Positions 1 to 64,000 of a stretch of 64,000 nt of DNA are shown here, piece by piece. Under the pieces are notes generated by a model. The model was not told the DNA's origin, ran no database searches, and saw only the letters and a list, made by a program, of their open reading frames with translations. Location of the stretch: positions 2,108,001 through 2,172,000 of the forward strand of contig NC_089450.1 in NCBI RefSeq assembly GCF_026210795.1, read 5' to 3'. The number at the start of each line of letters is the position of its first letter. Within the stretch, counting starts at the first letter, position 1. The stretch is from Rhizophagus irregularis. Lineage: Eukaryota > Glomeromycota > Glomeromycetes > Glomerales > Glomeraceae. The position numbers and the translations under genes are program-made.

Positions 1-130
1 AAATTTATTATATTTTAATCGGTTAATTAGCCGATTAATTAACCGACTAATTAATCGATTATTATTCGATTATGGTAGCTGGTTAATCGATTATTAACCG
101 GTTAAGGTTTTTTCGGTCGGTTCCAACCTC
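1..130. repeat. Terminal repeat rich in AACCGATTAA motifs
   Basis: The first 130 bases repeat short inverted motifs of the type TTAATCGG/CCGATTAA and end in a GC-richer stretch (CGGTCGGTTCCAACCTCTA). The reverse complement of this arrangement recurs at 8557-8645, where GATTGGAACCGACC is followed by AACCGATTAA motifs, and more weakly at 9868-9905. I infer the edge of a repeat element that continues left of the window. The superfamily is unknown. Confidence 0.45.
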
Positions 131-2968
131 TACCGCGCGTGAGATGTAAAAAACGCTTTTTTTTTATAATTATTATTAACGCAGTGCCGATTTTAGACGG
201 ATTGGCAATTAATTTAGTAGTATACATGTCTTATTGAATTATTTAAAAAGTAAAGATGGCAGTAATTTATCATAACCGGATATGGTTACTTTGTGTTAAA
301 TGCTAAATCTGAATGATTTTCATAATTTTCGTTGTGTTTGTAATATATCAAAAATCACCTGTCTATTCAGCCGCTGACACGATTTGGGCGTGACAGTTTA
401 TTAAGTGACACATAGGATTTCACCTAACAGTAAATGGGGTGACACATGTGATAAATAAAAATAAATCACGAGATCGAAGAATTTTCTGGGTGTTTGATTA
501 GTAATCATTTGATTACACGCAAAAAAAAACTACATAGTAATATTAGTACAAAATGTAAAATAAAAAAATTTATATAGTCACAATAGCTATAATTCAATGA
601 ATATCAGATATTGTTTAATAATTTTTATAAATTGTCTTTTTTTCAAATAATATTAAATTCACATTTACTTTTTATTGTATACATAGATCCCATAACGGAT
701 ATTATATATTTAATATATTTTTGGCTTAAAAGAAGTATTTATCAAATTATTGTATACTTACTACGCCTTATGTACACGTCCACCGATATGAAATTATTAT
801 ATTTAAAACACAAAAAAGTATGTTTATTGTATCATATTAAAAGATATGAATGTATGTAATTAATTTCCTTTTCTATTTCATAGAAACTTTATTTATCCCT
901 TATTTCTTTATTTCTATTCAATTTTTTTTTCATAATAAATATTGATTGTTTACGGAGTTGGCAAAAAAAAAAAAATTTTTTTTTGTGTTTTTTCTTATAA
1001 AATTTTTTTTTTATTTTTTTTTCTTATAACAAAAATTTTTATTTTTATTATTACAATACTACTATTAGATTTCGCGGTTTTCTCCCCGAAATTTGTTAAT
1101 TGTTACATAAATTAATTTATACATAATTCTCCTTGTTTTCCTTATTTTACTTTTAAGGATCTAAATTGTTTAAAATTAATAAAAATATTATTATAATTGT
1201 CTAACCATATTCGTAAAATGTTGAAAGAAAAATTAAACATAATGTATTAAAACATCATTTGCAATCACGAAATAAAAGTTGTATTAGAAGGAAATTCTCC
1301 CCTTGACTTTTCGTTAGTGTAAGCAAGCACCACTTCTTATTTGTCGCTATCAGATCAAGAAAAAATTTTAAGTCAAAACTTTCTCGGCCAATATTTTTCC
1401 CATGCAAATTAGTTGCAAAATTTTAATAGTGGTGCTTAATAAATGGATAAAAAAGTAATATAATTAAAAAAAAATGAAATTAATGTTCCACTACATTCAA
1501 CGTAATATTGATAAACCGCAGCTTTTTTATGTAACACAAGCCAAAGTCTGAACTTGTAATTCGAATAACCGGAGTTTGATTCGTTCTCTTTGTGTCTAAT
1601 TTAACTGAATAGATTTCTAGTATTATATATTAAATTATATTAACTATAATTGTTTTCTTTCCAATTTATTGCTATGATTGCCAAATTGTTTCAATTGTCA
1701 TAAGCTTTAACAAATCCATAAATTTTTTTTTACCTTTTTTCTTAACGTTAATACTAAAAATTACTGATAAGTAGTACAGTACATTTCTAATAGATTAAAC
1801 GAAGAAGTATTTGGATTATAATTTTTGAATAGAAAAAATTTACTGCGAAATTCAATTTCACGTGAGATGAAGTGTAAATATCAAGGGCACGTGATTCATG
1901 TGATTTGGCTGTGGTTATGATATCATTCATTTCAACGTTAACTCTAAAGATAATCTTTCAGCCATAAACCAACCTTCCTAATCAATACCTAATCCTATGC
2001 TTACCTTAACCCTAACTGCAACCCTAAGCTGCCAATGTAACTCCAAAGATAAGTATTTCGGGTGCATTCTAGTAAAGCAATTTAAAATTCAAATTTAAAT
2101 TAAAAGAACTAAGTTATTATTTATTAAAATAAAATGCAATATTGATTTAAACAATTCAATTTGCATTTAAAAACTTTACAATAGTAAATTACCGTATTAA
2201 AATGTGTTATTAGTATGGCCCTTTCATGTTAGTGATTTAGTTCATTTTTTTTAAAATTTTTCAGCATCTTCAACTAATTTATTACTGCTCAGACTAGTTT
2301 TGTTCCTCTAGAAGAGAAAAAATAACGAAATTTTATTTGTTGAATTAATATTATTGCTTACTTGGTGATTTCCAAGATATTAGGTCGGCAATTTTTTATT
2401 TCTACAAAGTTTCATATTTTCTGTAAGTTTTGGGTTAACACCTTTAGCTCTATAATTACATGTAAATTCAAATAATGGTTTAAAAGATTTATGGCCATTG
2501 TAATAGACATCTTTCAAAATAGAAAGAAAGCAGGCCAACTTTTCATTTTACAAAATAATTTTGTATCCTCGGTAATGTAGACGCGAAAATAGCTTAAATA
2601 ATACGCGAAATATATCAAGTTGCCACAACTGTGCCGTATATAGAAAAAATCACATACTCAAAAATCACATGCCCGATGGTAACTCGGTATATAGTAGATG
2701 GTGTGCCGTTACAAACTTGCAAAATCATAAAAAAAAATTCTAAACTTGAATAATTGTTGAACGGAAATTAAAGAATTGTCGAGTTTTGGTTCATAGAGTA
2801 AATGAAACCATCAGTCCATTTGTGGAATATTGTATTGTTGTAGTTTGAACAAAGATTTAAAGCGATCTAATAAAAGGCTGGCGTCAAAAGAGTATAAATT
2901 TTCTTACAGTTATTTCAAATCACATGATCTGAAATGATAAAAAATTTATAATTAGAAATCGTAGTATC
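131..2968. other. AT-rich intergenic sequence
   Basis: I see no gene. The region holds homopolymer runs (A/T tracts at about 961-1030) and short reading frames without recognisable domains. At 2003-2028 a TTAACCCTAAC...AACCCTAAG stretch resembles two or three degenerate telomere-type repeats but is too short to call. Confidence 0.5.
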
Positions 2969-4214
2969 TTGTGGTATTGCTTCTATGATTTCATATTTCA
3001 GCTCTTGTCAATGAAGACCAATTATTTACAAGCGTATTCGTCGATTCGAATTCAATCTCATGACACAAATATTATTTCAATAATATTAATAAAGGAACCA
3101 TCTGTAAAGAAATTAGCGAAAGGAAGTTGCGAACTTGTATCTAACAATCTAAGAAGAAGAGAATTATAAATAGTCTAATATTAGGAAGAATAGAGAGGTG
3201 ATAATAATTCGTCTGAAACTTCTATCGTCAAATTGAAATGCTAATTTCCCAAATTTAAAGGAAGAAGCAAGGATCGTAAAGTTAAATTGTCTATTATACA
3301 AAACCAATTTCCGATGTCTTGATTTATAAGTTTTCTTTAACTAATTTGAAGGTGGTATGATTATATTTATCGAATGTTGGATGAAGTTTGGATTGTTATT
3401 ATGAACGATATCCACGTTTTTCTATTCATAGAGAATTTAATGCTTGAGCATCATTGTAAGTATTTGCTGTTTGGTAAAATAAAAAAAATTTATTCTTTTT
3501 GCAACACAATATATATTTCAAAAAAAAGAGGTATTATATGTTATGTTTAACATATTAAAAAAATTTTTTTTTCTGCTTTGTCGATTTTTTTATTTATTTT
3601 TTGAAAGTACAGTAGAGATTTTAATACCTCGTCTCAAATTTTGTAAAACTTTTATAAAATTTTCTATTCTTTTTTATGTAAATATATGAATGTATACATA
3701 TATACTGTATCTCAAAAAACAAAGGTTATATAACGAAAATTTTTAAAAAAACTTGTACAGAAATATAATTCTTCAAGAGAAATTATGTAAAGACTAAAGA
3801 ACGTGAACAAAAATAGACAAAAAAAACTTGGTATGAAGCCTTTCGCATTTCAAAAACTATTTAAAAGCTTTCCAACAATCACAATAATCTAACCTAGAAG
3901 AAAAAACGATAAAAACATTTTTAGTAGAAAATTATATATATATATATATATACTAGCTTTTCACCCCAAAAAATCGAAAAAAATTGATTGGCTACCTCTT
4001 AACTACTAGGATTTAATTTAAAAATTACATTATCTGTGAAAGAAATCGCATGACCATAATGCCATTTTTTTATCATTTTTTTTATTATTGCGTTTACTTA
4101 TTTTTTATCTTTTTATAAGTTATTGTGCTTTGTAGCGATTAATATCACAATTATTAACCAATGATAGCAGATGATTGGTAAAAGATTTGGAGACATGTAG
4201 TCATTGTAGACTTG
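2969..4214. other. Intergenic sequence with one unrecognised short reading frame
   Basis: An open frame at 2969-3169 (+) ends in a basic segment (NNLRRREL), but I recognise no family. A following frame at 3251-3325 is also basic. They could be exons or remnants of a retroelement gag-like gene. An AT microsatellite occupies 3933-3952. Nothing else is supportable. Confidence 0.25.
3933..3952. repeat. (TA)n microsatellite
   Basis: About ten consecutive TA dinucleotides. Confidence 0.9.
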
Positions 4215-4320
4215 TAGTGTATGGAAACCCTGTATGTATGGTAAAACATCACATATAAAATATCACGTGACCATACGGTACACAATAGAACGGTCTAGGC
4301 CTTTCCTTATTTGGTAATAA
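4215..4320 (-). repeat. Interspersed repeat copy (family R4)
   Basis: Its reverse complement matches 13491-13533 joined to about 13760-13826. Shared landmarks are ATTACCAAATAAGGAAAGG, GTGTACC, TATGGTCACGTGA and GATGTTTTACCATAC. This copy is uninterrupted and shows the empty site for the MITE inserted in the other copy. It carries a TCACGTGA palindrome. Confidence 0.75.
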
Positions 4321-6010
4321 TCAATGTAGATCAGTATGGAACGCTTTGCATGTTATCGTAACACCCATTTTTTTTTTTTGCCACGTAGTAGTCAAATCTG
4401 TCCAATCGGATTTCCAGAATTGGTTAATAATTGTATATTTAAAGCAAATAACGATATTATCGTGTGACCCATTGTATGGACCCTAGCTTAATTATAGCTT
4501 AATTATAGCTTGTTTTTGATTTTTTAAAAATAACAAATTATCGGCAATTACGGGGCACGATAATTTTTTTTATCGTGTTTTCTCATTCATATTTTTCTTA
4601 TTTTTGTTATTTTTTTTGTATTTTTTTACATGGTTCTTTTAGTAAAGGACTAGTAACGAGGGAAACTGACTATCCTGGAGGATTAGTTTACGTACCTGGC
4701 TTCTATCATAGAAATAGTAGTAAGTTGGTATATTTTTCTAAACAATACTAAGAACACATCATATTTTATAGTCTCTTTCATGTTGTTCTGGATCAGGTAC
4801 TTGAAATGATTCGGAAAATAATGAATTGGAAATCTTGACAAGATACTAATTGTATATTATGTATTTTTTTGTACGCAAGAGCAAACATATGTCTAGTCAT
4901 ATATTTAATTGTTTTCGATCTTTGTATATTATTTAAAATATTTTTGTTACTTCAATAGAACTTTTATTTTAAATTGAATACTTTTTATTATGTACTCAAA
5001 AATTTATTTGATACAAATTTATAAAAGACGGATTTCATTATGATGTACAATTTCGTGCTCAGCTCAATAATAAATTTTATACATAATTATTATAATCAAT
5101 TTTCACTTATATGATATGCGTGTCATATGGGATTGCATCATGGATTTGTTGATCATCGCCTGGTTCTCAGTAGCTTACTATATTTTATATAAATAATATA
5201 CAGTAACAATTAATTAATATATTTAATGTATACAGTAATTAACCAGATAAATTAACCAAGTTAGTTAACTTAGCACTGCCGTTATTTATTTTATCTTATT
5301 GTATTTATTTATTGTTCAAATTATAAATATAATGAGTGCGTACACTTTATTGAAAAAAACTATAGTTTATTTGGAATTTTTTGAAAGTTTTTGTTGAAGT
5401 TCATTAAAGTGCGAATTTTTTTTTTTTTACAATTAGACTCCCGAATTTATTATTTTAAGAACATCCATACACAGGTATTAGATTGTTTGGCGTAAAATAA
5501 GATCGACCTAATAAGGTTTCATTAGTTGGATTGGATTGTATTGTAATACTTGATTTGTGATTCGGATTGGATTGGACTTTTACTAAAAATTCCTAGTACA
5601 GAATTTGTGCAACAATTCGGCGCAATATGTGGCCAAACTTTCGTTAACGCTGGCCAAATTAATAATACTGATTAGCATAATTCGGGTAATTTTAGATTTG
5701 CAAACCGGGGGCTTTATTTTTTTGTAGTCATTAAATAAATACATTGTACATTTCTTACAATCCTTCTGAAGCTCTTATTCTTTGTTCAATTTTCGATTTT
5801 TCTTTCACATATAAGAGAAGCATTTCCGTTAGTCCGTTACGTTAAAAGTACATTGTGAACATAAAATTAAGTCATAATTAGCAGTTTTCTAAATATGTTA
5901 TAAAAATTCCAAGTAGATATTCTGTTTCTAAAACTTATTCAATCTGTTGATTATCCAAAACTGTTTTAGGTCAAATCAATATAAACATTTTATTTTACAT
6001 TAAATTCAAA
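4321..6010. other. AT-rich intergenic sequence
   Basis: No gene was seen. A short tandem repeat of AGCTTAATTAT (about 2.5 units) lies near 4484-4512. The rest is AT-rich with poly-T tracts. Confidence 0.5.
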
Positions 6011-6018
6011 TATAAATA
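6011..6018 (+). promoter_or_regulatory. TATA box of small FFNG gene 1
   Basis: TATAAATA lies 88 bases upstream of the start codon at 6099. The same octamer stands upstream of all four other intact members of this family, 35-104 bases before the start. Confidence 0.5.
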
Positions 6019-6098
6019 CGACAAATACGGCGTTTTTATTTTTTTATACACACAAACCCCATTTTTTTTTTAAAAAAAAATTAGATTTCTATTAATCG

Positions 6099-6308
6099 AT
6101 GACTCTTAAAAGACGATTATCAAATAATATACGAGAAATACAAAAACAACGAAAACATCGGAAAATTAGAGATATGCTTTGTATACGCGATATACGCGTT
6201 AATAATGAAAATACACTGAGACGTATCAACCGACTTCCTATACAAACTACAAGTGATACAAAAGATTTATTGATATACCAATTTTTCAATGGGTCTTCTT
6301 TTTATTAA
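6099..6308 (+). CDS. Small basic protein with C-terminal FFNGSSFY motif (family member 1, 69 aa)
   Basis: This is an unrecognised protein of 69 residues. The N-terminal half is rich in Arg/Lys (KRR at 4-6, KQRKHRK at 16-22). A middle block, NNENTLRRINRLPIQ (35-49), and the C-terminus DLLIYQFFNGSSFY (56-69) are shared with members at 54840 and 34179, and more loosely with those at 18502 and 30040. The last conserved residue is immediately followed by the stop. No signal peptide or membrane segment is visible. The start follows a poly-A/T tract, and a TATAAATA lies 88 bases upstream. The gene appears single-exon. Conservation among divergent paralogues, including the position of the stop, argues for a real coding gene. 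A nucleic-acid-binding or nuclear role is only an inference from the basic N-terminus. Confidence 0.7.
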   Translation: MTLKRRLSNNIREIQKQRKHRKIRDMLCIRDIRVNNENTLRRINRLPIQTTSDTKDLLIYQFFNGSSFY

Positions 6309-8061
6309 CTTTGGCAAGTTATTAATTAAAAGGTAATTGAGATAAGATAAGATTCGTAACAAAAATATATATATATTTTTTTGATAACTAATTATTATTC
6401 ATCATAATTTAACTTAGAACATACATTTATCATGTTCTGAATCGATATATTTTAAAAATTCTGTATATATTTTCCTGTGTATTTTATTTTATTCATTTTA
6501 TATATTTTAAAATTATGATTTTCCTCTACTTATTATTAGTAAGAATAAAAAAATTTTAATTATGTTGCATTTGCAATAACAATAAATACAGTATGAAAAT
6601 ACAATACGACATTCTACCTTTATTATTTCACGTATTATCATACAAATATTTGAAATTTATTTAAGGAAAAGTATAACTTCTATCCATTAATTTGGCTATC
6701 TTATGAGAAACATGTTTCTTCTCAGCTAGGGTGAATCTCAAAACCTTTAGACAAATCACTATCAGATAATTTGTTAGGCGTAAAGCCGTGCTCGTTGGAG
6801 TAATGATTTTCATAACAGGTTTAGTTATTATTCAAATACCAAAATTATAAATGATCGGCTACTCTCAACCGGTACAAATAATTTTAATTCCGGCTAAAAA
6901 AAAAAAATTTTGTCTGCCGGTACAAATATTAAGATTTTTTGAACTTCGATGTCAATTTGAAGCAGTTTCCTAACCAACGTACATAAATTATCGGCTATAA
7001 GTCTTATGTAAAGAAACTTCTTTCGAAGGTAGGTTTTTAAAGTAAATTAAAAATAATAATTTTAAATTCTATCAATCAATATTCAATAATTTTAAATTTT
7101 ACTTCTTTATAAACTTTATTTTCTTTTTCGGTTTTATATGTCTCTAGATATGTTTATATTTATTTATGAGATAATGGTTAATGAAATACTTATAAGGAAA
7201 TTGAAAGGCTAACTTATTTATGTCACATGGTTAAGCATGAGTTTTAAGTTCAGTAAAAAAAATGCAGAAATGTTTAGCCGTGAGAATTATAATCTTAAAC
7301 GAGAAGTTTAGATTGATTATCATCTTAGGCATCGTTAAATAGAAATTTCGTTATATGGCTATTAATGTCCAATAGGAGATTTTCAACATAGCTGATTATT
7401 CCTTTTATATTAACGACGTATAATAAGGATATAAATTCATAATTTTATGTAATCTTTATGTTTCAAATAAAATATACTATATATGTTTAATTAAATAACA
7501 CAGCTTTGATACCTTCTTAATGAGGAAAATTAATTTGAAGCCCAAATTTTAGAAATATCCGATAAAGGTAAGAAAACGCTTTATATACACTATATAATTA
7601 GTTTACATAATTTGGCTAAGTATTATTTACAATAATACTAATTTTTTTTTTAACACTTTTGCACTTTTTGAATGATTTATTATCTTACCGGAGATACCGG
7701 AATATAGTTTATTTAGATTAATTTAAATATAAATAATGGCAAGGCCCGAAAATTGCGGCTATTTACTTTCATCTTTGACATAAATGTTTAAGCACTTTTA
7801 TAATTATGTCAAAAAAATAATCAAAAATTTTTAAGTTTGTATAGTTGCAGGCTTGCGGCAATTGTTTTAATGACTTTCTCCGTTGTTAAGATGGGCGGCA
7901 TCAAATCTATCAATAATCGTTCAAATGCGAATTCTATAATATAGATCCATTTTTCCCTAAGGGTAATTATTATATTTATATACAATATATGAATATGGTA
8001 ATAATAACTTTCAAGAAACAAGACAATGAATAATGGATTGAAGGCCTTTTGACTTAATATA
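6309..8061. other. AT-rich intergenic sequence
   Basis: No supportable gene. A less AT-rich patch at about 7840-7950 reads on the minus strand as a short helical-looking peptide (ERLLIDLMPPILTTEKVI), which may be an old exon fragment; I do not recognise it. The rest is low-complexity. Confidence 0.4.
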
Positions 8062-8152
8062 CCCACATTGAGACGTATCGTGAAACCTTCCTCAAGACTT
8101 CAACAGCTTACAAATTATCAATTTTTTTATTGGATTTTTTTTAAGTATTAAT
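8062..8152 (+). pseudogene. Frameshifted relic of the FFNG small-protein family
   Basis: TGAGACGTATCGTGAA at 8069 is identical to the segment encoding the RRIVN block of the member at 54840. Here one extra A follows before CCTTCCTC, breaking the frame. About 50 bases on, CAATTTTTTTATTGGATTTT aligns with the QFFNGF-coding segment of the member at 34021-34179 but has an extra T. The Arg-rich N-terminal part cannot be found upstream. I read this as a decayed 3' half of a paralogue. Confidence 0.6.
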
Positions 8153-8219
8153 ATCTTATTATTAATTCTTATCTTGCTCCGAATATTCATTCTTCATTTC
8201 TTCATCATATGATCTTTTA

Positions 8220-8451
8220 CAGCTGATTTCATAATGTACGGGACACCTAATAGTTACCGAGAGATGACTCGGTACATTCGGTAAAACTCGGTAAAGTTCA
8301 GAATAAGGTAAAACCATATGTTAGATTCGGAGCACTGGTCCGAGCACGGTGGTGTAGTTTTTATTTTATTCTGAGTTATACCGAATCTTACCGAGTTTCT
8401 CTCGGCATGGAGTAAAAATGATGGGTGTCCCGTGCATTATGAAATCAGCTG
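8220..8451. mobile_element. MITE, family CAGCTGATTTC
   Basis: The terminal inverted repeats are CAGCTGATTTCATAATG then (T/C)ACGGGACACC, nearly perfect, flanked on each side by TA (8218-8219, 8452-8453). The interior is itself palindromic around GTAAGATTCGGT/ACCGAATCTTAC-like segments. A second, shorter copy is at 58070-58238. There is no coding capacity. TA flanks suggest a Tc1/mariner-type origin (inference). Confidence 0.8.
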
Positions 8452-8556
8452 TAAATTAAATTATTAATCCGATCCGGGTGCCGTCATATATCATGAAAAT
8501 GAAAATTTTAACACTTTCACTCTCCCGACACTTCGGAATTTTAACATTTTAGAGAT

Positions 8557-8645
8557 TGGAACCGACCAAAGAAACATTGACCGATTAAAAATTGATTAAC
8601 CGAGGACCTTAACCGATTAATTAAATTAATTAATTACTAATATTA
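8557..8645. repeat. AACCGATTAA terminal-type repeat
   Basis: GATTGGAACCGACC is followed by several AACCGATTAA motifs. It mirrors, in inverse orientation, the sequence at 1-130. A weaker partner, TTAATCGGTTAATTAATTAA, at 9871-9890 could be the other end of an element spanning 8557 to about 9905, into which smaller MITEs have inserted. The boundaries are not proven. Confidence 0.4.
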
Positions 8646-8809
8646 AAAAAAAAATATAGAATTTTTTTTGAATGTAAATTATATCAATTTGTTTCCACTT
8701 ATATATTATTTAGTTCATATTTATTAACCTTAATACTAAAACATTAACGTTAATAAAAAAAAATTCGTTCGAGTTGAACACGTGACCGAAATCCCACCTT
8801 ATTAAGCAC

Positions 8810-8962
8810 GGGCATCCTTAACGTACAGTAGGGGTGTACAATATTAACGTACAAACTGGCCCGCGTTTAGGAGTTATGCACTTGCACGTGATAGCGTTAA
8901 CGTTAATTCTGGCCAGTTCGTACATTAATATCGTACACCCCCACTGTACATTAAGGAATCCC
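8810..8962. mobile_element. MITE R1 with 9-bp target duplication
   Basis: ATTAAGCAC (8801-8809 and 8963-8971) flanks a 153-bp element. Its ends GGGCATCCTTAACGTACAGT and GGGATTCCTTAATGTACAGT are inverted relative to each other, and the inverted repeat continues as (A/G)GGGGTGTAC. The centre contains GCACTTGCACGTGATAGCG. A second copy with its own 9-bp duplication is at 63314-63452. A 9-bp duplication fits Mutator-like elements (inference). It is inserted next to a copy of repeat R2. Confidence 0.85.
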
Positions 8963-9087
8963 ATTAAGCACCCCCAGAAAATAAGCAAGACTGGCCCGAA
9001 TTATGACGATTTGTGCGGAATTATGAAGTTCTTGGGCAGCATTAAGTGCAAAGACGGGTGCTTAATAACAAAATACGATAAATTATG
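8963..9087 (+). repeat. Short interspersed repeat R2
   Basis: This copy has landmarks GGCCCGAATTATGA, GGGCAGCATTAAGTGCAAA, GGGTGCTTAATA and AAAATACGATA. Other copies are at 42860-42955 (+) and 56876-56980 (-). It contains internal GGCC-centred inverted motifs and no coding capacity. It is probably a MITE or MITE fragment; R1 is inserted at its left edge. Confidence 0.7.
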
Positions 9088-10082
9088 ATTTAGATAATTT
9101 TAATCGATTAACCGATTTTTGAGATACTTTAGCGTCAGTTCATGATAAACTTAAAATTAAGAATAAAGCTGTATATATAAAATTATATAATTGTCTAACT
9201 AACCCTATAAAAAATTTTTCAGAAAAATTATCACGTGTTTATTGTAAACATAGTAATTTAAGAAATTGTTTAAGATATTGATTATCTGAAATTTCGAGAC
9301 TCATTCAGGAAATATACTAGTTTTTCATATACAAGTGATTAGGAATGTGTCACCCAGTAAATGGCAGAAGGAACATGTAAATAAAAAAAAAATTCCTAAT
9401 TTATAATATTATTTTAAAGTTGTAAATTACTAAAAAAGGTGAGATCACCATTTAGTATTTAGCAGATCCTGACGCGAAAAAGAAGTACATTCCCTGATTT
9501 TATGGAAAAAGAATCAAATACAACCACTTTAATTTTAGTGGTGAAACGTTATAAATCCACTTATACTACTTATACTACGGGAGATTGATTAGCAATACTA
9601 ACAAAAACTTAAAAATTAAAGTGTTTGTTTAAAACCTTTAATAAAAACTTTATTCAATGATAACCCTCTTTCCTTGCTATAAATGTATATTCACTATATT
9701 AAACATATGTGCTATATTAAATATGTTGACTATATTAACTATATTCGATATATTTGATATACTAAACATGCATAATATTTGAGACATTGATCGTCAAATG
9801 ATCACATGACAACTAGATTTTAGTCATCAATCGGTAGAATATCGGCAATCATTCGGCAAAATACCCCGTCTTAATCGGTTAATTAATTAACGTCCAACCT
9901 TTACAACATTTAGGCCGCTTCAATTTAATTATTTGTCTAACGTACCCCCCCTCTATTTTTTCAAAAATCTGGATTCTATTAAACATATAGTAATAAATAT
10001 GTTTAAATACCCCTCTAAATTTAAATTACGATTTTCCCAAAAGTTATATTATGTTTGTTTATTGTAGACCCTCTCCTCCCTA
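9088..10082. other. AT-rich intergenic sequence
   Basis: No gene was seen. It contains an ATATTAAACATATG/ATATGTTGACTATATT low-complexity stretch near 9690-9770 and an AATCGGTTAATTAATTAA motif at about 9873-9890. Confidence 0.5.
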
Positions 10083-11765
10083 GGGATTGGAATCGATTAG
10101 TCGAAAATCGACAAAACATAGTAAAATCGATTCTCGAGAATCGATTCTCAGCAATTTTTTACATGTAAGTTAACCTGACTCCAAAGTAATTTTCATGCCG
10201 GCCAAGTGCTGATTATTTTTGCTGAAATTAGAAACTGATTCAAAGTCAGCATAGCAGGCTTTCCGATTTTCGAATAATCACATGACGATTGGCAAATGTG
10301 ATTTTTACTTAAATAACAAATAAAATTTAAGTAAATCATCAAGTTTTCAAGTAATTTTAAATGACATAACAGTCGTAACACTGACGTAATTGTTTGTTAC
10401 ATAGATATGTATTTTATTGGCTGGATATCAAATGTATCGGCATATGATAATTGTACTAATTTATTTTAATTGTGCCACAAAAAATTTAATAGCGAAGGAC
10501 AATAAAAAAAATCGATTCTTCAGGTTATGTTTAAACGTATTACAAAGGAATCTGGCTATTGGAGACGGAATCCAGAAGTTATAAATACTTGAAAACTTCT
10601 TATAAAATGAAAATAAGCATAGTACATTTTCTTTCAAATTGTAATAAGCTGAAGAAACAAAGAAATATGAGATCTATTTACAACAATGGAAACAGACATA
10701 TTCAAAGGTTTGTTTTTACTTAAGCTTTTTATGTTTATTGAAATTTATGATGGAAGAACCCTTTTGAAGAAGCTCTTTTCTTTGTATATTTAACAACTTC
10801 TTAAAAAACAAATTTTTTGGGTTTTATAATAAATTATTTACATAATTTTTCTCTGTTAGAAACTGATCTATCTATTATTTTATTTTCTTTGAATAGTGAA
10901 TGACTCTTTTTCATTCCTTTAAATAAAATACAAAATCTTAAAAATAACTTATTGGTAAGAAATTTTATGATGTAATATTAGTAATATGGTATTATTTTCT
11001 CAGTGTGTATATTGGCTAAACAAACAATTTTACATTTTAAAAGATTAAATCACACTCTAATTTTGGAATCAAAGATCTTTCCAATTGATTCACTACATAT
11101 AGAAATGTTGACAATCAAATTCATAATTAGGAATAAATGTGTTGAACGCATTTATTCATCAACCAATGATTCAACCAAAGTAATTTTTAATTTGTTGGAT
11201 AGGTCTTGGTCTATTCTTTAAAGTGAATATAAAAACGTCCGCCTAGTTTATATGTAAGTTAAATTATTTGCATTTTTTTTATAAGAATTATGTTCAATTT
11301 TAATTTTACACAGATGATATATATTAAAGTTCTTTATTTTACATCCATATTCAGTAAAATTTTGAATACAAGTATATCAAGTTGCTATTTATTAATTTGG
11401 AAAGTTTGAGTTATAATTATTATGTAGAATTTTGAATTCACCAAACATTTATATCAAAAAAATGTATTGATCACGTTAAATTAATAAGTTGTTACATATA
11501 AAAGTTAGCCAATAATAATCTGATTTTAATAAAAATTGGTATAATTAAAATTTAATATAGGACATATATATTGATAGAATTTAAGGATATATTAATATGC
11601 CGAATTTTTCAAAATATTAAACAATGTTTCATATCGGAATTGTATATCACGTGATAAATTCAAAAAAATTCATGTGATAAAATCGAAAGCCTGCTATGCT
11701 TTCAAAGTCAGGTTGGTCGTCTATAAGAAAAATCTTGAAAAGATTCGATTTTCGATTCCAATCCC
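10083..11765. mobile_element. TIR element, ends GGGATTGGAATCGA
   Basis: GGGATTGGAATCGA at 10083 and its inverse TCGATTCCAATCCC ending at 11765 bound a 1.7-kb stretch. Subterminal segments also match inversely: GCATAGCAGGCTTTC near 10240-10263 and its inverse near 11688-11702, with further ATCGATTC-type motifs in both ends. No target duplication is evident. The interior contains a 72-codon unrecognised frame at 11003-11221 and no transposase motif, so the element is presumably non-autonomous or decayed. Confidence 0.65.
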
Positions 11766-11803
11766 CGGCAGTCATACACAGTCATACGCACAAGAGCATA
11801 ATT

Positions 11804-12010
11804 GATCGGCATAATTCTGGCCAAATTATAACTTTGACCAGAATTATAATTCCCATTTTAGGAAATTTAATGTTACACAAGTCTAAAAGGAACTTTCATT
11901 TTTTGGAAAAAACAAAAGTTGTGGAATGCTATTACCAAAAAAGGATATGATCGGCATAGCATTTTATAATTCTGGCCAAAATTATAATTTTTCTGGAATT
12001 ACTGCCGATC
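11804..12010. mobile_element. MITE with GATCGGCATAATTCTGGCC ends
   Basis: GATCGGCATAATTCTGGCC starts at 11804. The inverse-type sequence TCTGGAATTACTGCCGATC ends at 12010. A further GATCGGCATAGCA...TTCTGGCC segment near 11949-11976 suggests an internal duplication or a second insertion. It is non-coding. Confidence 0.65.
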
Positions 12011-12109
12011 AATAATAATTTTTGCGTATAGGTGGTCCGTTATTTTTGCAAATAGCTGTAAAATGCGGCTGATTGTTTACTAAATAAATATTGAAATGTA
12101 TCCCTATAA

Positions 12110-12485
12110 AAAATAGATATCCGGAATTCGTTCAGAATTTGTCTAATATAAAGTTTTGGACAAATTTCGGACAGATAAACCTGGAAAATAATAAGATTCA
12201 GATAATTTGAACTGGACAATTTCTGGACATGAAAAAATTCAGGACAAATTCTGGATGCCATTTCTAAAAAAGGATAAAATAATTTTGTAAAAAAAAAATG
12301 CAAAAAGCAACAAAACTGACATTCATAACCTTCTTCGTCATACTAATTAATTTACTGAGCAGGCAAAAATAAGCGTCCGGAAATGAGTGTATTTTTGGAA
12401 CAATTTCTGGATACAGCACATGGTCATTTTCTGGATAATTCTTTAGACAAATTTTCAGACAATTTCCAGGCAATTTCTGGACATT
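12110..12485. repeat. Degenerate array of TTTCTGGACA-like motifs
   Basis: About a dozen variants of (A)TTTCTGGA(C/T)A or its relatives (AATTTCGGACA, CAATTTCTGGACA, CATTTTCTGGATA, AATTTCCAGG) are scattered over 370 bases with irregular spacing. Reading frames through it show periodic PEN/PEI-like peptides because of the repeat. It looks like a decayed tandem repeat or the repeat-rich end of a mobile element. Confidence 0.6.
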
Positions 12486-13490
12486 TATTTTTTATATAAT
12501 AATATTTTGTTTTTTCTTGTTGAGTATCTTAATTTATGAACATTTTTTAATATAATTATTGTAGGGATTTTTATTTTCAGGATTTTGTCAGTCAGAATTA
12601 TATTATAAATTTTGGAATTTTTATATACAATACCCGTTGATCTATTTCCCTTAGTTTATAATTTATAATATAAATTTCCCATCATTAATATTTTTTTTCT
12701 TTTTTATTTGAGAGATTTCATAATTTTAATTGAAAACCATGATTTACTTTATTTTATTAGTATATAAAGATATGAGGAATCTACGTAACAAGTATTATCT
12801 ATCCTAGATAATACAATTTGTAAAATTTCTATTTTCTAGTATTTGTTACTTCATAATAAAGAGACATTTCATTTTTACAAAATATATTTAATAAACGGAG
12901 AGTTACTATCACGATGAGTTGACTGGCTATCTGTAGTTTTATTATGTATTTGGTTAAGGTTTTTACTAATCATTTTTAAATTAAAATAATCTATCATTCA
13001 TAATCACCTAAAAGTAATATATTAGAGTGATTTTGGATGTTATGATAACATACAAAATACGGTGTATCCAATCTTAGTATAGTATGATTTTGTAAAATAG
13101 TATGTATATTGCATTTTTTGTTAGTACGTATGATTTTAAATTGTACACACTACTTTGATTGTTAAATATACGTATGTAGTGAAAAAAAAATCATACATAC
13201 GTATATAAATCATACTTTTTTACCAGCCTCGTCATACACTTTTTTGATGACGTTCGCTCCTTCTTTAAAATATGAAAACAAAAATTTAAATAAACATAAT
13301 TATGTGTTGTTTCACTTGTTTATACGTAATAAAAAACTTAAATTATACTATCATACATGCATATTATTATATATTGTTATAAATATATACTATATACCAT
13401 AAAAAATCATACATACAAAGTAAAAAATTACACAATCATACTAACTTTCTGCAAAATATCACACACGTTCCATAAAGATCTACATTGTTT
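12486..13490. other. AT-rich intergenic sequence with CATACATAC-type motifs
   Basis: No gene was seen. Between about 13060 and 13440 variants of TCATACATAC and its inverse GTATGTATGA recur at least six times, suggesting a decayed inverted-repeat element. I cannot set boundaries. Confidence 0.4.
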
Positions 13491-13826
13491 ATTACCAAAT
13501 AAGGAAAGGCCTAGACCCATTCTATTGTGTACCCACTTCCCCAGTAACACCAACTAAATTTTTCACCCCACGTGACCTAATAATATTCATCATTGGCATC
13601 ACACCCCACCGCGTTTTTACTGTTTATATTTATCTGAGGGACAGTTTTTTTTTGCCTTCCAAAATTATTTTTTTCACAACCCCTTAACTGTCACCAATCA
13701 CGTGGGGTGAAATTTTAATTATAAAATTGGTGGTGTTACTACGGTAAATATTGTGTACCAGTATGGTCACGTGACATTTTTATATGTGATGTTTTACCAT
13801 ACCCTACATCCATACACTACATGTTT
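13491..13826 (+). repeat. Interspersed repeat R4, interrupted copy
   Basis: This is the second copy of the repeat at 4215-4320. It is split by a 215-bp MITE after GTGTACC and, at its far end, by a LINE. The uninterrupted copy gives the ancestral order directly, which makes the inner insertion unambiguous. Confidence 0.75.
13534..13748. mobile_element. MITE with 11-bp target duplication
   Basis: TATTGTGTACC occurs at 13523-13533 and again at 13749-13759, and the intervening 215 bases are missing from the related copy at 4215-4320. The ends are imperfect inverted repeats: AGTAACACC...TTTCACCCCACGTGA on the left, and the inverse on the right. The 11-bp duplication is in the range of Mutator-like elements (inference). 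It carries two CACGTG palindromes and has no coding capacity. Confidence 0.85.
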
Positions 13827-13827
13827 A

Positions 13828-14991
13828 TTGACGCAAATCTTTTAAAAAGATTATTCATGGAAAGTCAATTATCTCACCGGGCTTTATCCACTATCAAAGA
13901 TTTTACTTTTAAACACCTTATTGAATGGGACTTTTACTAAACCTACTAGTCTTAAATATAGTAAACACGTAGGATGGCGCGCTAAAACTTCAAACTACTC
14001 TTTACCGACATTGGACACTCTGAATAGAAATTATCCAGATATCCTAAAAAGGCTTTGATACTTGTTTCCTTTGTGAAGTCTCACAGTAAACTAATGAACA
14101 TTTATGGACTTGTCCCCGATCTATTGAAATTTTAAAACCTATCTTTAAAAAGCACGAACTTATTTTTCGCGCTCTGATTGTTAACAATATGGACCAAAAA
14201 AATACAATGAATGTGACATCAATTTTGATATCCCATTTTTACCTGGCTCAATACTAGCCCTTCATCTATACAAGACGCTCCTGAATTACATTGTCTCCTT
14301 ATCAACATGGTTCCAACGGCTATTATTACCCTTTTCAAAGATGCTAAAATTCACAAAAAACTCATAAAGAAACTTTTCTTAAAATTTCTCTTTGATCTTC
14401 ACCATGATATTTATGAACTCTTGTGAAAGGTCCGTACCTCTAAATGGAAAGAATTTAGAAAAAATCATAATATTACTAAAAGCTCTTTTACAAAAACGTT
14501 CAAGTCGAAAATGCCGATTAAATGATGATGACATACCTGATCATACTCATAGACACGCTGATATTACAACCATGGGTTATAGTAACCCATTCATGTCATC
14601 ATTATGCAATATTGATAACTCCATTTATTGGATTTATCTTACGAGTTCTAATTTCCTCCATAACTTACCTTGGATCAACTCTTTATATATTGAATTTTTT
14701 AATGACATTCCTTTACAATTTGACCCTAATTTGTTTTATTTCTCCATATAACCTCTTCGTTCTTTTTCCCTGTATGTAGGTCTTAGTTTTATTTTTCTTT
14801 TGGTATTTTGGTTCCCCATTTGATTAATTAGAATAGTCCTACTTTTTCAAATAGTTTGACCGAAGAGTGAGGTCCTGTATGGGATGAATTTCTGAGATCT
14901 GTACACACATAATAGTTATTTCGTACGAAAGTACTATCTGCTTTTATTTGACTTAGTTAACTACTCTTTTAGAAATAAAATAAATAAATAA
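13828..14991 (+). mobile_element. 5'-truncated LINE (non-LTR retrotransposon)
   Basis: A 16-bp target duplication ATACACTACATGTTTA flanks it (13812-13827 and 14992-15007), and its 3' end is an AAATAAATAAATA tail. In broken frames it encodes the C-terminal part of a LINE polyprotein. TTLDTL-NRNYPDILK is followed, after a frameshift, by a CCHC-like zinc motif (C-FL-C ... NEH-LWT-C), then IEILKPIFKKHELIF, and later TSKWKEFRKNH before a stop near 14521. In-frame stops and a frameshift show it is dead. There is no reverse transcriptase core because of 5' truncation. Confidence 0.88.
14049..14523 (+). pseudogene. LINE polyprotein C-terminal remnant
   Basis: This is the coding remnant inside the truncated LINE. 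It holds the zinc-knuckle-like C-x2-C...H-x4-C segment at about 14060-14115, a helical region (SIEILKPIFKKHELIF), then a Lys-rich C-terminus (AKIHKKLIKKLFLKFLFDL, TSKWKEFRKNHN). Stops interrupt it at the CAG-TAA and TTG-TGA positions (about 14089 and 14425). The assignment rests on the motif order and the retroposon hallmarks. Confidence 0.7.
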
Positions 14992-15147
14992 ATACACTAC
15001 ATGTTTACTATGCTCTCAGTGATTTTTGCAAGTTTGATTGGAACTATGTTAGGATGTTTAGTTAACTTAAAGGAATTATGTGAGAAAGTAGAACCTAGAA
15101 ACCTTCTAATGAGGGTTACCCCAAATCTGGTTCAGAAGCTTATTCAG

Positions 15148-15285
15148 TCAACTCTCTCTAAGTGCACGTATTATGTATTTTTTCTCTAAATGCACCCTTT
15201 TACTCAGTCCCAAGTATATAGAGGTCATATAAAATTTCCTTCTCTAAACGCACTCCCTCTCTAAAATGCACGTATTTTCAAATTT
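15148..15285. repeat. Cluster of four TCTCTAA(G/A/C)(T/C)GCAC motifs
   Basis: Variants of TCTCTAARYGCAC occur four times within about 110 bases, just downstream of the LINE target site. Two are followed by GTATT. They may be subterminal repeats of a decayed DNA transposon. No partner end was found. Confidence 0.5.
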
Positions 15286-17373
15286 TCATTGGTTCCAAAG
15301 TTGACTGTAGATTTTAATGTTACTGCTGGAAAGTGGTGAGCAACACGTATGCTTTGGTAAATAAAGATAGATGTTGAATTCTTGGATCACTATTTTTATT
15401 TTTCAGTAAATATTTATTTGAATGTTATGATAATCTTTGGACAAATAGATATACGTGAGACAGGAGAAAAATTTGTTAGTCAGAATCCAGCTAAAGAGGT
15501 TTTATATTATTTTATTTTACCTTCTTTTAATAATTCCTAAATTTTCTTAACAATGAAGGCTTTGAAATATTTTTTAGCATTTTAAAAACATCTGACATCA
15601 TATTTACAAGGATTTACCTTAAGTCCAGAGCGAAAAAAGATAAACAAAAAGTTGCGATTTTCATTGGATGACGTCGCGTGAGGAGAAATCCGTGAGCATT
15701 TTTCATGCGTATACATTCCTTCGCTACGCTCCGAACAATAAAAATATTTTTAGTATCATGAATATATATTGTAGCGAAATTTGTTATTTTTATTTCATAA
15801 TAAAACCATTTTTTATTATAAATATCTATATCTTTAATTACCTGTTACCGATTAATAAATCATGTGATTCGTAACCATATTATTTGTCTATTAGAGGTCC
15901 TGACTGAGACAGTACATAAGAATCAAGGTTGAATAATATTCAGTTGCTTGGATAAGTACTTAATTTACATAAGATATAATTAATTCTCTTATTTTTGACT
16001 ATTTTTTTTAGGATACTATCATTGGCTTAATTTAAATTATGATCGATTGTTTATATTTCCAGAAGTACAGAATTTCTTTGGGTCACATCGTTTATGTGTC
16101 ACCGGCGTTCCTATCAATAACTTTTCTTCATTTCAATTTTTTTTTTACTAATTAATTTCTTTAATTAAAGGTAGAAAGGGGGTAATAGGGAAACGATTTA
16201 TGATTGGTTGAAATAACTAAATGGGTTTTACAATAATTTAGTCATTAATGATCTTTTTCACTCGTACTAATAAGTAATAATTTAAAAAAAAAGTTAGAAA
16301 AAGACGAATAAGAAGATCCTAAATTAATATCATTTTTAACTTATTGGTTTATGAAATTAAGTTATTATAAAGAAATGAGTAAAGGAATTTTTTTTTTTTC
16401 AACTATTTTAAGAATTGAAGCTCTTACTATATTACTTTATTAATATTTTTGAAATTAAATAAAAATAAAAAGCCACAAATACTTATCGTATGAAAGGAAG
16501 AAGTACAAATTACTAACCAAAATCAATTATTAAAAAAATCCAATGAAGACAATTTCAATTAATTTAACAAAGCAATTCTGCGTAACGGTTACACGATAAT
16601 CCGCGTGCAGATCCGCAGGTAATTGTAAATAAAAAAACATCTCTTTTAACTTATACCAATAAAATTTTTTATTTCTTTATCATTTCTATTATGGTTATTA
16701 ATAGAAGGGGTTAGAATATCATCCGAATTGCGAGGCAAAGAAAAAAAAGGCAAAAAAAAAAAAAAAAAAAATGGAAATTGAAATTTGGAAATCGAATTGA
16801 TGATCATTGATAAATATAATTATTAAAACTTTTTTAATTGTTATATTCCTTAATTTAAGTATATAATAAATACATCTAGAATTCCTAAGCCAAGACTAAA
16901 GTATATAAAAATTAGTTTAGGTATTGGGCTATGCCAACTTTTTTTTGACCCGTAATACAAACTAAATATGAAATTCGAAATATTTGAAAAATGGAAATAG
17001 TTAGACGTTCGAGACCTACACAATTTTTTGTGATATAAATAGCATTTAAATGGTTTTCTCGTTTTATCTAACAAAAAAAAACAGGAATTGTGATTATTAA
17101 TAAACTTTTGTTTGTATTAATATTGATGATTGTATTATTATTTATTATCGATTTCGTATTTTAAAACTTATCGAAACAAAATTTAAGGTTAAAATTGAGA
17201 ACATAAAAAAATATTATTTTTGTAACAGATTAATTAAATTATATTATATACTCAAACATCTAATAATTTTTGTATCTTAATCTCCAAAACTTTATACTGC
17301 GTAAGCATAAATAATTCTAATAACTTATTTGGGTTACAAATATTTTTTATTTTTAATTAAATTGTTTTTTTAG
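15286..17373. other. AT-rich intergenic sequence
   Basis: I see no supportable gene. It contains an A19-type homopolymer near 16752-16770 and short open frames without domains. Confidence 0.45.
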
Positions 17374-17493
17374 ATAAGGAAATGTGGCGGATTATTATCT
17401 CCGGATGAAAGGAAAATGAATCTATTTTTAGATGATGAGTTTAAGAATAAAATTGAGAGAAATAATAATTCCAAGTGCGCAATGAATAGTTAA
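17374..17493 (+). other. Possible orphan terminal exon
   Basis: A good acceptor (poly-T then TAG, at 17363-17373) is followed by 39 sense codons and a stop. The peptide is hydrophilic (CGGLLSPDERKMNLFLDDEF, then a Lys/Asn-rich tail) and less AT-biased than its surroundings. I could not connect it to upstream exons and do not recognise it. It could be chance. Confidence 0.2.
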
Positions 17494-18397
17494 TAAACTA
17501 GGAAATGACCAATAAATTATTGAATAAATAGAGCTCAAAAATTTCTTTTCTTTCGAAATTTTTTTTTTAAAAAAAAAATATTTGAAATCTATAAAATATT
17601 TGTATGATGATAAATGTAATTTATTTTTTTATGAATTTTATTAATATCACAAATAATGATACTGTATACAAATACATTTTCTCATCTTTCCTTTCATTTC
17701 GTAAATGTTACTTACCAGAGAATTATGTAATAATCAAAAGCTGTTCAGTTATGCAAAAAGATTCTTCTAAATCATGCTGTAAATTTAATATAAATATAAA
17801 TGGATAAATTATTTTCTTATCCGCTGCTAAATTATAAATACTTTATTTACTTACACATATTATTAATAATTCTACTAATTTGTCATTCAAGTTCAAAGAA
17901 ACACTTTTCAGCGGCGGATAACAAGTTTTTTATTACGCCTATCAACAATCATTATCATCTCAATTAAAATGCTGTTGATTATCAAAACTAATAATGAATG
18001 CCATGTTGACTTTTTTATTTACCATTTAAGTTTGTTTAATCTTTAAAGTTCAATTTCAATCTTCATCAATTTTTTTTTATCTTATTTACAGAATTTATTC
18101 GTCAGTTTACATCCATCAATCTATCCATCAATCAATTTTTTATTCATTATTAATTATTCATCAGAACTTAAATTTTCTATTTATTTATTTATTTATTTAT
18201 TTTTTTTGATATCATCCACATAAGATGATCATACAATCGTTGTTCATTTAATTTTACCGTTTATCATTGTTATCATTGTTACTTTCTTATCTTGTGTTTC
18301 TATTTATATATATATATATATATATTTTTTCTGCGGCATAACGTTTATTTGTGCACTTCATTATGTCAATAAGGTAGTGATACGTAACATTATAGTA
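17494..18397. other. AT-rich intergenic sequence with microsatellites
   Basis: No gene was seen. It includes a (TTTA)n stretch at about 18178-18202 and a (TA)n run at 18305-18325. Confidence 0.5.
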
Positions 18398-18405
18398 TAT
18401 AAATA
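18398..18405 (+). promoter_or_regulatory. TATA box of small FFNG gene 2
   Basis: TATAAATA lies 104 bases before the start at 18502. The 14-mer AGTATATAAATATA around it is identical to the one upstream of family member 3 (30040). Confidence 0.5.
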
Positions 18406-18501
18406 TAGGCACTTCTCTGTTATGTGTACTGCTAAACGTTTTTTTACTTATTCTCCTAAAAAAAAAAAGAAAAAATAAGTCATATTTACGTAAACGGCAA
18501 A

Positions 18502-18717
18502 ATGACCTTAAGTACTTTAAGACATGGAATAACACAGATTTCAAGATTTGATACAACGAGAAATCAATTAGTAAACAGGAGGACTCGAAGACGTTTACGG
18601 CATCCTAATAACCGCGTAAACATATTAAATCGCGTCAATATTATGCCAAACTTACCTCTACAGAATACAAATAACCGATTGATAGACTCGTTTTTCAATG
18701 GGACTCCTTTTTTTTAA
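18502..18717 (+). CDS. Small basic protein with C-terminal FFNGTPFF (family member 2, 71 aa)
   Basis: This unrecognised 71-residue protein is the most divergent full-length member of the local family. Its Arg-rich stretch NRRTRRRLRH is at 25-34. A PNLPLQ block (49-54) corresponds to the LPxQ block of members 1, 4 and 5. The C-terminus RLIDSFFNGTPFF (59-71) ends directly at the stop. No signal peptide or membrane segment is evident. The start is the first ATG after the TATA box and lies in a purine-rich context. An open frame overlapping the stop (18698-18889) lacks features and is ignored. Function is unknown; membership rests on the shared architecture and C-terminal motif. Confidence 0.65.
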   Translation: MTLSTLRHGITQISRFDTTRNQLVNRRTRRRLRHPNNRVNILNRVNIMPNLPLQNTNNRLIDSFFNGTPFF

Positions 18718-19716
18718 AGCTCTATTTTTTATAATGATAATGATTTCAAAATTTAAATGGTTAAATTCTAAAATTCTCTTTAACTTTGTATATTTGTTAA
18801 ATGTAAAATTAGTTGTAAATATTCACGAAAAGAACTTAGTAGTATTTTTTTATTTATGCTTTAAAAAAAAAGTGATATTTGTGATTTGAAGTTCATATAT
18901 TTTATTGAATTTTTAGCATAAATTAATTATTACATAGTCAGAAAAAAATTCTGTATATTTCAATATATGTATTTTTTTTTTAAAAAAAATTGTATATATA
19001 AATTATAAATATTATTCTTATATTTTATTGGATATTCTAGTTTAAATAAAATAAAAAAACCTTTTTAAACTGTACATTATAATTTCTTATAACATTTTTG
19101 ACATATTTAACATATAAATCCTTAATAAGTTGTTTATTTGGGATAATACTAACTTTGTTTGTTCATAAACCCCTAATTTATGAATTTTATTAACCTAAAA
19201 TCGAATATTAATAGTTACACGAGGATCACGATAACCTTTTTATTTATTATGTGGATGGGCAATCTTAACAAAAATTAAACGCCACCTTAATTTTTACATT
19301 GTACAAATTATCATTTGTTTAATTGTTTTTCCGATATATAAAAACGTCAATAATGGCAATAATGGCCAGTTGCTGGTTATGTGTCTTTTGAACCATTTTA
19401 ACATTAAAATCATTTAAAAGTTACGTGATCTCATAATTCTGGCCAAAATTTTTTATGGCAAATCATATCACGTTACGAATGGCCCAGGTAATGATTTGTC
19501 ATTCGTCATCACTGCGTTACCGTTTTGCATATTAGAAATTTTATCCCACGGTTCCTAGTTAAAATTTGTGATTTTTTTTCATGGGTTGGTTTATTTGAAA
19601 AGATGGATAAAAAGTTTATCAATATTGGAATAAAAAGTATATCATTATTAGTCAAAATAAGTATATTAAAGGGCTTTTATGGTAGAATGGTACAGATACC
19701 GTGGGATAAATCAGTT
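18718..19716. other. AT-rich intergenic sequence
   Basis: No gene was seen. A fragment with GGCCA/TTCTGGCC motifs at about 19360-19460 resembles the ends of the GGCC-type MITEs found elsewhere in the window, but I cannot define an element. Confidence 0.45.
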
Positions 19717-19795
19717 ATTTCACGAGTCACAGGAATATCATTGATTTTCACGGCGCAGCCATGAAAATCATTGATATCACACATCCCCGTGAAAT
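19717..19795. repeat. Near-perfect hairpin palindrome
   Basis: ATATCATTGATTTTCA and its inverse TGAAAATCATTGATAT are separated by an 11-base GC-rich loop (CGGCGCAGCCA). An outer pair TTTCACG/CGTGAAA frames them. It could be a minimal foldback MITE or a structured transcript element. Confidence 0.6.
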
Positions 19796-21293
19796 ATCTA
19801 GTAATAGACTTTTGTTAACAAAATATACGTAAAATTTCATCAGGAAACATTTTCTATACATTTGACTTTTTTAAAATAAAAAAGAAGTAAAGAACCGATT
19901 TTTTTTATAAGTAAAAGGTTATATCAAAAAGAATTATTATATTAAATATAAATTAAATTGTTATAATAAATACTAGATAATTACAGTATATCAAATGAAT
20001 TACAATAGAACTACAAATTTAGTAATGTTTATAATTAGAGATGGAAAAAGTTCTCGGTTGAGCGGTTTTCAACCTAATTCGATGTCTTAAATACATTAAA
20101 ACTTTTTATAGTACTGATAATCGCCATCATCAAGTTTTCATAAAATGGTAATAAACTACCTAAAAATATCAATAATTAATTATCCAAATTTAGTTATTTT
20201 GCGTGGGAAAATATACTTTGGAAGTAATAATGGTTTTGGGCTGTTTTTGTGTTAGGTTGGATAACTAACAAATTTATTTTGTTTGTTGTTATTTCATCTT
20301 TGTTAAAAAGATGAAAAATATAATATTAAAATTTTTCACACAACTTCTAATGATAATAAAACCTCAATTATTTTTAAAATTATGTAAATAATTTGGTATT
20401 AAGAATAAAGTAAGCTTTGTTTTCGGTACGCGTTGTAAAATTATTATGATAATAATTATTGTTTTTAATAGGGTCGATACGTAAAATTAAATTAACACCT
20501 TAAGAATTTAGAAAGCTTCCATTAGAATGTTCTAGGCTTATAATAATTTTTCCATTTGTTTTAATATCATGTGTATATTAATTATATCAGAATTTTATTA
20601 TTATATAAGTGTCAGTTATATTATTACATTGGTAAAAGCGAACTTAATGAACTATTTATTCAGTCCTATCAAAGAATGAGTATTTTAATTACGACTAAGA
20701 AATTTTTAGAGATCATTCTTAGAAAATTGGCAAAAATATTTACTAAAACTAACATAAAATAACAGTATCCGTCCTTCCTTAAAAGTATGAACAAATACTA
20801 ATATTTTTTTTTTTCAGGTGGAATCTTCTTAGAGTGCATAAATAGATAGGCCTAGAACTTTCCTAATGTAGTTTGATATGCATGTAAATTATCATGTGTC
20901 ATTTGTATGTAAAAGTCGGGTATATGAATTTATAAGTTAAATATCGACTTCTATCAAAAAAGTACTTGCTCTCCCGGAAGAACAAAATTGTACCATTCTA
21001 AATGTCAACCAATATCAAAAAAAGTAGACTATCTATATCACCAATGCCTTTGTTAATATGGAATCATATAGTAATACAAAATCACATTTTTAGTTTTACT
21101 GGCCAAAATTAATCATATTTTTAGTAGATTTTTTTTTATTTTCCCAGCGTAACCTGAAAAATGTCACTAAAATCACGTGACTTTTCATCACCTCCATTTT
21201 TCATAGGGACTTTAATTTTTTTAGTAGCAAAATCCTATTCGTCACACATTATATGTATGTCACATGTGCGGGGCCATTTACGCTGGGGTAGTT
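19796..21293. other. AT-rich intergenic sequence
   Basis: No gene was seen. A TCACGTGA palindrome lies at 21173-21180. The 63-codon frame at 20571-20762 has no recognisable feature. Confidence 0.45.
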
Positions 21294-21631
21294 AAATAAG
21301 AGTGTCCTTAAAATAGACCGGGGGTTCGGGTTCTTATCCTAGACCGCAACTGTATTAATCACGTGACGCTTACTCTTTATTTTATAGGCGGTTCATATCG
21401 GCTGATTGGAAAAATTGGGCCTGATTTGCGCACCCTATATTTGTTATGTGTTACATAGATCATATGCTTTTAGTGGCTTAGAATTTTTGCAGATCCCTAA
21501 ACGTCTCCTCTAAATTTATCAACACCCCGAATAAAAATATTTTAAATATGTAGCAAACCGAGCAACCGATCAAAAAAGAAGGGAACCGATCAAAAAATTT
21601 CAAGTAAGAAATAGATAAATTTAATTGTAGT

Positions 21632-22471
21632 TTGCTCTTTATTTTAAAAAAACGCGTCCAATATTATATAAACCACGGCATTTCGTCTAAAAAAACTTTA
21701 TTTATAGACAATTACCGGGTTGTACTTATGTCCTTATTGTCAAATAATACGTTATGCAAGAAGTTTGAGTGTGGAACATGTGGAAAAATCTATAAAAGAC
21801 ACTCTGGTTTAGAAAATCATATATTAAAAGTTAAAGAAGCTAATACTATGAGACCGACAGTTTATGATTTGCCTGAGAAAGCTATTGAAGAAACGCGACA
21901 GGCTTTGGTTTATCATATAAAAGAAAAACTAAAAAAAAATTCAAGACATGTTGGGGGTGTTCGTATTATGGTTAGTTGCACAGAAAGTCAATTTTTTGGC
22001 GTTTTTAAAGGATATATACACGATTATTATCCAAAAACGGGAAATTATAAGTGTATTTTTAAAGGTGTTAGTTCTTACCATACGCTATCAAATGTATTGG
22101 GAGATGATAATTGGGGTATCAAATATTTTTCACAGCAACAACAAACATTTGTTTTATCATACCAACAATCACCAAATCCGAATGATCCTGATCCTCTCCA
22201 AGAACCTGATCCTCTTCAAGAACCTGATCCTCTTCAAGAACACGATCCTCTTCAAGAACACGATCCTCTTCAAGAATCTCTACAAGATCAAAATAAGACA
22301 TCAATGCATACAGCTAAAAAACGACGAATATATAAACCTAAACCCATACAAATCGTGATTTGCTGGAAGAGAAAAACAAAATCAGATGTGCGTAGTATTG
22401 TATATTCATCAGGGTTTATTTTTATAAATTTTACAATTTCACGTACAAGAGTTATAGAAAATTTTTATTAA
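21632..22471 (+). CDS. Zinc-finger-like protein with DPLQE repeats, transposon gene 1
   Basis: The frame gives 279 residues. A second ATG at 21728 (residue 33) is an equally plausible start and would give 247. Residues 46-62 contain C-G-T-C ... H like a C2H2 finger (CGTCGKIYKRHSGLENH), but the expected second histidine is absent. A conserved-looking domain follows (about 69-175: MRPTVYDLPEKAIEETRQAL, then HVGGVRIMVSCTESQFFGVF, then YHTLSNVLGDDNWGIKYF). Next come five tandem DPLQE(P/H) hexapeptides and a basic tail (KKRRIYKPK). The gene converges on the transposase gene, with about 250 bases between. A DNA-binding accessory role in transposition is inferred from position and the finger. I know no named family for the middle domain. 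Confidence 0.7.
   Translation: MLFILKKRVQYYINHGISSKKTLFIDNYRVVLMSLLSNNTLCKKFECGTCGKIYKRHSGLENHILKVKEANTMRPTVYDLPEKAIEETRQALVYHIKEKLKKNSRHVGGVRIMVSCTESQFFGVFKGYIHDYYPKTGNYKCIFKGVSSYHTLSNVLGDDNWGIKYFSQQQQTFVLSYQQSPNPNDPDPLQEPDPLQEPDPLQEHDPLQEHDPLQESLQDQNKTSMHTAKKRRIYKPKPIQIVICWKRKTKSDVRSIVYSSGFIFINFTISRTRVIENFY
22190..22279 (+). repeat. 18-bp in-frame tandem repeat, five units
   Basis: Five units of GATCCTCTTCAAGAACCT-type sequence encode (D)PLQE(P/H/S). Units differ by one or two bases, so the expansion is recent. It is a coding minisatellite within transposon gene 1. Confidence 0.9.
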
Positions 22472-22723
22472 AGAATTGATGAAAAATAAAGACATTAATG
22501 CGCAGAAAGAAGGATAGAGGGTTTTAAAAAAAACGTGTATTTAGAAGCATATACAGAATTAAAAATAAAACTGAAATCATAGAAATTCATTTGTATAAAA
22601 ATTAGTCTATGTAACGAAAACTATTTTATTGGTTTAATTATTAATTGATAATGAAGTAAATGAAATATTTCGTAAAATAAGAATCTGTAAAACAAAATTT
22701 TAAACTAATATTTTAAACAAATA
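22472..22723. other. Spacer between convergent transposon genes
   Basis: AT-rich sequence with no gene. It presumably holds both 3' ends: AAATAAAGAC just after the plus-strand stop resembles a polyadenylation signal context. Confidence 0.4.
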
Positions 22724-25009
22724 TTACTTAACACGTAAACGTTTTGGCAATTGCATTGAGTCAATTTCATCATGTTCTTTAAAATATAAAAGTCTATTTT
22801 CATATTCAAGAATATCAATAATTGCAGACTTTCGTCCTTTTCCGGTACCACCATCCTTAGTTGTTCTTTTAAAAAAGTGAGAAACTTGTTGGTGGTTTTT
22901 TTTTTCCACCGCTGAGCAAGAAAATGCTGCTAACCCAAAATTATGATGAATACGCATCATTTCTGGAATATGGTACACTAATACATGCATATAAGGCGTG
23001 ATATCACTTGCCTGATAAAAGTAATTAGAATCTAAGAATTGATGCAGCCACGCACGAGCATCATTAGAAAATTGCGTTGCATCAGTTTTAGAATCTTTCA
23101 TTGCTTTATGAAGTAAATAAAATTTATCCCATAAACTTCGAATTTGAACTGCTCGTGAATATGGAAAAAGTTTAGACAAATCAAAATGTTGAAGTACAAC
23201 TAATTTATCTTGTCCCATTAAAGAAGTATATTGCCAGTTAGTTGATCCTATCTCAAGCCAAAAATGAAATTTAACATCAATTCGTTTCATTTCTTCAATT
23301 ATTACATTTCTTGCTCTTTCTCCCCAGGTATTTCTAGATCTGAGTTCATCAAGTACTAATCGCCAAAGAACATCTGTAATACGTAACATAATATGCAATT
23401 CGTCTGGCACCCAGTGTTGTAAAGGAATCATATCAAAAATTGCTGGTCGAATATGTCCCTTATAAAATGTATAATCTTCACGTACTTGATCCATGGTTTT
23501 ACTGATTGTCCATTCATATGAGAAATCACCCTGTTGTTCTTTTGATACTTCACACCAAGGACAAAAATACCTACTATTTGCTGCATTTAATCCTAAACAC
23601 ATTGCAAGAAATTTCCAATCTGAAGAGAAATAAAGTTCAACCTTCCACTCTATATTCTGATTGTCTTTAAAACCTTCTTCTTTTAATTTTCTCAATTCCA
23701 TAGCTAGTGATTTTAAAACATTATTTAAAGTTTCGTATTTTTCAACACCAGGATAGAGGACTATAGTGTAATGATTTTCAGGCCGATATAGATTATCAAT
23801 ATCATCAAGAATTGAACAAGTAATCATAACCTGTTTAACCTTCCGTCCAACGTTTCTCCCATCACCAGAGATTCGTAAATGTATTTTTGGATTCATTACA
23901 TCTAAAATTTTCCTTTCAATAAGACCAGGTATTAGATATTTTAAAATATCAACAACATTTCGTCGTCCACCTTTTCCAATTGATTGTTGCATATTATGAA
24001 CAATTTCAGCATCATTGATATGTATTTCCGAATTTACAAAATCATCAGATCCTGGCAATATATTTATCAGTGAAATTGGTATAATTTCATTCATTTCGCG
24101 TGTAATATCTCTTTTTTCTACAGAAACTTTCCATTCACGTGGCAAATCTTGACTAATTGAAGCCAAAGTTCGATATCCTTCGCGTGATACTTGACCTTTA
24201 TCACATGCTTGAACGGCAGCTCTTGCTTTATGCTTTATTTCTTCAATATTTTCCTTATTTACACTAAGGTAAAAAGAATTATTTCCAATATCAAATTCAA
24301 TAGATTTTAGACTAAGATTATCATCTGAATGACAATCTTTTGCCGTTACTTGATCAAATATTGTAGATATAGACTTTGCAATTTTTTTGGCTCGATTATT
24401 CTGCCCAGTTGAAGTTAAATTGTCAAATGATTTTAGGACTGTTGCTCGTTGATGAATATCTCTTGCTTGCTGAAGTATTTCTAAATGAAGTCCAAAAAAA
24501 TGTGGTCCTGAATAGCGCGTTTTAATTTCTGGATTTAAGGCCTATTATAAAATTTTATATTTTACATTAATAAAATTTTTAGAATAGTTCTTTAATATTA
24601 ATTTCTGTTTATTACAATTACATACTTTAGCATATAAACATGCTGCATTTGAGCTTGATTTTTCTGACTTTACATGATATTGAAATTTATCTCCATAATA
24701 TATCCAATAAACTGGATTTTTTTCCATATATTTAATCATACATCGAACTACTTGTCTTGTCTTAGGTTTTCTTAAACTTACTTTAACTTCATAATTATCT
24801 GGAATTCGAAAACCTTTTTGACCTTTTGTATATTTGAGATAAGTAGCATGTGGATAGTTTCCTTCTTTAATAATATCATAAGTATAACTTCGCTCACTAT
24901 CAGAATATTGAATAATGGATTCTTTAGGATAATTATGAATTTCAACAGGTTTCTTTTTCTTAACTTGTTGATCTGTTTGAAGTGGTAAAGAAATTTCGTT
25001 AGCTTCCAT
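22724..25009 (-). CDS. Putative transposase, two exons, 733 aa
   Basis: Exon 1 is 25009-24626 (128 codons). An 84-base intron runs from GTATGT to ATAG. Exon 2 is 24541-22724, and the frame is continuous across the junction. The N-terminal region is basic (KKKKPVEIHNYP) with an NAACLYAKALNPEI junction. The C-terminal half carries acidic and metal-site-like motifs: LRISGDGRNVGRKVKQVM, KVELYFSSDWKFLAMCLGLN, a CxxC (FCPWC), VPDELHIMLRITDV, and near the end FGLAAFSCSAVEKKNHQQ. The order Asp, Asp/Glu-Leu-His, late Glu is compatible with an RNase H-fold DDE transposase, but that is inference. Similar proteins are multicopy in glomeromycete genomes, to my recollection. No stop or frameshift is visible, so it may be functional. 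Confidence 0.75.
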
Positions 25010-25323
25010 TTTTTTTTAAAAAAAAAAATTTTTAAAAAAAAATTTACGCGTGTATTAATATGTAATGATCAGCAGTTGTACCGAATATTAATTTTTTTGA
25101 TAATCTTTATTTTCGTTAATGGTTGAGCAAAGACTTCGAAAAATGTAATACAAGAAAACTGCCAATTAAAAAATGTATACTATTTATAGCAAAACACCAG
25201 ATCATAATTTTGCAATTTTTCACCCCAAAAAAATTAGGGGACTTTTTTGATCAGCTGATATGTTAGGATAAAAAACCTGGACCCCCGGCCCCCGGTTCAG
25301 GATATATTTGTCCGTCAAATAAG

Positions 25324-27155
25324 CACGACTGCGCCATTAATTAAGCCAAATCAGGTGTATCCCGTATCCCGACTATCACGTATCGAACAAAGGTGCAACC
25401 GTGCAATCATCATGATTTGTACTACAGAGTACAGGGATCCAATCTAATCCTACAATCCAAACAAGAAACAAAGATCGGCACGGGAATACCTATATTCTTA
25501 AGAAAATGATGTCATACACAATCCAAATTTCTCGTTCTAGGAAATTAAGTAAAGCTGACAAATCGATCCAATCGAATTGCCTAGTTGCCTTATTAATAGC
25601 AAATATATTTTAAAAATTTTTTTTTAATAAAAAAAATTTAAAAAATTCCGGTGCGTTTTTTAAATTTTTTTTTTATTAATTTTTTTTTATATGTATTTAT
25701 TAAAAATTTTTATTTATACTATCTATTATTAATTAAATTGTTGTTTATATCAATAAAAATAAGGTCACGTTGGTTACAATTGGCAAAATTTCTGAAGAAT
25801 AGAAGAATATTCTTTTTCTTGGAAATCTAAATATGGTTAGTGGTAACTTGCGGCGTTAGTATTCAACTATTATTTTTACAATTAATATAATTAATATTAT
25901 ACTCAATAAAATAATGAAGTAACATTGTAAAAATGTTCATTTTTATCCTTTTAGATAAAAGTGGTAAAAGTGTTATTTGAATTTATTTTTATTTATTGTT
26001 GTAGTCGCAGCATTATGAACTCGACTAGAGTTAACGTATAATTATAATGTAAAATTAACAAAAAAATTTTACTTTCCCATAATTAATCATGACATGATTT
26101 ATGTAATTTATTGAGATAATAAATATATTTCGAACTTTAATCAGAATTATAAGTGCAATCGTGAATATTAAATATATCTAGTGTAAACAATTCTTGAAGA
26201 TTGGCTATAAACAATTAAACTATTTGCAGAAAGTTTATTAGAAAGAAATATCGCTGTTATTCTTGAAATTCTTGAGTAGTGTAATTATAATCTTATTATA
26301 TTCATTGATCATTAAATGAATAATTTTAAAGAATTCATGTCGTAACTTCAGATTCCAGAACTATAAATTATCAATTCAAGTTTTAATTAAATTTGTTGCA
26401 TTTCGATTATTTAGAATTGTGGAATTTGGAGTCTACTTACTATGGTTTGTACACTGATTACTATGAAAATGTATTAAATTTCTTTTCACGTCGTCAGTTA
26501 TCGCTACAGACATCCTTATTTCCAGATCAAGGCTTTCAGCTTACTGGTTAAAGAAAAGGAAAATGAAATAGAATGAAAGAAAAAGGGGACAATAAGAAAT
26601 AGCAAAAAATACTGGTTGAAAAATTATTATAATTGATGAAGTTTAAACTTTTTGAATTCTCTTACATTTACTTTTTCATCTTTTTCGGCTTATTTCACTT
26701 TTCTGTTATTCGTAGCATCAACTTTTCAGAAGCTTGTTTTTCGATATTGAAAAGCCTCTCATTGTCTCTCTGTTTGTATAAGATTATTTTGAAAATTTTA
26801 GCTTAACATTAAATTAATCTTTATACGACTTGTTTCGTTAAGATGAGTTGCACGAACTAAATTCATCCTATTATGAATTTATGACATAGTAATTCGAAAT
26901 GTCATTTCAAAACTCTTTGAGATAGTTTTCAAGAATCTTTACCTTGTTAATCTATTATCTTGTTACATCATGCTTTAGAGCCATTGTGATGAATTTATGG
27001 GCACAGACAAGTAGAAAAATACGCTACGCAAATTGAAGACGATCAGTGGAAAAATTTAATAAAAAAAAAAGGTTATTATTACATCACTTTCTGGTCTAAA
27101 TGAACCACCAGAATTATAAAGATGGAAGGATTCCATTTTTATAAATAAAGTGTAA
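25324..27155. other. AT-rich intergenic sequence
   Basis: No gene was seen. Poly-T/A tracts at 25608-25690 are prominent. A less AT-rich patch at 25330-25500 (ATCCCGTATCCCGAC...CGTGCAATCATC) may be an old repeat. Confidence 0.45.
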
Positions 27156-27257
27156 TTAATAAAAATCCTCAAATTCTACGGTCATGGGAAAATCTTTCCT
27201 TCTCAATTTTTTGGGATCAGTTCGAATTCCTTCTTTGCTAATAATGTGATAAAATTT
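27156..27257 (-). pseudogene. Ty3/gypsy reverse-transcriptase scrap
   Basis: The minus strand reads KFYHIISKEGIRTDPKKL followed by RRKDFPM before a stop. H-I-I-S-K-E-G-I-x-x-D-P-x-K is the characteristic segment just after the polymerase palm of Ty3/gypsy elements (typically GH-I/V-S-x-x-G-I/V-x-x-D-P-x-K). Only about 34 codons remain. No LTRs, integrase or protease were seen nearby. It lies immediately downstream, in the same orientation, of the primase-like fragment. Confidence 0.6.
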
Positions 27258-27272
27258 GGTAAATATCAATTT

Positions 27273-27683
27273 TCAAATAATTAAATTATCTGTGAGCGCA
27301 ATTTTAAATATTAACACCATACCGGTAAGCCACTTGATGATGTATTCAGTTAAGTCCCAGTCTCCTGAGCACCAGACGTCCTGGATATGTGAGAAGATAA
27401 ATTTGACTGCAAGATGAGTCCTATTCTCAAAATCAGATAGGGTCTGTAAGGTATGAGGAAATCCTGGGAAGATGTTGACCTGAAGATTCGTTGCTTTTGG
27501 GATCACAGGTTGCTTTACATACATTGGAATTCTCAACCATGAACCATTTGCATAAATTCCTGAACAATATATATTAAGACAATAGTATGTACTATATGTT
27601 TTCGAAAATATCAAAAACTGAAATATAAAGAATCCTTAATAATTACCAGCAGTGTATTTTTCTTCTTCTAAGATAGTTAACAT
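27273..27683 (-). pseudogene. D5-like primase/helicase (DUF5906-like) fragment
   Basis: Two exons can be joined: 27683-27647 (MLTILEEEKYTAG) and 27559-27273, removing an 87-base GT...CAG intron with the frame preserved. The peptide includes NIFPGFPHTLQTL, then FIFSHIQDVWCSGDWDLTEY, then IIKWLTGMV. This matches the region preceding Walker A in D5-type NTPases of the DUF5906 family (N-x-F-x-G-F ... HI-x-D/N-x-x-C-x-G ... E/Y-Y-x-x-x-WL). These are seen in some DNA viruses and related mobile elements and are widespread in repeat-rich fungi. The Walker A and B parts are missing, so this is a fragment. The frame ends in non-homologous sequence after WLTG, next to a GGTATG that could be a former donor site. 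Confidence 0.55.
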
Positions 27684-29874
27684 ACTAAATAAAACAATTA
27701 CCATATTATTTTGATCGCATATTTCATGTCATAGTAATATAATGCCTATTGTTAATAAAATTATTTTATGTGAAGTCTTACCAAACTAAGTTGTCTACTG
27801 ATAATTCCTAGCGAGTTTCTGCAGGGAATATTGTCACTTTACAGTCTGAATCAGTGGTAGTTCTTTGGAATTCGTTAATCACAATTCACACGTCTCTACA
27901 TATTACTTAAGGAATTTTTAATTAATGTCAGCTGAAATTCAGAAACTGACTCAATTTATCGTGATTCCGTCCTTGAAATAATGCAATTTCGGCTATATTT
28001 TTGAGAATTGTGCACGTTTGTAAGAAAGAGTTTTAGAGGGTAAAATATTATGAGTTACTTAAATAATAGTCGGTTCGGTTACATTATTTTGAAATAGAAG
28101 ATATTATTACTATCAAGACACATTCAGTTATCTTGCCTCCTCGTAGGAGAGCCTTTTTGCACCTGTAAAAAATTTTATCCGTTATTTCTGTAAAAACTTC
28201 ATGAATATGATACATTTACGGAAAAATAACTAAAAGTCTAAGCAACTTTGGATAATTTCCATGGTTTGAGGCTATAATTCCGTGAATATGATACATTTAT
28301 AGAAATAATATTGAATAAAAAAAAAACACAGAAAAAATTTTTTATAGGGTAACTAAAAATATAGAATTTCTTTAATGGGTGATATGACATAAAAGTGAAT
28401 ATTAAGTTTTGAAAAAAAAATTTTGAATTTTTTAAATTTGTATTTTTACTTTACACTTTCAATTCGGCTAAATTTTATATTTTTATTGATATCGGATATC
28501 CTCCTATATTGATATCCTTATTTAATTACTAAATGGTTTCCAACTCAAAAGGTCGGATTTTTAATTCCGAAATGAATACAAATAAATGATACAAAAAAGG
28601 CTAACTTTAAAAGTAAACTTTCAAATTTTACCAATTTAAATTACTAGAAATTATATTTTAATTTATTTACTTTTTGTCGATCATTTCGCTTTATATTAAT
28701 TTCCACTTTGCAATTCCATTGTCCAATCATTATAAAACCAGGCAAAATAAAATACTTTCATTTAGCATTGTTATAAAATTTTTTTTTATGCACAAAAAAA
28801 AAAAATTGAAATACTTGAGTAGTCCTTAAACTACTTGCAGTAAATCATCTCATAAAATTCCTGTAGATGAACTTTATTATACTTATTACAATTACATATT
28901 TTACACAGCAATAAATGATATAAATTATTGTGTGCAAAGATTCTCTTATCTTTGTTGAAAAACTTGAGCAAGATAAATAGACCATTTTTTTCGACTTAGC
29001 CATTGTAAGAGATTATGTGTCATCATGCAGTTATTTAGGGGGTGAAAATTTGAACAGTTTGATTAATAGATGCTGTGGGTAACATATCCGCCCCTTAGAC
29101 CACCCCATCTAATACCTATATAGTACATTTTTTTTTATACATGGGAACTTTGTGAGTTTGTGTTTCTTACTGAACACGGATCATATTGTTCTTTCTCATT
29201 ATCTGGGATTATTTGGTTAGTCACAACTTCTTCATCTGTTAAGTTCAATAAAGTATAATTTATGAATTCTATCAAAAAAAAAAAAAAAAAAATTTAGCCG
29301 AGTGAATGTATATTGTCATCTATGCAAGTATAAAGTAAGGGTTCAGATATTCTTCAAATAGTAAATACTTGAACAGATAAAGATGATCCCGTCGTATCTT
29401 TTAGATTTCTTCATCAAATCTTTAGTGTTTTTATCAATCAATTTGAGATTTCCCATTCTCGTAAATCTCGTAAATAAAGAATTTTATACGATTATCATAC
29501 GAAAATTTGAATTTTCGGTCTTAATATATTTATACCGTTTTTTTTTCACATACACAGCAGTTGTGTTTTCACATATGTAACGACAGTTTTATATTATTGT
29601 TATTTTTTTTTGATCATGCAATAACCAAATCTGTTTAAGATTACAGTATATTAAACTATATTCTGCTCTAAATCTCATGAAAAAAATGTATGAAATTCTC
29701 ATGTATTTCGTGATAATGATAAACTTTAATATCTGCTCTTGTTAGAAACAAGTTTTCTATTGATGCTTGCTTCATTCCATAATATTGTATCGTTTATACG
29801 AATTGGTTTTCTTTAAATCTTTTAAATTATAAAAATGCGAAAATTTCTCATTGAACTCCTACTTACTTAGTTCT
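27684..29874. other. AT-rich intergenic sequence
   Basis: No gene was seen. Two segments with TTCCGTGAATATGATACATTTA-like sequence (about 28198-28225 and 28280-28312) resemble each other and the sequence around 53219-53475, indicating an old dispersed repeat. There is an A18 run at 29275-29292. Confidence 0.45.
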
Positions 29875-29959
29875 AATTTGTCCTATACATAAAGAAAACA
29901 CAGTGCAAAAGTCTTGTTATGCAATATATGTAATTTGTCCGATACATAAAGAAAACACA
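29875..29959 (+). repeat. Direct repeat upstream of FFNG gene 3
   Basis: AATTTGTCC(T/G)ATACATAAAG followed by AAAACACA occurs at 29875-29902 and 29932-29959, with one mismatch and a 57-base period. It lies 80-165 bases before the start of family member 3, so it could duplicate an upstream regulatory block. Confidence 0.7.
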
Positions 29960-30004
29960 CTAATTTTTACTTCTATACGTACCTTTATACTTCTTCGTCG
30001 AGTA

Positions 30005-30012
30005 TATAAATA
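30005..30012 (+). promoter_or_regulatory. TATA box of small FFNG gene 3
   Basis: TATAAATA sits within the 14-mer AGTATATAAATATA shared with member 2. It lies only 35 bases before the start codon, much closer than in the other members, implying a very short leader or a different start site. Confidence 0.4.
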
Positions 30013-30039
30013 TACATTATATTTATACAAGTATACTCA

Positions 30040-30201
30040 ATGGACCCTTATAGAAGAAATAGAAGACGCCGATGGGTTCCACGTCGAAGGGTTGTCAGTA
30101 GGAAATTTCCTACCATGTTAGAACTTATTTTGAATATTCAACAACAAGAGACTGATGTCCCGATACAACAAGCCTTATATAATGGATGTTCTTTTTATTG
30201 A
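30040..30201 (+). CDS. Small basic protein with C-terminal YNGCSFY (family member 3, 53 aa)
   Basis: This unrecognised 53-residue protein begins MDPYRRNRRRRW, closely parallel to the starts of members 4 (MAPQRRRR) and 5 (MPRRNRQRRRR). Arg makes up about a quarter of the protein, all in the first 21 residues. The centre (MLELILNIQQQETDVPIQQA) corresponds to the helical-looking block of the other members. The C-terminus LYNGCSFY (46-53) replaces FFNGSSFY and ends at the stop. There is no signal peptide. The start codon is fixed by the conserved M-x-P-x-R-R pattern. Confidence 0.65.
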   Translation: MDPYRRNRRRRWVPRRRVVSRKFPTMLELILNIQQQETDVPIQQALYNGCSFY

Positions 30202-32937
30202 ATATGAGATATGTTTGGCATAAAACAAAAAAAGTCCAGATTATGAGGGAAGATTTGTTATTTTTCTTGTCACATTATTTGATTATATTTGAATATTCAT
30301 TGTATATATTGTTTATTTCTTTTTATCACTTTGAAAATATAAGTTTTTTTTTAAAAAAAAATTTTAATTCATTTTCCACTTTTGCTTTAAGAAAATATTA
30401 TTTATGAAATGTATCTTTTTTTAATATCATATTATTTAGCTTAAAATTTGGAAATTACTTTTTTTTATGAACAAAGCATTTAAATTTAAATGCAGTATGA
30501 AAAAAATTTTAAGAATAACTAAAATTTATTTCGTATAATTATTATGATTCATCACCTGTTATTTTAAATTTTTTTTCATTTATTAAATTAACGGCGGTGA
30601 TAATTTAAATGTATTATAAATAAATCGCATATATATAAAATTTCTTAAGATAAAAGATATTACACATTATTTTATTGTTGTTTTTCAAGTTTTCAAAAAG
30701 CTACAGCATCGCTGTACGAGAGAAAATAAAAAATTACTATAGAATAATAATTAATATTTTAAATAAACGAAATTTTCAATTTTAAAGTGATTATTGGCAT
30801 TCTTTTATAATATTTAGGAATTATTATTGTTCAAAATAAAAAATTCATAGTTGTTAAACACTTAACATATAAAATATTCATTTATATTTTCATTTAATCA
30901 ACCATAATCTTTTGTTTTAACATTTTCAACCTATTGTAGAAATCATTGAATGAGAATTGAGAAAGCAGCAATCATTGCCTTATTCTTTTTAAAATGTATT
31001 ATTATTGGTTATTATAAGATAACCAATGCCGACGAAGTAATTAATCCAAAGTGGGCAGATTAAGTAACTAATAGTTAGATCGAATCATGTGAACATTTAC
31101 AAATTGGTTGAATCGCCACCGATTTTGCTTAAGTTTGGTAATTTCCATCACATATGATAGCCACAAAAAAAAAAAATTAAAAATATCTACCAATAACAAA
31201 AAATAAAAGAACATTCTTTGAAAAAATTCTCGCATTTATTCGCTTGAAGATATTTTTTTGTGATGCTCAATATAATGCTAATATTGTTTGGCTACACATT
31301 GGCGCAGTTGCACATGATGAAGATTAATATGCACTAAGGATTAACATTATTGTAAATGCAAGTGGGTAATCATAATGAGGATTTGTCATTGTGAATTTGT
31401 GAAATGTGAAATCTTAAAAAAAAAAAGGTAGATCCCTCAACGCGTAAAACGTAAGATTTCTTTCTTATAAGAATTTGAACAATATTACTTTTAAATTTCG
31501 ATTACATTATTTTTATTAAACAAAAAATATATGCCCCAGTAGACAAGAAGGTACTAAATGAGGAAATGATTCTCATTCACGTGCCTACAACGTGACATTA
31601 CTTTTTCTTAAATATGATTGGATTAAAATGTGGTACAATCTATATAATTAAAAAAATTGTGTTTGTGTGACTAACGTTTAGATTAGCCTATATAAATAAT
31701 CTTTGAATTGTCCAATGTATTATTCATCTGCGCCTCTACACCTGTTCTATTACGTTTTCTTATAGACATACAATATTAATTACTAATGTAGTGTAACATT
31801 TAATATGATCTATTAATGTATTTGCGCCTGATCTATGCTTAATAGTTAAGACACTTGATCAGCAAATTCATTCTAATTACTAATGTGCAGGAAAAGGAAA
31901 TTTGTATAATTCTGGCCGGAATTATACCTTTGCAATTTTCTCCCAAAATTAAAATGACACCACGTTATAAATTAAAAATTTTAACTGTGTCTGCGTCAAA
32001 TTATATATTAATTGCCAAGACTTCCAGAAATTATTTAAATTTTACATTTTACATTTAAAGTTATAACTGATATATCACATAATGTTTTCATTCAAAATTA
32101 ATTTAGTCACTTTGATCTAAATTTGATAAATGTGTGATCAAAAATGACGATCAATCAATTTATACAACCCGATGCGAAGCAACGGGCTACTTCTAGTTAA
32201 TCTACAAAATTAATTGGATGTTATTATTATTTTTGTACAACATATTAAGAAAAACATTTGTTTCGCTCCAAATATAACAAAAAGACCAAAATTTTGGTAT
32301 TTTAATATTTATCTGTTATCAAATAGATACAAAAAGTTTTATACATACTAAACTAAACACATTTATCCACTAACTATTAATTATATATTACTCAAGTTAA
32401 TAGAAACCAGTACCTGAGTGTTCTCCCAACTGCTGAATAACTTTACTTATATGACTAAAGTCAGTATTATTTTATTAAAGTGCTGTAAAATAAAAGGTAT
32501 AATGAAAAATAACTGCATGAATATTTAAAGATATTAGTTTGTATGATCGTTGAGCATATTTTCATATCTGTTAAACAACTTCATTTATTCAGTAAAAGCC
32601 AGTTTTGTTTGACCAATTACTCAAATTATGCCGTAAAGCGCAAGTATTAAGTTATAATTTGGCAATGATTTTCTGTAAAAATAACGCGTATATTATAAAG
32701 TTTCAATATATGCAAAATATTCTGTTTTACATACAATACATTTAAGTTAGCAGTTAAGAATACCTAGTTCTTCTTAAACATGATAAAGTATTTTTAAGGA
32801 ATAAAAGAGAGAAAAGAAAAGAGAAAAAAAGAGAGAGAAAGAATATTTCATATAACGTGTAAACAATAAACAAATAAATCTATTAGGAACAGTTACGATT
32901 TAATTCTCACACCAGCCAAAAAAAAAAAATCATGAAA
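30202..32937. other. AT-rich intergenic sequence
   Basis: I see no gene. A short GGCCGGAATTATACC motif at 31913 resembles MITE ends. A CACGTG is at 31578. The rest is low-complexity sequence with poly-A tracts. Confidence 0.45.
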
Positions 32938-33025
32938 ATCTTTCCTTTTATAGATAATGCCTGCGGAAAGTTATTGCCTTTTTTGGGTACTGACCGAAAT
33001 TATCATAATTCCGGCCCTGAAAAAA
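32938..33025 (-). repeat. MITE R3 copy
   Basis: Inverse orientation of the consensus: AAATCTTTCCTTTT...AGATAATGCC at one end and CATAATTCCGGCCCTGAAAA at the other. Other copies are at 37209-37276, 47612-47712 and 63063-63155. It has roughly 90-100 bases and inverted GGCC-containing ends. A LINE fragment is inserted immediately at its right edge. Confidence 0.7.
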
Positions 33026-33044
33026 TGTGTACCGCGTTATATTT

Positions 33045-33281
33045 TTATTTTTAAAATTTAGACAAAGACTCGAGCCTATGGGATGAACCCCTACAAAGGA
33101 AGCTACTCTACCCACTCTGAACGAAAAAAAATCCAACCTCCAAAAAAGAGATCGTCCTGCCTGTAGAGATTTAGGGTGACCCAAATAGGGCACTCTAAAC
33201 CCACCCTGGACCACCTACATCAGTAGGTATTTTTTGGTATTTGGCGATGTTCAAGGCTTCATACAAATTGGTTGACCACAT
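33045..33281 (-). mobile_element. 5'-truncated LINE 3' end with 19-bp target duplication
   Basis: TGTGTACCGCGTTATATTT occurs at 33026-33044 and 33282-33300. The inserted 237 bases end, on the minus strand, in TTTTAAAAATAAAAA. The last 90 bases resemble the LINE fragment at 53242-53455 (shared order TTTCCTTT, GTA, GGG, TCA, CCCA, then GTCTA, ATTTTAAAAATAAA). A GC-richer 88-codon frame crosses the insertion but is not a domain I recognise. Confidence 0.85.
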
Positions 33282-33300
33282 TGTGTACCGCGTTATATTT

Positions 33301-34020
33301 GGGATGTCACTCATTAATCACAAAATCACGTGATCGAAAAAAAACAATTTTTTCCCTAATTATTATTCGCTAAAATTTCCTATCCGAATTAGCTTTCATT
33401 ATTTACTTAGCTATGCTTTTGATGATGAACAAATCGAAATTAGAATAAACAGGAGAAATAATTTTCTCAGTCCTTTGCACATTCTCAGTCCAAGAGCCAC
33501 CCTTCCTATGATGCCGTATAACAAAATTTTATTTTATTGCCGATTAATTTTTTCTTTATTTTATGTTGAGAACCAAACCTTTATCGGAAAATTCTAGACC
33601 AAATCAGGTAAACAATTTTCTTAAAAATTTATTATTTAGCTATTTCAATAATAAATAATATAAAATAAAAATAATAATCTTCTATTATACAGTAAATACG
33701 CTCTTTGTATAAGTAAACAATATTTAAATTGCGAACTGATAGAAGAATTAAAAATGGTAAGATGACAATTTAATAATTAAATAATGAAGATTATTTTATA
33801 AACGTCTATCCGATACTACAAAGACAGCTAATAATATTTCATGTTTTTCAAGAAAAAAATTCAAACAGACAAATACATATAATAATAATGAAATTTTATC
33901 AGATAAAACGTCTAAAATAATAAGAAATTCTAATTAAAGAAGTACTTTATTACAATTTTTTACATAATAAGTCTTTTCTTACCTGTCAATTTTTATTTTA
34001 GCTTTTTAATCGGTTATAAT
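33301..34020. other. AT-rich intergenic sequence
   Basis: No gene was seen. There is a TCACGTGA at 33326-33333. Confidence 0.5.
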
Positions 34021-34179
34021 TTACATAGAAAATCCATTAAAAAATTGGTCTATCAATAAGTCGTCATTTTGAATTTGTTGAGGAAGTTTCTCAATGAGTT
34101 TCAACGTGTCTTCATTTCTGATGAGTATATTAATTTGAACATGTTTTCTATTTGTTCTTCGTCTTCTTTGAGGAGCCAT
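34021..34179 (-). CDS. Small basic protein with C-terminal FFNGFSM (family member 4, 52 aa)
   Basis: This unrecognised 52-residue protein is the shortest intact member. The N-terminus MAPQRRRRTNRK is Arg-rich. The middle NEDTLKLIEKLPQQIQNDD (22-40) aligns without gaps to the NEDMRRIVNLPRQQI block of member 5 and the NENTLRRINRLPIQ block of member 1. The C-terminus LLIDQFFNGFSM (41-52) ends at the stop, with Met in place of the usual aromatic pair. It is the only intact member on the minus strand. A minus-strand TATAAATA lies 94 bases upstream. It is single-exon, with no signal peptide or membrane segment. Confidence 0.68.
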   Translation of the reverse strand: MAPQRRRRTNRKHVQINILIRNEDTLKLIEKLPQQIQNDDLLIDQFFNGFSM

Positions 34180-34272
34180 TACAGTATACTATATAGTAAT
34201 ATAAAATGTTGAAGGAAAATGATGTTTTTATGATACGTAAGGGAATGAAAATATTTTTTAATCTTGTGCGTG

Positions 34273-34280
34273 TATTTATA
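34273..34280 (-). promoter_or_regulatory. TATA box of small FFNG gene 4
   Basis: TATAAATA on the minus strand, 94 bases before the start codon, in the context TATATAAATACACG. Confidence 0.5.
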
Positions 34281-37208
34281 TAATAAACTAATATACAAAT
34301 CAAATAAAATAGATGAATAATAATGCCAAATAATTGCGCCAATTGATTTAATATGGTCAACGAATAAAATAATTTTAAATTAGACTCCGAATATATGTTA
34401 TCAGGGGAGGTGTACTGTGTTAAAAATTTTGTTGTCAGTCCAATATTTTGTATTTATGTTTACTGAGAACTACATTCAAACAATATTAATTATATTCTTC
34501 AAAAATTTATTATGTCGTGATGGTCAAGAACTGGATGCAAGGACTTCAGGACCAAATCTCAATTAAGAATTTGGCCACTGTTTAGAAAAACAAATCCAAG
34601 GGGGAAATTTATCAGCTTGATATTTCTTTCCATTTCTACCTCTCCTTTCAATATATTAAGGATAACGAATTATTAGTGGTATGGTATATAATTGGTTTAG
34701 ATAAAAATACGCTTTCTTCTAGTAGATGTCCCCTACAAAAAATTTTCAGAAAAATGATCACGTGTCTGAGTTTCTTTAGGATATTCGGAATAAAAACTCA
34801 TTTATCGGAGTTTTTTTCAGAATTTTTTTTATAGGGGTTTGGTCCAATCGCTTGCAGTCTTTACGAAATATATGCACGTGGTTTTATTGTCTCAAATGAT
34901 TACCTGATAAGTAGGATCATTACAGATAACTTATTTTGCATCAAAAAGGTCTTTGTGAATGAAAATGCACATGCATGCATGTAAAACTTTGTCCTTTACC
35001 TAAAAGGAAAAACTATATTCAATGGTAAATTCTTACAATTTTAGATTTTTTAATGAACCTAAAATACATTCAAACAATAAATCAAATTACAAGATGAATA
35101 ATTGTTTGCTATTCTTTGTTTTATTGATATTGTTATTACGTTCGATTGCCATTGTAAAGAACAAGAAACGAGTTTATATAAATATAAATATATAATGAGT
35201 TATTGCATCATTTGCATGTAACTGGAGCGACTACTAACTATAGCAATAACAGTATGATGCATATTTGTTTATAAATCAGTTGACATATAACTATGTATAT
35301 AATCACACTATAATGCATCTATCTAACAATATATATTTGCATTATGAATTATTTCAGCTCTTAAATTCTTTAGCTGCTAGTCAGATTACTTGACGTGGCA
35401 TAACCTGAGCAAATAGGATAGTAAATTCCGTTACGCATTAGTGTAAAATTGCCGATTTCAATTTCAATGACATTTATGATACATCAGTTTTAAAAAAATT
35501 TAAATAAATTTAGGCTAAACCCAAACACAATATTGTATGATAGTCAAATTTCAAAATAGTTGTATATGCGCCTAATAATTTGTCTAACTAGAATCAAATG
35601 AGCATCAAGATTAGGAAATTTAAGTCTTTCGCAACGGTTAAAAGCGAAAACTCCAGCTTTACATGCCATAAATATATGGTACCATTGTTTAAGTATTAAT
35701 TTAAATATTTACTCTTTGTCTTTTTGGAATTTAATCAAAAGGCGAGATGTATTGTAATTAAATCCGTTGCTGTTAAACGTTAAATTAAAAGTTAACAACA
35801 TCAAGTCGAAAGCGTATGCATTTTTTAGTTTGCCTTCATTGTGTCTTTTTTATTTATTTGTTAACAACCTCTTTATATCGAGAGAATGAGGCATAAAAAG
35901 TCACGGAGCTTTTCTTGAAGGTATTGTCGTGTTTGTCTTTATACATTACATAGAAAAATTATTTTCTAAACATTTAGTCATTATCAAATGTTCATTTCAG
36001 TTTACATTCAGATTAGACGTTCATATATTTTTATTGGATGATAATAAAACAAACATATATTAATATTATATTCACCACACAGGAATGTTATTTTGTTTTC
36101 ATTTCTATATAAGAATTCATTTTCATATTTTCATCGTAATTGTCGTTCGTTATAGTAGAAAAAGAATTATTATTATTTTTCTTTGAAAGATGATGATTGT
36201 TTTTTGATGATAAATAGATGTATAGTTGTTTATATAATATAATAATAAACCATTTTCTTTCAATTAATAAGTTTTTGTAAAAAAAAAAGTTATAAAAGCT
36301 GCAGTATGCGCTTAAATATACAGCACAAAGGGCATAGCGAAAAGATAAAGAAAAAATTTATAGTGTATTAATACAATAATTATAGTATTTTTTAGATATT
36401 TGAATAAACATGCTCCGTAAAAATCACAAATTTCAATTTGAACCAACCAAAACCTACACGAAGATCTATTCTTGATTCTGATTGGTCTTTTATTTTAGTC
36501 TCAAAATAGCCTAGTTTTCATACTAATTTGTAAATTGTTACACATTTTTGTTTTACCACAATCTCCATCTAGTACTATTTATTCCCAAACACAATTTCTA
36601 CGTATTTATTGACTATTTTCAAGTATGAGGAATTCGTTTTTGTACAATAAAATTTTTGAAATGAAATGACAAATTTATTGTTGAAAAATAGGGGTTTATG
36701 TCTGGCAAAAAAATTGGTGTGTTATAAAAGGAAAACGCCAAGCAATGTACACGACGTTTCGTTTTGACAGATTAGTAAATATTGCATAATATATCAAATA
36801 TTTATACTAGACAACTTTTATGGACTCTAAAAGTGGAAATTTTTAAAAGTGTGAAGTTATTATTTTCACATAAAATTTATATAAGCTGGTCAAATGACCC
36901 GATTTCGTGATACTTCATTTTTCTTTGTTAACTAAATGTATCTCTATATTTAACGTTACATAACTTGTATAATTAATATTGTATATAAAATGTGATTAAT
37001 GGAGAAATTGAAAGTCAATTAAAAATATATATAACGATGAACAATCTGTAATATTTTGCAATACGATTCAATTTATTTCTCATTCACAGTTGGATTTATA
37101 ATTATTTCACTCTTTGATAAACGTCTCTAGAATATTTAGTTTAAAAACTGATTAAATTACCCATTCTTTAAATTATTAGCAAATAACTAAATACAATATT
37201 CTTTCTGG
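34281..37208. other. AT-rich intergenic sequence
   Basis: No gene was seen in nearly 3 kb on either strand. CACGTG occurs at 34759 and 34875. A GCATGCATG block is at 34972-34981. Confidence 0.45.
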
Positions 37209-37276
37209 TAAATCTTTCCTTTTTAGATGATAATGCCAGCCGGAATTTGTAGCACTGGCTGACATTATAAAAAATG
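37209..37276 (-). repeat. MITE R3 copy, short
   Basis: AAATCTTTCCTTTTTAGATG, then TAATGCCAGCCGG and TGGCTGACATTATAAAAAAT. This inverse-orientation, internally deleted copy belongs to the family at 32938, 47612 and 63063. Confidence 0.6.
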
Positions 37277-38393
37277 TGGAGAAAAATTTAAATAAATAGT
37301 ACTCATGACTACACTAAAAAATTGACTCACTAAAATTGATATCAAGACGTAGGATGTAACCGTTTTAGAGTAGAACTTTAACATAGATTCATATATGAAT
37401 CTTTTTTCATGTCCTATTGTATAAATTTATCACTTACATTGCCCCATAAAAATGTTTGTCCGATAAATATTCGGAATGGGGTCGCTATTAGTATACAATA
37501 TTTGTTACAATTTAATACAAGATGCGAAGATTGAGAATTTTTAACCACATAAAAAACGTACAATATCATGATGAATGTCCAATAAATGTCAAGTAAATGT
37601 TCAGAACGGGGTCGATTTTCCGAACAAAAAACCGAACAGTGTTTTTTTATAGAGTTGTTATAAAAATGAGATGCACGTGCTTCTTAATATAGGCACGCAC
37701 GATGTAGTTCATGAGCAAAGAAATATTTGAATTGAATTTTTTACGCGTTAGATGAGGCCTGTAGAATCATCAAGTATCAAAAGGTGCCTGGGTTTCAGAA
37801 CGTTTGAACGAATACTGCCCGAAACATTTATTGTCATATGATTTTTACTCAGAAAAAAATAAACTTTCAGCTTGTAAATATAGAAATTACCAAATTATAG
37901 AAGCTTTAAATTCTATAAACATCGATTATTTAAATTATTTTAATCGTTTATTTATAAACAATTTTTATATATTCAATTAAGATCAATTAAATTAACGAAA
38001 AAAAAAGTACTTTGTAAGTAACTATAATGTGCCAATGGTAACTATCTTATATTTTATTAAATACTATAATTGAAAGATCATTAATTTTTTCAATGATTTA
38101 CAAAAAAGATCCACAATATGGTCTGTACACAGACCAATACAATTCTTTTTTTTTTTTTTTTTGGTGAAATTACAGTGTCAAATTATAACTCGATAACTTT
38201 AAATTGCGGAAAGAATATGCGATTGGAAAAAAATAATCACGCTTATGCACTATCACACTATAATTATCTAATCATATGCTAAAATAATTATCACATGCTA
38301 GGATTAAGTTTGTTTATCTAAGAAAATTCAGATATATCAAAATCAATCATAGCACAAATGTTCGCTATTGCTAGCGAATATATCTATTACGTA
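37277..38393. other. AT-rich intergenic sequence
   Basis: No gene was seen. GTCCGATAAATATTCGGAATGG and GTCCAATAAATGTCAAGTAA...AGAACGGGGTCG near 37458-37490 and 37578-37616 resemble each other and may be parts of an old element. A poly-T run is at 38145-38162. Confidence 0.4.
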
Positions 38394-40014
38394 CAGTGGC
38401 AGCCAAATGTTATGCATCACCTGAAAAAAAAATTAAAAATTTAGATATCTCATGATCTAAAAGTGATTGATGGCTAAAACTTAGAATTCTAAAATTAAAA
38501 AATTCAGGCTACCTATATGCAAAATTTAGTGTTAATTGATTGGCTAATTTATTAGTTACATGGCATTTAATCAAAAACCTCTGATGCATTTCTTTTGATC
38601 GTTATGAAATTCTTGAAAAATCTAAAATTTTACGAGTTATTGATATTTTTTATGGTAAATTAAATGACAAATTAGGTAATAAACAGCTTAAATTACTAAA
38701 TAGGTTAAAAAAAAGTCAATAATTCTTAATTAATTTATTTAGATAATATATTTGATAATTACTACTATGTTAATAAATATATTATAAAATTAATAGCAAT
38801 ATTATTATAAATATCCTAAAAAAAAAGTTTTTATTCATTTTCTTAATGGAAGAGATTATTTCAAAAAAAAAAAATTTCGTGCGATCTTATTCGTAAATAT
38901 GAAATGTGATTTGGTAATGATCATCATTTTACATAAATTCTATATATAGAAATAATATTTCATCATTATCTCAGCATCTAGCGATCACAGAAGGATAAAA
39001 TATGGCTCATCAGAATCGTCTCATCAAGGCGAATCTAATGGTGGTAGCCACATATTTCTAGGTACGATAGGTGTGGAGTTATTCACTAAACTGTCAAAAA
39101 ATTGGCATTTCTTTATTTGGTGTTTACTGTGCCGCAGTACGTTTTGATGTCTAATTTCTCACTCATCGCACTTAAAGATATGAAATTACCGCCATTGGAT
39201 TCGCTTTTATGAGATGATCCTGATGAGCTGTGTTTCATCTTTCTGTGATTACTTGATCAAAACTTCCTGCAATACAGTAAACATCAAATAAAGAAATGCC
39301 AATTTTTTGACAGTTTAGTGAATAACTCCACACCTATCGTACCTAGAAATATGTACCTACCACCATTAGATTCGCCTTGATGAGACGATTCTGATGAGTC
39401 ATATATGATCCTTCTGCGATCGCTAGATGCTGAGATAATGATGAAATATTATTTCTATATATAGAATTTATGTAAAATGATGATCATTACCAAATCACAT
39501 TTCATATTTACGAATATGATCGCACGAAATTTTTTTTTTTGAAATAATCCCTTCCATTAAGAAAATTAATAAAAACTTTTTTTTTAGGATATTTATAATA
39601 ATATTGCTATTAATTTAATAATTGTATATTTATTAATATAGTAGTAATTATCAAATACATTATCTAAATAAATTAATTAAAAATTATTGACTTTTTTTTA
39701 CCCTATTTAGTAATTTAAGCTGTTTATTACCTAATTTGTCATTTAATTTACCATAAAAAATATCAATAACTCTTGTAAAATTTTAGTTTTTTCAAGAATT
39801 TCATAACGATCAAAAGAAATGCATCAGAGGTTTTTGATTAAATGCCATGTAACTAATAAATTAGCCAATCAATTAACACTAAATTTTGCATATAGGTAGC
39901 CTAAATTTTCTAATTTTAGAATCCTAAGTTTTAGCCATCAATCACTTTTAGATCATGAGATATCTAAATTTTTAATTTTTTTTTCAGGTGATGCATAACA
40001 TTTGGCCGCCACTG
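38394..40014. mobile_element. Tc1/mariner-like foldback element (1.6 kb)
   Basis: TA dinucleotides (38392-38393, 40015-40016) flank ends reading CAGTGGC(A/G)GCCAAATGTT on both strands. The inverted repeat continues almost without gaps for about 735 bases per arm (38394-39129 and 39275-40014), leaving a 145-base centre. The centre contains a diverged extra copy of the arm tip (GGATTCGCTTTTATGAGATG versus AGATTCGCCTTGATGAGACG). CAGT ends with TA duplication are typical of Tc1/mariner. No transposase is present. The high arm identity implies recent activity or conversion between arms. Confidence 0.88.
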
Positions 40015-40016
40015 TA

Positions 40017-41107
40017 CGATACGACTAGTAGTTTGTAAATCTACTTATGTATTTTTATTTGTAAAAAGACCATAGGACATGATAGCGATAAAGAATTATC
40101 GAAAGAATGTTTAAATGCACTTTAATTATGTATATAATTTTCGAAAAATTGAATTCATATACTTTTTAATCGTTAAGAATATACTATTTACGCGTTATTA
40201 AAAGAAACATATTTGTTAATAGAACCGAAATTATAATAAAAACATAATTAAATAAAGCATGAAATTTTTCAAAAAAGATAACAGAAACTTTACTCATAAA
40301 TGAATAAACCGTTATCATATATTTATTTTTATTCTAAATAGTGTTAATCTACAATTTATGACGAAAATTTAATAAAACGAATTTTTATAACTGTATGAAA
40401 GAAGGTCAAAATTAAAAAATTTTCTTACTTTTAACGAAATTATTTGCAAAGTGATTATAAAGATTGGTCATATTATGTCAGCAAGTCCACACTTTGTCAA
40501 ATCCGATAGGAATAACGAAAACGTAAACCAATAATTTTGTCTGAATATAATATAATAACATCAGGAGATTATATGAGGCGAATATTAGCGTAAAGTTGTC
40601 AAATATGTATAATCCCTGGAAATTTATACTCCATAAAAATCTATAAATATACAATTTTGCATAATTTACACTTAAACATAGTTATTTAATAAGGAGTATC
40701 TTATAAAACTTCGAAATTACCTATTTATGAAAATTTATGATACTTTTTATCTTGAAATAGCTTCTTAAATATATGATTTAAATAATCTACACATAAAAAC
40801 AATTTAAAAAAATATTTTGTTGATTTTGTAACTTAAAAAGTTTCATAAATTCTACATAAGTAGGTAGTTCCAGCAATCTACGCTTTAGAAATTTGCATAA
40901 ATACATGACTTTGCATAACCCACGCGAAAATGTAACTTAAAATATTTTGAATAATTTTGTATTTAAAAAAGTTGCATAAAATTTATACAAATAGACATAC
41001 ACTAAAAATAATTGGTATTTTTATAATCTAACACTAAAAAAAATTATATAAATACATTTTTATTCTAAGATAAATATGAAATATAATATAATAGTAATTA
41101 AAAAAAA
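40017..41107. other. AT-rich intergenic sequence with degenerate ~130-bp repeats
   Basis: No gene was seen. Between about 40640 and 41010 three stretches share the order TTTGCATAA...ACACATAAA/ACGCGAAAA...AACTTAAAA...TTGCATAAAT/TTCATAAATT, with a period near 130 bases. This suggests an ancient tandem duplication. Confidence 0.35.
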
Positions 41108-41195
41108 AGAACAAATAGTGTAGTGGTCGGATAATGAGACTTAATATATTAATAGTGAATCTTGAGGTATTCGGTTCGATTCTTAGTGTATGTAA
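41108..41195 (+). repeat. tRNA-derived sequence (SINE or tRNA relic)
   Basis: TAGTGTAGTGG at 41116-41126 fits the RNA polymerase III A box, and GGTTCGATTCT at 41173-41183 fits the B box, with tRNA-like spacing. The acceptor-stem halves do not pair and no clear anticodon arm is present. A-rich sequence follows, with further GTTCGACT fragments at 41222-41280. The best reading is a decayed tRNA-derived retroposon rather than a working tRNA. Confidence 0.5.
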
Positions 41196-42814
41196 AAAAA
41201 AATAAATAAAATGTGAGGTAAGTTCGACTCTTATGTAAGTAAAATATAATAAAATACAATCAGTTCGACTAGTATAAGTAAAAAAAATAATAAAAACGTG
41301 AAAAAAATTAAAAGAAAATTTTATTAAATTTAATACATTATTTTAACTATTAAAAAAACTACGTCAATTTTAAAAATACACTATTTTATACTATTGAAAA
41401 TTACTCTAAATTTTTTACACTCGTATATCGTCGCGAGTGGTGTAGATTTGCGTAGTTTTTCACACATGTAATATTTTGTAGATCTACGCTTATTTTATTC
41501 TCCTGATGAAGAAGATAAACCAATAAAAAATGATTCTTCATATTCGTCTCACCTGTAATCTGTTGGAATCTTTATTGCAATTCGTCTCAAGAGGTAATAA
41601 CGGGTACGTTAAATTAAGCATGTCTTCTATCTATACATCCTACTTATTTTCGTCCTCATCTCCATTGGTTTTGCTTCTTTTATAAGACACAGCCATTTCT
41701 ATATATAATATAATTCACAGAGTTTTTTATATATGAGGCCCGATTTTATATTATACGAATGCGTAGATTCTGTATAAATAAATAGATAAATGTATATCAC
41801 AAATTCACAATGCAATATACACTTTTAGTAAACACCGAGTATAAACAAAAATTTTAATCCCTCTATTTCTTACATTGATCATGCGCCCATCATTTTACCG
41901 ATATTATAATTACGTAACGCAGAACCTGTACTGATTAGTTTTTTGAAAAAATTGAAAATCATGAAGGCACCTTTATTTTATGAGTGTTCAAATAAAATAA
42001 AGTTTATATGATAAATTCTGATAGGTGGATAACGAAAAAAAGTGGCTGTTTAATCTCTAATTTCCTTTTTTAAATTTTAATGACACAATTAAGTCAACTT
42101 TTTGTATGACCGATTAAAATGAATATAAATTTTGTATAGTTGTCATAGAAATATAACCAAATATAGTGGTAAATCAATTCCATTTATGCTATTTATTTAT
42201 TCGAATTTCAGAAACTTCTAAAATATGAAAAGAGCTCTGAACCTGTATAGGGGAAATGGGCGGATAATGCCTCCCCTAATTTTACCGATTTTAGGCAGTT
42301 CATTTTATTTCAAAGCCGGATGGAAATTTTGACATTTTTTTCCGGACACATTCGAACGTTTTTTGTGGACATTGCCTTTCCATAATATTGATTAATATAC
42401 TTAAATTTATAAAATAATCAAATTGCTGTATGTTCTTCGGCAAAGTAGGTAAGTTAGATTTAAAGATAAATCTTTCAACATTCTCCAACTGGATGCCTTA
42501 GTATATTATTAGGGAATTAGGGAAGCATGATTCATTTTTGTGTGATACAAATAAATAATCCAAAGTTTTATTCTGTACACAGTCAAAACAAACTTACGTA
42601 ATATGAATATTATTGTTATTATTGTTGAACGTCCAAAAGTTTGGTGGAGGGAAAAGAGAGGTTACTAAATAATAAATTTTTGGGAAAAATTCGAGAAATT
42701 TTAGAAATTTCTGAAAATCGTTATTTAACTTTAAAGGTATTAACATACCGTCGGTATATCACGGACCAAAGGTACTCCTCTTTCACTTGAAAACAATCGT
42801 ATTTGCGGTTAGTT
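41196..42814. other. AT-rich intergenic sequence
   Basis: No gene was seen. It is low-complexity, with short frames lacking recognisable domains (for example 42300-42488 on the minus strand). Confidence 0.45.
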
Positions 42815-42955
42815 CCAACCGGAACGCTATCACGTGCAATGCATAACTCCCAAACTCGGGTCGTTAATATCCCACTGCTGACCGGAATTATGAGGATCTT
42901 GGCCGGCATTAAGTGCAAAAAAGGAGTGCTTATATACTGCAAAATGCGGTAATAT
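42815..42955 (+). repeat. R1 remnant fused to an R2 copy
   Basis: GGAACGCTATCACGTGCAATGCATAACTCC matches the central part of R1 (8880s and 63370s). From about 42880 the sequence CCGGAATTATGAGGATCTTG, GCCGGCATTAAGTGCAAA, TGCTTATATACTGCAAAATG matches R2. The same R1-R2 neighbourhood is seen at 8810-9087, so this may be a shared composite unit that has decayed. Confidence 0.6.
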
Positions 42956-43888
42956 TATCCAGGAATTACACACAAATATTTTTCCGATTATTATACAGGT
43001 TTTAAACATTATCTGTTATATGTTTATAAAATTTCTAGAAAACCATGGTACTAAATACAAGGTCAACCTTCCAGATTTTGCATCATACCCGGTCCGTAAT
43101 AGTATACGGTAATATTATATATAGATTTTTTTAAAAAAATAGATGGATGGGTACGTCAAACAAACAGTTAATTTGGAACGGCCCAATTGACAATGCTAAA
43201 ATAAACAATTCCTTTTTTGAATAATTATATGAATCTCTTTATAAGATTTTTTTTCTGAAATTTATTCAATAAGAGCCTAATTTATGATGCAAAATTAACG
43301 ATATTTGTAAGTTTATAAAAAAATATGTATAGAGATTTTTTAATGTATTTATAACGACAGCTTTATTAGCATTATCTTATAAAAATAGAACTTCGGCTTT
43401 AATTAATTATAAAATTTAATAATACAAAACACAACTAATGCAATTGTGAATTTAACAACAAAGGATCTTGAATCTTGAACTAATGTAATTTAAAACACGT
43501 AACAGATTATCAGAGATTTATTACATCCTGAAATGAAATTTTTGACAATCATGATATTGAAGTGAAAAACTGGCGGTATTTTTAGTATCTTAAGGAATTT
43601 TAATCATTTTAATATAACCATAATTCTCAATTTAGACGCAAAATCTCTCAGATAATTTTATATATTGTTAGTTATACTACAGATGAAAATAACTTTCTTT
43701 AAATTATATTTTGTTAGAAGGAAATCATTTAAATTCATTATTTTTTGATTTGTTCAGGATCTACAATATTAATACTTAGACAAAGAAATTGTTTAAGTAT
43801 AGAGATTTAAAATTTAAATAAGGGTTTTAAAGAAATGTAGTATTATTTTTCATATGGACCTTCAGTTATCTAAAAAAAAAAATCTACA
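42956..43888. other. AT-rich intergenic sequence
   Basis: No gene was seen on either strand; low-complexity. Confidence 0.5.
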
Positions 43889-43896
43889 GTCAGAAC

Positions 43897-45557
43897 TAGT
43901 GTTCCGAAAGGGTCGGGTCAAACCCGGGTCATTTGACCCAACCCGTGTTTAAAATCCGAATCGGGTTTATCATTATTTGACACGAGTCTTATATTCAACC
44001 CGACTCGTCGGGTCAGGGTTACACCTTTGCTTGACCCGGGTTGACCTGGGTTGACCCGGGTTTAATCAAATATTTATATTTAAAATATTTATAAACGTTT
44101 ACATTACACGATTTTTAATTTCTAACTTTGTTTGTGTATAAAATGAGTGAAGCTGAGAAATTAACTCTTGGAAAGCGAACTTATTTAAGAAGTCTATAAC
44201 ACTTGAGCAGATCGAAATCAAGATGTTCCACTATGATGGAAGATATATGTTTAATAATAACTAGTCTATTTTATTAGATTTTATTAATTGTTATGAAAAT
44301 ATACTAGTTAAATATAGTAAAGTATTCACAGTTTCACACCTAGCAGCAATGGTAAGAGATTATATTGTAATCATTGAATAATATTAAAATTGGTTAAATT
44401 TTTTTTTTACCTGTAATTGAAAGTGTTACAGTTGAAGATTTTTTCTGGAGGAACCGGCCAAAAGAAGCAATCTAAAACCAAATACAAATCACGCGTAGTG
44501 TTCCGAAAGGGTCAAGTCAGGTCGGGTTTGAAGATGTATTCGAACTTGACCCGAGTATAAAAACCAACCCGTACAAATACCCGGGTTAATATTTATATGA
44601 CCTGACCTCTGACCCGACCCGATATAGTTTAACCCCCGGATAACCCGGGTCCAAATAAAATTTTCAGATATTTTATAATTTTTTAAATCCTCCTTACGCC
44701 CAGCCTGATTTCAAACATATACATGCGTGATTTGTATTTGGTTTTAGATTGCTTCTTTTGGCCAGTTCCTCCAGAAAAAATCTTCAACTGTAACACTTTC
44801 AATTACAGGTAAAAAAAAAATTTAACCAATTTTAATATTATTCAATGATTACAATATAATCTCTTACCATTGCTGCTAGGTGTGAAACTGTGAATACTTT
44901 ACTATATTTAACTAGTATATTTTCATAACAATTAATAAAATCTAATAAAATAGACTAGTTATTATTAAACATATATCTTCCATCATAGTGGAACATCTTG
45001 AATTCGATCTGCTCAAGTGTTATAGACTTCTTAAATAAGTTCGCTTTCCAAGAGTTAATTTCTCAGCTTCACTCATTTTATACACAAACAAAGTTAGAAA
45101 TTAAAAATCGTGTAATGTAAACGTTTATAAATATTTTAAATATAAATATTTGATTAAACCCGGGTCAACTCAGGTCAACCCGGGTCAAGCAAAGGTGTGA
45201 CCCTGACCCGACGAGTCAGGTTGAATATAAGACTCGTGTCAAATAATGATAAACCCGATTCAGATTTTAAACACAGGTCGGGTCAAATGACCCGGGTTTG
45301 ACCCAACCCTTTCGGAACACTAATCACGCGTGTATATGTTTGAAATCAGGCTGGGCGTAAGGAGGATTTAAAAAATTATAAAATATCTGAAAATTTTATT
45401 TGGACCCGGGTTATCCGGGGTTAAACTATATCAGGTCGGGTCAGAGGTCGGGTCATGTAAATATTAACCCGGGTATTTGTACAGGTTGGTTTTTATACTC
45501 AGGTCAAGTTCGAATACATCCTCAAACCTGACCCGACTCGACTCTTTCAGAACACTA
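43897..45557. mobile_element. hAT-type element with an inverted copy of itself inserted
   Basis: GTCAGAAC is duplicated at 43889-43896 and 45558-45565. The outer ends read TAGTGTTCCGAAAGGGTCG (left) and, inverted, TAGTGTTCTGAAAGAGTCG (right). Both ends carry many ACCCG/CGGGT subterminal motifs. Removing the inner element (44496-45322 plus one ATCACGCG) leaves about 820 bases. The 8-bp duplication and TAGTG ends fit hAT. No transposase is present. Related ends are at 55849-56047 and 56981-57835. Confidence 0.88.
44496..45322. mobile_element. Inner hAT-type element, inverted copy of its host element
   Basis: ATCACGCG is duplicated at 44488-44495 and 45323-45330. The 827-base insert begins with the right end of the outer element and finishes with its left end, so it is a same-family copy in opposite orientation. 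Over the first ~170 bases of the left end, outer and inner copies differ at about seven positions, all transitions and mostly at CpG. The result is a ~600-base-arm palindrome. Confidence 0.88.
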
Positions 45558-45565
45558 GTCAGAAC

Positions 45566-46269
45566 TCGATATAACGAACCCTCCGTTCAGGTGATTTTAG
45601 GTCGTTATACTGAGAGTTCGGTAAAACCAATATTCTTGTTATACCTAACTTAATATGTAAATTTTTAATAATTCGGTTTATCAATTTTTTTTATAATAGG
45701 CGCTTTATTTATTATAAACTTGAGCTAAAGATAAAGTAACACGCTTATTTGTAGACATAACGATAATAAAAGAGTTAATAAAAAGGGCGAAAATTTTGTC
45801 TTATAATTATGAGATATTTAACTTACATCTTATCTTACCTGTTACTCTCTCGATTAAAATCGGCATATAGAATAAAAAAACATTTTTTTTTATAACGATG
45901 ATCGGTATATAGAAAAAAGGTATCGGCGAAATACAAAATTGTATCACGTGATTTGTGGTACCAGCAAGCACAATTTATGCTTTGATAGTAGGAAAGCAAA
46001 TATCAACTAGATCATGACAATTTTATTTTAAGTAAAAATAAACTTTTAGATATGCAACTGACAAGAATATAACAATTTATACATGGAGTATTTTACCACT
46101 TTCCAATTTATCGTATAACAATTATATTATAGAACTAGGTAGACGGAAACCATTGAAGGCTGTCACTTTGTGTAAATACAAAAAAATGTGATACAAATGT
46201 TAAAGGAAATAAGCAAGGGTAGTTTAATTCAAAAAGGAATTATGACGGTCGTAAGTAGAAAGAAAGAAA
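45566..46269. other. AT-rich intergenic sequence
   Basis: No gene was seen. There is a TCACGTGA at 45944-45951 and an A/T-rich microsatellite-like stretch at 45880-45895. Confidence 0.45.
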
Positions 46270-46279
46270 TCACATGGGT

Positions 46280-47295
46280 TACAGATCTAGGGTATCTGGA
46301 TTTTTCACCGAAGTCCAGCTGAAGCAATTTTGCCAAAGGAATGTTTTACCGAAGTGTCATTTCGCTGAAATTCCATTTCCCCGAATGGCCATTTTACCGA
46401 AGGGACATTTCGCCAAAGATATGGAATTTTTCAATTTTCCTTTTCTTTCTTATATGACAACTGAATTATTTACACATTACAAGTAGGATGGAATCGGTTC
46501 AAAATGAGTCGACTTGAGTCGATTCTGGAACCGATCTTAAATTTAAAAGATTCTGAATCTCTTGGGCTTAAAACTACTTTTAACCATAACAACCGTTCTG
46601 AACTTCGAACTGATTTTGAACTGACTTCAAATTAGCCCTGTTCATTTCCAGTCGGTCGCATTTTTCGGTCAGATTTAAGTTAATTTTGATTGGGCTGATT
46701 AATTTATACCATTTTTGAACTTTTAGCCCAATTTTTTTGGGTTTTTTGGTCGAATACCAAATAATAACCAACCAAAATTATATAATTTCTGTTTACGTGA
46801 CATTTAAGAAAAAAAGGAACAATATATATCAATATAAGGAGTTCGAACTAAATTTCAATCTAAAACAGTTCAATTTGCGATCGAAAATAAAAAAATTTTA
46901 TTGGATAATTTTTGTACAACAAAATCCGACCGAACCGAACATGGCTATTGAGTCATCTGACGATCACACTCCAACAATCATTTTGAAGGCCAATCAAAAT
47001 TTTTCTGATTGATCACACTACTTGTGTCTAAAATTTGATGCATATTTTTATTTATTAAGCTGATGTGGAACTGAATTAGAACTGACGAACTGATTTCCAT
47101 CCCTAATTACAAGCCGCGTTTGTTTATTGTATTTTAATTAAAGGAAAATTAATTTTATTCAACAATTTCATTGCATTCATTAATTTTCCTCAACGAAACA
47201 CCATTTGAATACTAAATATCTCTTCGGCGAAATTTCCTTTCAGTGAAATGGCCTCGGCAAAATAGATTTCGGCGAAACGTACCATAATCTAGATC
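46280..47295. mobile_element. Foldback element with TTCGCCGAA motifs, split by a hAT element
   Basis: About seven TT(C/A/T)(G/A/C)CCGAA-type motifs are spaced about 20 bases apart at 46307-46428. The inverse motifs (TTCGGCGAAA, CTCGGCAAAA) occur at 47221-47278. GATCTAG-containing sequences lie at both outer edges (46283 and 47289). The translated left arm gives a periodic FAE-PF-R pattern. The 622-base insert at 46484-47105 is a separate element. Confidence 0.6.
46484..47105. mobile_element. hAT-type element with TAGG(G)ATGG ends
   Basis: ATTACAAG is duplicated at 46476-46483 and 47106-47113. The ends TAGGATGGAATCGGTTC and (inverted) TAGGGATGGAAATCAGTTC match. The interior has repeated GAACTGA/TCAGTTC-like motifs and two unrecognised frames (46580-46771 on -, 46737-47012 on +), but no transposase motif. 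It is non-autonomous and inserted in the TTCGCCGAA foldback. Confidence 0.85.
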
Positions 47296-47534
47296 CTTCG
47301 TTACACTCCAGACAAATAAGTTGAAACTAGCAATATGAAAGTGAAATGTATTCATTATTACTCCTAATGTGGAACCAAAATCCTTTGATTCTGTTACTGT
47401 AATAGCTAAAAGATAATGTGTAATCGCATTATCGTATTTGTAAGTACCAAGGTCTTTATTGTTCATTTAAAACAATTTTTTATATTTAAAAATTTATATT
47501 ATGCTTTAAAACATACGCTATCATTTTTTGTGGT

Positions 47535-47800
47535 TGGTTCTCAAAGGACCCAGAAATATATATATAGGGGTCAGGTGATGAAAAAAATTTTTACTATGAG
47601 ATGTACAGTACGCATTTTTTCAGGGCCGGAATTATGATAATGTCAGTAGGTTACTATAATATGAAATAAATTCTGACTGGTGTTATCAAAAATTATCTAA
47701 AAAAGGGAAGATTTCATGAATTTTTTAGTTCAAAATACTACGCAAACTCAAACCCTTTTATATATTTCTGGGTCCTGTTCTCAACTCAAAAAAATTTTTT
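47535..47800. mobile_element. TIR element with GGACCCAGAAATATAT ends
   Basis: GGTTCTCAAAGGACCCAGAA at 47535 and, inverted near 47760-47795, GTTGAGAACAGGACCCAGAA form imperfect terminal repeats. Copy 47612-47712 of MITE R3 is inserted inside. There is no coding capacity. Confidence 0.6.
47612..47712 (+). repeat. MITE R3 copy
   Basis: CATTTTTTCAGGGCCGGAAT starts it, followed by TATGATAATGTCAGTAGGTT. AAAAAGGGAAGATTT ends it. It is in the same orientation as the copy at 63063 and inverse to those at 32938 and 37209. Confidence 0.7.
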
Positions 47801-47934
47801 TTTTTGTGACCTATCAGTCTTGGATATGAAACATCGGTTGATTTATGATTTATTACATAACTTATAATACTGTTATACAAATTATAATTTATATATTTAC
47901 AAAAACTTAATTATTAATTATACAATATCGGATT

Positions 47935-49493
47935 TTAATCGCTATTTTCGTTAATTATAATAATTTTATCATCTTTACTATTTATTTTTGGTTTCGTGTT
48001 CTCAAGTGATATACCACTATTTTCATTATCATAATTTATATCATAAGATTTTGGAAAAAAACCTTCATTCAGTATAAATTGAATTAAATTGCCAATCCCT
48101 CCAAATGAACGTCCTGTTTTTTTTTTTAAAAAAAAAAAATTTGATTATTTAAACTATAATTACTTTAAAAACATATACGTTTATGTTTTTATTAATTCTT
48201 TACCTATAGTCCCCATAACATAGACCCAAGGTTCTTCATTCTAAAAAAAATGAACACAATAAATTAAGTATAAAATCAAAAAAATATTAAGATATTATTT
48301 CTATAGAATACATTACCAAAACAAATCTGGCACCTTGAGAAATTAACATAGGGATCCATTGTAAAATGAACATAGCTATATAACTCAAAATTTTTTTTGC
48401 AGCCTTTCTTTCAACTTCAGAATAATGTTCAAATGCAATAACTCTAACATTTGCAGTATTTTCGTTCCGACTACTTCGACTATTTGATGATGATGATGAC
48501 AAAAATTCTGGTGCTTTGTGGACTTTTCTTAATATACTTATATAACAAAATAAGATTATCGATAATACTATCGTTATAGTAGAAAATAATATTATTGCTG
48601 AATTAATTTGTCCTGATTTTGCAGCACACCTAACAAAATGAAATATTTTAATTTTAAATATATAATATATGCTGCCGAGAAATAAATCTTGAAAGTGAGA
48701 ATGGCTTACCAATAATCACGTTTACCATTATTTTGTATATTTACTAATTGAATTATCATACTTCCTGCAATTACAATTAACCAAAGTTTATAATCATATT
48801 TGCCATAATTAAGATGTATTTCGCGACAAATTCGAAGATAGGTTATTATCCTATTAAAAAAAGAAAGAAAGATTTCTTTAACTTTAAAAAAAAAACGAGT
48901 AGAAGTAAAATTAAAATTTTAATACTTACGCTATTACAGCATAAAAGCATATGTTTATCGTAAGAAATGCCCAGTTAAGTGCGCCAATTATTTTACATGG
49001 CATATTATTCCATACTTGTGCATATATAGCTGTGTGTAACTATTTAAAAAATTGTAATCTAATTCAAAAATTTATGAAATTATAAATTTAAAATATGCAT
49101 TTAATTACTTACCATATTAATAAAAAAATTGCAATTTATTAAAAAATCTAAAAAAGTAAAGACAAATATATAAAAAGGCTATCGATGTACGACATAATCG
49201 TTTTATAAATCCTACGTACCTGTGCACGCAGTATAGAAAGGTAATCTATAAATCATGGCTAATTTTTTTCTACTTAATATCCACTGCATATAAACCCTAT
49301 AAAAAACATAAACACATCCGATCAAGCCTAATACAATCATCGTTAACGAAAAATCTACCACTAAATGGAAATTATTTATATTATCCGGGGCATCCAATCG
49401 ACCATCAATCGCTAAAATAACGTCAATGAATAGAAATAGAAGGATTATTATTGACATAAATGAATATTTTATAAATAACTTATTATTAATCAT
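47935..49493 (-). CDS. Seven-transmembrane GPCR, seven exons, 362 aa
   Basis: Exons are 49493-49220, 49147-49113, 49039-48930, 48850-48710, 48629-48317, 48240-48204 and 48113-47935, all with GT...AG borders and a continuous frame. A hydrophobic N-terminal segment (about 10-30) is probably a signal peptide. Membrane segments lie near 43-63, 84-103, 120-146, 160-177, 195-220, 266-290 and 295-322. Cys118 (MPCK, start of TM3) and Cys188 (WCAAKSG, loop 2) suit the usual TM3-loop disulphide. Loop 3 is Ser-rich (PEFLSSSSSNSRSS), and the tail after NEGFFPKSY is acidic and Asn-rich. A plasma-membrane receptor is inferred; the ligand is unknown and I cannot assign a fungal GPCR class. It is a paralogue of the gene at 59852-61567. 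Confidence 0.85.
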
Positions 49494-51335
49494 GTTAAAA
49501 AATTGATAATAAAAGAATGTAATGATGTGCGAAGTGTGCGAAAGTAAAATTTATTAAATAAATATGGAAGGAAAATAAATACAAAATCGGTAAAAATAGG
49601 TGAAAGAAACGTAAAAGCGTAAAATAGGTGTGATGAAAATATATTAAATAATAATTTATAAAAGTTCAAGAAATCTCTAATTAAATATGAATCGGGTCAA
49701 ACCTATAGTGTTGTACAATATTTCTAATTTGGGATGTCATAAAAGGTTTCATAAAATCTAATAAATATCCAATATTTTGTTTCACAAACATATCGCTATC
49801 ATAACAAAATACATCGCAATATTTGTTTGTTAGCACAAATAAGGTAAGCAAACTATAAAATTCCCCGGTCTTACTTATTAACGAAAAAATATTAAAATAT
49901 TACTACAGACTTTACAACTGTGCTACAAACAATATACGGATATGACCAGTGTTGCCGGTTCTTATCGTTCTCGGTAATTATTGAAATTATCGATATCTTA
50001 ATAGTAAAAAGATATTGACGTCGAATATAACTAAACTTAGTACATTGATTACTGTAAAACCAGAGAATAATGTTAAATTTACTTCGAAAATTCTATAAAG
50101 AAAAAAAAGTTCTTAGCCACCAACTTTAAAATGTTTTGCTGACCAAAGTAATAACGACAATTTTGGTTAGATCACTTGGATTAATTAAACTTTAAAAAAT
50201 AATGTCACACGTTTGTCAATCATTATTTAAAATATGATTGTAACATGTTTGATAAAAAAAATCAAGACCCTTTTTATATACATTTTCTTAATTGATTATA
50301 TACTGTACATACGAATACCGCTTATACTCAGTATATATTTATCACACAATACTAGCAATTAATTGTGCAATTCTTGTACGCCTTACATAAGTCATTATAG
50401 CTAGCATCTATTTTGAACTATCCCGCCGATCTCTTGTTTCACGAACCATTCAATTTGCCAATTAAATATACTTATAAAGAATGTTTGGTAAAAAAATAAA
50501 ATAAATTAGTAAATGCATAAATAAATGAATATTTTATAGATAAGGATAATAAAATTTTTTTGATTATCATCAAATTAATAATATTTTAACTTAAAGGAGT
50601 ACAAAACACAAATGATGTATATAAGTGAACGAAAGAAGTAAAAGAAAATTTTGTATCACTTTAATCACCCATTCAATCATTTTCAAATTCAAAAGTTAAT
50701 AACTTTAGTTATTGTATTTAATATATAACATTTTATTAATGAAGTAAATAATACTTCCATATATATACTATTACACAGTGAAATTCAATATACCGGACGT
50801 CCGCTCCAATAGTAATCCGGTATATCGTGTAGTTCAGTAAGATCCAGATTATCGTATTACATTTCGTATATAATATTTATTATTACGAAATTATAAATTA
50901 CATAGATACAACAGTTGGTATCGCAACGTTGTTAATTTAGTCCTTGTCTTGGTGCGACCATTACACGTACCGTAAATTCATATTCAAAAGATAAAGGAAT
51001 AAAAACATAGCAGCTAGACATAGTAAGAAGCCACCAAATGCCCACCATTAGCTTCTCCGAGTTCAATTAGAAAGAAAAGAAAATATTTTATGGGAGTTTA
51101 ATACATGTTCAAGTTTGTTAGTGTAACTTCAATAAAGAAATGCACCATACCATATAATTATGATGGAAAATTCCTTTTAATCACTAATCACAACTATCTA
51201 TAAATTTAGCGATATTATATATACTGGTCTCGTAAGCTTAGCCATAAGTAATATGAGTACGTTAGGAGATTTTTAAAAGGTATTAGGTAAAGGATTGAGA
51301 AATAGCTAATTCAATTAAATAAAGTATTAGATCGG
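49494..51335. other. GPCR 1 upstream region and AT-rich intergenic sequence
   Basis: No gene was seen. Segments at about 49744-49850 and 49935-50090 resemble those upstream of the second GPCR (about 61910-62045 and 62275-62360), so the duplication included promoter sequence. A single TATACCGGACGTCCG / CCGGTATATCG pair at 50790-50825 may be one end of a transposon. Confidence 0.5.
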
Positions 51336-51485
51336 CATTTCTAAATCTCACCGCGGGTGATTTTAACCGCACCAGCATTAGCAATTATTAATGGGCGGAG
51401 TTTCATGACATTTGTAATTCTGCCAAAATTCTACTCTAATCCTGGTAAGGTGACAATTACCAGCGGTGATATTTAGCAATACTCG
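51336..51485. mobile_element. MITE with CTAAATCTCACCGC ends
   Basis: The left end TTCTAAATCTCACCGCGGGT, followed by a GATTTTAACCGCACCAGCATTA stretch, mirrors (inverted) the right end TTGCTAAATATCACCGCTGG, followed by TAATTGTCACC. The element is about 150 bases with imperfect ~45-base inverted ends. The target duplication is unclear. Confidence 0.6.
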
Positions 51486-51757
51486 ATCTTAGAATTTTTT
51501 AAAAAGTGTATTTTTTTTTTGTTCCGAAAATTAATTAATTGTTTTGTTGTAAAAATATAGTTGTGATAAATTACTTATTATAACAAACTAAAATCACCAA
51601 ACCAGAATGCCAGCTGAACTTCTAATATCTTAATTTCCTATGACTGGCGTCAAACTGCAGCGAAGTCGAATTCGTACGACAGATTGTACAACCTACAGAG
51701 GAAATGAATTCTCATATTACAGTATATGCATATTATTTAAAGAAAAAGTCTTTATGC

Positions 51758-52880
51758 CACCCAGGTGGTACATAAATTTTTTTGCCACCTTTGATCACGT
51801 GAGTAAATTTAAAATTTGATTGGCTTGCCTTTATCCTCCTTGGCTTTGATTTGGTGATTCTTATTCTTTTTTATTTATTTGGTTATTTTTGTTCTTTTGA
51901 TCCATTTCTGTCATGCTGTACATCTGAGTTTAATAAATTGCAGGCACACCACGCGACATTTAAACAATAAAAAAAAACAAAAGAAAAATTTGTAAATTTT
52001 AAACTTGTTGCCATCAATCAAATAAATCGAAAAATTTAATCTGTTAAAAAATTCAATGTTGTACAGTGCGGTACCTCTATAACCGACCCAATTTTATAGT
52101 CATAATGTGACATTTTCAAAAAGATGTCACATTAGCAAAAAATAATATTTTAAAATTCTAACCGATAATTTTAATAAAGCATATCAAGAACTTTTAAACT
52201 TATCGGGTTAGATTAAAAAATAATAAATTTTGCTAGAGTTTGAAGTTCGGGTAATTTATTATGATGGGAAAAATTTGAGAATAAGTGATTTTGTGTAACA
52301 TAAAAAAAAATAATCATTTGATAGTGCTTATTCAAATAAATCATTTTAGCTTATAAACTTACGTATGCTTTGTTAAAGTTTTTATTTATTACAAATTATA
52401 TTATGTCTATTTCTCAAAAAGGAATCACAGGAAAACTTGCTAAAAAAATATAAATCCCATAGAAAAGTTCCTGATGATATACTTAATCAAATTACTTTAA
52501 ATAATTATAATGAATAATAAATTATATATAAAAAATTATGCATAATTCTAATTAACATTAGGTATTGCATTAGCCAATCAAATTTATTTTAAGTCATGTG
52601 ATTTTGTATTATGTCAGCAAAAAAAAAATTGAGAAAATTTTTTTATTTGCTTAATGTATTTATCTTTTTAAAAGCTATCTAATTTTAAAATTTTATAAAA
52701 TTCTGACCATTAGATCACAAAATATAAGGGGTACCTATTATAGAGGTACCGCACTGTATGTACCGGATAATAATCTTTAACTGTTAATTAAGAATTTAGT
52801 AAAATTAGCCAATCAAATTTATTTAAATCACGTGATAATGGTGGCAAAAATTTTATACCACTCGGTGGCACCTAAATAAC
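51758..52880. mobile_element. TIR element with GGTGGTA/GCCACC ends, host of a pogo-like element
   Basis: The left side (GCCACCCAGGTGGTACATAA, then TTTTTTGCCACC, then GATCACGTGA) is mirrored on the right (GTGCCACCGAGTGGTATAAA, TTTTTGCCACC, TTATCACGTGA, read inverted). AATTTGATTGGCT also matches in both arms. TCTTTAT at both outer edges may be a 7-bp duplication, though the right end is longer. It is split by the insertion at 52064-52756. Confidence 0.65.
52064..52756. mobile_element. Pogo/Tigger-like DNA transposon relic
   Basis: TA (52062-52063 and 52757-52758) flanks perfect 19-base inverted ends CAGTGCGGTACCTCTATAA, the pattern typical of pogo/Tigger elements. At about 52411-52516 the plus strand carries pieces of a coding end (SQKGITGKLAK, then KYKSHRKVPDDILNQITLNN) separated by a frameshift. 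This may be a transposase remnant after a large deletion. It is inserted in the GCCACC element. Confidence 0.82.
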
Positions 52881-53224
52881 TCTTTATATTTTAAATTTCA
52901 ATTTTGAACAAACTATGCTTAATGAAAGTAATTGTGAGGTCACAGCAAAATTATGATTAGCCACTATTGTTTTTATACCATTGTTTTATATGCTAAAAAG
53001 AATGAGTAATGATAAATGACGGACTTGTCACACTCTTTGCTCGACATCAGGAAAATGATTGTTTGGTAATTGCTGTGTAACCGCAATGAGAATACTTTAA
53101 GTTGTATGATTTGCTTTTTTTTTCTCTTTAAACATAAATAAGGAAACAAAAAAAATTTTTATATACGCTTTTTGATAATCACGTGATGTTAGTTAAATTT
53201 CATGTTTTGAGACTATAAATTCCG

Positions 53225-53472
53225 TGAATATGAGAAATAACGTTCTTTTTCTCTTTCGTTCGCATACAATGCTGGTAATGCCTAGCTTTGTATTTTTCAA
53301 TAGTAAGCAGTACGATCCCTTCTTAGTAGAAGGGGTTGGGTTTATATGGGTACAGTGTTAGCGTAGTAGTTTCCTTTTGTAAGGGCTCAGCCCACAAACT
53401 TGTATGGCTCCCGTCATTGTCTATATTTTAAAAATAAAATAAAATAAAATAAAAATGAATATGAGAAATAAC
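53225..53472 (+). mobile_element. 5'-truncated LINE 3' end with 17-bp target duplication
   Basis: TGAATATGAGAAATAAC occurs at 53225-53241 and 53456-53472. The insert 53242-53455 ends in a (TAAAA)n tail. Its last 90 bases are related to the insert at 33045-33281 in the opposite orientation. The empty site (TTCCGTGAATATGA...AATATTGAATAAAAAA) is recognisable at about 28280-28325. Confidence 0.88.
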
Positions 53473-54760
53473 ATTGAATAAAAAAAACAAGGAATATTCC
53501 GTTTATTCCAATTGATAACTTAATTAGTAATCATTATTTTCATTTACATATTTCCCAGTGAGGTATTATCTGTTATACAAGAAAATTAGTCTTCATATGA
53601 CTGATAAAGCAATTCACAAAATAAGGTAGTAACCCCGGAAAAAGTTTCTTTACTATGTTGCGTCAGAAAAACTTTTAATTGGAAATTTTGATGGTGATCA
53701 TGCAAGAAAATTGAAGATAATATGCTTAACTTCTATTGTTCTACATAATATTGCATAAATGTTTGTTTTTCATATATGCAAAACTTTAACATAAAATAGA
53801 AAATTTACCTATCAAGGAAATTATCCTTTTTTGAAAAATTTTCTATATAAGATAAGTATTGAAAGGTCATTGTCCGCTAAAGTTAATTAAAGATAAATGA
53901 ATTAAATGGCAATAAACTGTAAAAGGACTCATAATAAACCTTCGTTATTGGTTGAATAGCTCGTCGCAAAAACGGGCGTGACGGAAATAATATGTTTTTT
54001 TCCGTTGGCGTCCTATAAATTTACTTAACAGATTTTATTTATAGCAATTATAATTTCATTGATTTTATAACAAAGAAAATTTTCATCTTTGATAGTGTAT
54101 TTTCTTCAGTGCTTTAATAATTGGATAAATTAAACATGATATTGATTATAGTAAGGTGAACAATTTATTTGCTTTGGGTTTAATATTAAATTATTTTAAG
54201 TAATTTAAGACATCGCATTATCTGATTAAATTATGATATAATAAAATAAAAAAAAATATTTTTTCACGACTTTAGCTGAAATACACAATCGGTAATTTAT
54301 CTCGCAATATCACTAAATGCACACGCATCCTTAAAAATCTCATTCTTGGACTTAAAAAAGCAGGAAATATATCAGAATTAGCATTAAGCCTTGTTCGAGA
54401 ATTCGTCATTTAACAAATACTAGGAAACGCAAAATCCAAGAATATGAAAATCCATATATTAAAATAAAGTTCAAAAGGAAATAATGTGTTCTCTCCCGTT
54501 GACGATTTGTATGCTATTCAAACTTTTCATTATGTAAATTTTGTCAGATGATGAAAACACTTTTTGTAATTGATAGTAGAACTTAAAGTTGGTCACAAAA
54601 AACAAATATTTGCGCCCTTCATTTCCTTCTTTCAAAATTTATAACGATAAGCATATGCGTATGTTATATAACTAAAAAAAGACTTATCTTATTATCTTCG
54701 GCAAACAGCGTATTTGAATGCGTGATTTTTTGAATTTTAAATTACATGTAAAATATCTGT
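53473..54760. other. AT-rich intergenic sequence
   Basis: No gene was seen on either strand. Confidence 0.5.
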
Positions 54761-54768
54761 TATAAATA
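54761..54768 (+). promoter_or_regulatory. TATA box of small FFNG gene 5
   Basis: TATAAATA in the context CTGTTATAAATAAACC, 79 bases before the preferred start at 54840. Confidence 0.5.
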
Positions 54769-54839
54769 AACCAAGTATTTTCTCACCTTTTTTCAATTTG
54801 TTCTCCCTCAAAGTGTATAGAAACGATTATTACGGTACA

Positions 54840-55031
54840 ATGCCAAGACGGAATCGACAGAGAAGGCGAAGGATAAATGGGGTATCCAGAAGGAATACTC
54901 GTAACTCAATAAACTCACCTATTAATAATGAAGACATGAGACGTATCGTGAACCTTCCTCGTCAACAAATTACATATAATATAGATAATTTGTTGATAAT
55001 TCACTTTTTCAACGGAAGTTCTTTCTATTGA
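54840..55031 (+). CDS. Small basic protein with C-terminal FFNGSSFY (family member 5, 63 aa)
   Basis: This unrecognised protein is open from 54798, but I chose the ATG at 54840 because it gives MPRRNRQRRRR, the start pattern of members 3 and 4, and 63 residues; the longer form would add 14 atypical residues. The Arg-rich region spans 3-21 (RRNRQRRRR, then RRNTRN). The middle is NNEDMRRIVNLPRQQI (29-44). The C-terminus NLLIIHFFNGSSFY (50-63) ends at the stop and is the same octapeptide as member 1. The coding sequence around RRIV is identical to the relic at 8069. It is single-exon, with no signal peptide. A DNA- or RNA-binding role is speculative. Confidence 0.72.
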   Translation: MPRRNRQRRRRINGVSRRNTRNSINSPINNEDMRRIVNLPRQQITYNIDNLLIIHFFNGSSFY

Positions 55032-55848
55032 GTGTTAACTTGGTAGTCAATGATACCTAATAAAAACAAAAGTTGACAGGTGAGAAGAGTCTTACTACGC
55101 AAAAAAAATTATAATTTTTTTTATTTAGATTTTAAATGGCTATTTTTTGTATTTTTAACATCAATATCAGATTGGATTTTTTATCAATTTCATGATATAA
55201 ATCCGTTCTATTCCTTCAGGTCTGGGGCCAATTATCACCTTTCAAGTAGTGAATTAAATATACGTAATTCTTATTAATATTCGGTCTTTCTTCTATATTA
55301 TTGTATATTTTATTTTTAGAAAAAAAAATGTAAAAGTTAGCTTTTTATAGATCTATAAATTACTAAAAAAAAAGATGATAATAAAATAGAACGATTGATT
55401 AAATAATATAATGTCTATTGTTGCATTTCCAAAAAAAGAAGATAGAAAGGAAAAGGAAAGATATAAAGTGAACTGATAGTAGAACGTTTCACTACATTAT
55501 TGCATATCCAGATGCATATTTTAACATGTGATATCCAAATTTCTAATCGGAAAGATTCCGAAACATATTCACGTGTTATATTACTTTTTTACGCCAAAGA
55601 AAATAGTAAACATAATAACATGATTGTAAATAATTTCAGAGTAAATAATACGTAACTTATCACACTTTCCATAGAAACTCATTCACAAATTTTCTTTAAT
55701 TGTCACTGTCATAAAGGTTTATTTAGTATTTTTATCAATGGGAAACAAACAACTCTAAGATTTTGACTGTTTGACGAAACATTGCACACAAAACAAATGC
55801 GCCTCCATTTTTTATAGATATTTTCGGAGCCTTTTAAAAGAAAAAACT
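55032..55848. other. AT-rich intergenic sequence
   Basis: No gene was seen. A 65-codon frame directly after member 5 (55080-55277) is hydrophobic but has no recognisable feature and is probably chance. Confidence 0.45.
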
Positions 55849-56047
55849 TAATGTTCGGTCGGGTACCCGACTCGAATTTATAAATCATAACCGAGACTCG
55901 ACCCGAACTCGACCATGATATAACGAATTTTTGATTAACTAACTTTATATTATGGTCGGGTCACGAATCAACAAGTTTGATGACCTTAACCCCTTAAATT
56001 CGATTCGGGTCAATAACCCGGGTCTGACAGACCCTTTCGGAACACTA
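55849..56047. mobile_element. Short hAT-type MITE with CGGGT/ACCCG motifs
   Basis: The left end TAATGTTCGGTCGGGTACCC and, inverted, the right end TAGTGTTCCGAAAGGGTCTG share the TAGTGTTC-type terminus of the 43.9-kb element. Subterminal ACCCGACTCG and CGGGTCA motifs are abundant. No clear 8-bp duplication is seen. It is about 200 bases with a deleted centre. Confidence 0.65.
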
Positions 56048-56875
56048 AAATGCGTGGATTCACCAACCTAATCATTTCACATAATATATCATGTGACTCA
56101 ACAAAGAGCCAATAATATTTGAGGAAAGGAGAATATCGGTTTAAAAATCCTGCTGATATTTATAAAGTGGTACAATACAACATTTTGTTATCACCTGCTG
56201 CTATTGTTGACGCATTTAAAGAAGGAAAGCTTCGTGATGAATGGAAAGGTAGCGTAAGTTTTAATTCACATTCTGTGCTTCATGACTAAAGATTTTGCGA
56301 TCTAGAATAATGTATATTTGTGGAATATTATTAATCATACGTAAATTATTAAGATATTATTATAGAAAATATTTCTTTCTGGTCGGTCACAATTTTTGGT
56401 CAATTTGAAGTTGCACGTGTTTCCATTTACAGCCGAAGGAGAAAATTTTGCAATGACTAGTGTATTATATTTTGGTAGGACTTACTAAAAATTACATAAA
56501 AATGTCATGGAAATGGGTGATTCCGTCATTATAAATTTCAGGTCAAATAACGTATTATTATTTCCAAATTACGCAAAACTTCAATTTTATGCAAGTTCAG
56601 CTATTTATATATTCTTCTCACGGCTAAAACTTTAAGAAAAAAGGATTTCCTATCTCTATAGAAAAATAAACCTTCGAAAGTCCAGAAATTCGATGAATTT
56701 AGACGTGAAGTGAGTGTATAAAATTTTCGTTAAAAAAAATAAAAGGAAAATTAAGTGAAATTCTCCTTAAAAATAAGAACAAAAAGCAAAGCAATGTACA
56801 AATCGAAAATAAGGACGAAATTGATTATTAATTTTTATTATTTTAATAAAATATGAAATACATGTATTCATTATC
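56048..56875. other. AT-rich intergenic sequence
   Basis: No gene was seen. There is a CACGTG at 56414. Confidence 0.45.
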
Positions 56876-56980
56876 TATCGTATTTTGCGGTATATAAGCC
56901 CTCCTTTTTGCACTTAATGCCGGCCAAGATCCTCATAATTCTGGCCAAAATAGCCCAGGGGTGCTTATTTTTGGGGTGCC
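56876..56980 (-). repeat. Short interspersed repeat R2, interrupted
   Basis: Inverse orientation of R2: TATCGTATTTTGCGGTATAT, then TTGCACTTAATGCCGGCCAA, GATCCTCATAATTCTGGCC and GGGTGCTTATTTT. The hAT element starting at 56981 is inserted at its end. Confidence 0.7.
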
Positions 56981-57835
56981 TAGTGCTCCTACCGGGTCGG
57001 ATTCGGTCGGGTTTGGAGAATATATCCGACTCGACCCGGCAAAAATAGAAATGATCCGATTTTAACCCGACCCGAGTATATTTAATTCGAATAACCCGGG
57101 TTAAACCCGAAATTTTAGTAATTTTCATTGCTGTATGCTTAGTAATATATCAAAAATATTTTTTCAACCATAATTTCTTCAATAACGCAAGGTAATTGAT
57201 CTAAAAGATGATCATATAGGTCACACAACTTTTTATTATTAAAATTAAAGCTAAGCACGAATTTAAAGATATCTTCAATTTCTGTTTATTTATTGCTTTA
57301 TATTTGAACTATGAAATCGAAATTGTATCACTTGCTTTAACAGAAATTTGACTATATTTTATGACTGCCAGGACTCTAAACACATGCATGCTCTAATTGT
57401 ATCTGCTTTAAGACTACATCTTTTTGCAGCTATCAAATCGGTTCCACCGGCAAATACTCTTTCTACTGGAACGCTGGTTGCTTTATTAATTATCAAAATA
57501 AACTTATTAGCTAATGTAATATTAATAATTAATAATAATTCATACACATATCTGTAATTGCAAGGTGTCTTTAGCAATTTTCGCTATACTACCTCATTCA
57601 TCTAACAAAATTATATAAAATTAATTAATATTAACGCGTAATCAATATGTGATCAGTGATTTTAATGATTATCCGAGTCTAATTCGGGTCAAAACCCGAG
57701 TCAAGGAAATGAATAACCCGACCCGACGGGTCGGGTCATGCGGGTCACGGGTTATTAAAATTGTTAGTACCGACCCGATTTAAAATTCACTCGGGTTGAA
57801 TTATCCGGGTTAGACCCGAATTTTGCGGAGCACTA
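56981..57835. mobile_element. hAT element deletion derivative with transposase remnant
   Basis: GGGGTGCC is duplicated at 56973-56980 and 57836-57843. The ends TAGTGCTCCTACCGGGTCGG and (inverted) TAGTGCTCCGCAAAATTCGG share the TAGTG(C/T)TCC terminus, followed by many ACCCG/CGGGT motifs. The centre keeps a fragment of a hAT transposase on the minus strand. It links the CGGGT-type MITEs of this window to the hAT superfamily. Confidence 0.9.
57359..57577 (-). pseudogene. hAT transposase C-terminal dimerisation fragment
   Basis: The minus-strand frame includes ATSVPVERVFAGGTDLIAAK, then RCSLKADTIRACMCLESW, then a stop. This is the hallmark of the hAT C-terminal dimerisation domain (usually S-x-x-S-E-R-x-F-S-x-x-G, then R-x-x-L, then C-L-x-S-W). 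The upstream catalytic core and BED finger are missing, so it cannot be active. It is encoded between the TIRs of the element at 56981-57835. Confidence 0.85.
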
Positions 57836-57843
57836 GGGGTGCC

Positions 57844-58069
57844 TACTAACAGCATAAATTTTTTATAATTTCGGATCGAGAAAATTTATTCTGTTCTACA
57901 ATTTATCGCGTGATACCCACAGTACTTCACGTGAAATACAGCCAATAATACTACCCGGCGTAGTAACGGGTCTTAATTTATCCAATATAATTAAAATGTA
58001 ATTTGAATTATTTGATTAGTAAATTTTATCAATACTAATGCAAATTGTTCTCAAATTTTATTAATATTA
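57844..58069. other. AT-rich intergenic sequence
   Basis: No gene was seen. A TTCACGTGAAAT palindrome lies at 57926-57937. Confidence 0.4.
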
Positions 58070-58238
58070 CAGCTGATTTAAAAATGTCGGGACACTTAGC
58101 AAATTTTAAGTACTCGGAAATATTTGGTAAAGCTCAAAATAAGATAAAATTATACCACCATTCTCGGAATAAGCTTTATCGAATATTTCCGAGTTCTTTA
58201 AAATTTGATAAGTGTCCAGACCTTTTCGAAATCAGCTG
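58070..58238. mobile_element. MITE, family CAGCTGATTTC, second copy
   Basis: The ends CAGCTGATTTAAAAATGTCG and (inverted) CAGCTGATTTCGAAAAGGTC then TGGACACTTA are flanked by TA on both sides. The interior is palindromic (TACTCGGAAATATTTG and its inverse). It is shorter and more diverged than the copy at 8220-8451. Confidence 0.78.
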
Positions 58239-58309
58239 TAATGCAAATTAACTAACGTTAACTATATTATTAATGAAATCTTTTATGTTTAGTTACTCAC
58301 TACTGGTTC

Positions 58310-58505
58310 GTTACTATTATGTCTCGGTTGCGGGCTGTATAGTTTTTTTTTCTTTTACTAAGTGGAGGTCCGGCTCATTGGGTTTTGGCTCTTCGAGTTG
58401 GGCGAAGTTTTATAATGTCAACTTTTTATATTCGTTAAAATAGACTTTGTTTGTATCATTGTATTTCTCTCTTACTAGACACAAAATAAATAAATAAAAA
58501 TAAAT
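58310..58505 (+). mobile_element. Probable LINE 3' tail
   Basis: A less AT-rich stretch (GTCTCGGTTGCGGGC, GTGGAGGTCCGGCTCATTG, CTTCGAGTTGGGCG) ends in ACACAAAATAAATAAATAAA. This is like the tail of the LINE at 13828-14991 but of a different family from the 33-kb and 53-kb inserts. No target duplication was found. Confidence 0.5.
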
Positions 58506-59498
58506 TAAAAGAAAAAATTTTTACTTTAATTAAAAGGACAATGTACTATATTATTATCCGATAGAAAATAATGTAATCATTTTCTATCGGATAAATTTTA
58601 TATCCGAGAGGCCTCAATGATCATGTATAAATAGTTTAGTAATAGTCTAACAAAGTATAATCTTATCACCTATTTTCTTTCTTTCATTAATTAGCTTATA
58701 GAATTGATAATGTATATAAATATAATTTTATTGCGTGTATAAATAATAATGAAATAAATTTCATATTTGATATTGCATATAAAATACTATCGGATAACTA
58801 TAAAATTTTGCTTTACATGATCCTATGAAATATCGGATATAAATATCGGATATAATATATTATTAGTCTTCTGAAATTAGAAACAATTGCATTTTAAAAA
58901 TTAACTAATCTCAAACTCATCCCAACCAAGATTTTTGGGTGATCCCATTCAATTGACAATTCTGGCAAATCACCCCCCCGTTTAGGAACTTGAAGTTTTT
59001 TGTCACTTAGTTTAGAGTTAGCGTTGCATTTTTAAAATTATGTGTTTAATTAAAAATTTATAAAATTTATATAATTTTTTTTTTTTAAAGAAAAAAAAAA
59101 TTTTGGGATTTTTGACCGTCAAGAGGATTTGAATTCTGTTTAAACCGGGATTTGGGTTTATCGAGATTTGGTATCGGGATTGTAGACTGTCGATATTATG
59201 GGTCCAGTTCAAACCGATATGAAATGATAATATCTAGCCGAGTTATGGCCAGAATTATAATTTCAATTGTACGAACAAAAATATCAGTTTATCACGAAAA
59301 AATTTTTATTGTTTATTTATATATACAATTTTTATAAACTATTTACGTAATCAGGTATTTCTATAGCTATTAAAAGATCATTTAATGGCCATTTAGCATC
59401 TGCATCTTTTTGAGGATAAAGAAGCTCCTAGATCATTTTATAAAAAATCACAATTGTCGACTGGATGTGATACACTGTGACAAATATTTTACTTTAAT
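58506..59498. other. AT-rich intergenic sequence
   Basis: No gene was seen. TATCCGATAGAAAATAATGT and its inverse near 58554-58592 form a hairpin (ATTATTTTCTATCGGATA). Poly-T/A runs are at 59070-59100. Confidence 0.45.
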
Positions 59499-59539
59499 TA
59501 CGTGAATTACGTTTCCGAAGGAATTTACGTAATTCACGT
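59499..59539. repeat. Perfect 13-base inverted repeat
   Basis: ACGTGAATTACGT (59499-59511) and ACGTAATTCACGT (59527-59539) are exact inverse copies around a 15-base spacer. It may be a hairpin or palindromic binding site, adjacent to the following MITE. Confidence 0.6.
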
Positions 59540-59544
59540 GCACC

Positions 59545-59638
59545 ATAAGAAATCACTAGCACGTGACCATTTTACCGACGGATTACCATCTATTTTTGGA
59601 AATGATCTGCATTTTATCACGTGACAGTGATTTCTTAT
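59545..59638. mobile_element. Small MITE with ATAAGAAATCACT ends
   Basis: ATAAGAAATCACT then (A)G(C/T)CACGTGA at the left is mirrored at the right (inverted ATAAGAAATCACTGTCACGT). It is 94 bases, with CACGTG in both arms and no coding capacity. Confidence 0.7.
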
Positions 59639-59851
59639 GCATACGATCGAAACGATATATGATATGATATCAATTAAATGTTCAAATTTTCTATGTTCTT
59701 CTATTGTATTAAAAAATAAATAAATACAGTGTTTTATTTTTCAAGAATATCCGTGATATATCCGTGATCCTGTTTTTAAACATAAAGTATACCTAATACC
59801 GTATTAAGAATATTATAAATTTACGGAATAGCGTTATTTTTTAATTATATT

Positions 59852-61567
59852 TTATTTACCACCCTCACTAATTATAACAATTTTATTTTCATTATTATTA
59901 TTTATATTAGATCTCGAATTCTCAAGTAATTCATCATTATTATAAGATTTTGGAATGAAACCCTCGTTTATTATAAATTGAATTACATTACCAATTCCTC
60001 CAAACGAACGTCCTATTAAAAATGAATTTTTGATCAATTAATCTAGAATTAAATCACAAATACATATAATGCATATAATGTTTTAATGCATATAATGTTT
60101 AATTCTTTACCTATAGTCCCCATAATATAAACCCACGGTTCTTCATTCTGAAATAAAAAAATGAATAAAATAAATAAATATAATCATAAAAAAAATATAT
60201 ATATATATCTAATTTATGTAATGGCATACCAAAACAAGTCTAGCACCTTGAGAAATTGACATAGGAATCCATTGTAAAATGAACATAGTTATATAACTTA
60301 AAATTTTTTTTGTAGCCCTTTTTTCAATTTCAGAATATCTTTCTAACGCAGAAATTCCATCAATTCTATCATTATTCGCATTACTTTCATTCCGATTATT
60401 ACTTCGATCATCTTGATTACTTGGTAATGATAATCTCAAAAAGTTTATAGTTTTATGAATTTTTTTTAATATACTTATATAACAAAATAAGATTATTGTT
60501 AATACTATCGTTATAGTAGAAAATAATATTATTGCTGAATTAATTTGTCCTGATTTTGCAGCACACCTACGAAATTAAAAGAATAAATTAGGTAAGTTAA
60601 AGACTTGGAAAGATTCAGATAAATTTTAAAAAAGTAAAAATAGCCTACCAATATTCACGTTTACCATTATTTTGTAGATTTATCAATTGAATTATTATAC
60701 TTCCCGCAATTACAATTAGCCAAAGTTTATAATCATATTTACCATAATTAAAATTGATTTCGCGGCAAATTCGAAGATAGGTAATTACCCTATATAAAGA
60801 AAGTATTTTTTTTTTTAAAAAAAAAGATATATATAGAAATAAAAATTAAAAATTTTGACTTACGCTATTACAGCATAAAAACATAAGTTTATCGTAAGAA
60901 ATGCCCAGTTAAGTGCGCCAATTATTTTACATGGTGTGTCATCCCATACTTGTGCATATATAGCTGTGTGTAACTATTTAAAATTAATCAAAGACAAAGA
61001 TTTTTAAGAAATCAATGATTTTGAACATACCCTATATTACTTACCATATTTACAAAAAAATTACAATTTATTAAAAAATCTAAAAAAAAAAAAAATAAAG
61101 CATTTATGTTAATCAATGAAGTCTGGTCGAAACCCATAATTGTCACATCTCATATTTACTCCGCACTTAACAAAGGTTCCTGTTTCCCTAGTATTATTAC
61201 TTATTATATGCACTTGCACGTGATATCACAGAGGTGACAATTCGGTTTCAGGATTTCGACATACGACATAATTCTTACCTGTACATGCAGTATAGAAAGG
61301 TAATCTATATATTATGGCTAATTTTCTTTTACTATATATCCATTGCTTATAAATCCTATAAAAAACATAAACACATCCGATCAATCCAAATACAATCATC
61401 GTCAACGAAAAATCTACTACTAAATGGAAATTATATATATTTTTTGGGCTATCCAATCGATTGTCAATCGCTAAATTAACTTCGGTAAGTAGTAATAGAA
61501 TGATTATTATCGATATAAATCGATATTTTATAAAAAATTTAATCGAACTTGGTTTAATCATATTCAT
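59852..61567 (-). CDS. Seven-transmembrane GPCR, seven exons, 369 aa
   Basis: Exons are 61567-61279, 61079-61045, 60973-60864, 60789-60649, 60566-60230, 60147-60111 and 60012-59852. Exons 2, 3, 4 and 6 have exactly the lengths of the first GPCR (35, 110, 141 and 37), and all intron phases match. The protein is very similar throughout the membrane segments. Both putative disulphide cysteines (TPCK, WCAAKSG) and the NEEPWVYIMGTIGRSFGG TM7 signature are kept. Differences cluster in loop 3 (RLSLPSNQDDRSNNRNES, longer) and the C-terminal tail (SRSNINNNNENK). The start at 61567 is the first ATG of the frame; another Met is two codons later. Intron 1 is 199 bases against 72 in the paralogue because of a MITE. 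Receptor function is inferred; the ligand is unknown. Confidence 0.85.
61122..61262. mobile_element. MITE inside GPCR 2 intron 1
   Basis: GTCGAAACCCATAATTGTCA at the left and, inverted, GTCGAAATCCTGAAACCG then AATTGTCACCTCTG at the right make imperfect TIRs. The segment is absent from the homologous intron of the first GPCR, where sequence resembling TACGACATAAT continues directly. It carries TGCACTTGCACGTGATA, like the centre of R1. Confidence 0.65.
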
Positions 61568-63062
61568 TGGAATAAAGCTGATAATAAAGGAATTATATAC
61601 AATATATCGGTAAAAACAGTCGAAAAAAAAAACGTAAAATAAAATATTATGTATAGCTTAAAATGTGTAAATGTGTAAGATATTAATTCATAAAAAGAAT
61701 CCAAAGAAATTCCTAATTATAAATATTAATTAAGAACTCTAGACATTATGAAGATAAAACCGAAAATTTTTGTGACATTGTAATTTCGTAAACCAGAAAA
61801 TCAAAGTTTCCCAATAGATATATAAATACTAATTAGTTGTGGCGATGTAAACGTTGTACCAGATAATATTAAAGGATCTGATCTGATTTAGTACTATGTC
61901 ATTTAGTACTATGTCATTACGATCAGTAAATCCAATAAATATCTACTATTTCATTTCACAAATATATCGTTATTAAAACAAATTCTGACGTAATGCATGT
62001 TTGTAACACAAATAGAGCAAATTAGGTTGTAATATTTCCTATTCATTGCTCAGTTATTTTTTCACATTCACTTATTAAGAAAGAAATGCTGGGAAAATTG
62101 TCGATACTGGCTTTATGGTTTTGGCGATCAAACATCAAACACTTTGGAGATCTTTGCCCATATTACTAAATACGTTTAATGTATAAAAGGATTGTTCTCA
62201 TTATTTAATTGACACTATAATTATCGTATATAAGAATAAAAATAGGAAGGAATGTGTTACAAATAGAAGGACCGATATAACCAGTTTTTACCAGTTCTTA
62301 TAAGATGTTGGCGTAAAATGTGTCTAAATTTAACATATTGATTATACTATAAATCATTGAATGATATATATATAGAGAAATGAGACATATATAGATATAT
62401 AGTTATATATATATATATATATTAAATTTATTTCGAAATTCTGCAAATGCTATTAGATCTTTTTTATGATATAATTTACGTTATAAAAAATTTTTTTTTT
62501 AAATACGATTTAATTAATACTGTTTTATTATATATATACGGATAATACTAGTACATCACTTAGATATTTGTTACACAATACTTTTTTAACTTAATATAAA
62601 AGGGATAAAATTTATGCGAATGAAAAGCTACAATTCTGAACTCTATTTGTAACTAGACTATATTTTTAAAAAAAAATTTCTTCAAAAATCCTCGTATGAA
62701 CAGTGAAGTTGCAAATGGGAATATATGTATTTGTGAATAGGCAATTTATTTTATTTTATTGGTTATTAATATATACAATATCATATGACATCATAATTAA
62801 ATATTAGCCACTTAATGTATGATAAAATTGTACTACTATTCTGTTTTTTGATAGAAAAAATTTTTATTCGCTAACAAGAAATGATTATTGTTGCAAAATA
62901 AGCTCGTTCATTTGGTATTTAAGAACCAGTACGCTATTTTATTTGTATACTTTTTTTTTTTTTTTTGCTAATTTAAAAATATTATAGGCTTTATTCAAAA
63001 TAAAAACATATAAAACGTAAAAAATTCGAGACGGACAGAAAAAAATTTTATAGCTGTATGCA
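61568..63062. other. GPCR 2 upstream region and AT-rich intergenic sequence
   Basis: No gene was seen. The first ~800 bases are recognisably related to the region upstream of the first GPCR (for example AATAAATATC...TTTCACAAATATATCGTTAT at about 61935-61975). A (TA)n run occupies 62404-62421 and a T18 run lies at 62950-62966. Confidence 0.5.
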
Positions 63063-63155
63063 TTTTTCAGGGCCGGAATTACAATAGCGTGTCAGTCAGT
63101 TTCTAAAATGGTAATAAATTTTCAGCCGGCATTATCTTAAAAAGAAATGATATAC
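63063..63155 (+). repeat. MITE R3 copy
   Basis: GCATTTTTCAGGGCCGGAAT at the left and TTTCAGCCGGCATTATCTTA, then AAAAGAAATGAT, at the right. It is in the same orientation as 47612-47712. Confidence 0.7.
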
Positions 63156-63313
63156 ATTAAAGGTTTAATACGTACAGTAAATAAAAATAAATGAATAATT
63201 ATTTGAATGGTTTAAAACTCAGACGTTGGCTGAAATGCGTACAAATGCGTAAGTTTAGAAGTTTCAGCTTTGACAATATTAAAAAAAAATTATTACTATG
63301 TATACATAAATCA

Positions 63314-63452
63314 CGGGTTTGTACAGTGAGGGTATACGATATTAATGTACGAACTGACTGGTTAACGCTATCACGTGCAAGTGCATAACTCCTAAACTCG
63401 GGCCAGTTTGTACGTTAATTTCGTACACCCCCACTGTACGTTAAGGACGCCC
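63314..63452. mobile_element. MITE R1, second copy, 9-bp target duplication
   Basis: CATAAATCA is duplicated at 63305-63313 and 63453-63461. The right end (inverted GGGCGTCCTTAACGTACAGT) matches R1 at 8810. The left end has lost about ten bases (CGGGTTTGTACAGTG). The centre TATCACGTGCAAGTGCATAA is the same as in the other copy, in inverse orientation. Confidence 0.82.
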
Positions 63453-63489
63453 CATAAATCATACCCAATACCCCCGGATACTATAAACG

Positions 63490-63901
63490 GGGGTCGTCTA
63501 AAGCAGAGTCAAATCACGTGATTCGATATAATATGAGTGAACTAAGTTTTTTATGAATCAAGTTTAACATAAACTTGAAAATCATAAAATAAATGTATTT
63601 TAGCCTGCTCTACGAGTTTACTTAAGGTTAAAAGGTAGATTTTGAATACTGGTTTTCACTTTATATATTAGCAAAAGCTTTTTTGCCGATCATATCCAAA
63701 ATGGATAGACAAAAATGAAAAGTCAAATAAATCGAAAACGGCATTCAAAACTCATTTTGTCATTCTAAGTAAACTTGCAGAGCAGGCCAAAATACACTTA
63801 GTATATATGTTTAAAAGGTCGTATATATATTGCGAAAAATTTTATTTAGAAAATAAATTTTTTTCGAAGTCACGTGATTTGACTCCGCTTTAGACGTCCC
63901 C
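63490..63901. mobile_element. hAT-type foldback MITE, 412 bp
   Basis: TATAAACG is duplicated at 63482-63489 and 63902-63909. The ends GGGG(T/A)CGTCTAAAGC, then (A/G)GAGTCAAATCACGTGA, are inverted with only two mismatches over 32 bases. A second inner pair (GCCTGCTCTACGAGTTTACT and its inverse near 63765-63790) makes a foldback. There is no coding capacity. The 8-bp duplication suits hAT. Confidence 0.92.
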
Positions 63902-63909
63902 TATAAACG

Positions 63910-64000
63910 GAAATTTTCTATTTTAAATTTTAATATTTGTTTAATACTTGGGATATAATCCGGAATGTAAAACATATTACGCAATATAAATTCTTGTATC
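63910..64000. other. AT-rich sequence to window end
   Basis: Nothing recognised. Confidence 0.5.

Follow-up and report, generated by a model that had tools for sequence, protein, structure and literature searches.

The window analysed here, a 64,000-nucleotide stretch of the Rhizophagus irregularis genome, raises the question whether five very short open reading frames (ORFs), which an earlier note had read as a clustered family of tiny Arg-rich proteins with a common C-terminal motif, are genes, and what such proteins might do. All five ORFs are present at the positions given there (Table 1), and they are real members of a large, clustered R. irregularis family without a known domain. An M-x-P/Arg start is clear in three of them, as described (MPRRNRQ, MDPYRRN, MAPQRRRR). 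The N-E-[DN]...I..LP.Q block attributed to all five is clear in the members at 6099, 34179, and 54840, degenerate at 18502 and absent at 30040, and the FFNG motif stands at the stop in four of the five (FFNGFSM at 34179), the exception being 30040. The best non-self tblastn match of the latter reaches only E 0.11, and it matches the family profile at E 9.8e-11 in an iterated search whose profile itself contained it.

Table 1. Family members in the window and their TATA boxes.
Feature	Position	Strand	Description
Family member 1	6099..6308	+	69 aa; C-terminal end LLIYQFFNGSSFY at the stop; 69 tblastn matches in own genome
TATA box of member 1	6011..6019	+	TATAAATAC; 88 bp 5' of ATG
Family member 2	18502..18717	+	71 aa; C-terminal end LIDSFFNGTPFF at the stop; relative P0054 in JGI contig
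TATA box of member 2	18396..18406	+	TATATAAATAT; 106 bp 5' of ATG
Family member 3	30040..30201	+	53 aa; most divergent of the five; LYNGCSFY at the stop, without LPxQ block
TATA box of member 3	30005..30013	+	TATAAATAT; 35 bp 5' of ATG
Family member 4	34021..34179	-	52 aa; C-terminal end LLIDQFFNGFSM at the stop; best non-self match E 3.5e-9
TATA box of member 4	34272..34280	-	TATAAATAC; 101 bp 5' of ATG
Family member 5	54840..55031	+	63 aa; C-terminal end LLIIHFFNGSSFY at the stop
TATA box of member 5	54761..54769	+	TATAAATAA; 79 bp 5' of ATG

With the five window proteins as queries, tblastn found 121 places on 19 contigs of their own genome (E ≤ 10). At the same threshold the member at 6099 alone matched 69 places in the 146.7-Mb genome (best non-self E 2.9e-6), 66 of which extend to the last or penultimate residue of the query; the reversed protein, used as a control, matched one (E 0.153). 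A neighbor within 100 kb exists for 100 of the 121 places, whereas random placement gave a mean of 18 and a maximum of 37. The members are thus clustered, as had been claimed, but the family is genome-wide and not one local cluster. The bare FFNG...F DNA pattern is a poor test of the family, with 73 + 47 matches versus 28 + 37 for the backwards pattern; by eye, about 35 of some 100 places listed from these 120 matches belong to an unrelated repeat encoding FFNGNNF. From 134 family frames one fragment was removed, and 21 of the remaining 133 lack an ATG lying 40 or more codons ahead of their end. Eight (L116, L154, L055, L076, L046, L075, L061, and L106) of the resulting 112 M-start members were set aside, leaving 104 for analysis, at least five of which (L013, L115, L035, L120, and L157) resemble second exons; the membership of L070 and L140 is doubtful, and 20 places with the FFNG pattern were left out of the frame collection.

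A search for an AGGTA[ATC] donor after at least 60 open codons, starting 250 bp 5' of the frame, revealed no upstream exon for any of the five genes described as single-exon. Some members elsewhere have more than one exon. The protein at 54840 is identical over its full length to model RIR_jg15229.t1 of R. irregularis DAOM 197198. The deposited model of this gene has 73 aa, 10 residues more than the ORF; the additional residues would derive from a first exon of 4 nt followed by an intron spanning the TATA box, an arrangement that looks like a prediction artefact. Deposited model P0012 clearly fuses two adjacent members, and gene prediction can mis-join or lengthen proteins of 50–90 residues (P0001, P0012).

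Purifying selection acts on the family proteins, with a signal of moderate strength. Pooled over 29 independent pairs, pN/pS was 0.43 (tail 0.35, N-terminal part 0.51), compared with 0.74 (minimum 0.62) in neutral simulations of these pairs; the pairs were picked at a protein identity of at least 60%, which favors conserved proteins, and this filter was absent from the simulation, in which on average 6.5 of the 29 simulated pairs fell below it. With the filter applied in the simulation as well, 17 pairs differing by less than 15% gave 0.42 versus a simulated 0.75, and none of 300 simulations was as low. The signal is called moderate because the flanks of the 29 pairs are almost as similar as the frame (86% identity of aligned columns in the frame, 82% upstream, and 83% downstream). 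Among 45 loci, DNA similarity was limited to the coding frame (-30 to +40) in 119 of 157 pairs. The TATA motif TATAAATA, searched in 102 upstream regions, was present in 21 of them in the 75–100 bp bin and in 14 in the 100–125 bp bin, with 1.2 per bin expected from mononucleotide shuffles; owing to kinship among members, neither these counts nor the tail column counts given below are independent. Purifying selection, frame-limited similarity and a positioned TATA box together support coding genes, and the selection on protein proposed earlier is borne out.

The analysed members (median 63 aa) combine an Arg-rich N-terminal part with a short C-terminal motif, as the note had anticipated from five. 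The N-terminal part contains 19.2% Arg and 4.3% Lys, compared with 4.7% and 8.9%, respectively, in 1037 random ORFs of 50–80 aa, and its mean net charge is +8; at least 15% Arg is reached by 82 of the 104 members and by 15 of the random ORFs. The tail is a module of about 25 residues with the consensus LxxIxxLPxQxTN[DN][PL][FL]xxQ[FL]FNG[SF][SP]F(x) before the stop, or in a shorter form LxxIxxLPxQxTN(D/N)xxxxQFFNGSSF. Relative to the G of FFNG, which was fixed by the anchoring of members, the 104 members have Q at -13 (89 members) and -4 (87), F at -2 (99) and +3 (96), and N at -1 (94). The stop follows 3–4 residues past the G in 99 of the 104 (100 of 112 with the eight set-aside members). Seven of the 112 (L116, L154, L055, L075, L061, L076, and L106) and at least six of the 21 frames without usable ATG continue beyond the tail. 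In L030 and L140 the tail, or the block ahead of it, is repeated, so that a free C-terminus is not strictly required. Two known motifs were considered for the tail and dropped: a PIP box for [DN]xLIxxFF, since the residues at its key positions differ among members (A at -6 in 26 and L at -3 in 20 of the 104), and EH- or AP2-type NPF/DPF motifs, since P/F alternates there with L/L.

To judge from sequence, the tail is portable and also sits on putative multi-domain or two-exon proteins, so tying it to tiny proteins was too narrow. In two-exon genes elsewhere in the genome it stands at the end, and the first exon is weakly F-box-like (E 2.3e-4 to 0.016, below the Pfam cut-off). A profile made exclusively from tiny members recovered five HMG-type proteins at 26–30 bits (E 1.9e-5 to 3.5e-4 for 1e6 sequences), the best of 2971 scored shuffles reaching 16.1 bits. 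These tail-bearing proteins contain a probable divergent HMG box: five matches of P0004 overlap same-strand PF00505 matches above the cut-off, and position 1 of the HMG model falls at P0004 residue 38–42 in each. The assignment depends on matches that are weak (E 0.0155 to 2.2) but lie at the sites of HMG hits. When the HMG-type proteins were scanned directly with Pfam, no HMG box was found, and none emerged from PDB searches that used one such protein and the profile of these proteins. In the HMG-type branch (P0002–P0004, L116, L154) the tail immediately follows the probable HMG region. The tail also forms the C-terminal end of P0039, a deposited gene model of R. diaphanus with a C2 domain above the cut-off. 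PF00505 had no match in the five window proteins, was not among the families for 66 aligned members (E ≤ 0.1), and had no place in the window among 150 scored of 275 genome candidates.

Since the same tail is also carried by larger proteins, it is probably a docking tag common to a network of regulators. The Arg-rich part would most likely hold nucleic acid and/or direct the protein to the nucleus, and the C-terminal module would most likely dock one partner common to all. The mini-proteins might then act as stand-alone adaptors bringing this partner to nucleic acid, or might instead compete, in the manner of microProteins, with the larger proteins that bear the tail; we give this joint reading an even chance. 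Against docking speak the member at 30040, which lacks most of the block, and the dependence of the C2 fusion on deposited models. More tentatively, the tail could be a portable C-terminal address tag peculiar to Rhizophagus, read by one receptor on about a hundred mini-proteins, F-box-like ligase subunits and mating-type-like HMG-box factors, with the mini-proteins as a tunable layer that competes for or redirects this receptor in transcription and protein turnover.

Other readings account for part of these observations. The tail might be a C-terminal degron, its free FFNGSSF(Y) end being read by a ubiquitin ligase; tail-bearing proteins would be short-lived, and F-box-like members would aim the signal at themselves or their partners. 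The fixed distance of the stop and the tail on genes with an F-box-like exon fit this, but members that continue past the tail or repeat it would not be compatible with a degron read at its free end, and a C-degron needs less than the long conserved LPxQ...Q stretch, which makes this rather unlikely. Packing of chromatin or RNA by Arg-rich peptides, with a tail serving self-association only, would agree with the high charge and with the preference for Arg over Lys, although in random ORFs Lys is about twice as frequent as Arg; we hold it unlikely, as the tail is better conserved than the N-terminal part and larger proteins have it too.

Effectors aimed at host or neighbor, exported unconventionally and then entering plant nuclei, would likewise be lineage-restricted, multicopy, clustered and Arg-rich. 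However, no signal peptide was seen by eye in the five window proteins, whose N-termini are polar or Arg-rich without a hydrophobic stretch, and the HMG-type and F-box-like proteins with the same tail are expected inside the fungal cell; this reading is quite unlikely. In R. irregularis many nuclei share one cytoplasm (PMC6281316, available part), and HMG-box proteins of these fungi include sexM/sexP homologs (PMC3834313, available part). Many diverged, clustered copies linked to HMG-box proteins could in such a fungus be allele-like recognition or drive genes, distinguishing self from non-self between co-existing nuclei or strains, but the selection found is purifying and not diversifying, and we regard this as very doubtful. 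An origin as coding remnants of a transposable element, or as repeats in decay, is highly improbable, despite many dispersed copies and the 21 of 133 frames without usable ATG. Apart from purifying selection and positioned TATA boxes, in-frame stops occur at only five places among the tblastn matches of the five queries, two of which (C22:2908307, C11:2059093) are stop-free in another search; moreover, close copies share flanks to a variable extent and distant ones mostly the frame alone, and no common element ends were found in 45 loci of about 3 kb, where the point at which shared DNA stops varies for close pairs and, in the 119 pairs mentioned, lies near the ends of the frame. Secreted effector and transposon are thus less likely than the docking tag.

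The docking tag can be set beside known systems. MicroProteins are small proteins that correspond to a larger regulator reduced to its interaction part; the family likewise has a module in common with multi-domain relatives, for which an interaction role is conceivable, but its proteins retain a basic N-terminal part of their own and the likeness is one of sequence. Lentiviral Rev, an RNA-binding mini-protein of the Arg-rich-motif type, pairs a short Arg-rich stretch with a short hydrophobic docking peptide, much as the family proteins appear to do, but the match is compositional, the tail is not common to both, and Pfam REV matched one member weakly (E 0.0064, below the cut-off). The MATA-HMG, or sex-type HMG-box, family of Rhizophagus, which is reportedly also a subject of Riley et al. 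2014, resembles the probable-HMG branch (P0002–P0004, L116, L154), which bears the same tail and is also multicopy in this genome; the window proteins differ in having an Arg-rich stretch instead of an HMG box. The available parts of two papers on that Rhizophagus gene family do not mention the common tail (PMC3834313; PMC4771724). As far as the available text goes, SP7-type effectors of R. irregularis form a similarly lineage-specific, Glomeromycotina-specific family (PMC11333574), but they are secreted.

As the note had supposed, the family is lineage-restricted: apart from R. irregularis itself, named relatives occur in R. clarus and R. diaphanus alone (49 of 55 database relatives examined), so that it is, so far as seen, confined to Rhizophagus. 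With homologs in these two species, the refuting condition set by the note, a complete lack of homologs elsewhere, does not apply. Pfam has no family for the five window proteins, and the literature searched, mostly titles and opening lines of abstracts, contained neither a description of the family nor a mention of the locus tags of six members. A viral origin was rejected: the endogenous giant-virus region of R. irregularis, present only on chromosome 8 of strain 4401, has a GC content of about 36.6% according to the available part of its report (PMC10640383), above the 22.8–32.8% of the window (2-kb steps), and 54840, the one protein searched, had no relative on viral contigs.

Large unexplained gene expansions are typical of arbuscular mycorrhizal fungi, which are difficult to transform, and function therefore largely has to be read from sequence. 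About a hundred small genes without functional annotation, linked by their tail to HMG-type and F-box-like proteins, would offer a common handle on these expansions, one that could be tested by searching for a single tail-binding protein.

All five ORFs on which the earlier note had founded a family of tiny Arg-rich proteins (named by their start in the window: 6099, 18502, 30040, 34179 on the minus strand, and 54840) were confirmed, and only minor points need correction. An M-x-P, Arg-rich start, considered clear in three of them, is indeed carried by three of the five. The other two shared features have to be narrowed: the NE[DN]...LPxQ block is clear in three ORFs and not in the remaining two, and the FFNG-type end holds for four, 30040 ending in LYNGCSFY. 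Over its full length, member 54840 is identical to RIR_jg15229.t1, a model deposited for strain DAOM 197198.

These five members belong to a large family. When used as tblastn queries (E ≤ 10) against the organism's own genome (146.7 Mb in 32 contigs, with the window at C22:2108001-2172000), they found 69 (6099), 74 (18502), 7 (30040), 61 (34179), and 34 (54840) places, which were merged by hand and by script into 121 distinct places; reversed member 6099, the control, found one (E 0.153). The places lie on 19 contigs and are mostly clustered (36 on C22 at 2.0–3.4 Mb, 19 on C15, 15 on C17, 8 on C6), and 100 of the 121 have a neighbor within 100 kb, compared to a mean of 18 and a maximum of 37 in 2000 random placements. 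From 160 fetched, partly overlapping loci an iterated profile recovered 134 distinct frames, and in 112 of these an ATG lies 40 or more codons before the end; 104 members were analyzed. A repeat with the DNA word TTTTTTAA[CT]GGTAATAACTTTTA, present at approximately 35 places among those listed for the FFNG DNA pattern (for example C1:1424443-1424465 in L001, and loci L005, L007, and L008), also encodes FFNGNNF. This is read in a short frame unrelated to the family, and the repeat contaminates a simple FFNG pattern search.

The 104 members have a median length of 63 aa. Before the last 28 residues they contain 19.2% Arg and 4.3% Lys; for random ORFs of 50–80 aa from the same loci (n = 1037) the values are 4.7 and 8.9%. 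Their tail follows the consensus LxxIxxLPxQxTN[DN][PL][FL]xxQ[FL]FNG[SF][SP]F(x)*, and the distance from its G to the stop is four residues in 74 members, three in 25, five in three, and two and one in one member each. In L030 (C22:2463360) and L140 (C22:2483324) either the tail or its preceding block occurs as a tandem repeat within one frame.

That the members are genes is supported by selection, frame-confined similarity, and a TATA box. The proposed selection on protein was borne out by a pN/pS of 0.43 pooled over 29 non-overlapping pairs (tail 0.35, N-terminal part 0.51; 242, 211, and 317 differences at codon positions 1, 2, and 3), compared to 0.74, with a minimum of 0.62, in neutral simulations matched for the number of differences and the transition share. 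For 17 close pairs 0.42 was observed versus 0.75 under neutrality, and none of 300 simulations was as low. The effect is moderate, because identity over aligned columns of the 29 pairs is 86% in the frame and still 82 and 83% in the upstream and downstream flanks, respectively. In a set of 45 loci, each roughly 3 kb long, 157 pairs align over the frame; the best alignment stays within −30 to +40 of it in 119 pairs and extends more than 100 bp beyond, with varying ends, in 20. The alignments point to longer segments that were duplicated and of which all but the frame decayed. A TATA-type box precedes all five window genes (at 79–106 bp in four, at 35 bp in 30040). Among 102 upstream regions, TATAAATA occurs in 21 at 75–100 bp and in 14 at 100–125 bp (about 1.2 expected in each bin), and 73 have an A at −3 of the ATG, counts that are less independent since the members are related. 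By eye, the 3′ flanks of 34179 and 54840 (window 33950-34020, minus strand, and 55040-55110, plus strand) have the stretch GACAGGT[AG]AGAA[AG]AG.CTTA.TA.G in common.

The tail is a portable module. Just upstream of twelve of the 134 frames, the doubtful L070 included, an open stretch of at least 60 codons runs up to a donor-like AGGTA[ATC]; in most of eight loci inspected by eye the exon boundary is AAGGTA, with an AG acceptor approximately 80–110 nt downstream. The upstream exon is homologous in L013, L015, L017, L024, and the fragment L127 (42–46% identity to L015), and all three exons scanned (L013, L015, L024) gave weak F-box-like matches below the cut-off (E 2.3e-4 to 0.016). Since relatives of this exon also occur in frames of 607–632 codons on C19, C17, and C22, the version with the tail seems to be a fusion derived within the C22 cluster.

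In L116 and L154 on C11 and the database relatives P0002–P0004, proteins of 141–150 aa, the tail is internal and is matched by a profile made from tiny members only (E 1.9e-5 to 3.5e-4 per 1e6 sequences). A direct Pfam scan of their N-terminal domain gave no match. Five P0004 matches in the genome (three on C18, one each on C1 and C15) coincide on the same strand with PF00505 HMG-box matches over the cut-off, of which 150 of 275 candidates were scored. HMG position 1 corresponds to P0004 residue 38–42 in all five, in a register set by hand. The individual P0004 matches are weak (E 0.0155 to 2.2); the coincidences are by estimate far beyond chance, and the N-terminal domain is therefore probably a divergent HMG box. 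Both this domain and the tail are covered (residue ≤38 to ≥123) by 19 of 64 P0004 matches. Some places at C11 2.0–2.54 Mb match the tail part of P0004 only, among them L055, which has an Arg-rich start, the tail, and an additional ...LESLILP-like extension and is intermediate between tiny and HMG-type members. A further combination, dependent on gene models, is found in P0039 of R. diaphanus, where a C2 domain over the cut-off is followed by an Arg-rich part and the tail; P0016 and P0029 of R. irregularis have part of its N-terminal sequence in common.

A profile of 66 members had 55 matches at E ≤ 1 among 5.8 billion proteins, in a search that requires shared 5-residue words and that remote relatives could escape. 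Among the matches with an organism name, the homologues for which the earlier note had suggested such a search were found in R. clarus and R. diaphanus, besides R. irregularis strains, and no named-organism match carried a functional name. In line with its statement that it knew of no such described family, no description appeared among the titles and abstract openings listed in literature searches. At E ≤ 0.1 no Pfam family was shared by two or more of these 66 members; among solved structures none matched the profile better than E 0.86.

Other window features are listed in the table. The two membrane-type paralogues, approximately 12 kb apart, have no Pfam match at E ≤ 0.01. The 456-aa ORF may, as a guess, be a repeat-derived gene. 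The 70-aa ORF may encode a secreted peptide or represent a first exon.

Further features of the window
Feature	Position in window	Strand	Remarks
Small membrane-type protein paralogues, 93 and 113 aa	49212-49493, 61226-61567	-	...NFHLVVDFSLTMIV.GLIGCVYVFYR...
Intact ORF, 456 aa	22724-24094	-	No Pfam match at E ≤ 0.01
C2H2-like ORF	21728-22471		Adjoins 456-aa ORF
70-aa ORF	8876-9088	+	N-terminal hydrophobic stretch, several Cys; no Pfam match

Across these architectures the tail is the constant element, and the preceding part is basic or probably nucleic-acid-binding (Arg-rich or HMG-like), with an F-box-like part ahead of the Arg-rich part in some genes. Possibly the tail is a C-degron, and for the Arg-rich mini-proteins roles as packing peptides, as effectors, or as recognition genes are possible as well. 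Most likely, and as the economical reading of the sequences, the tail is a putative docking tag that would be bound by one partner, and the mini-proteins may serve as stand-alone adaptors or competitors.
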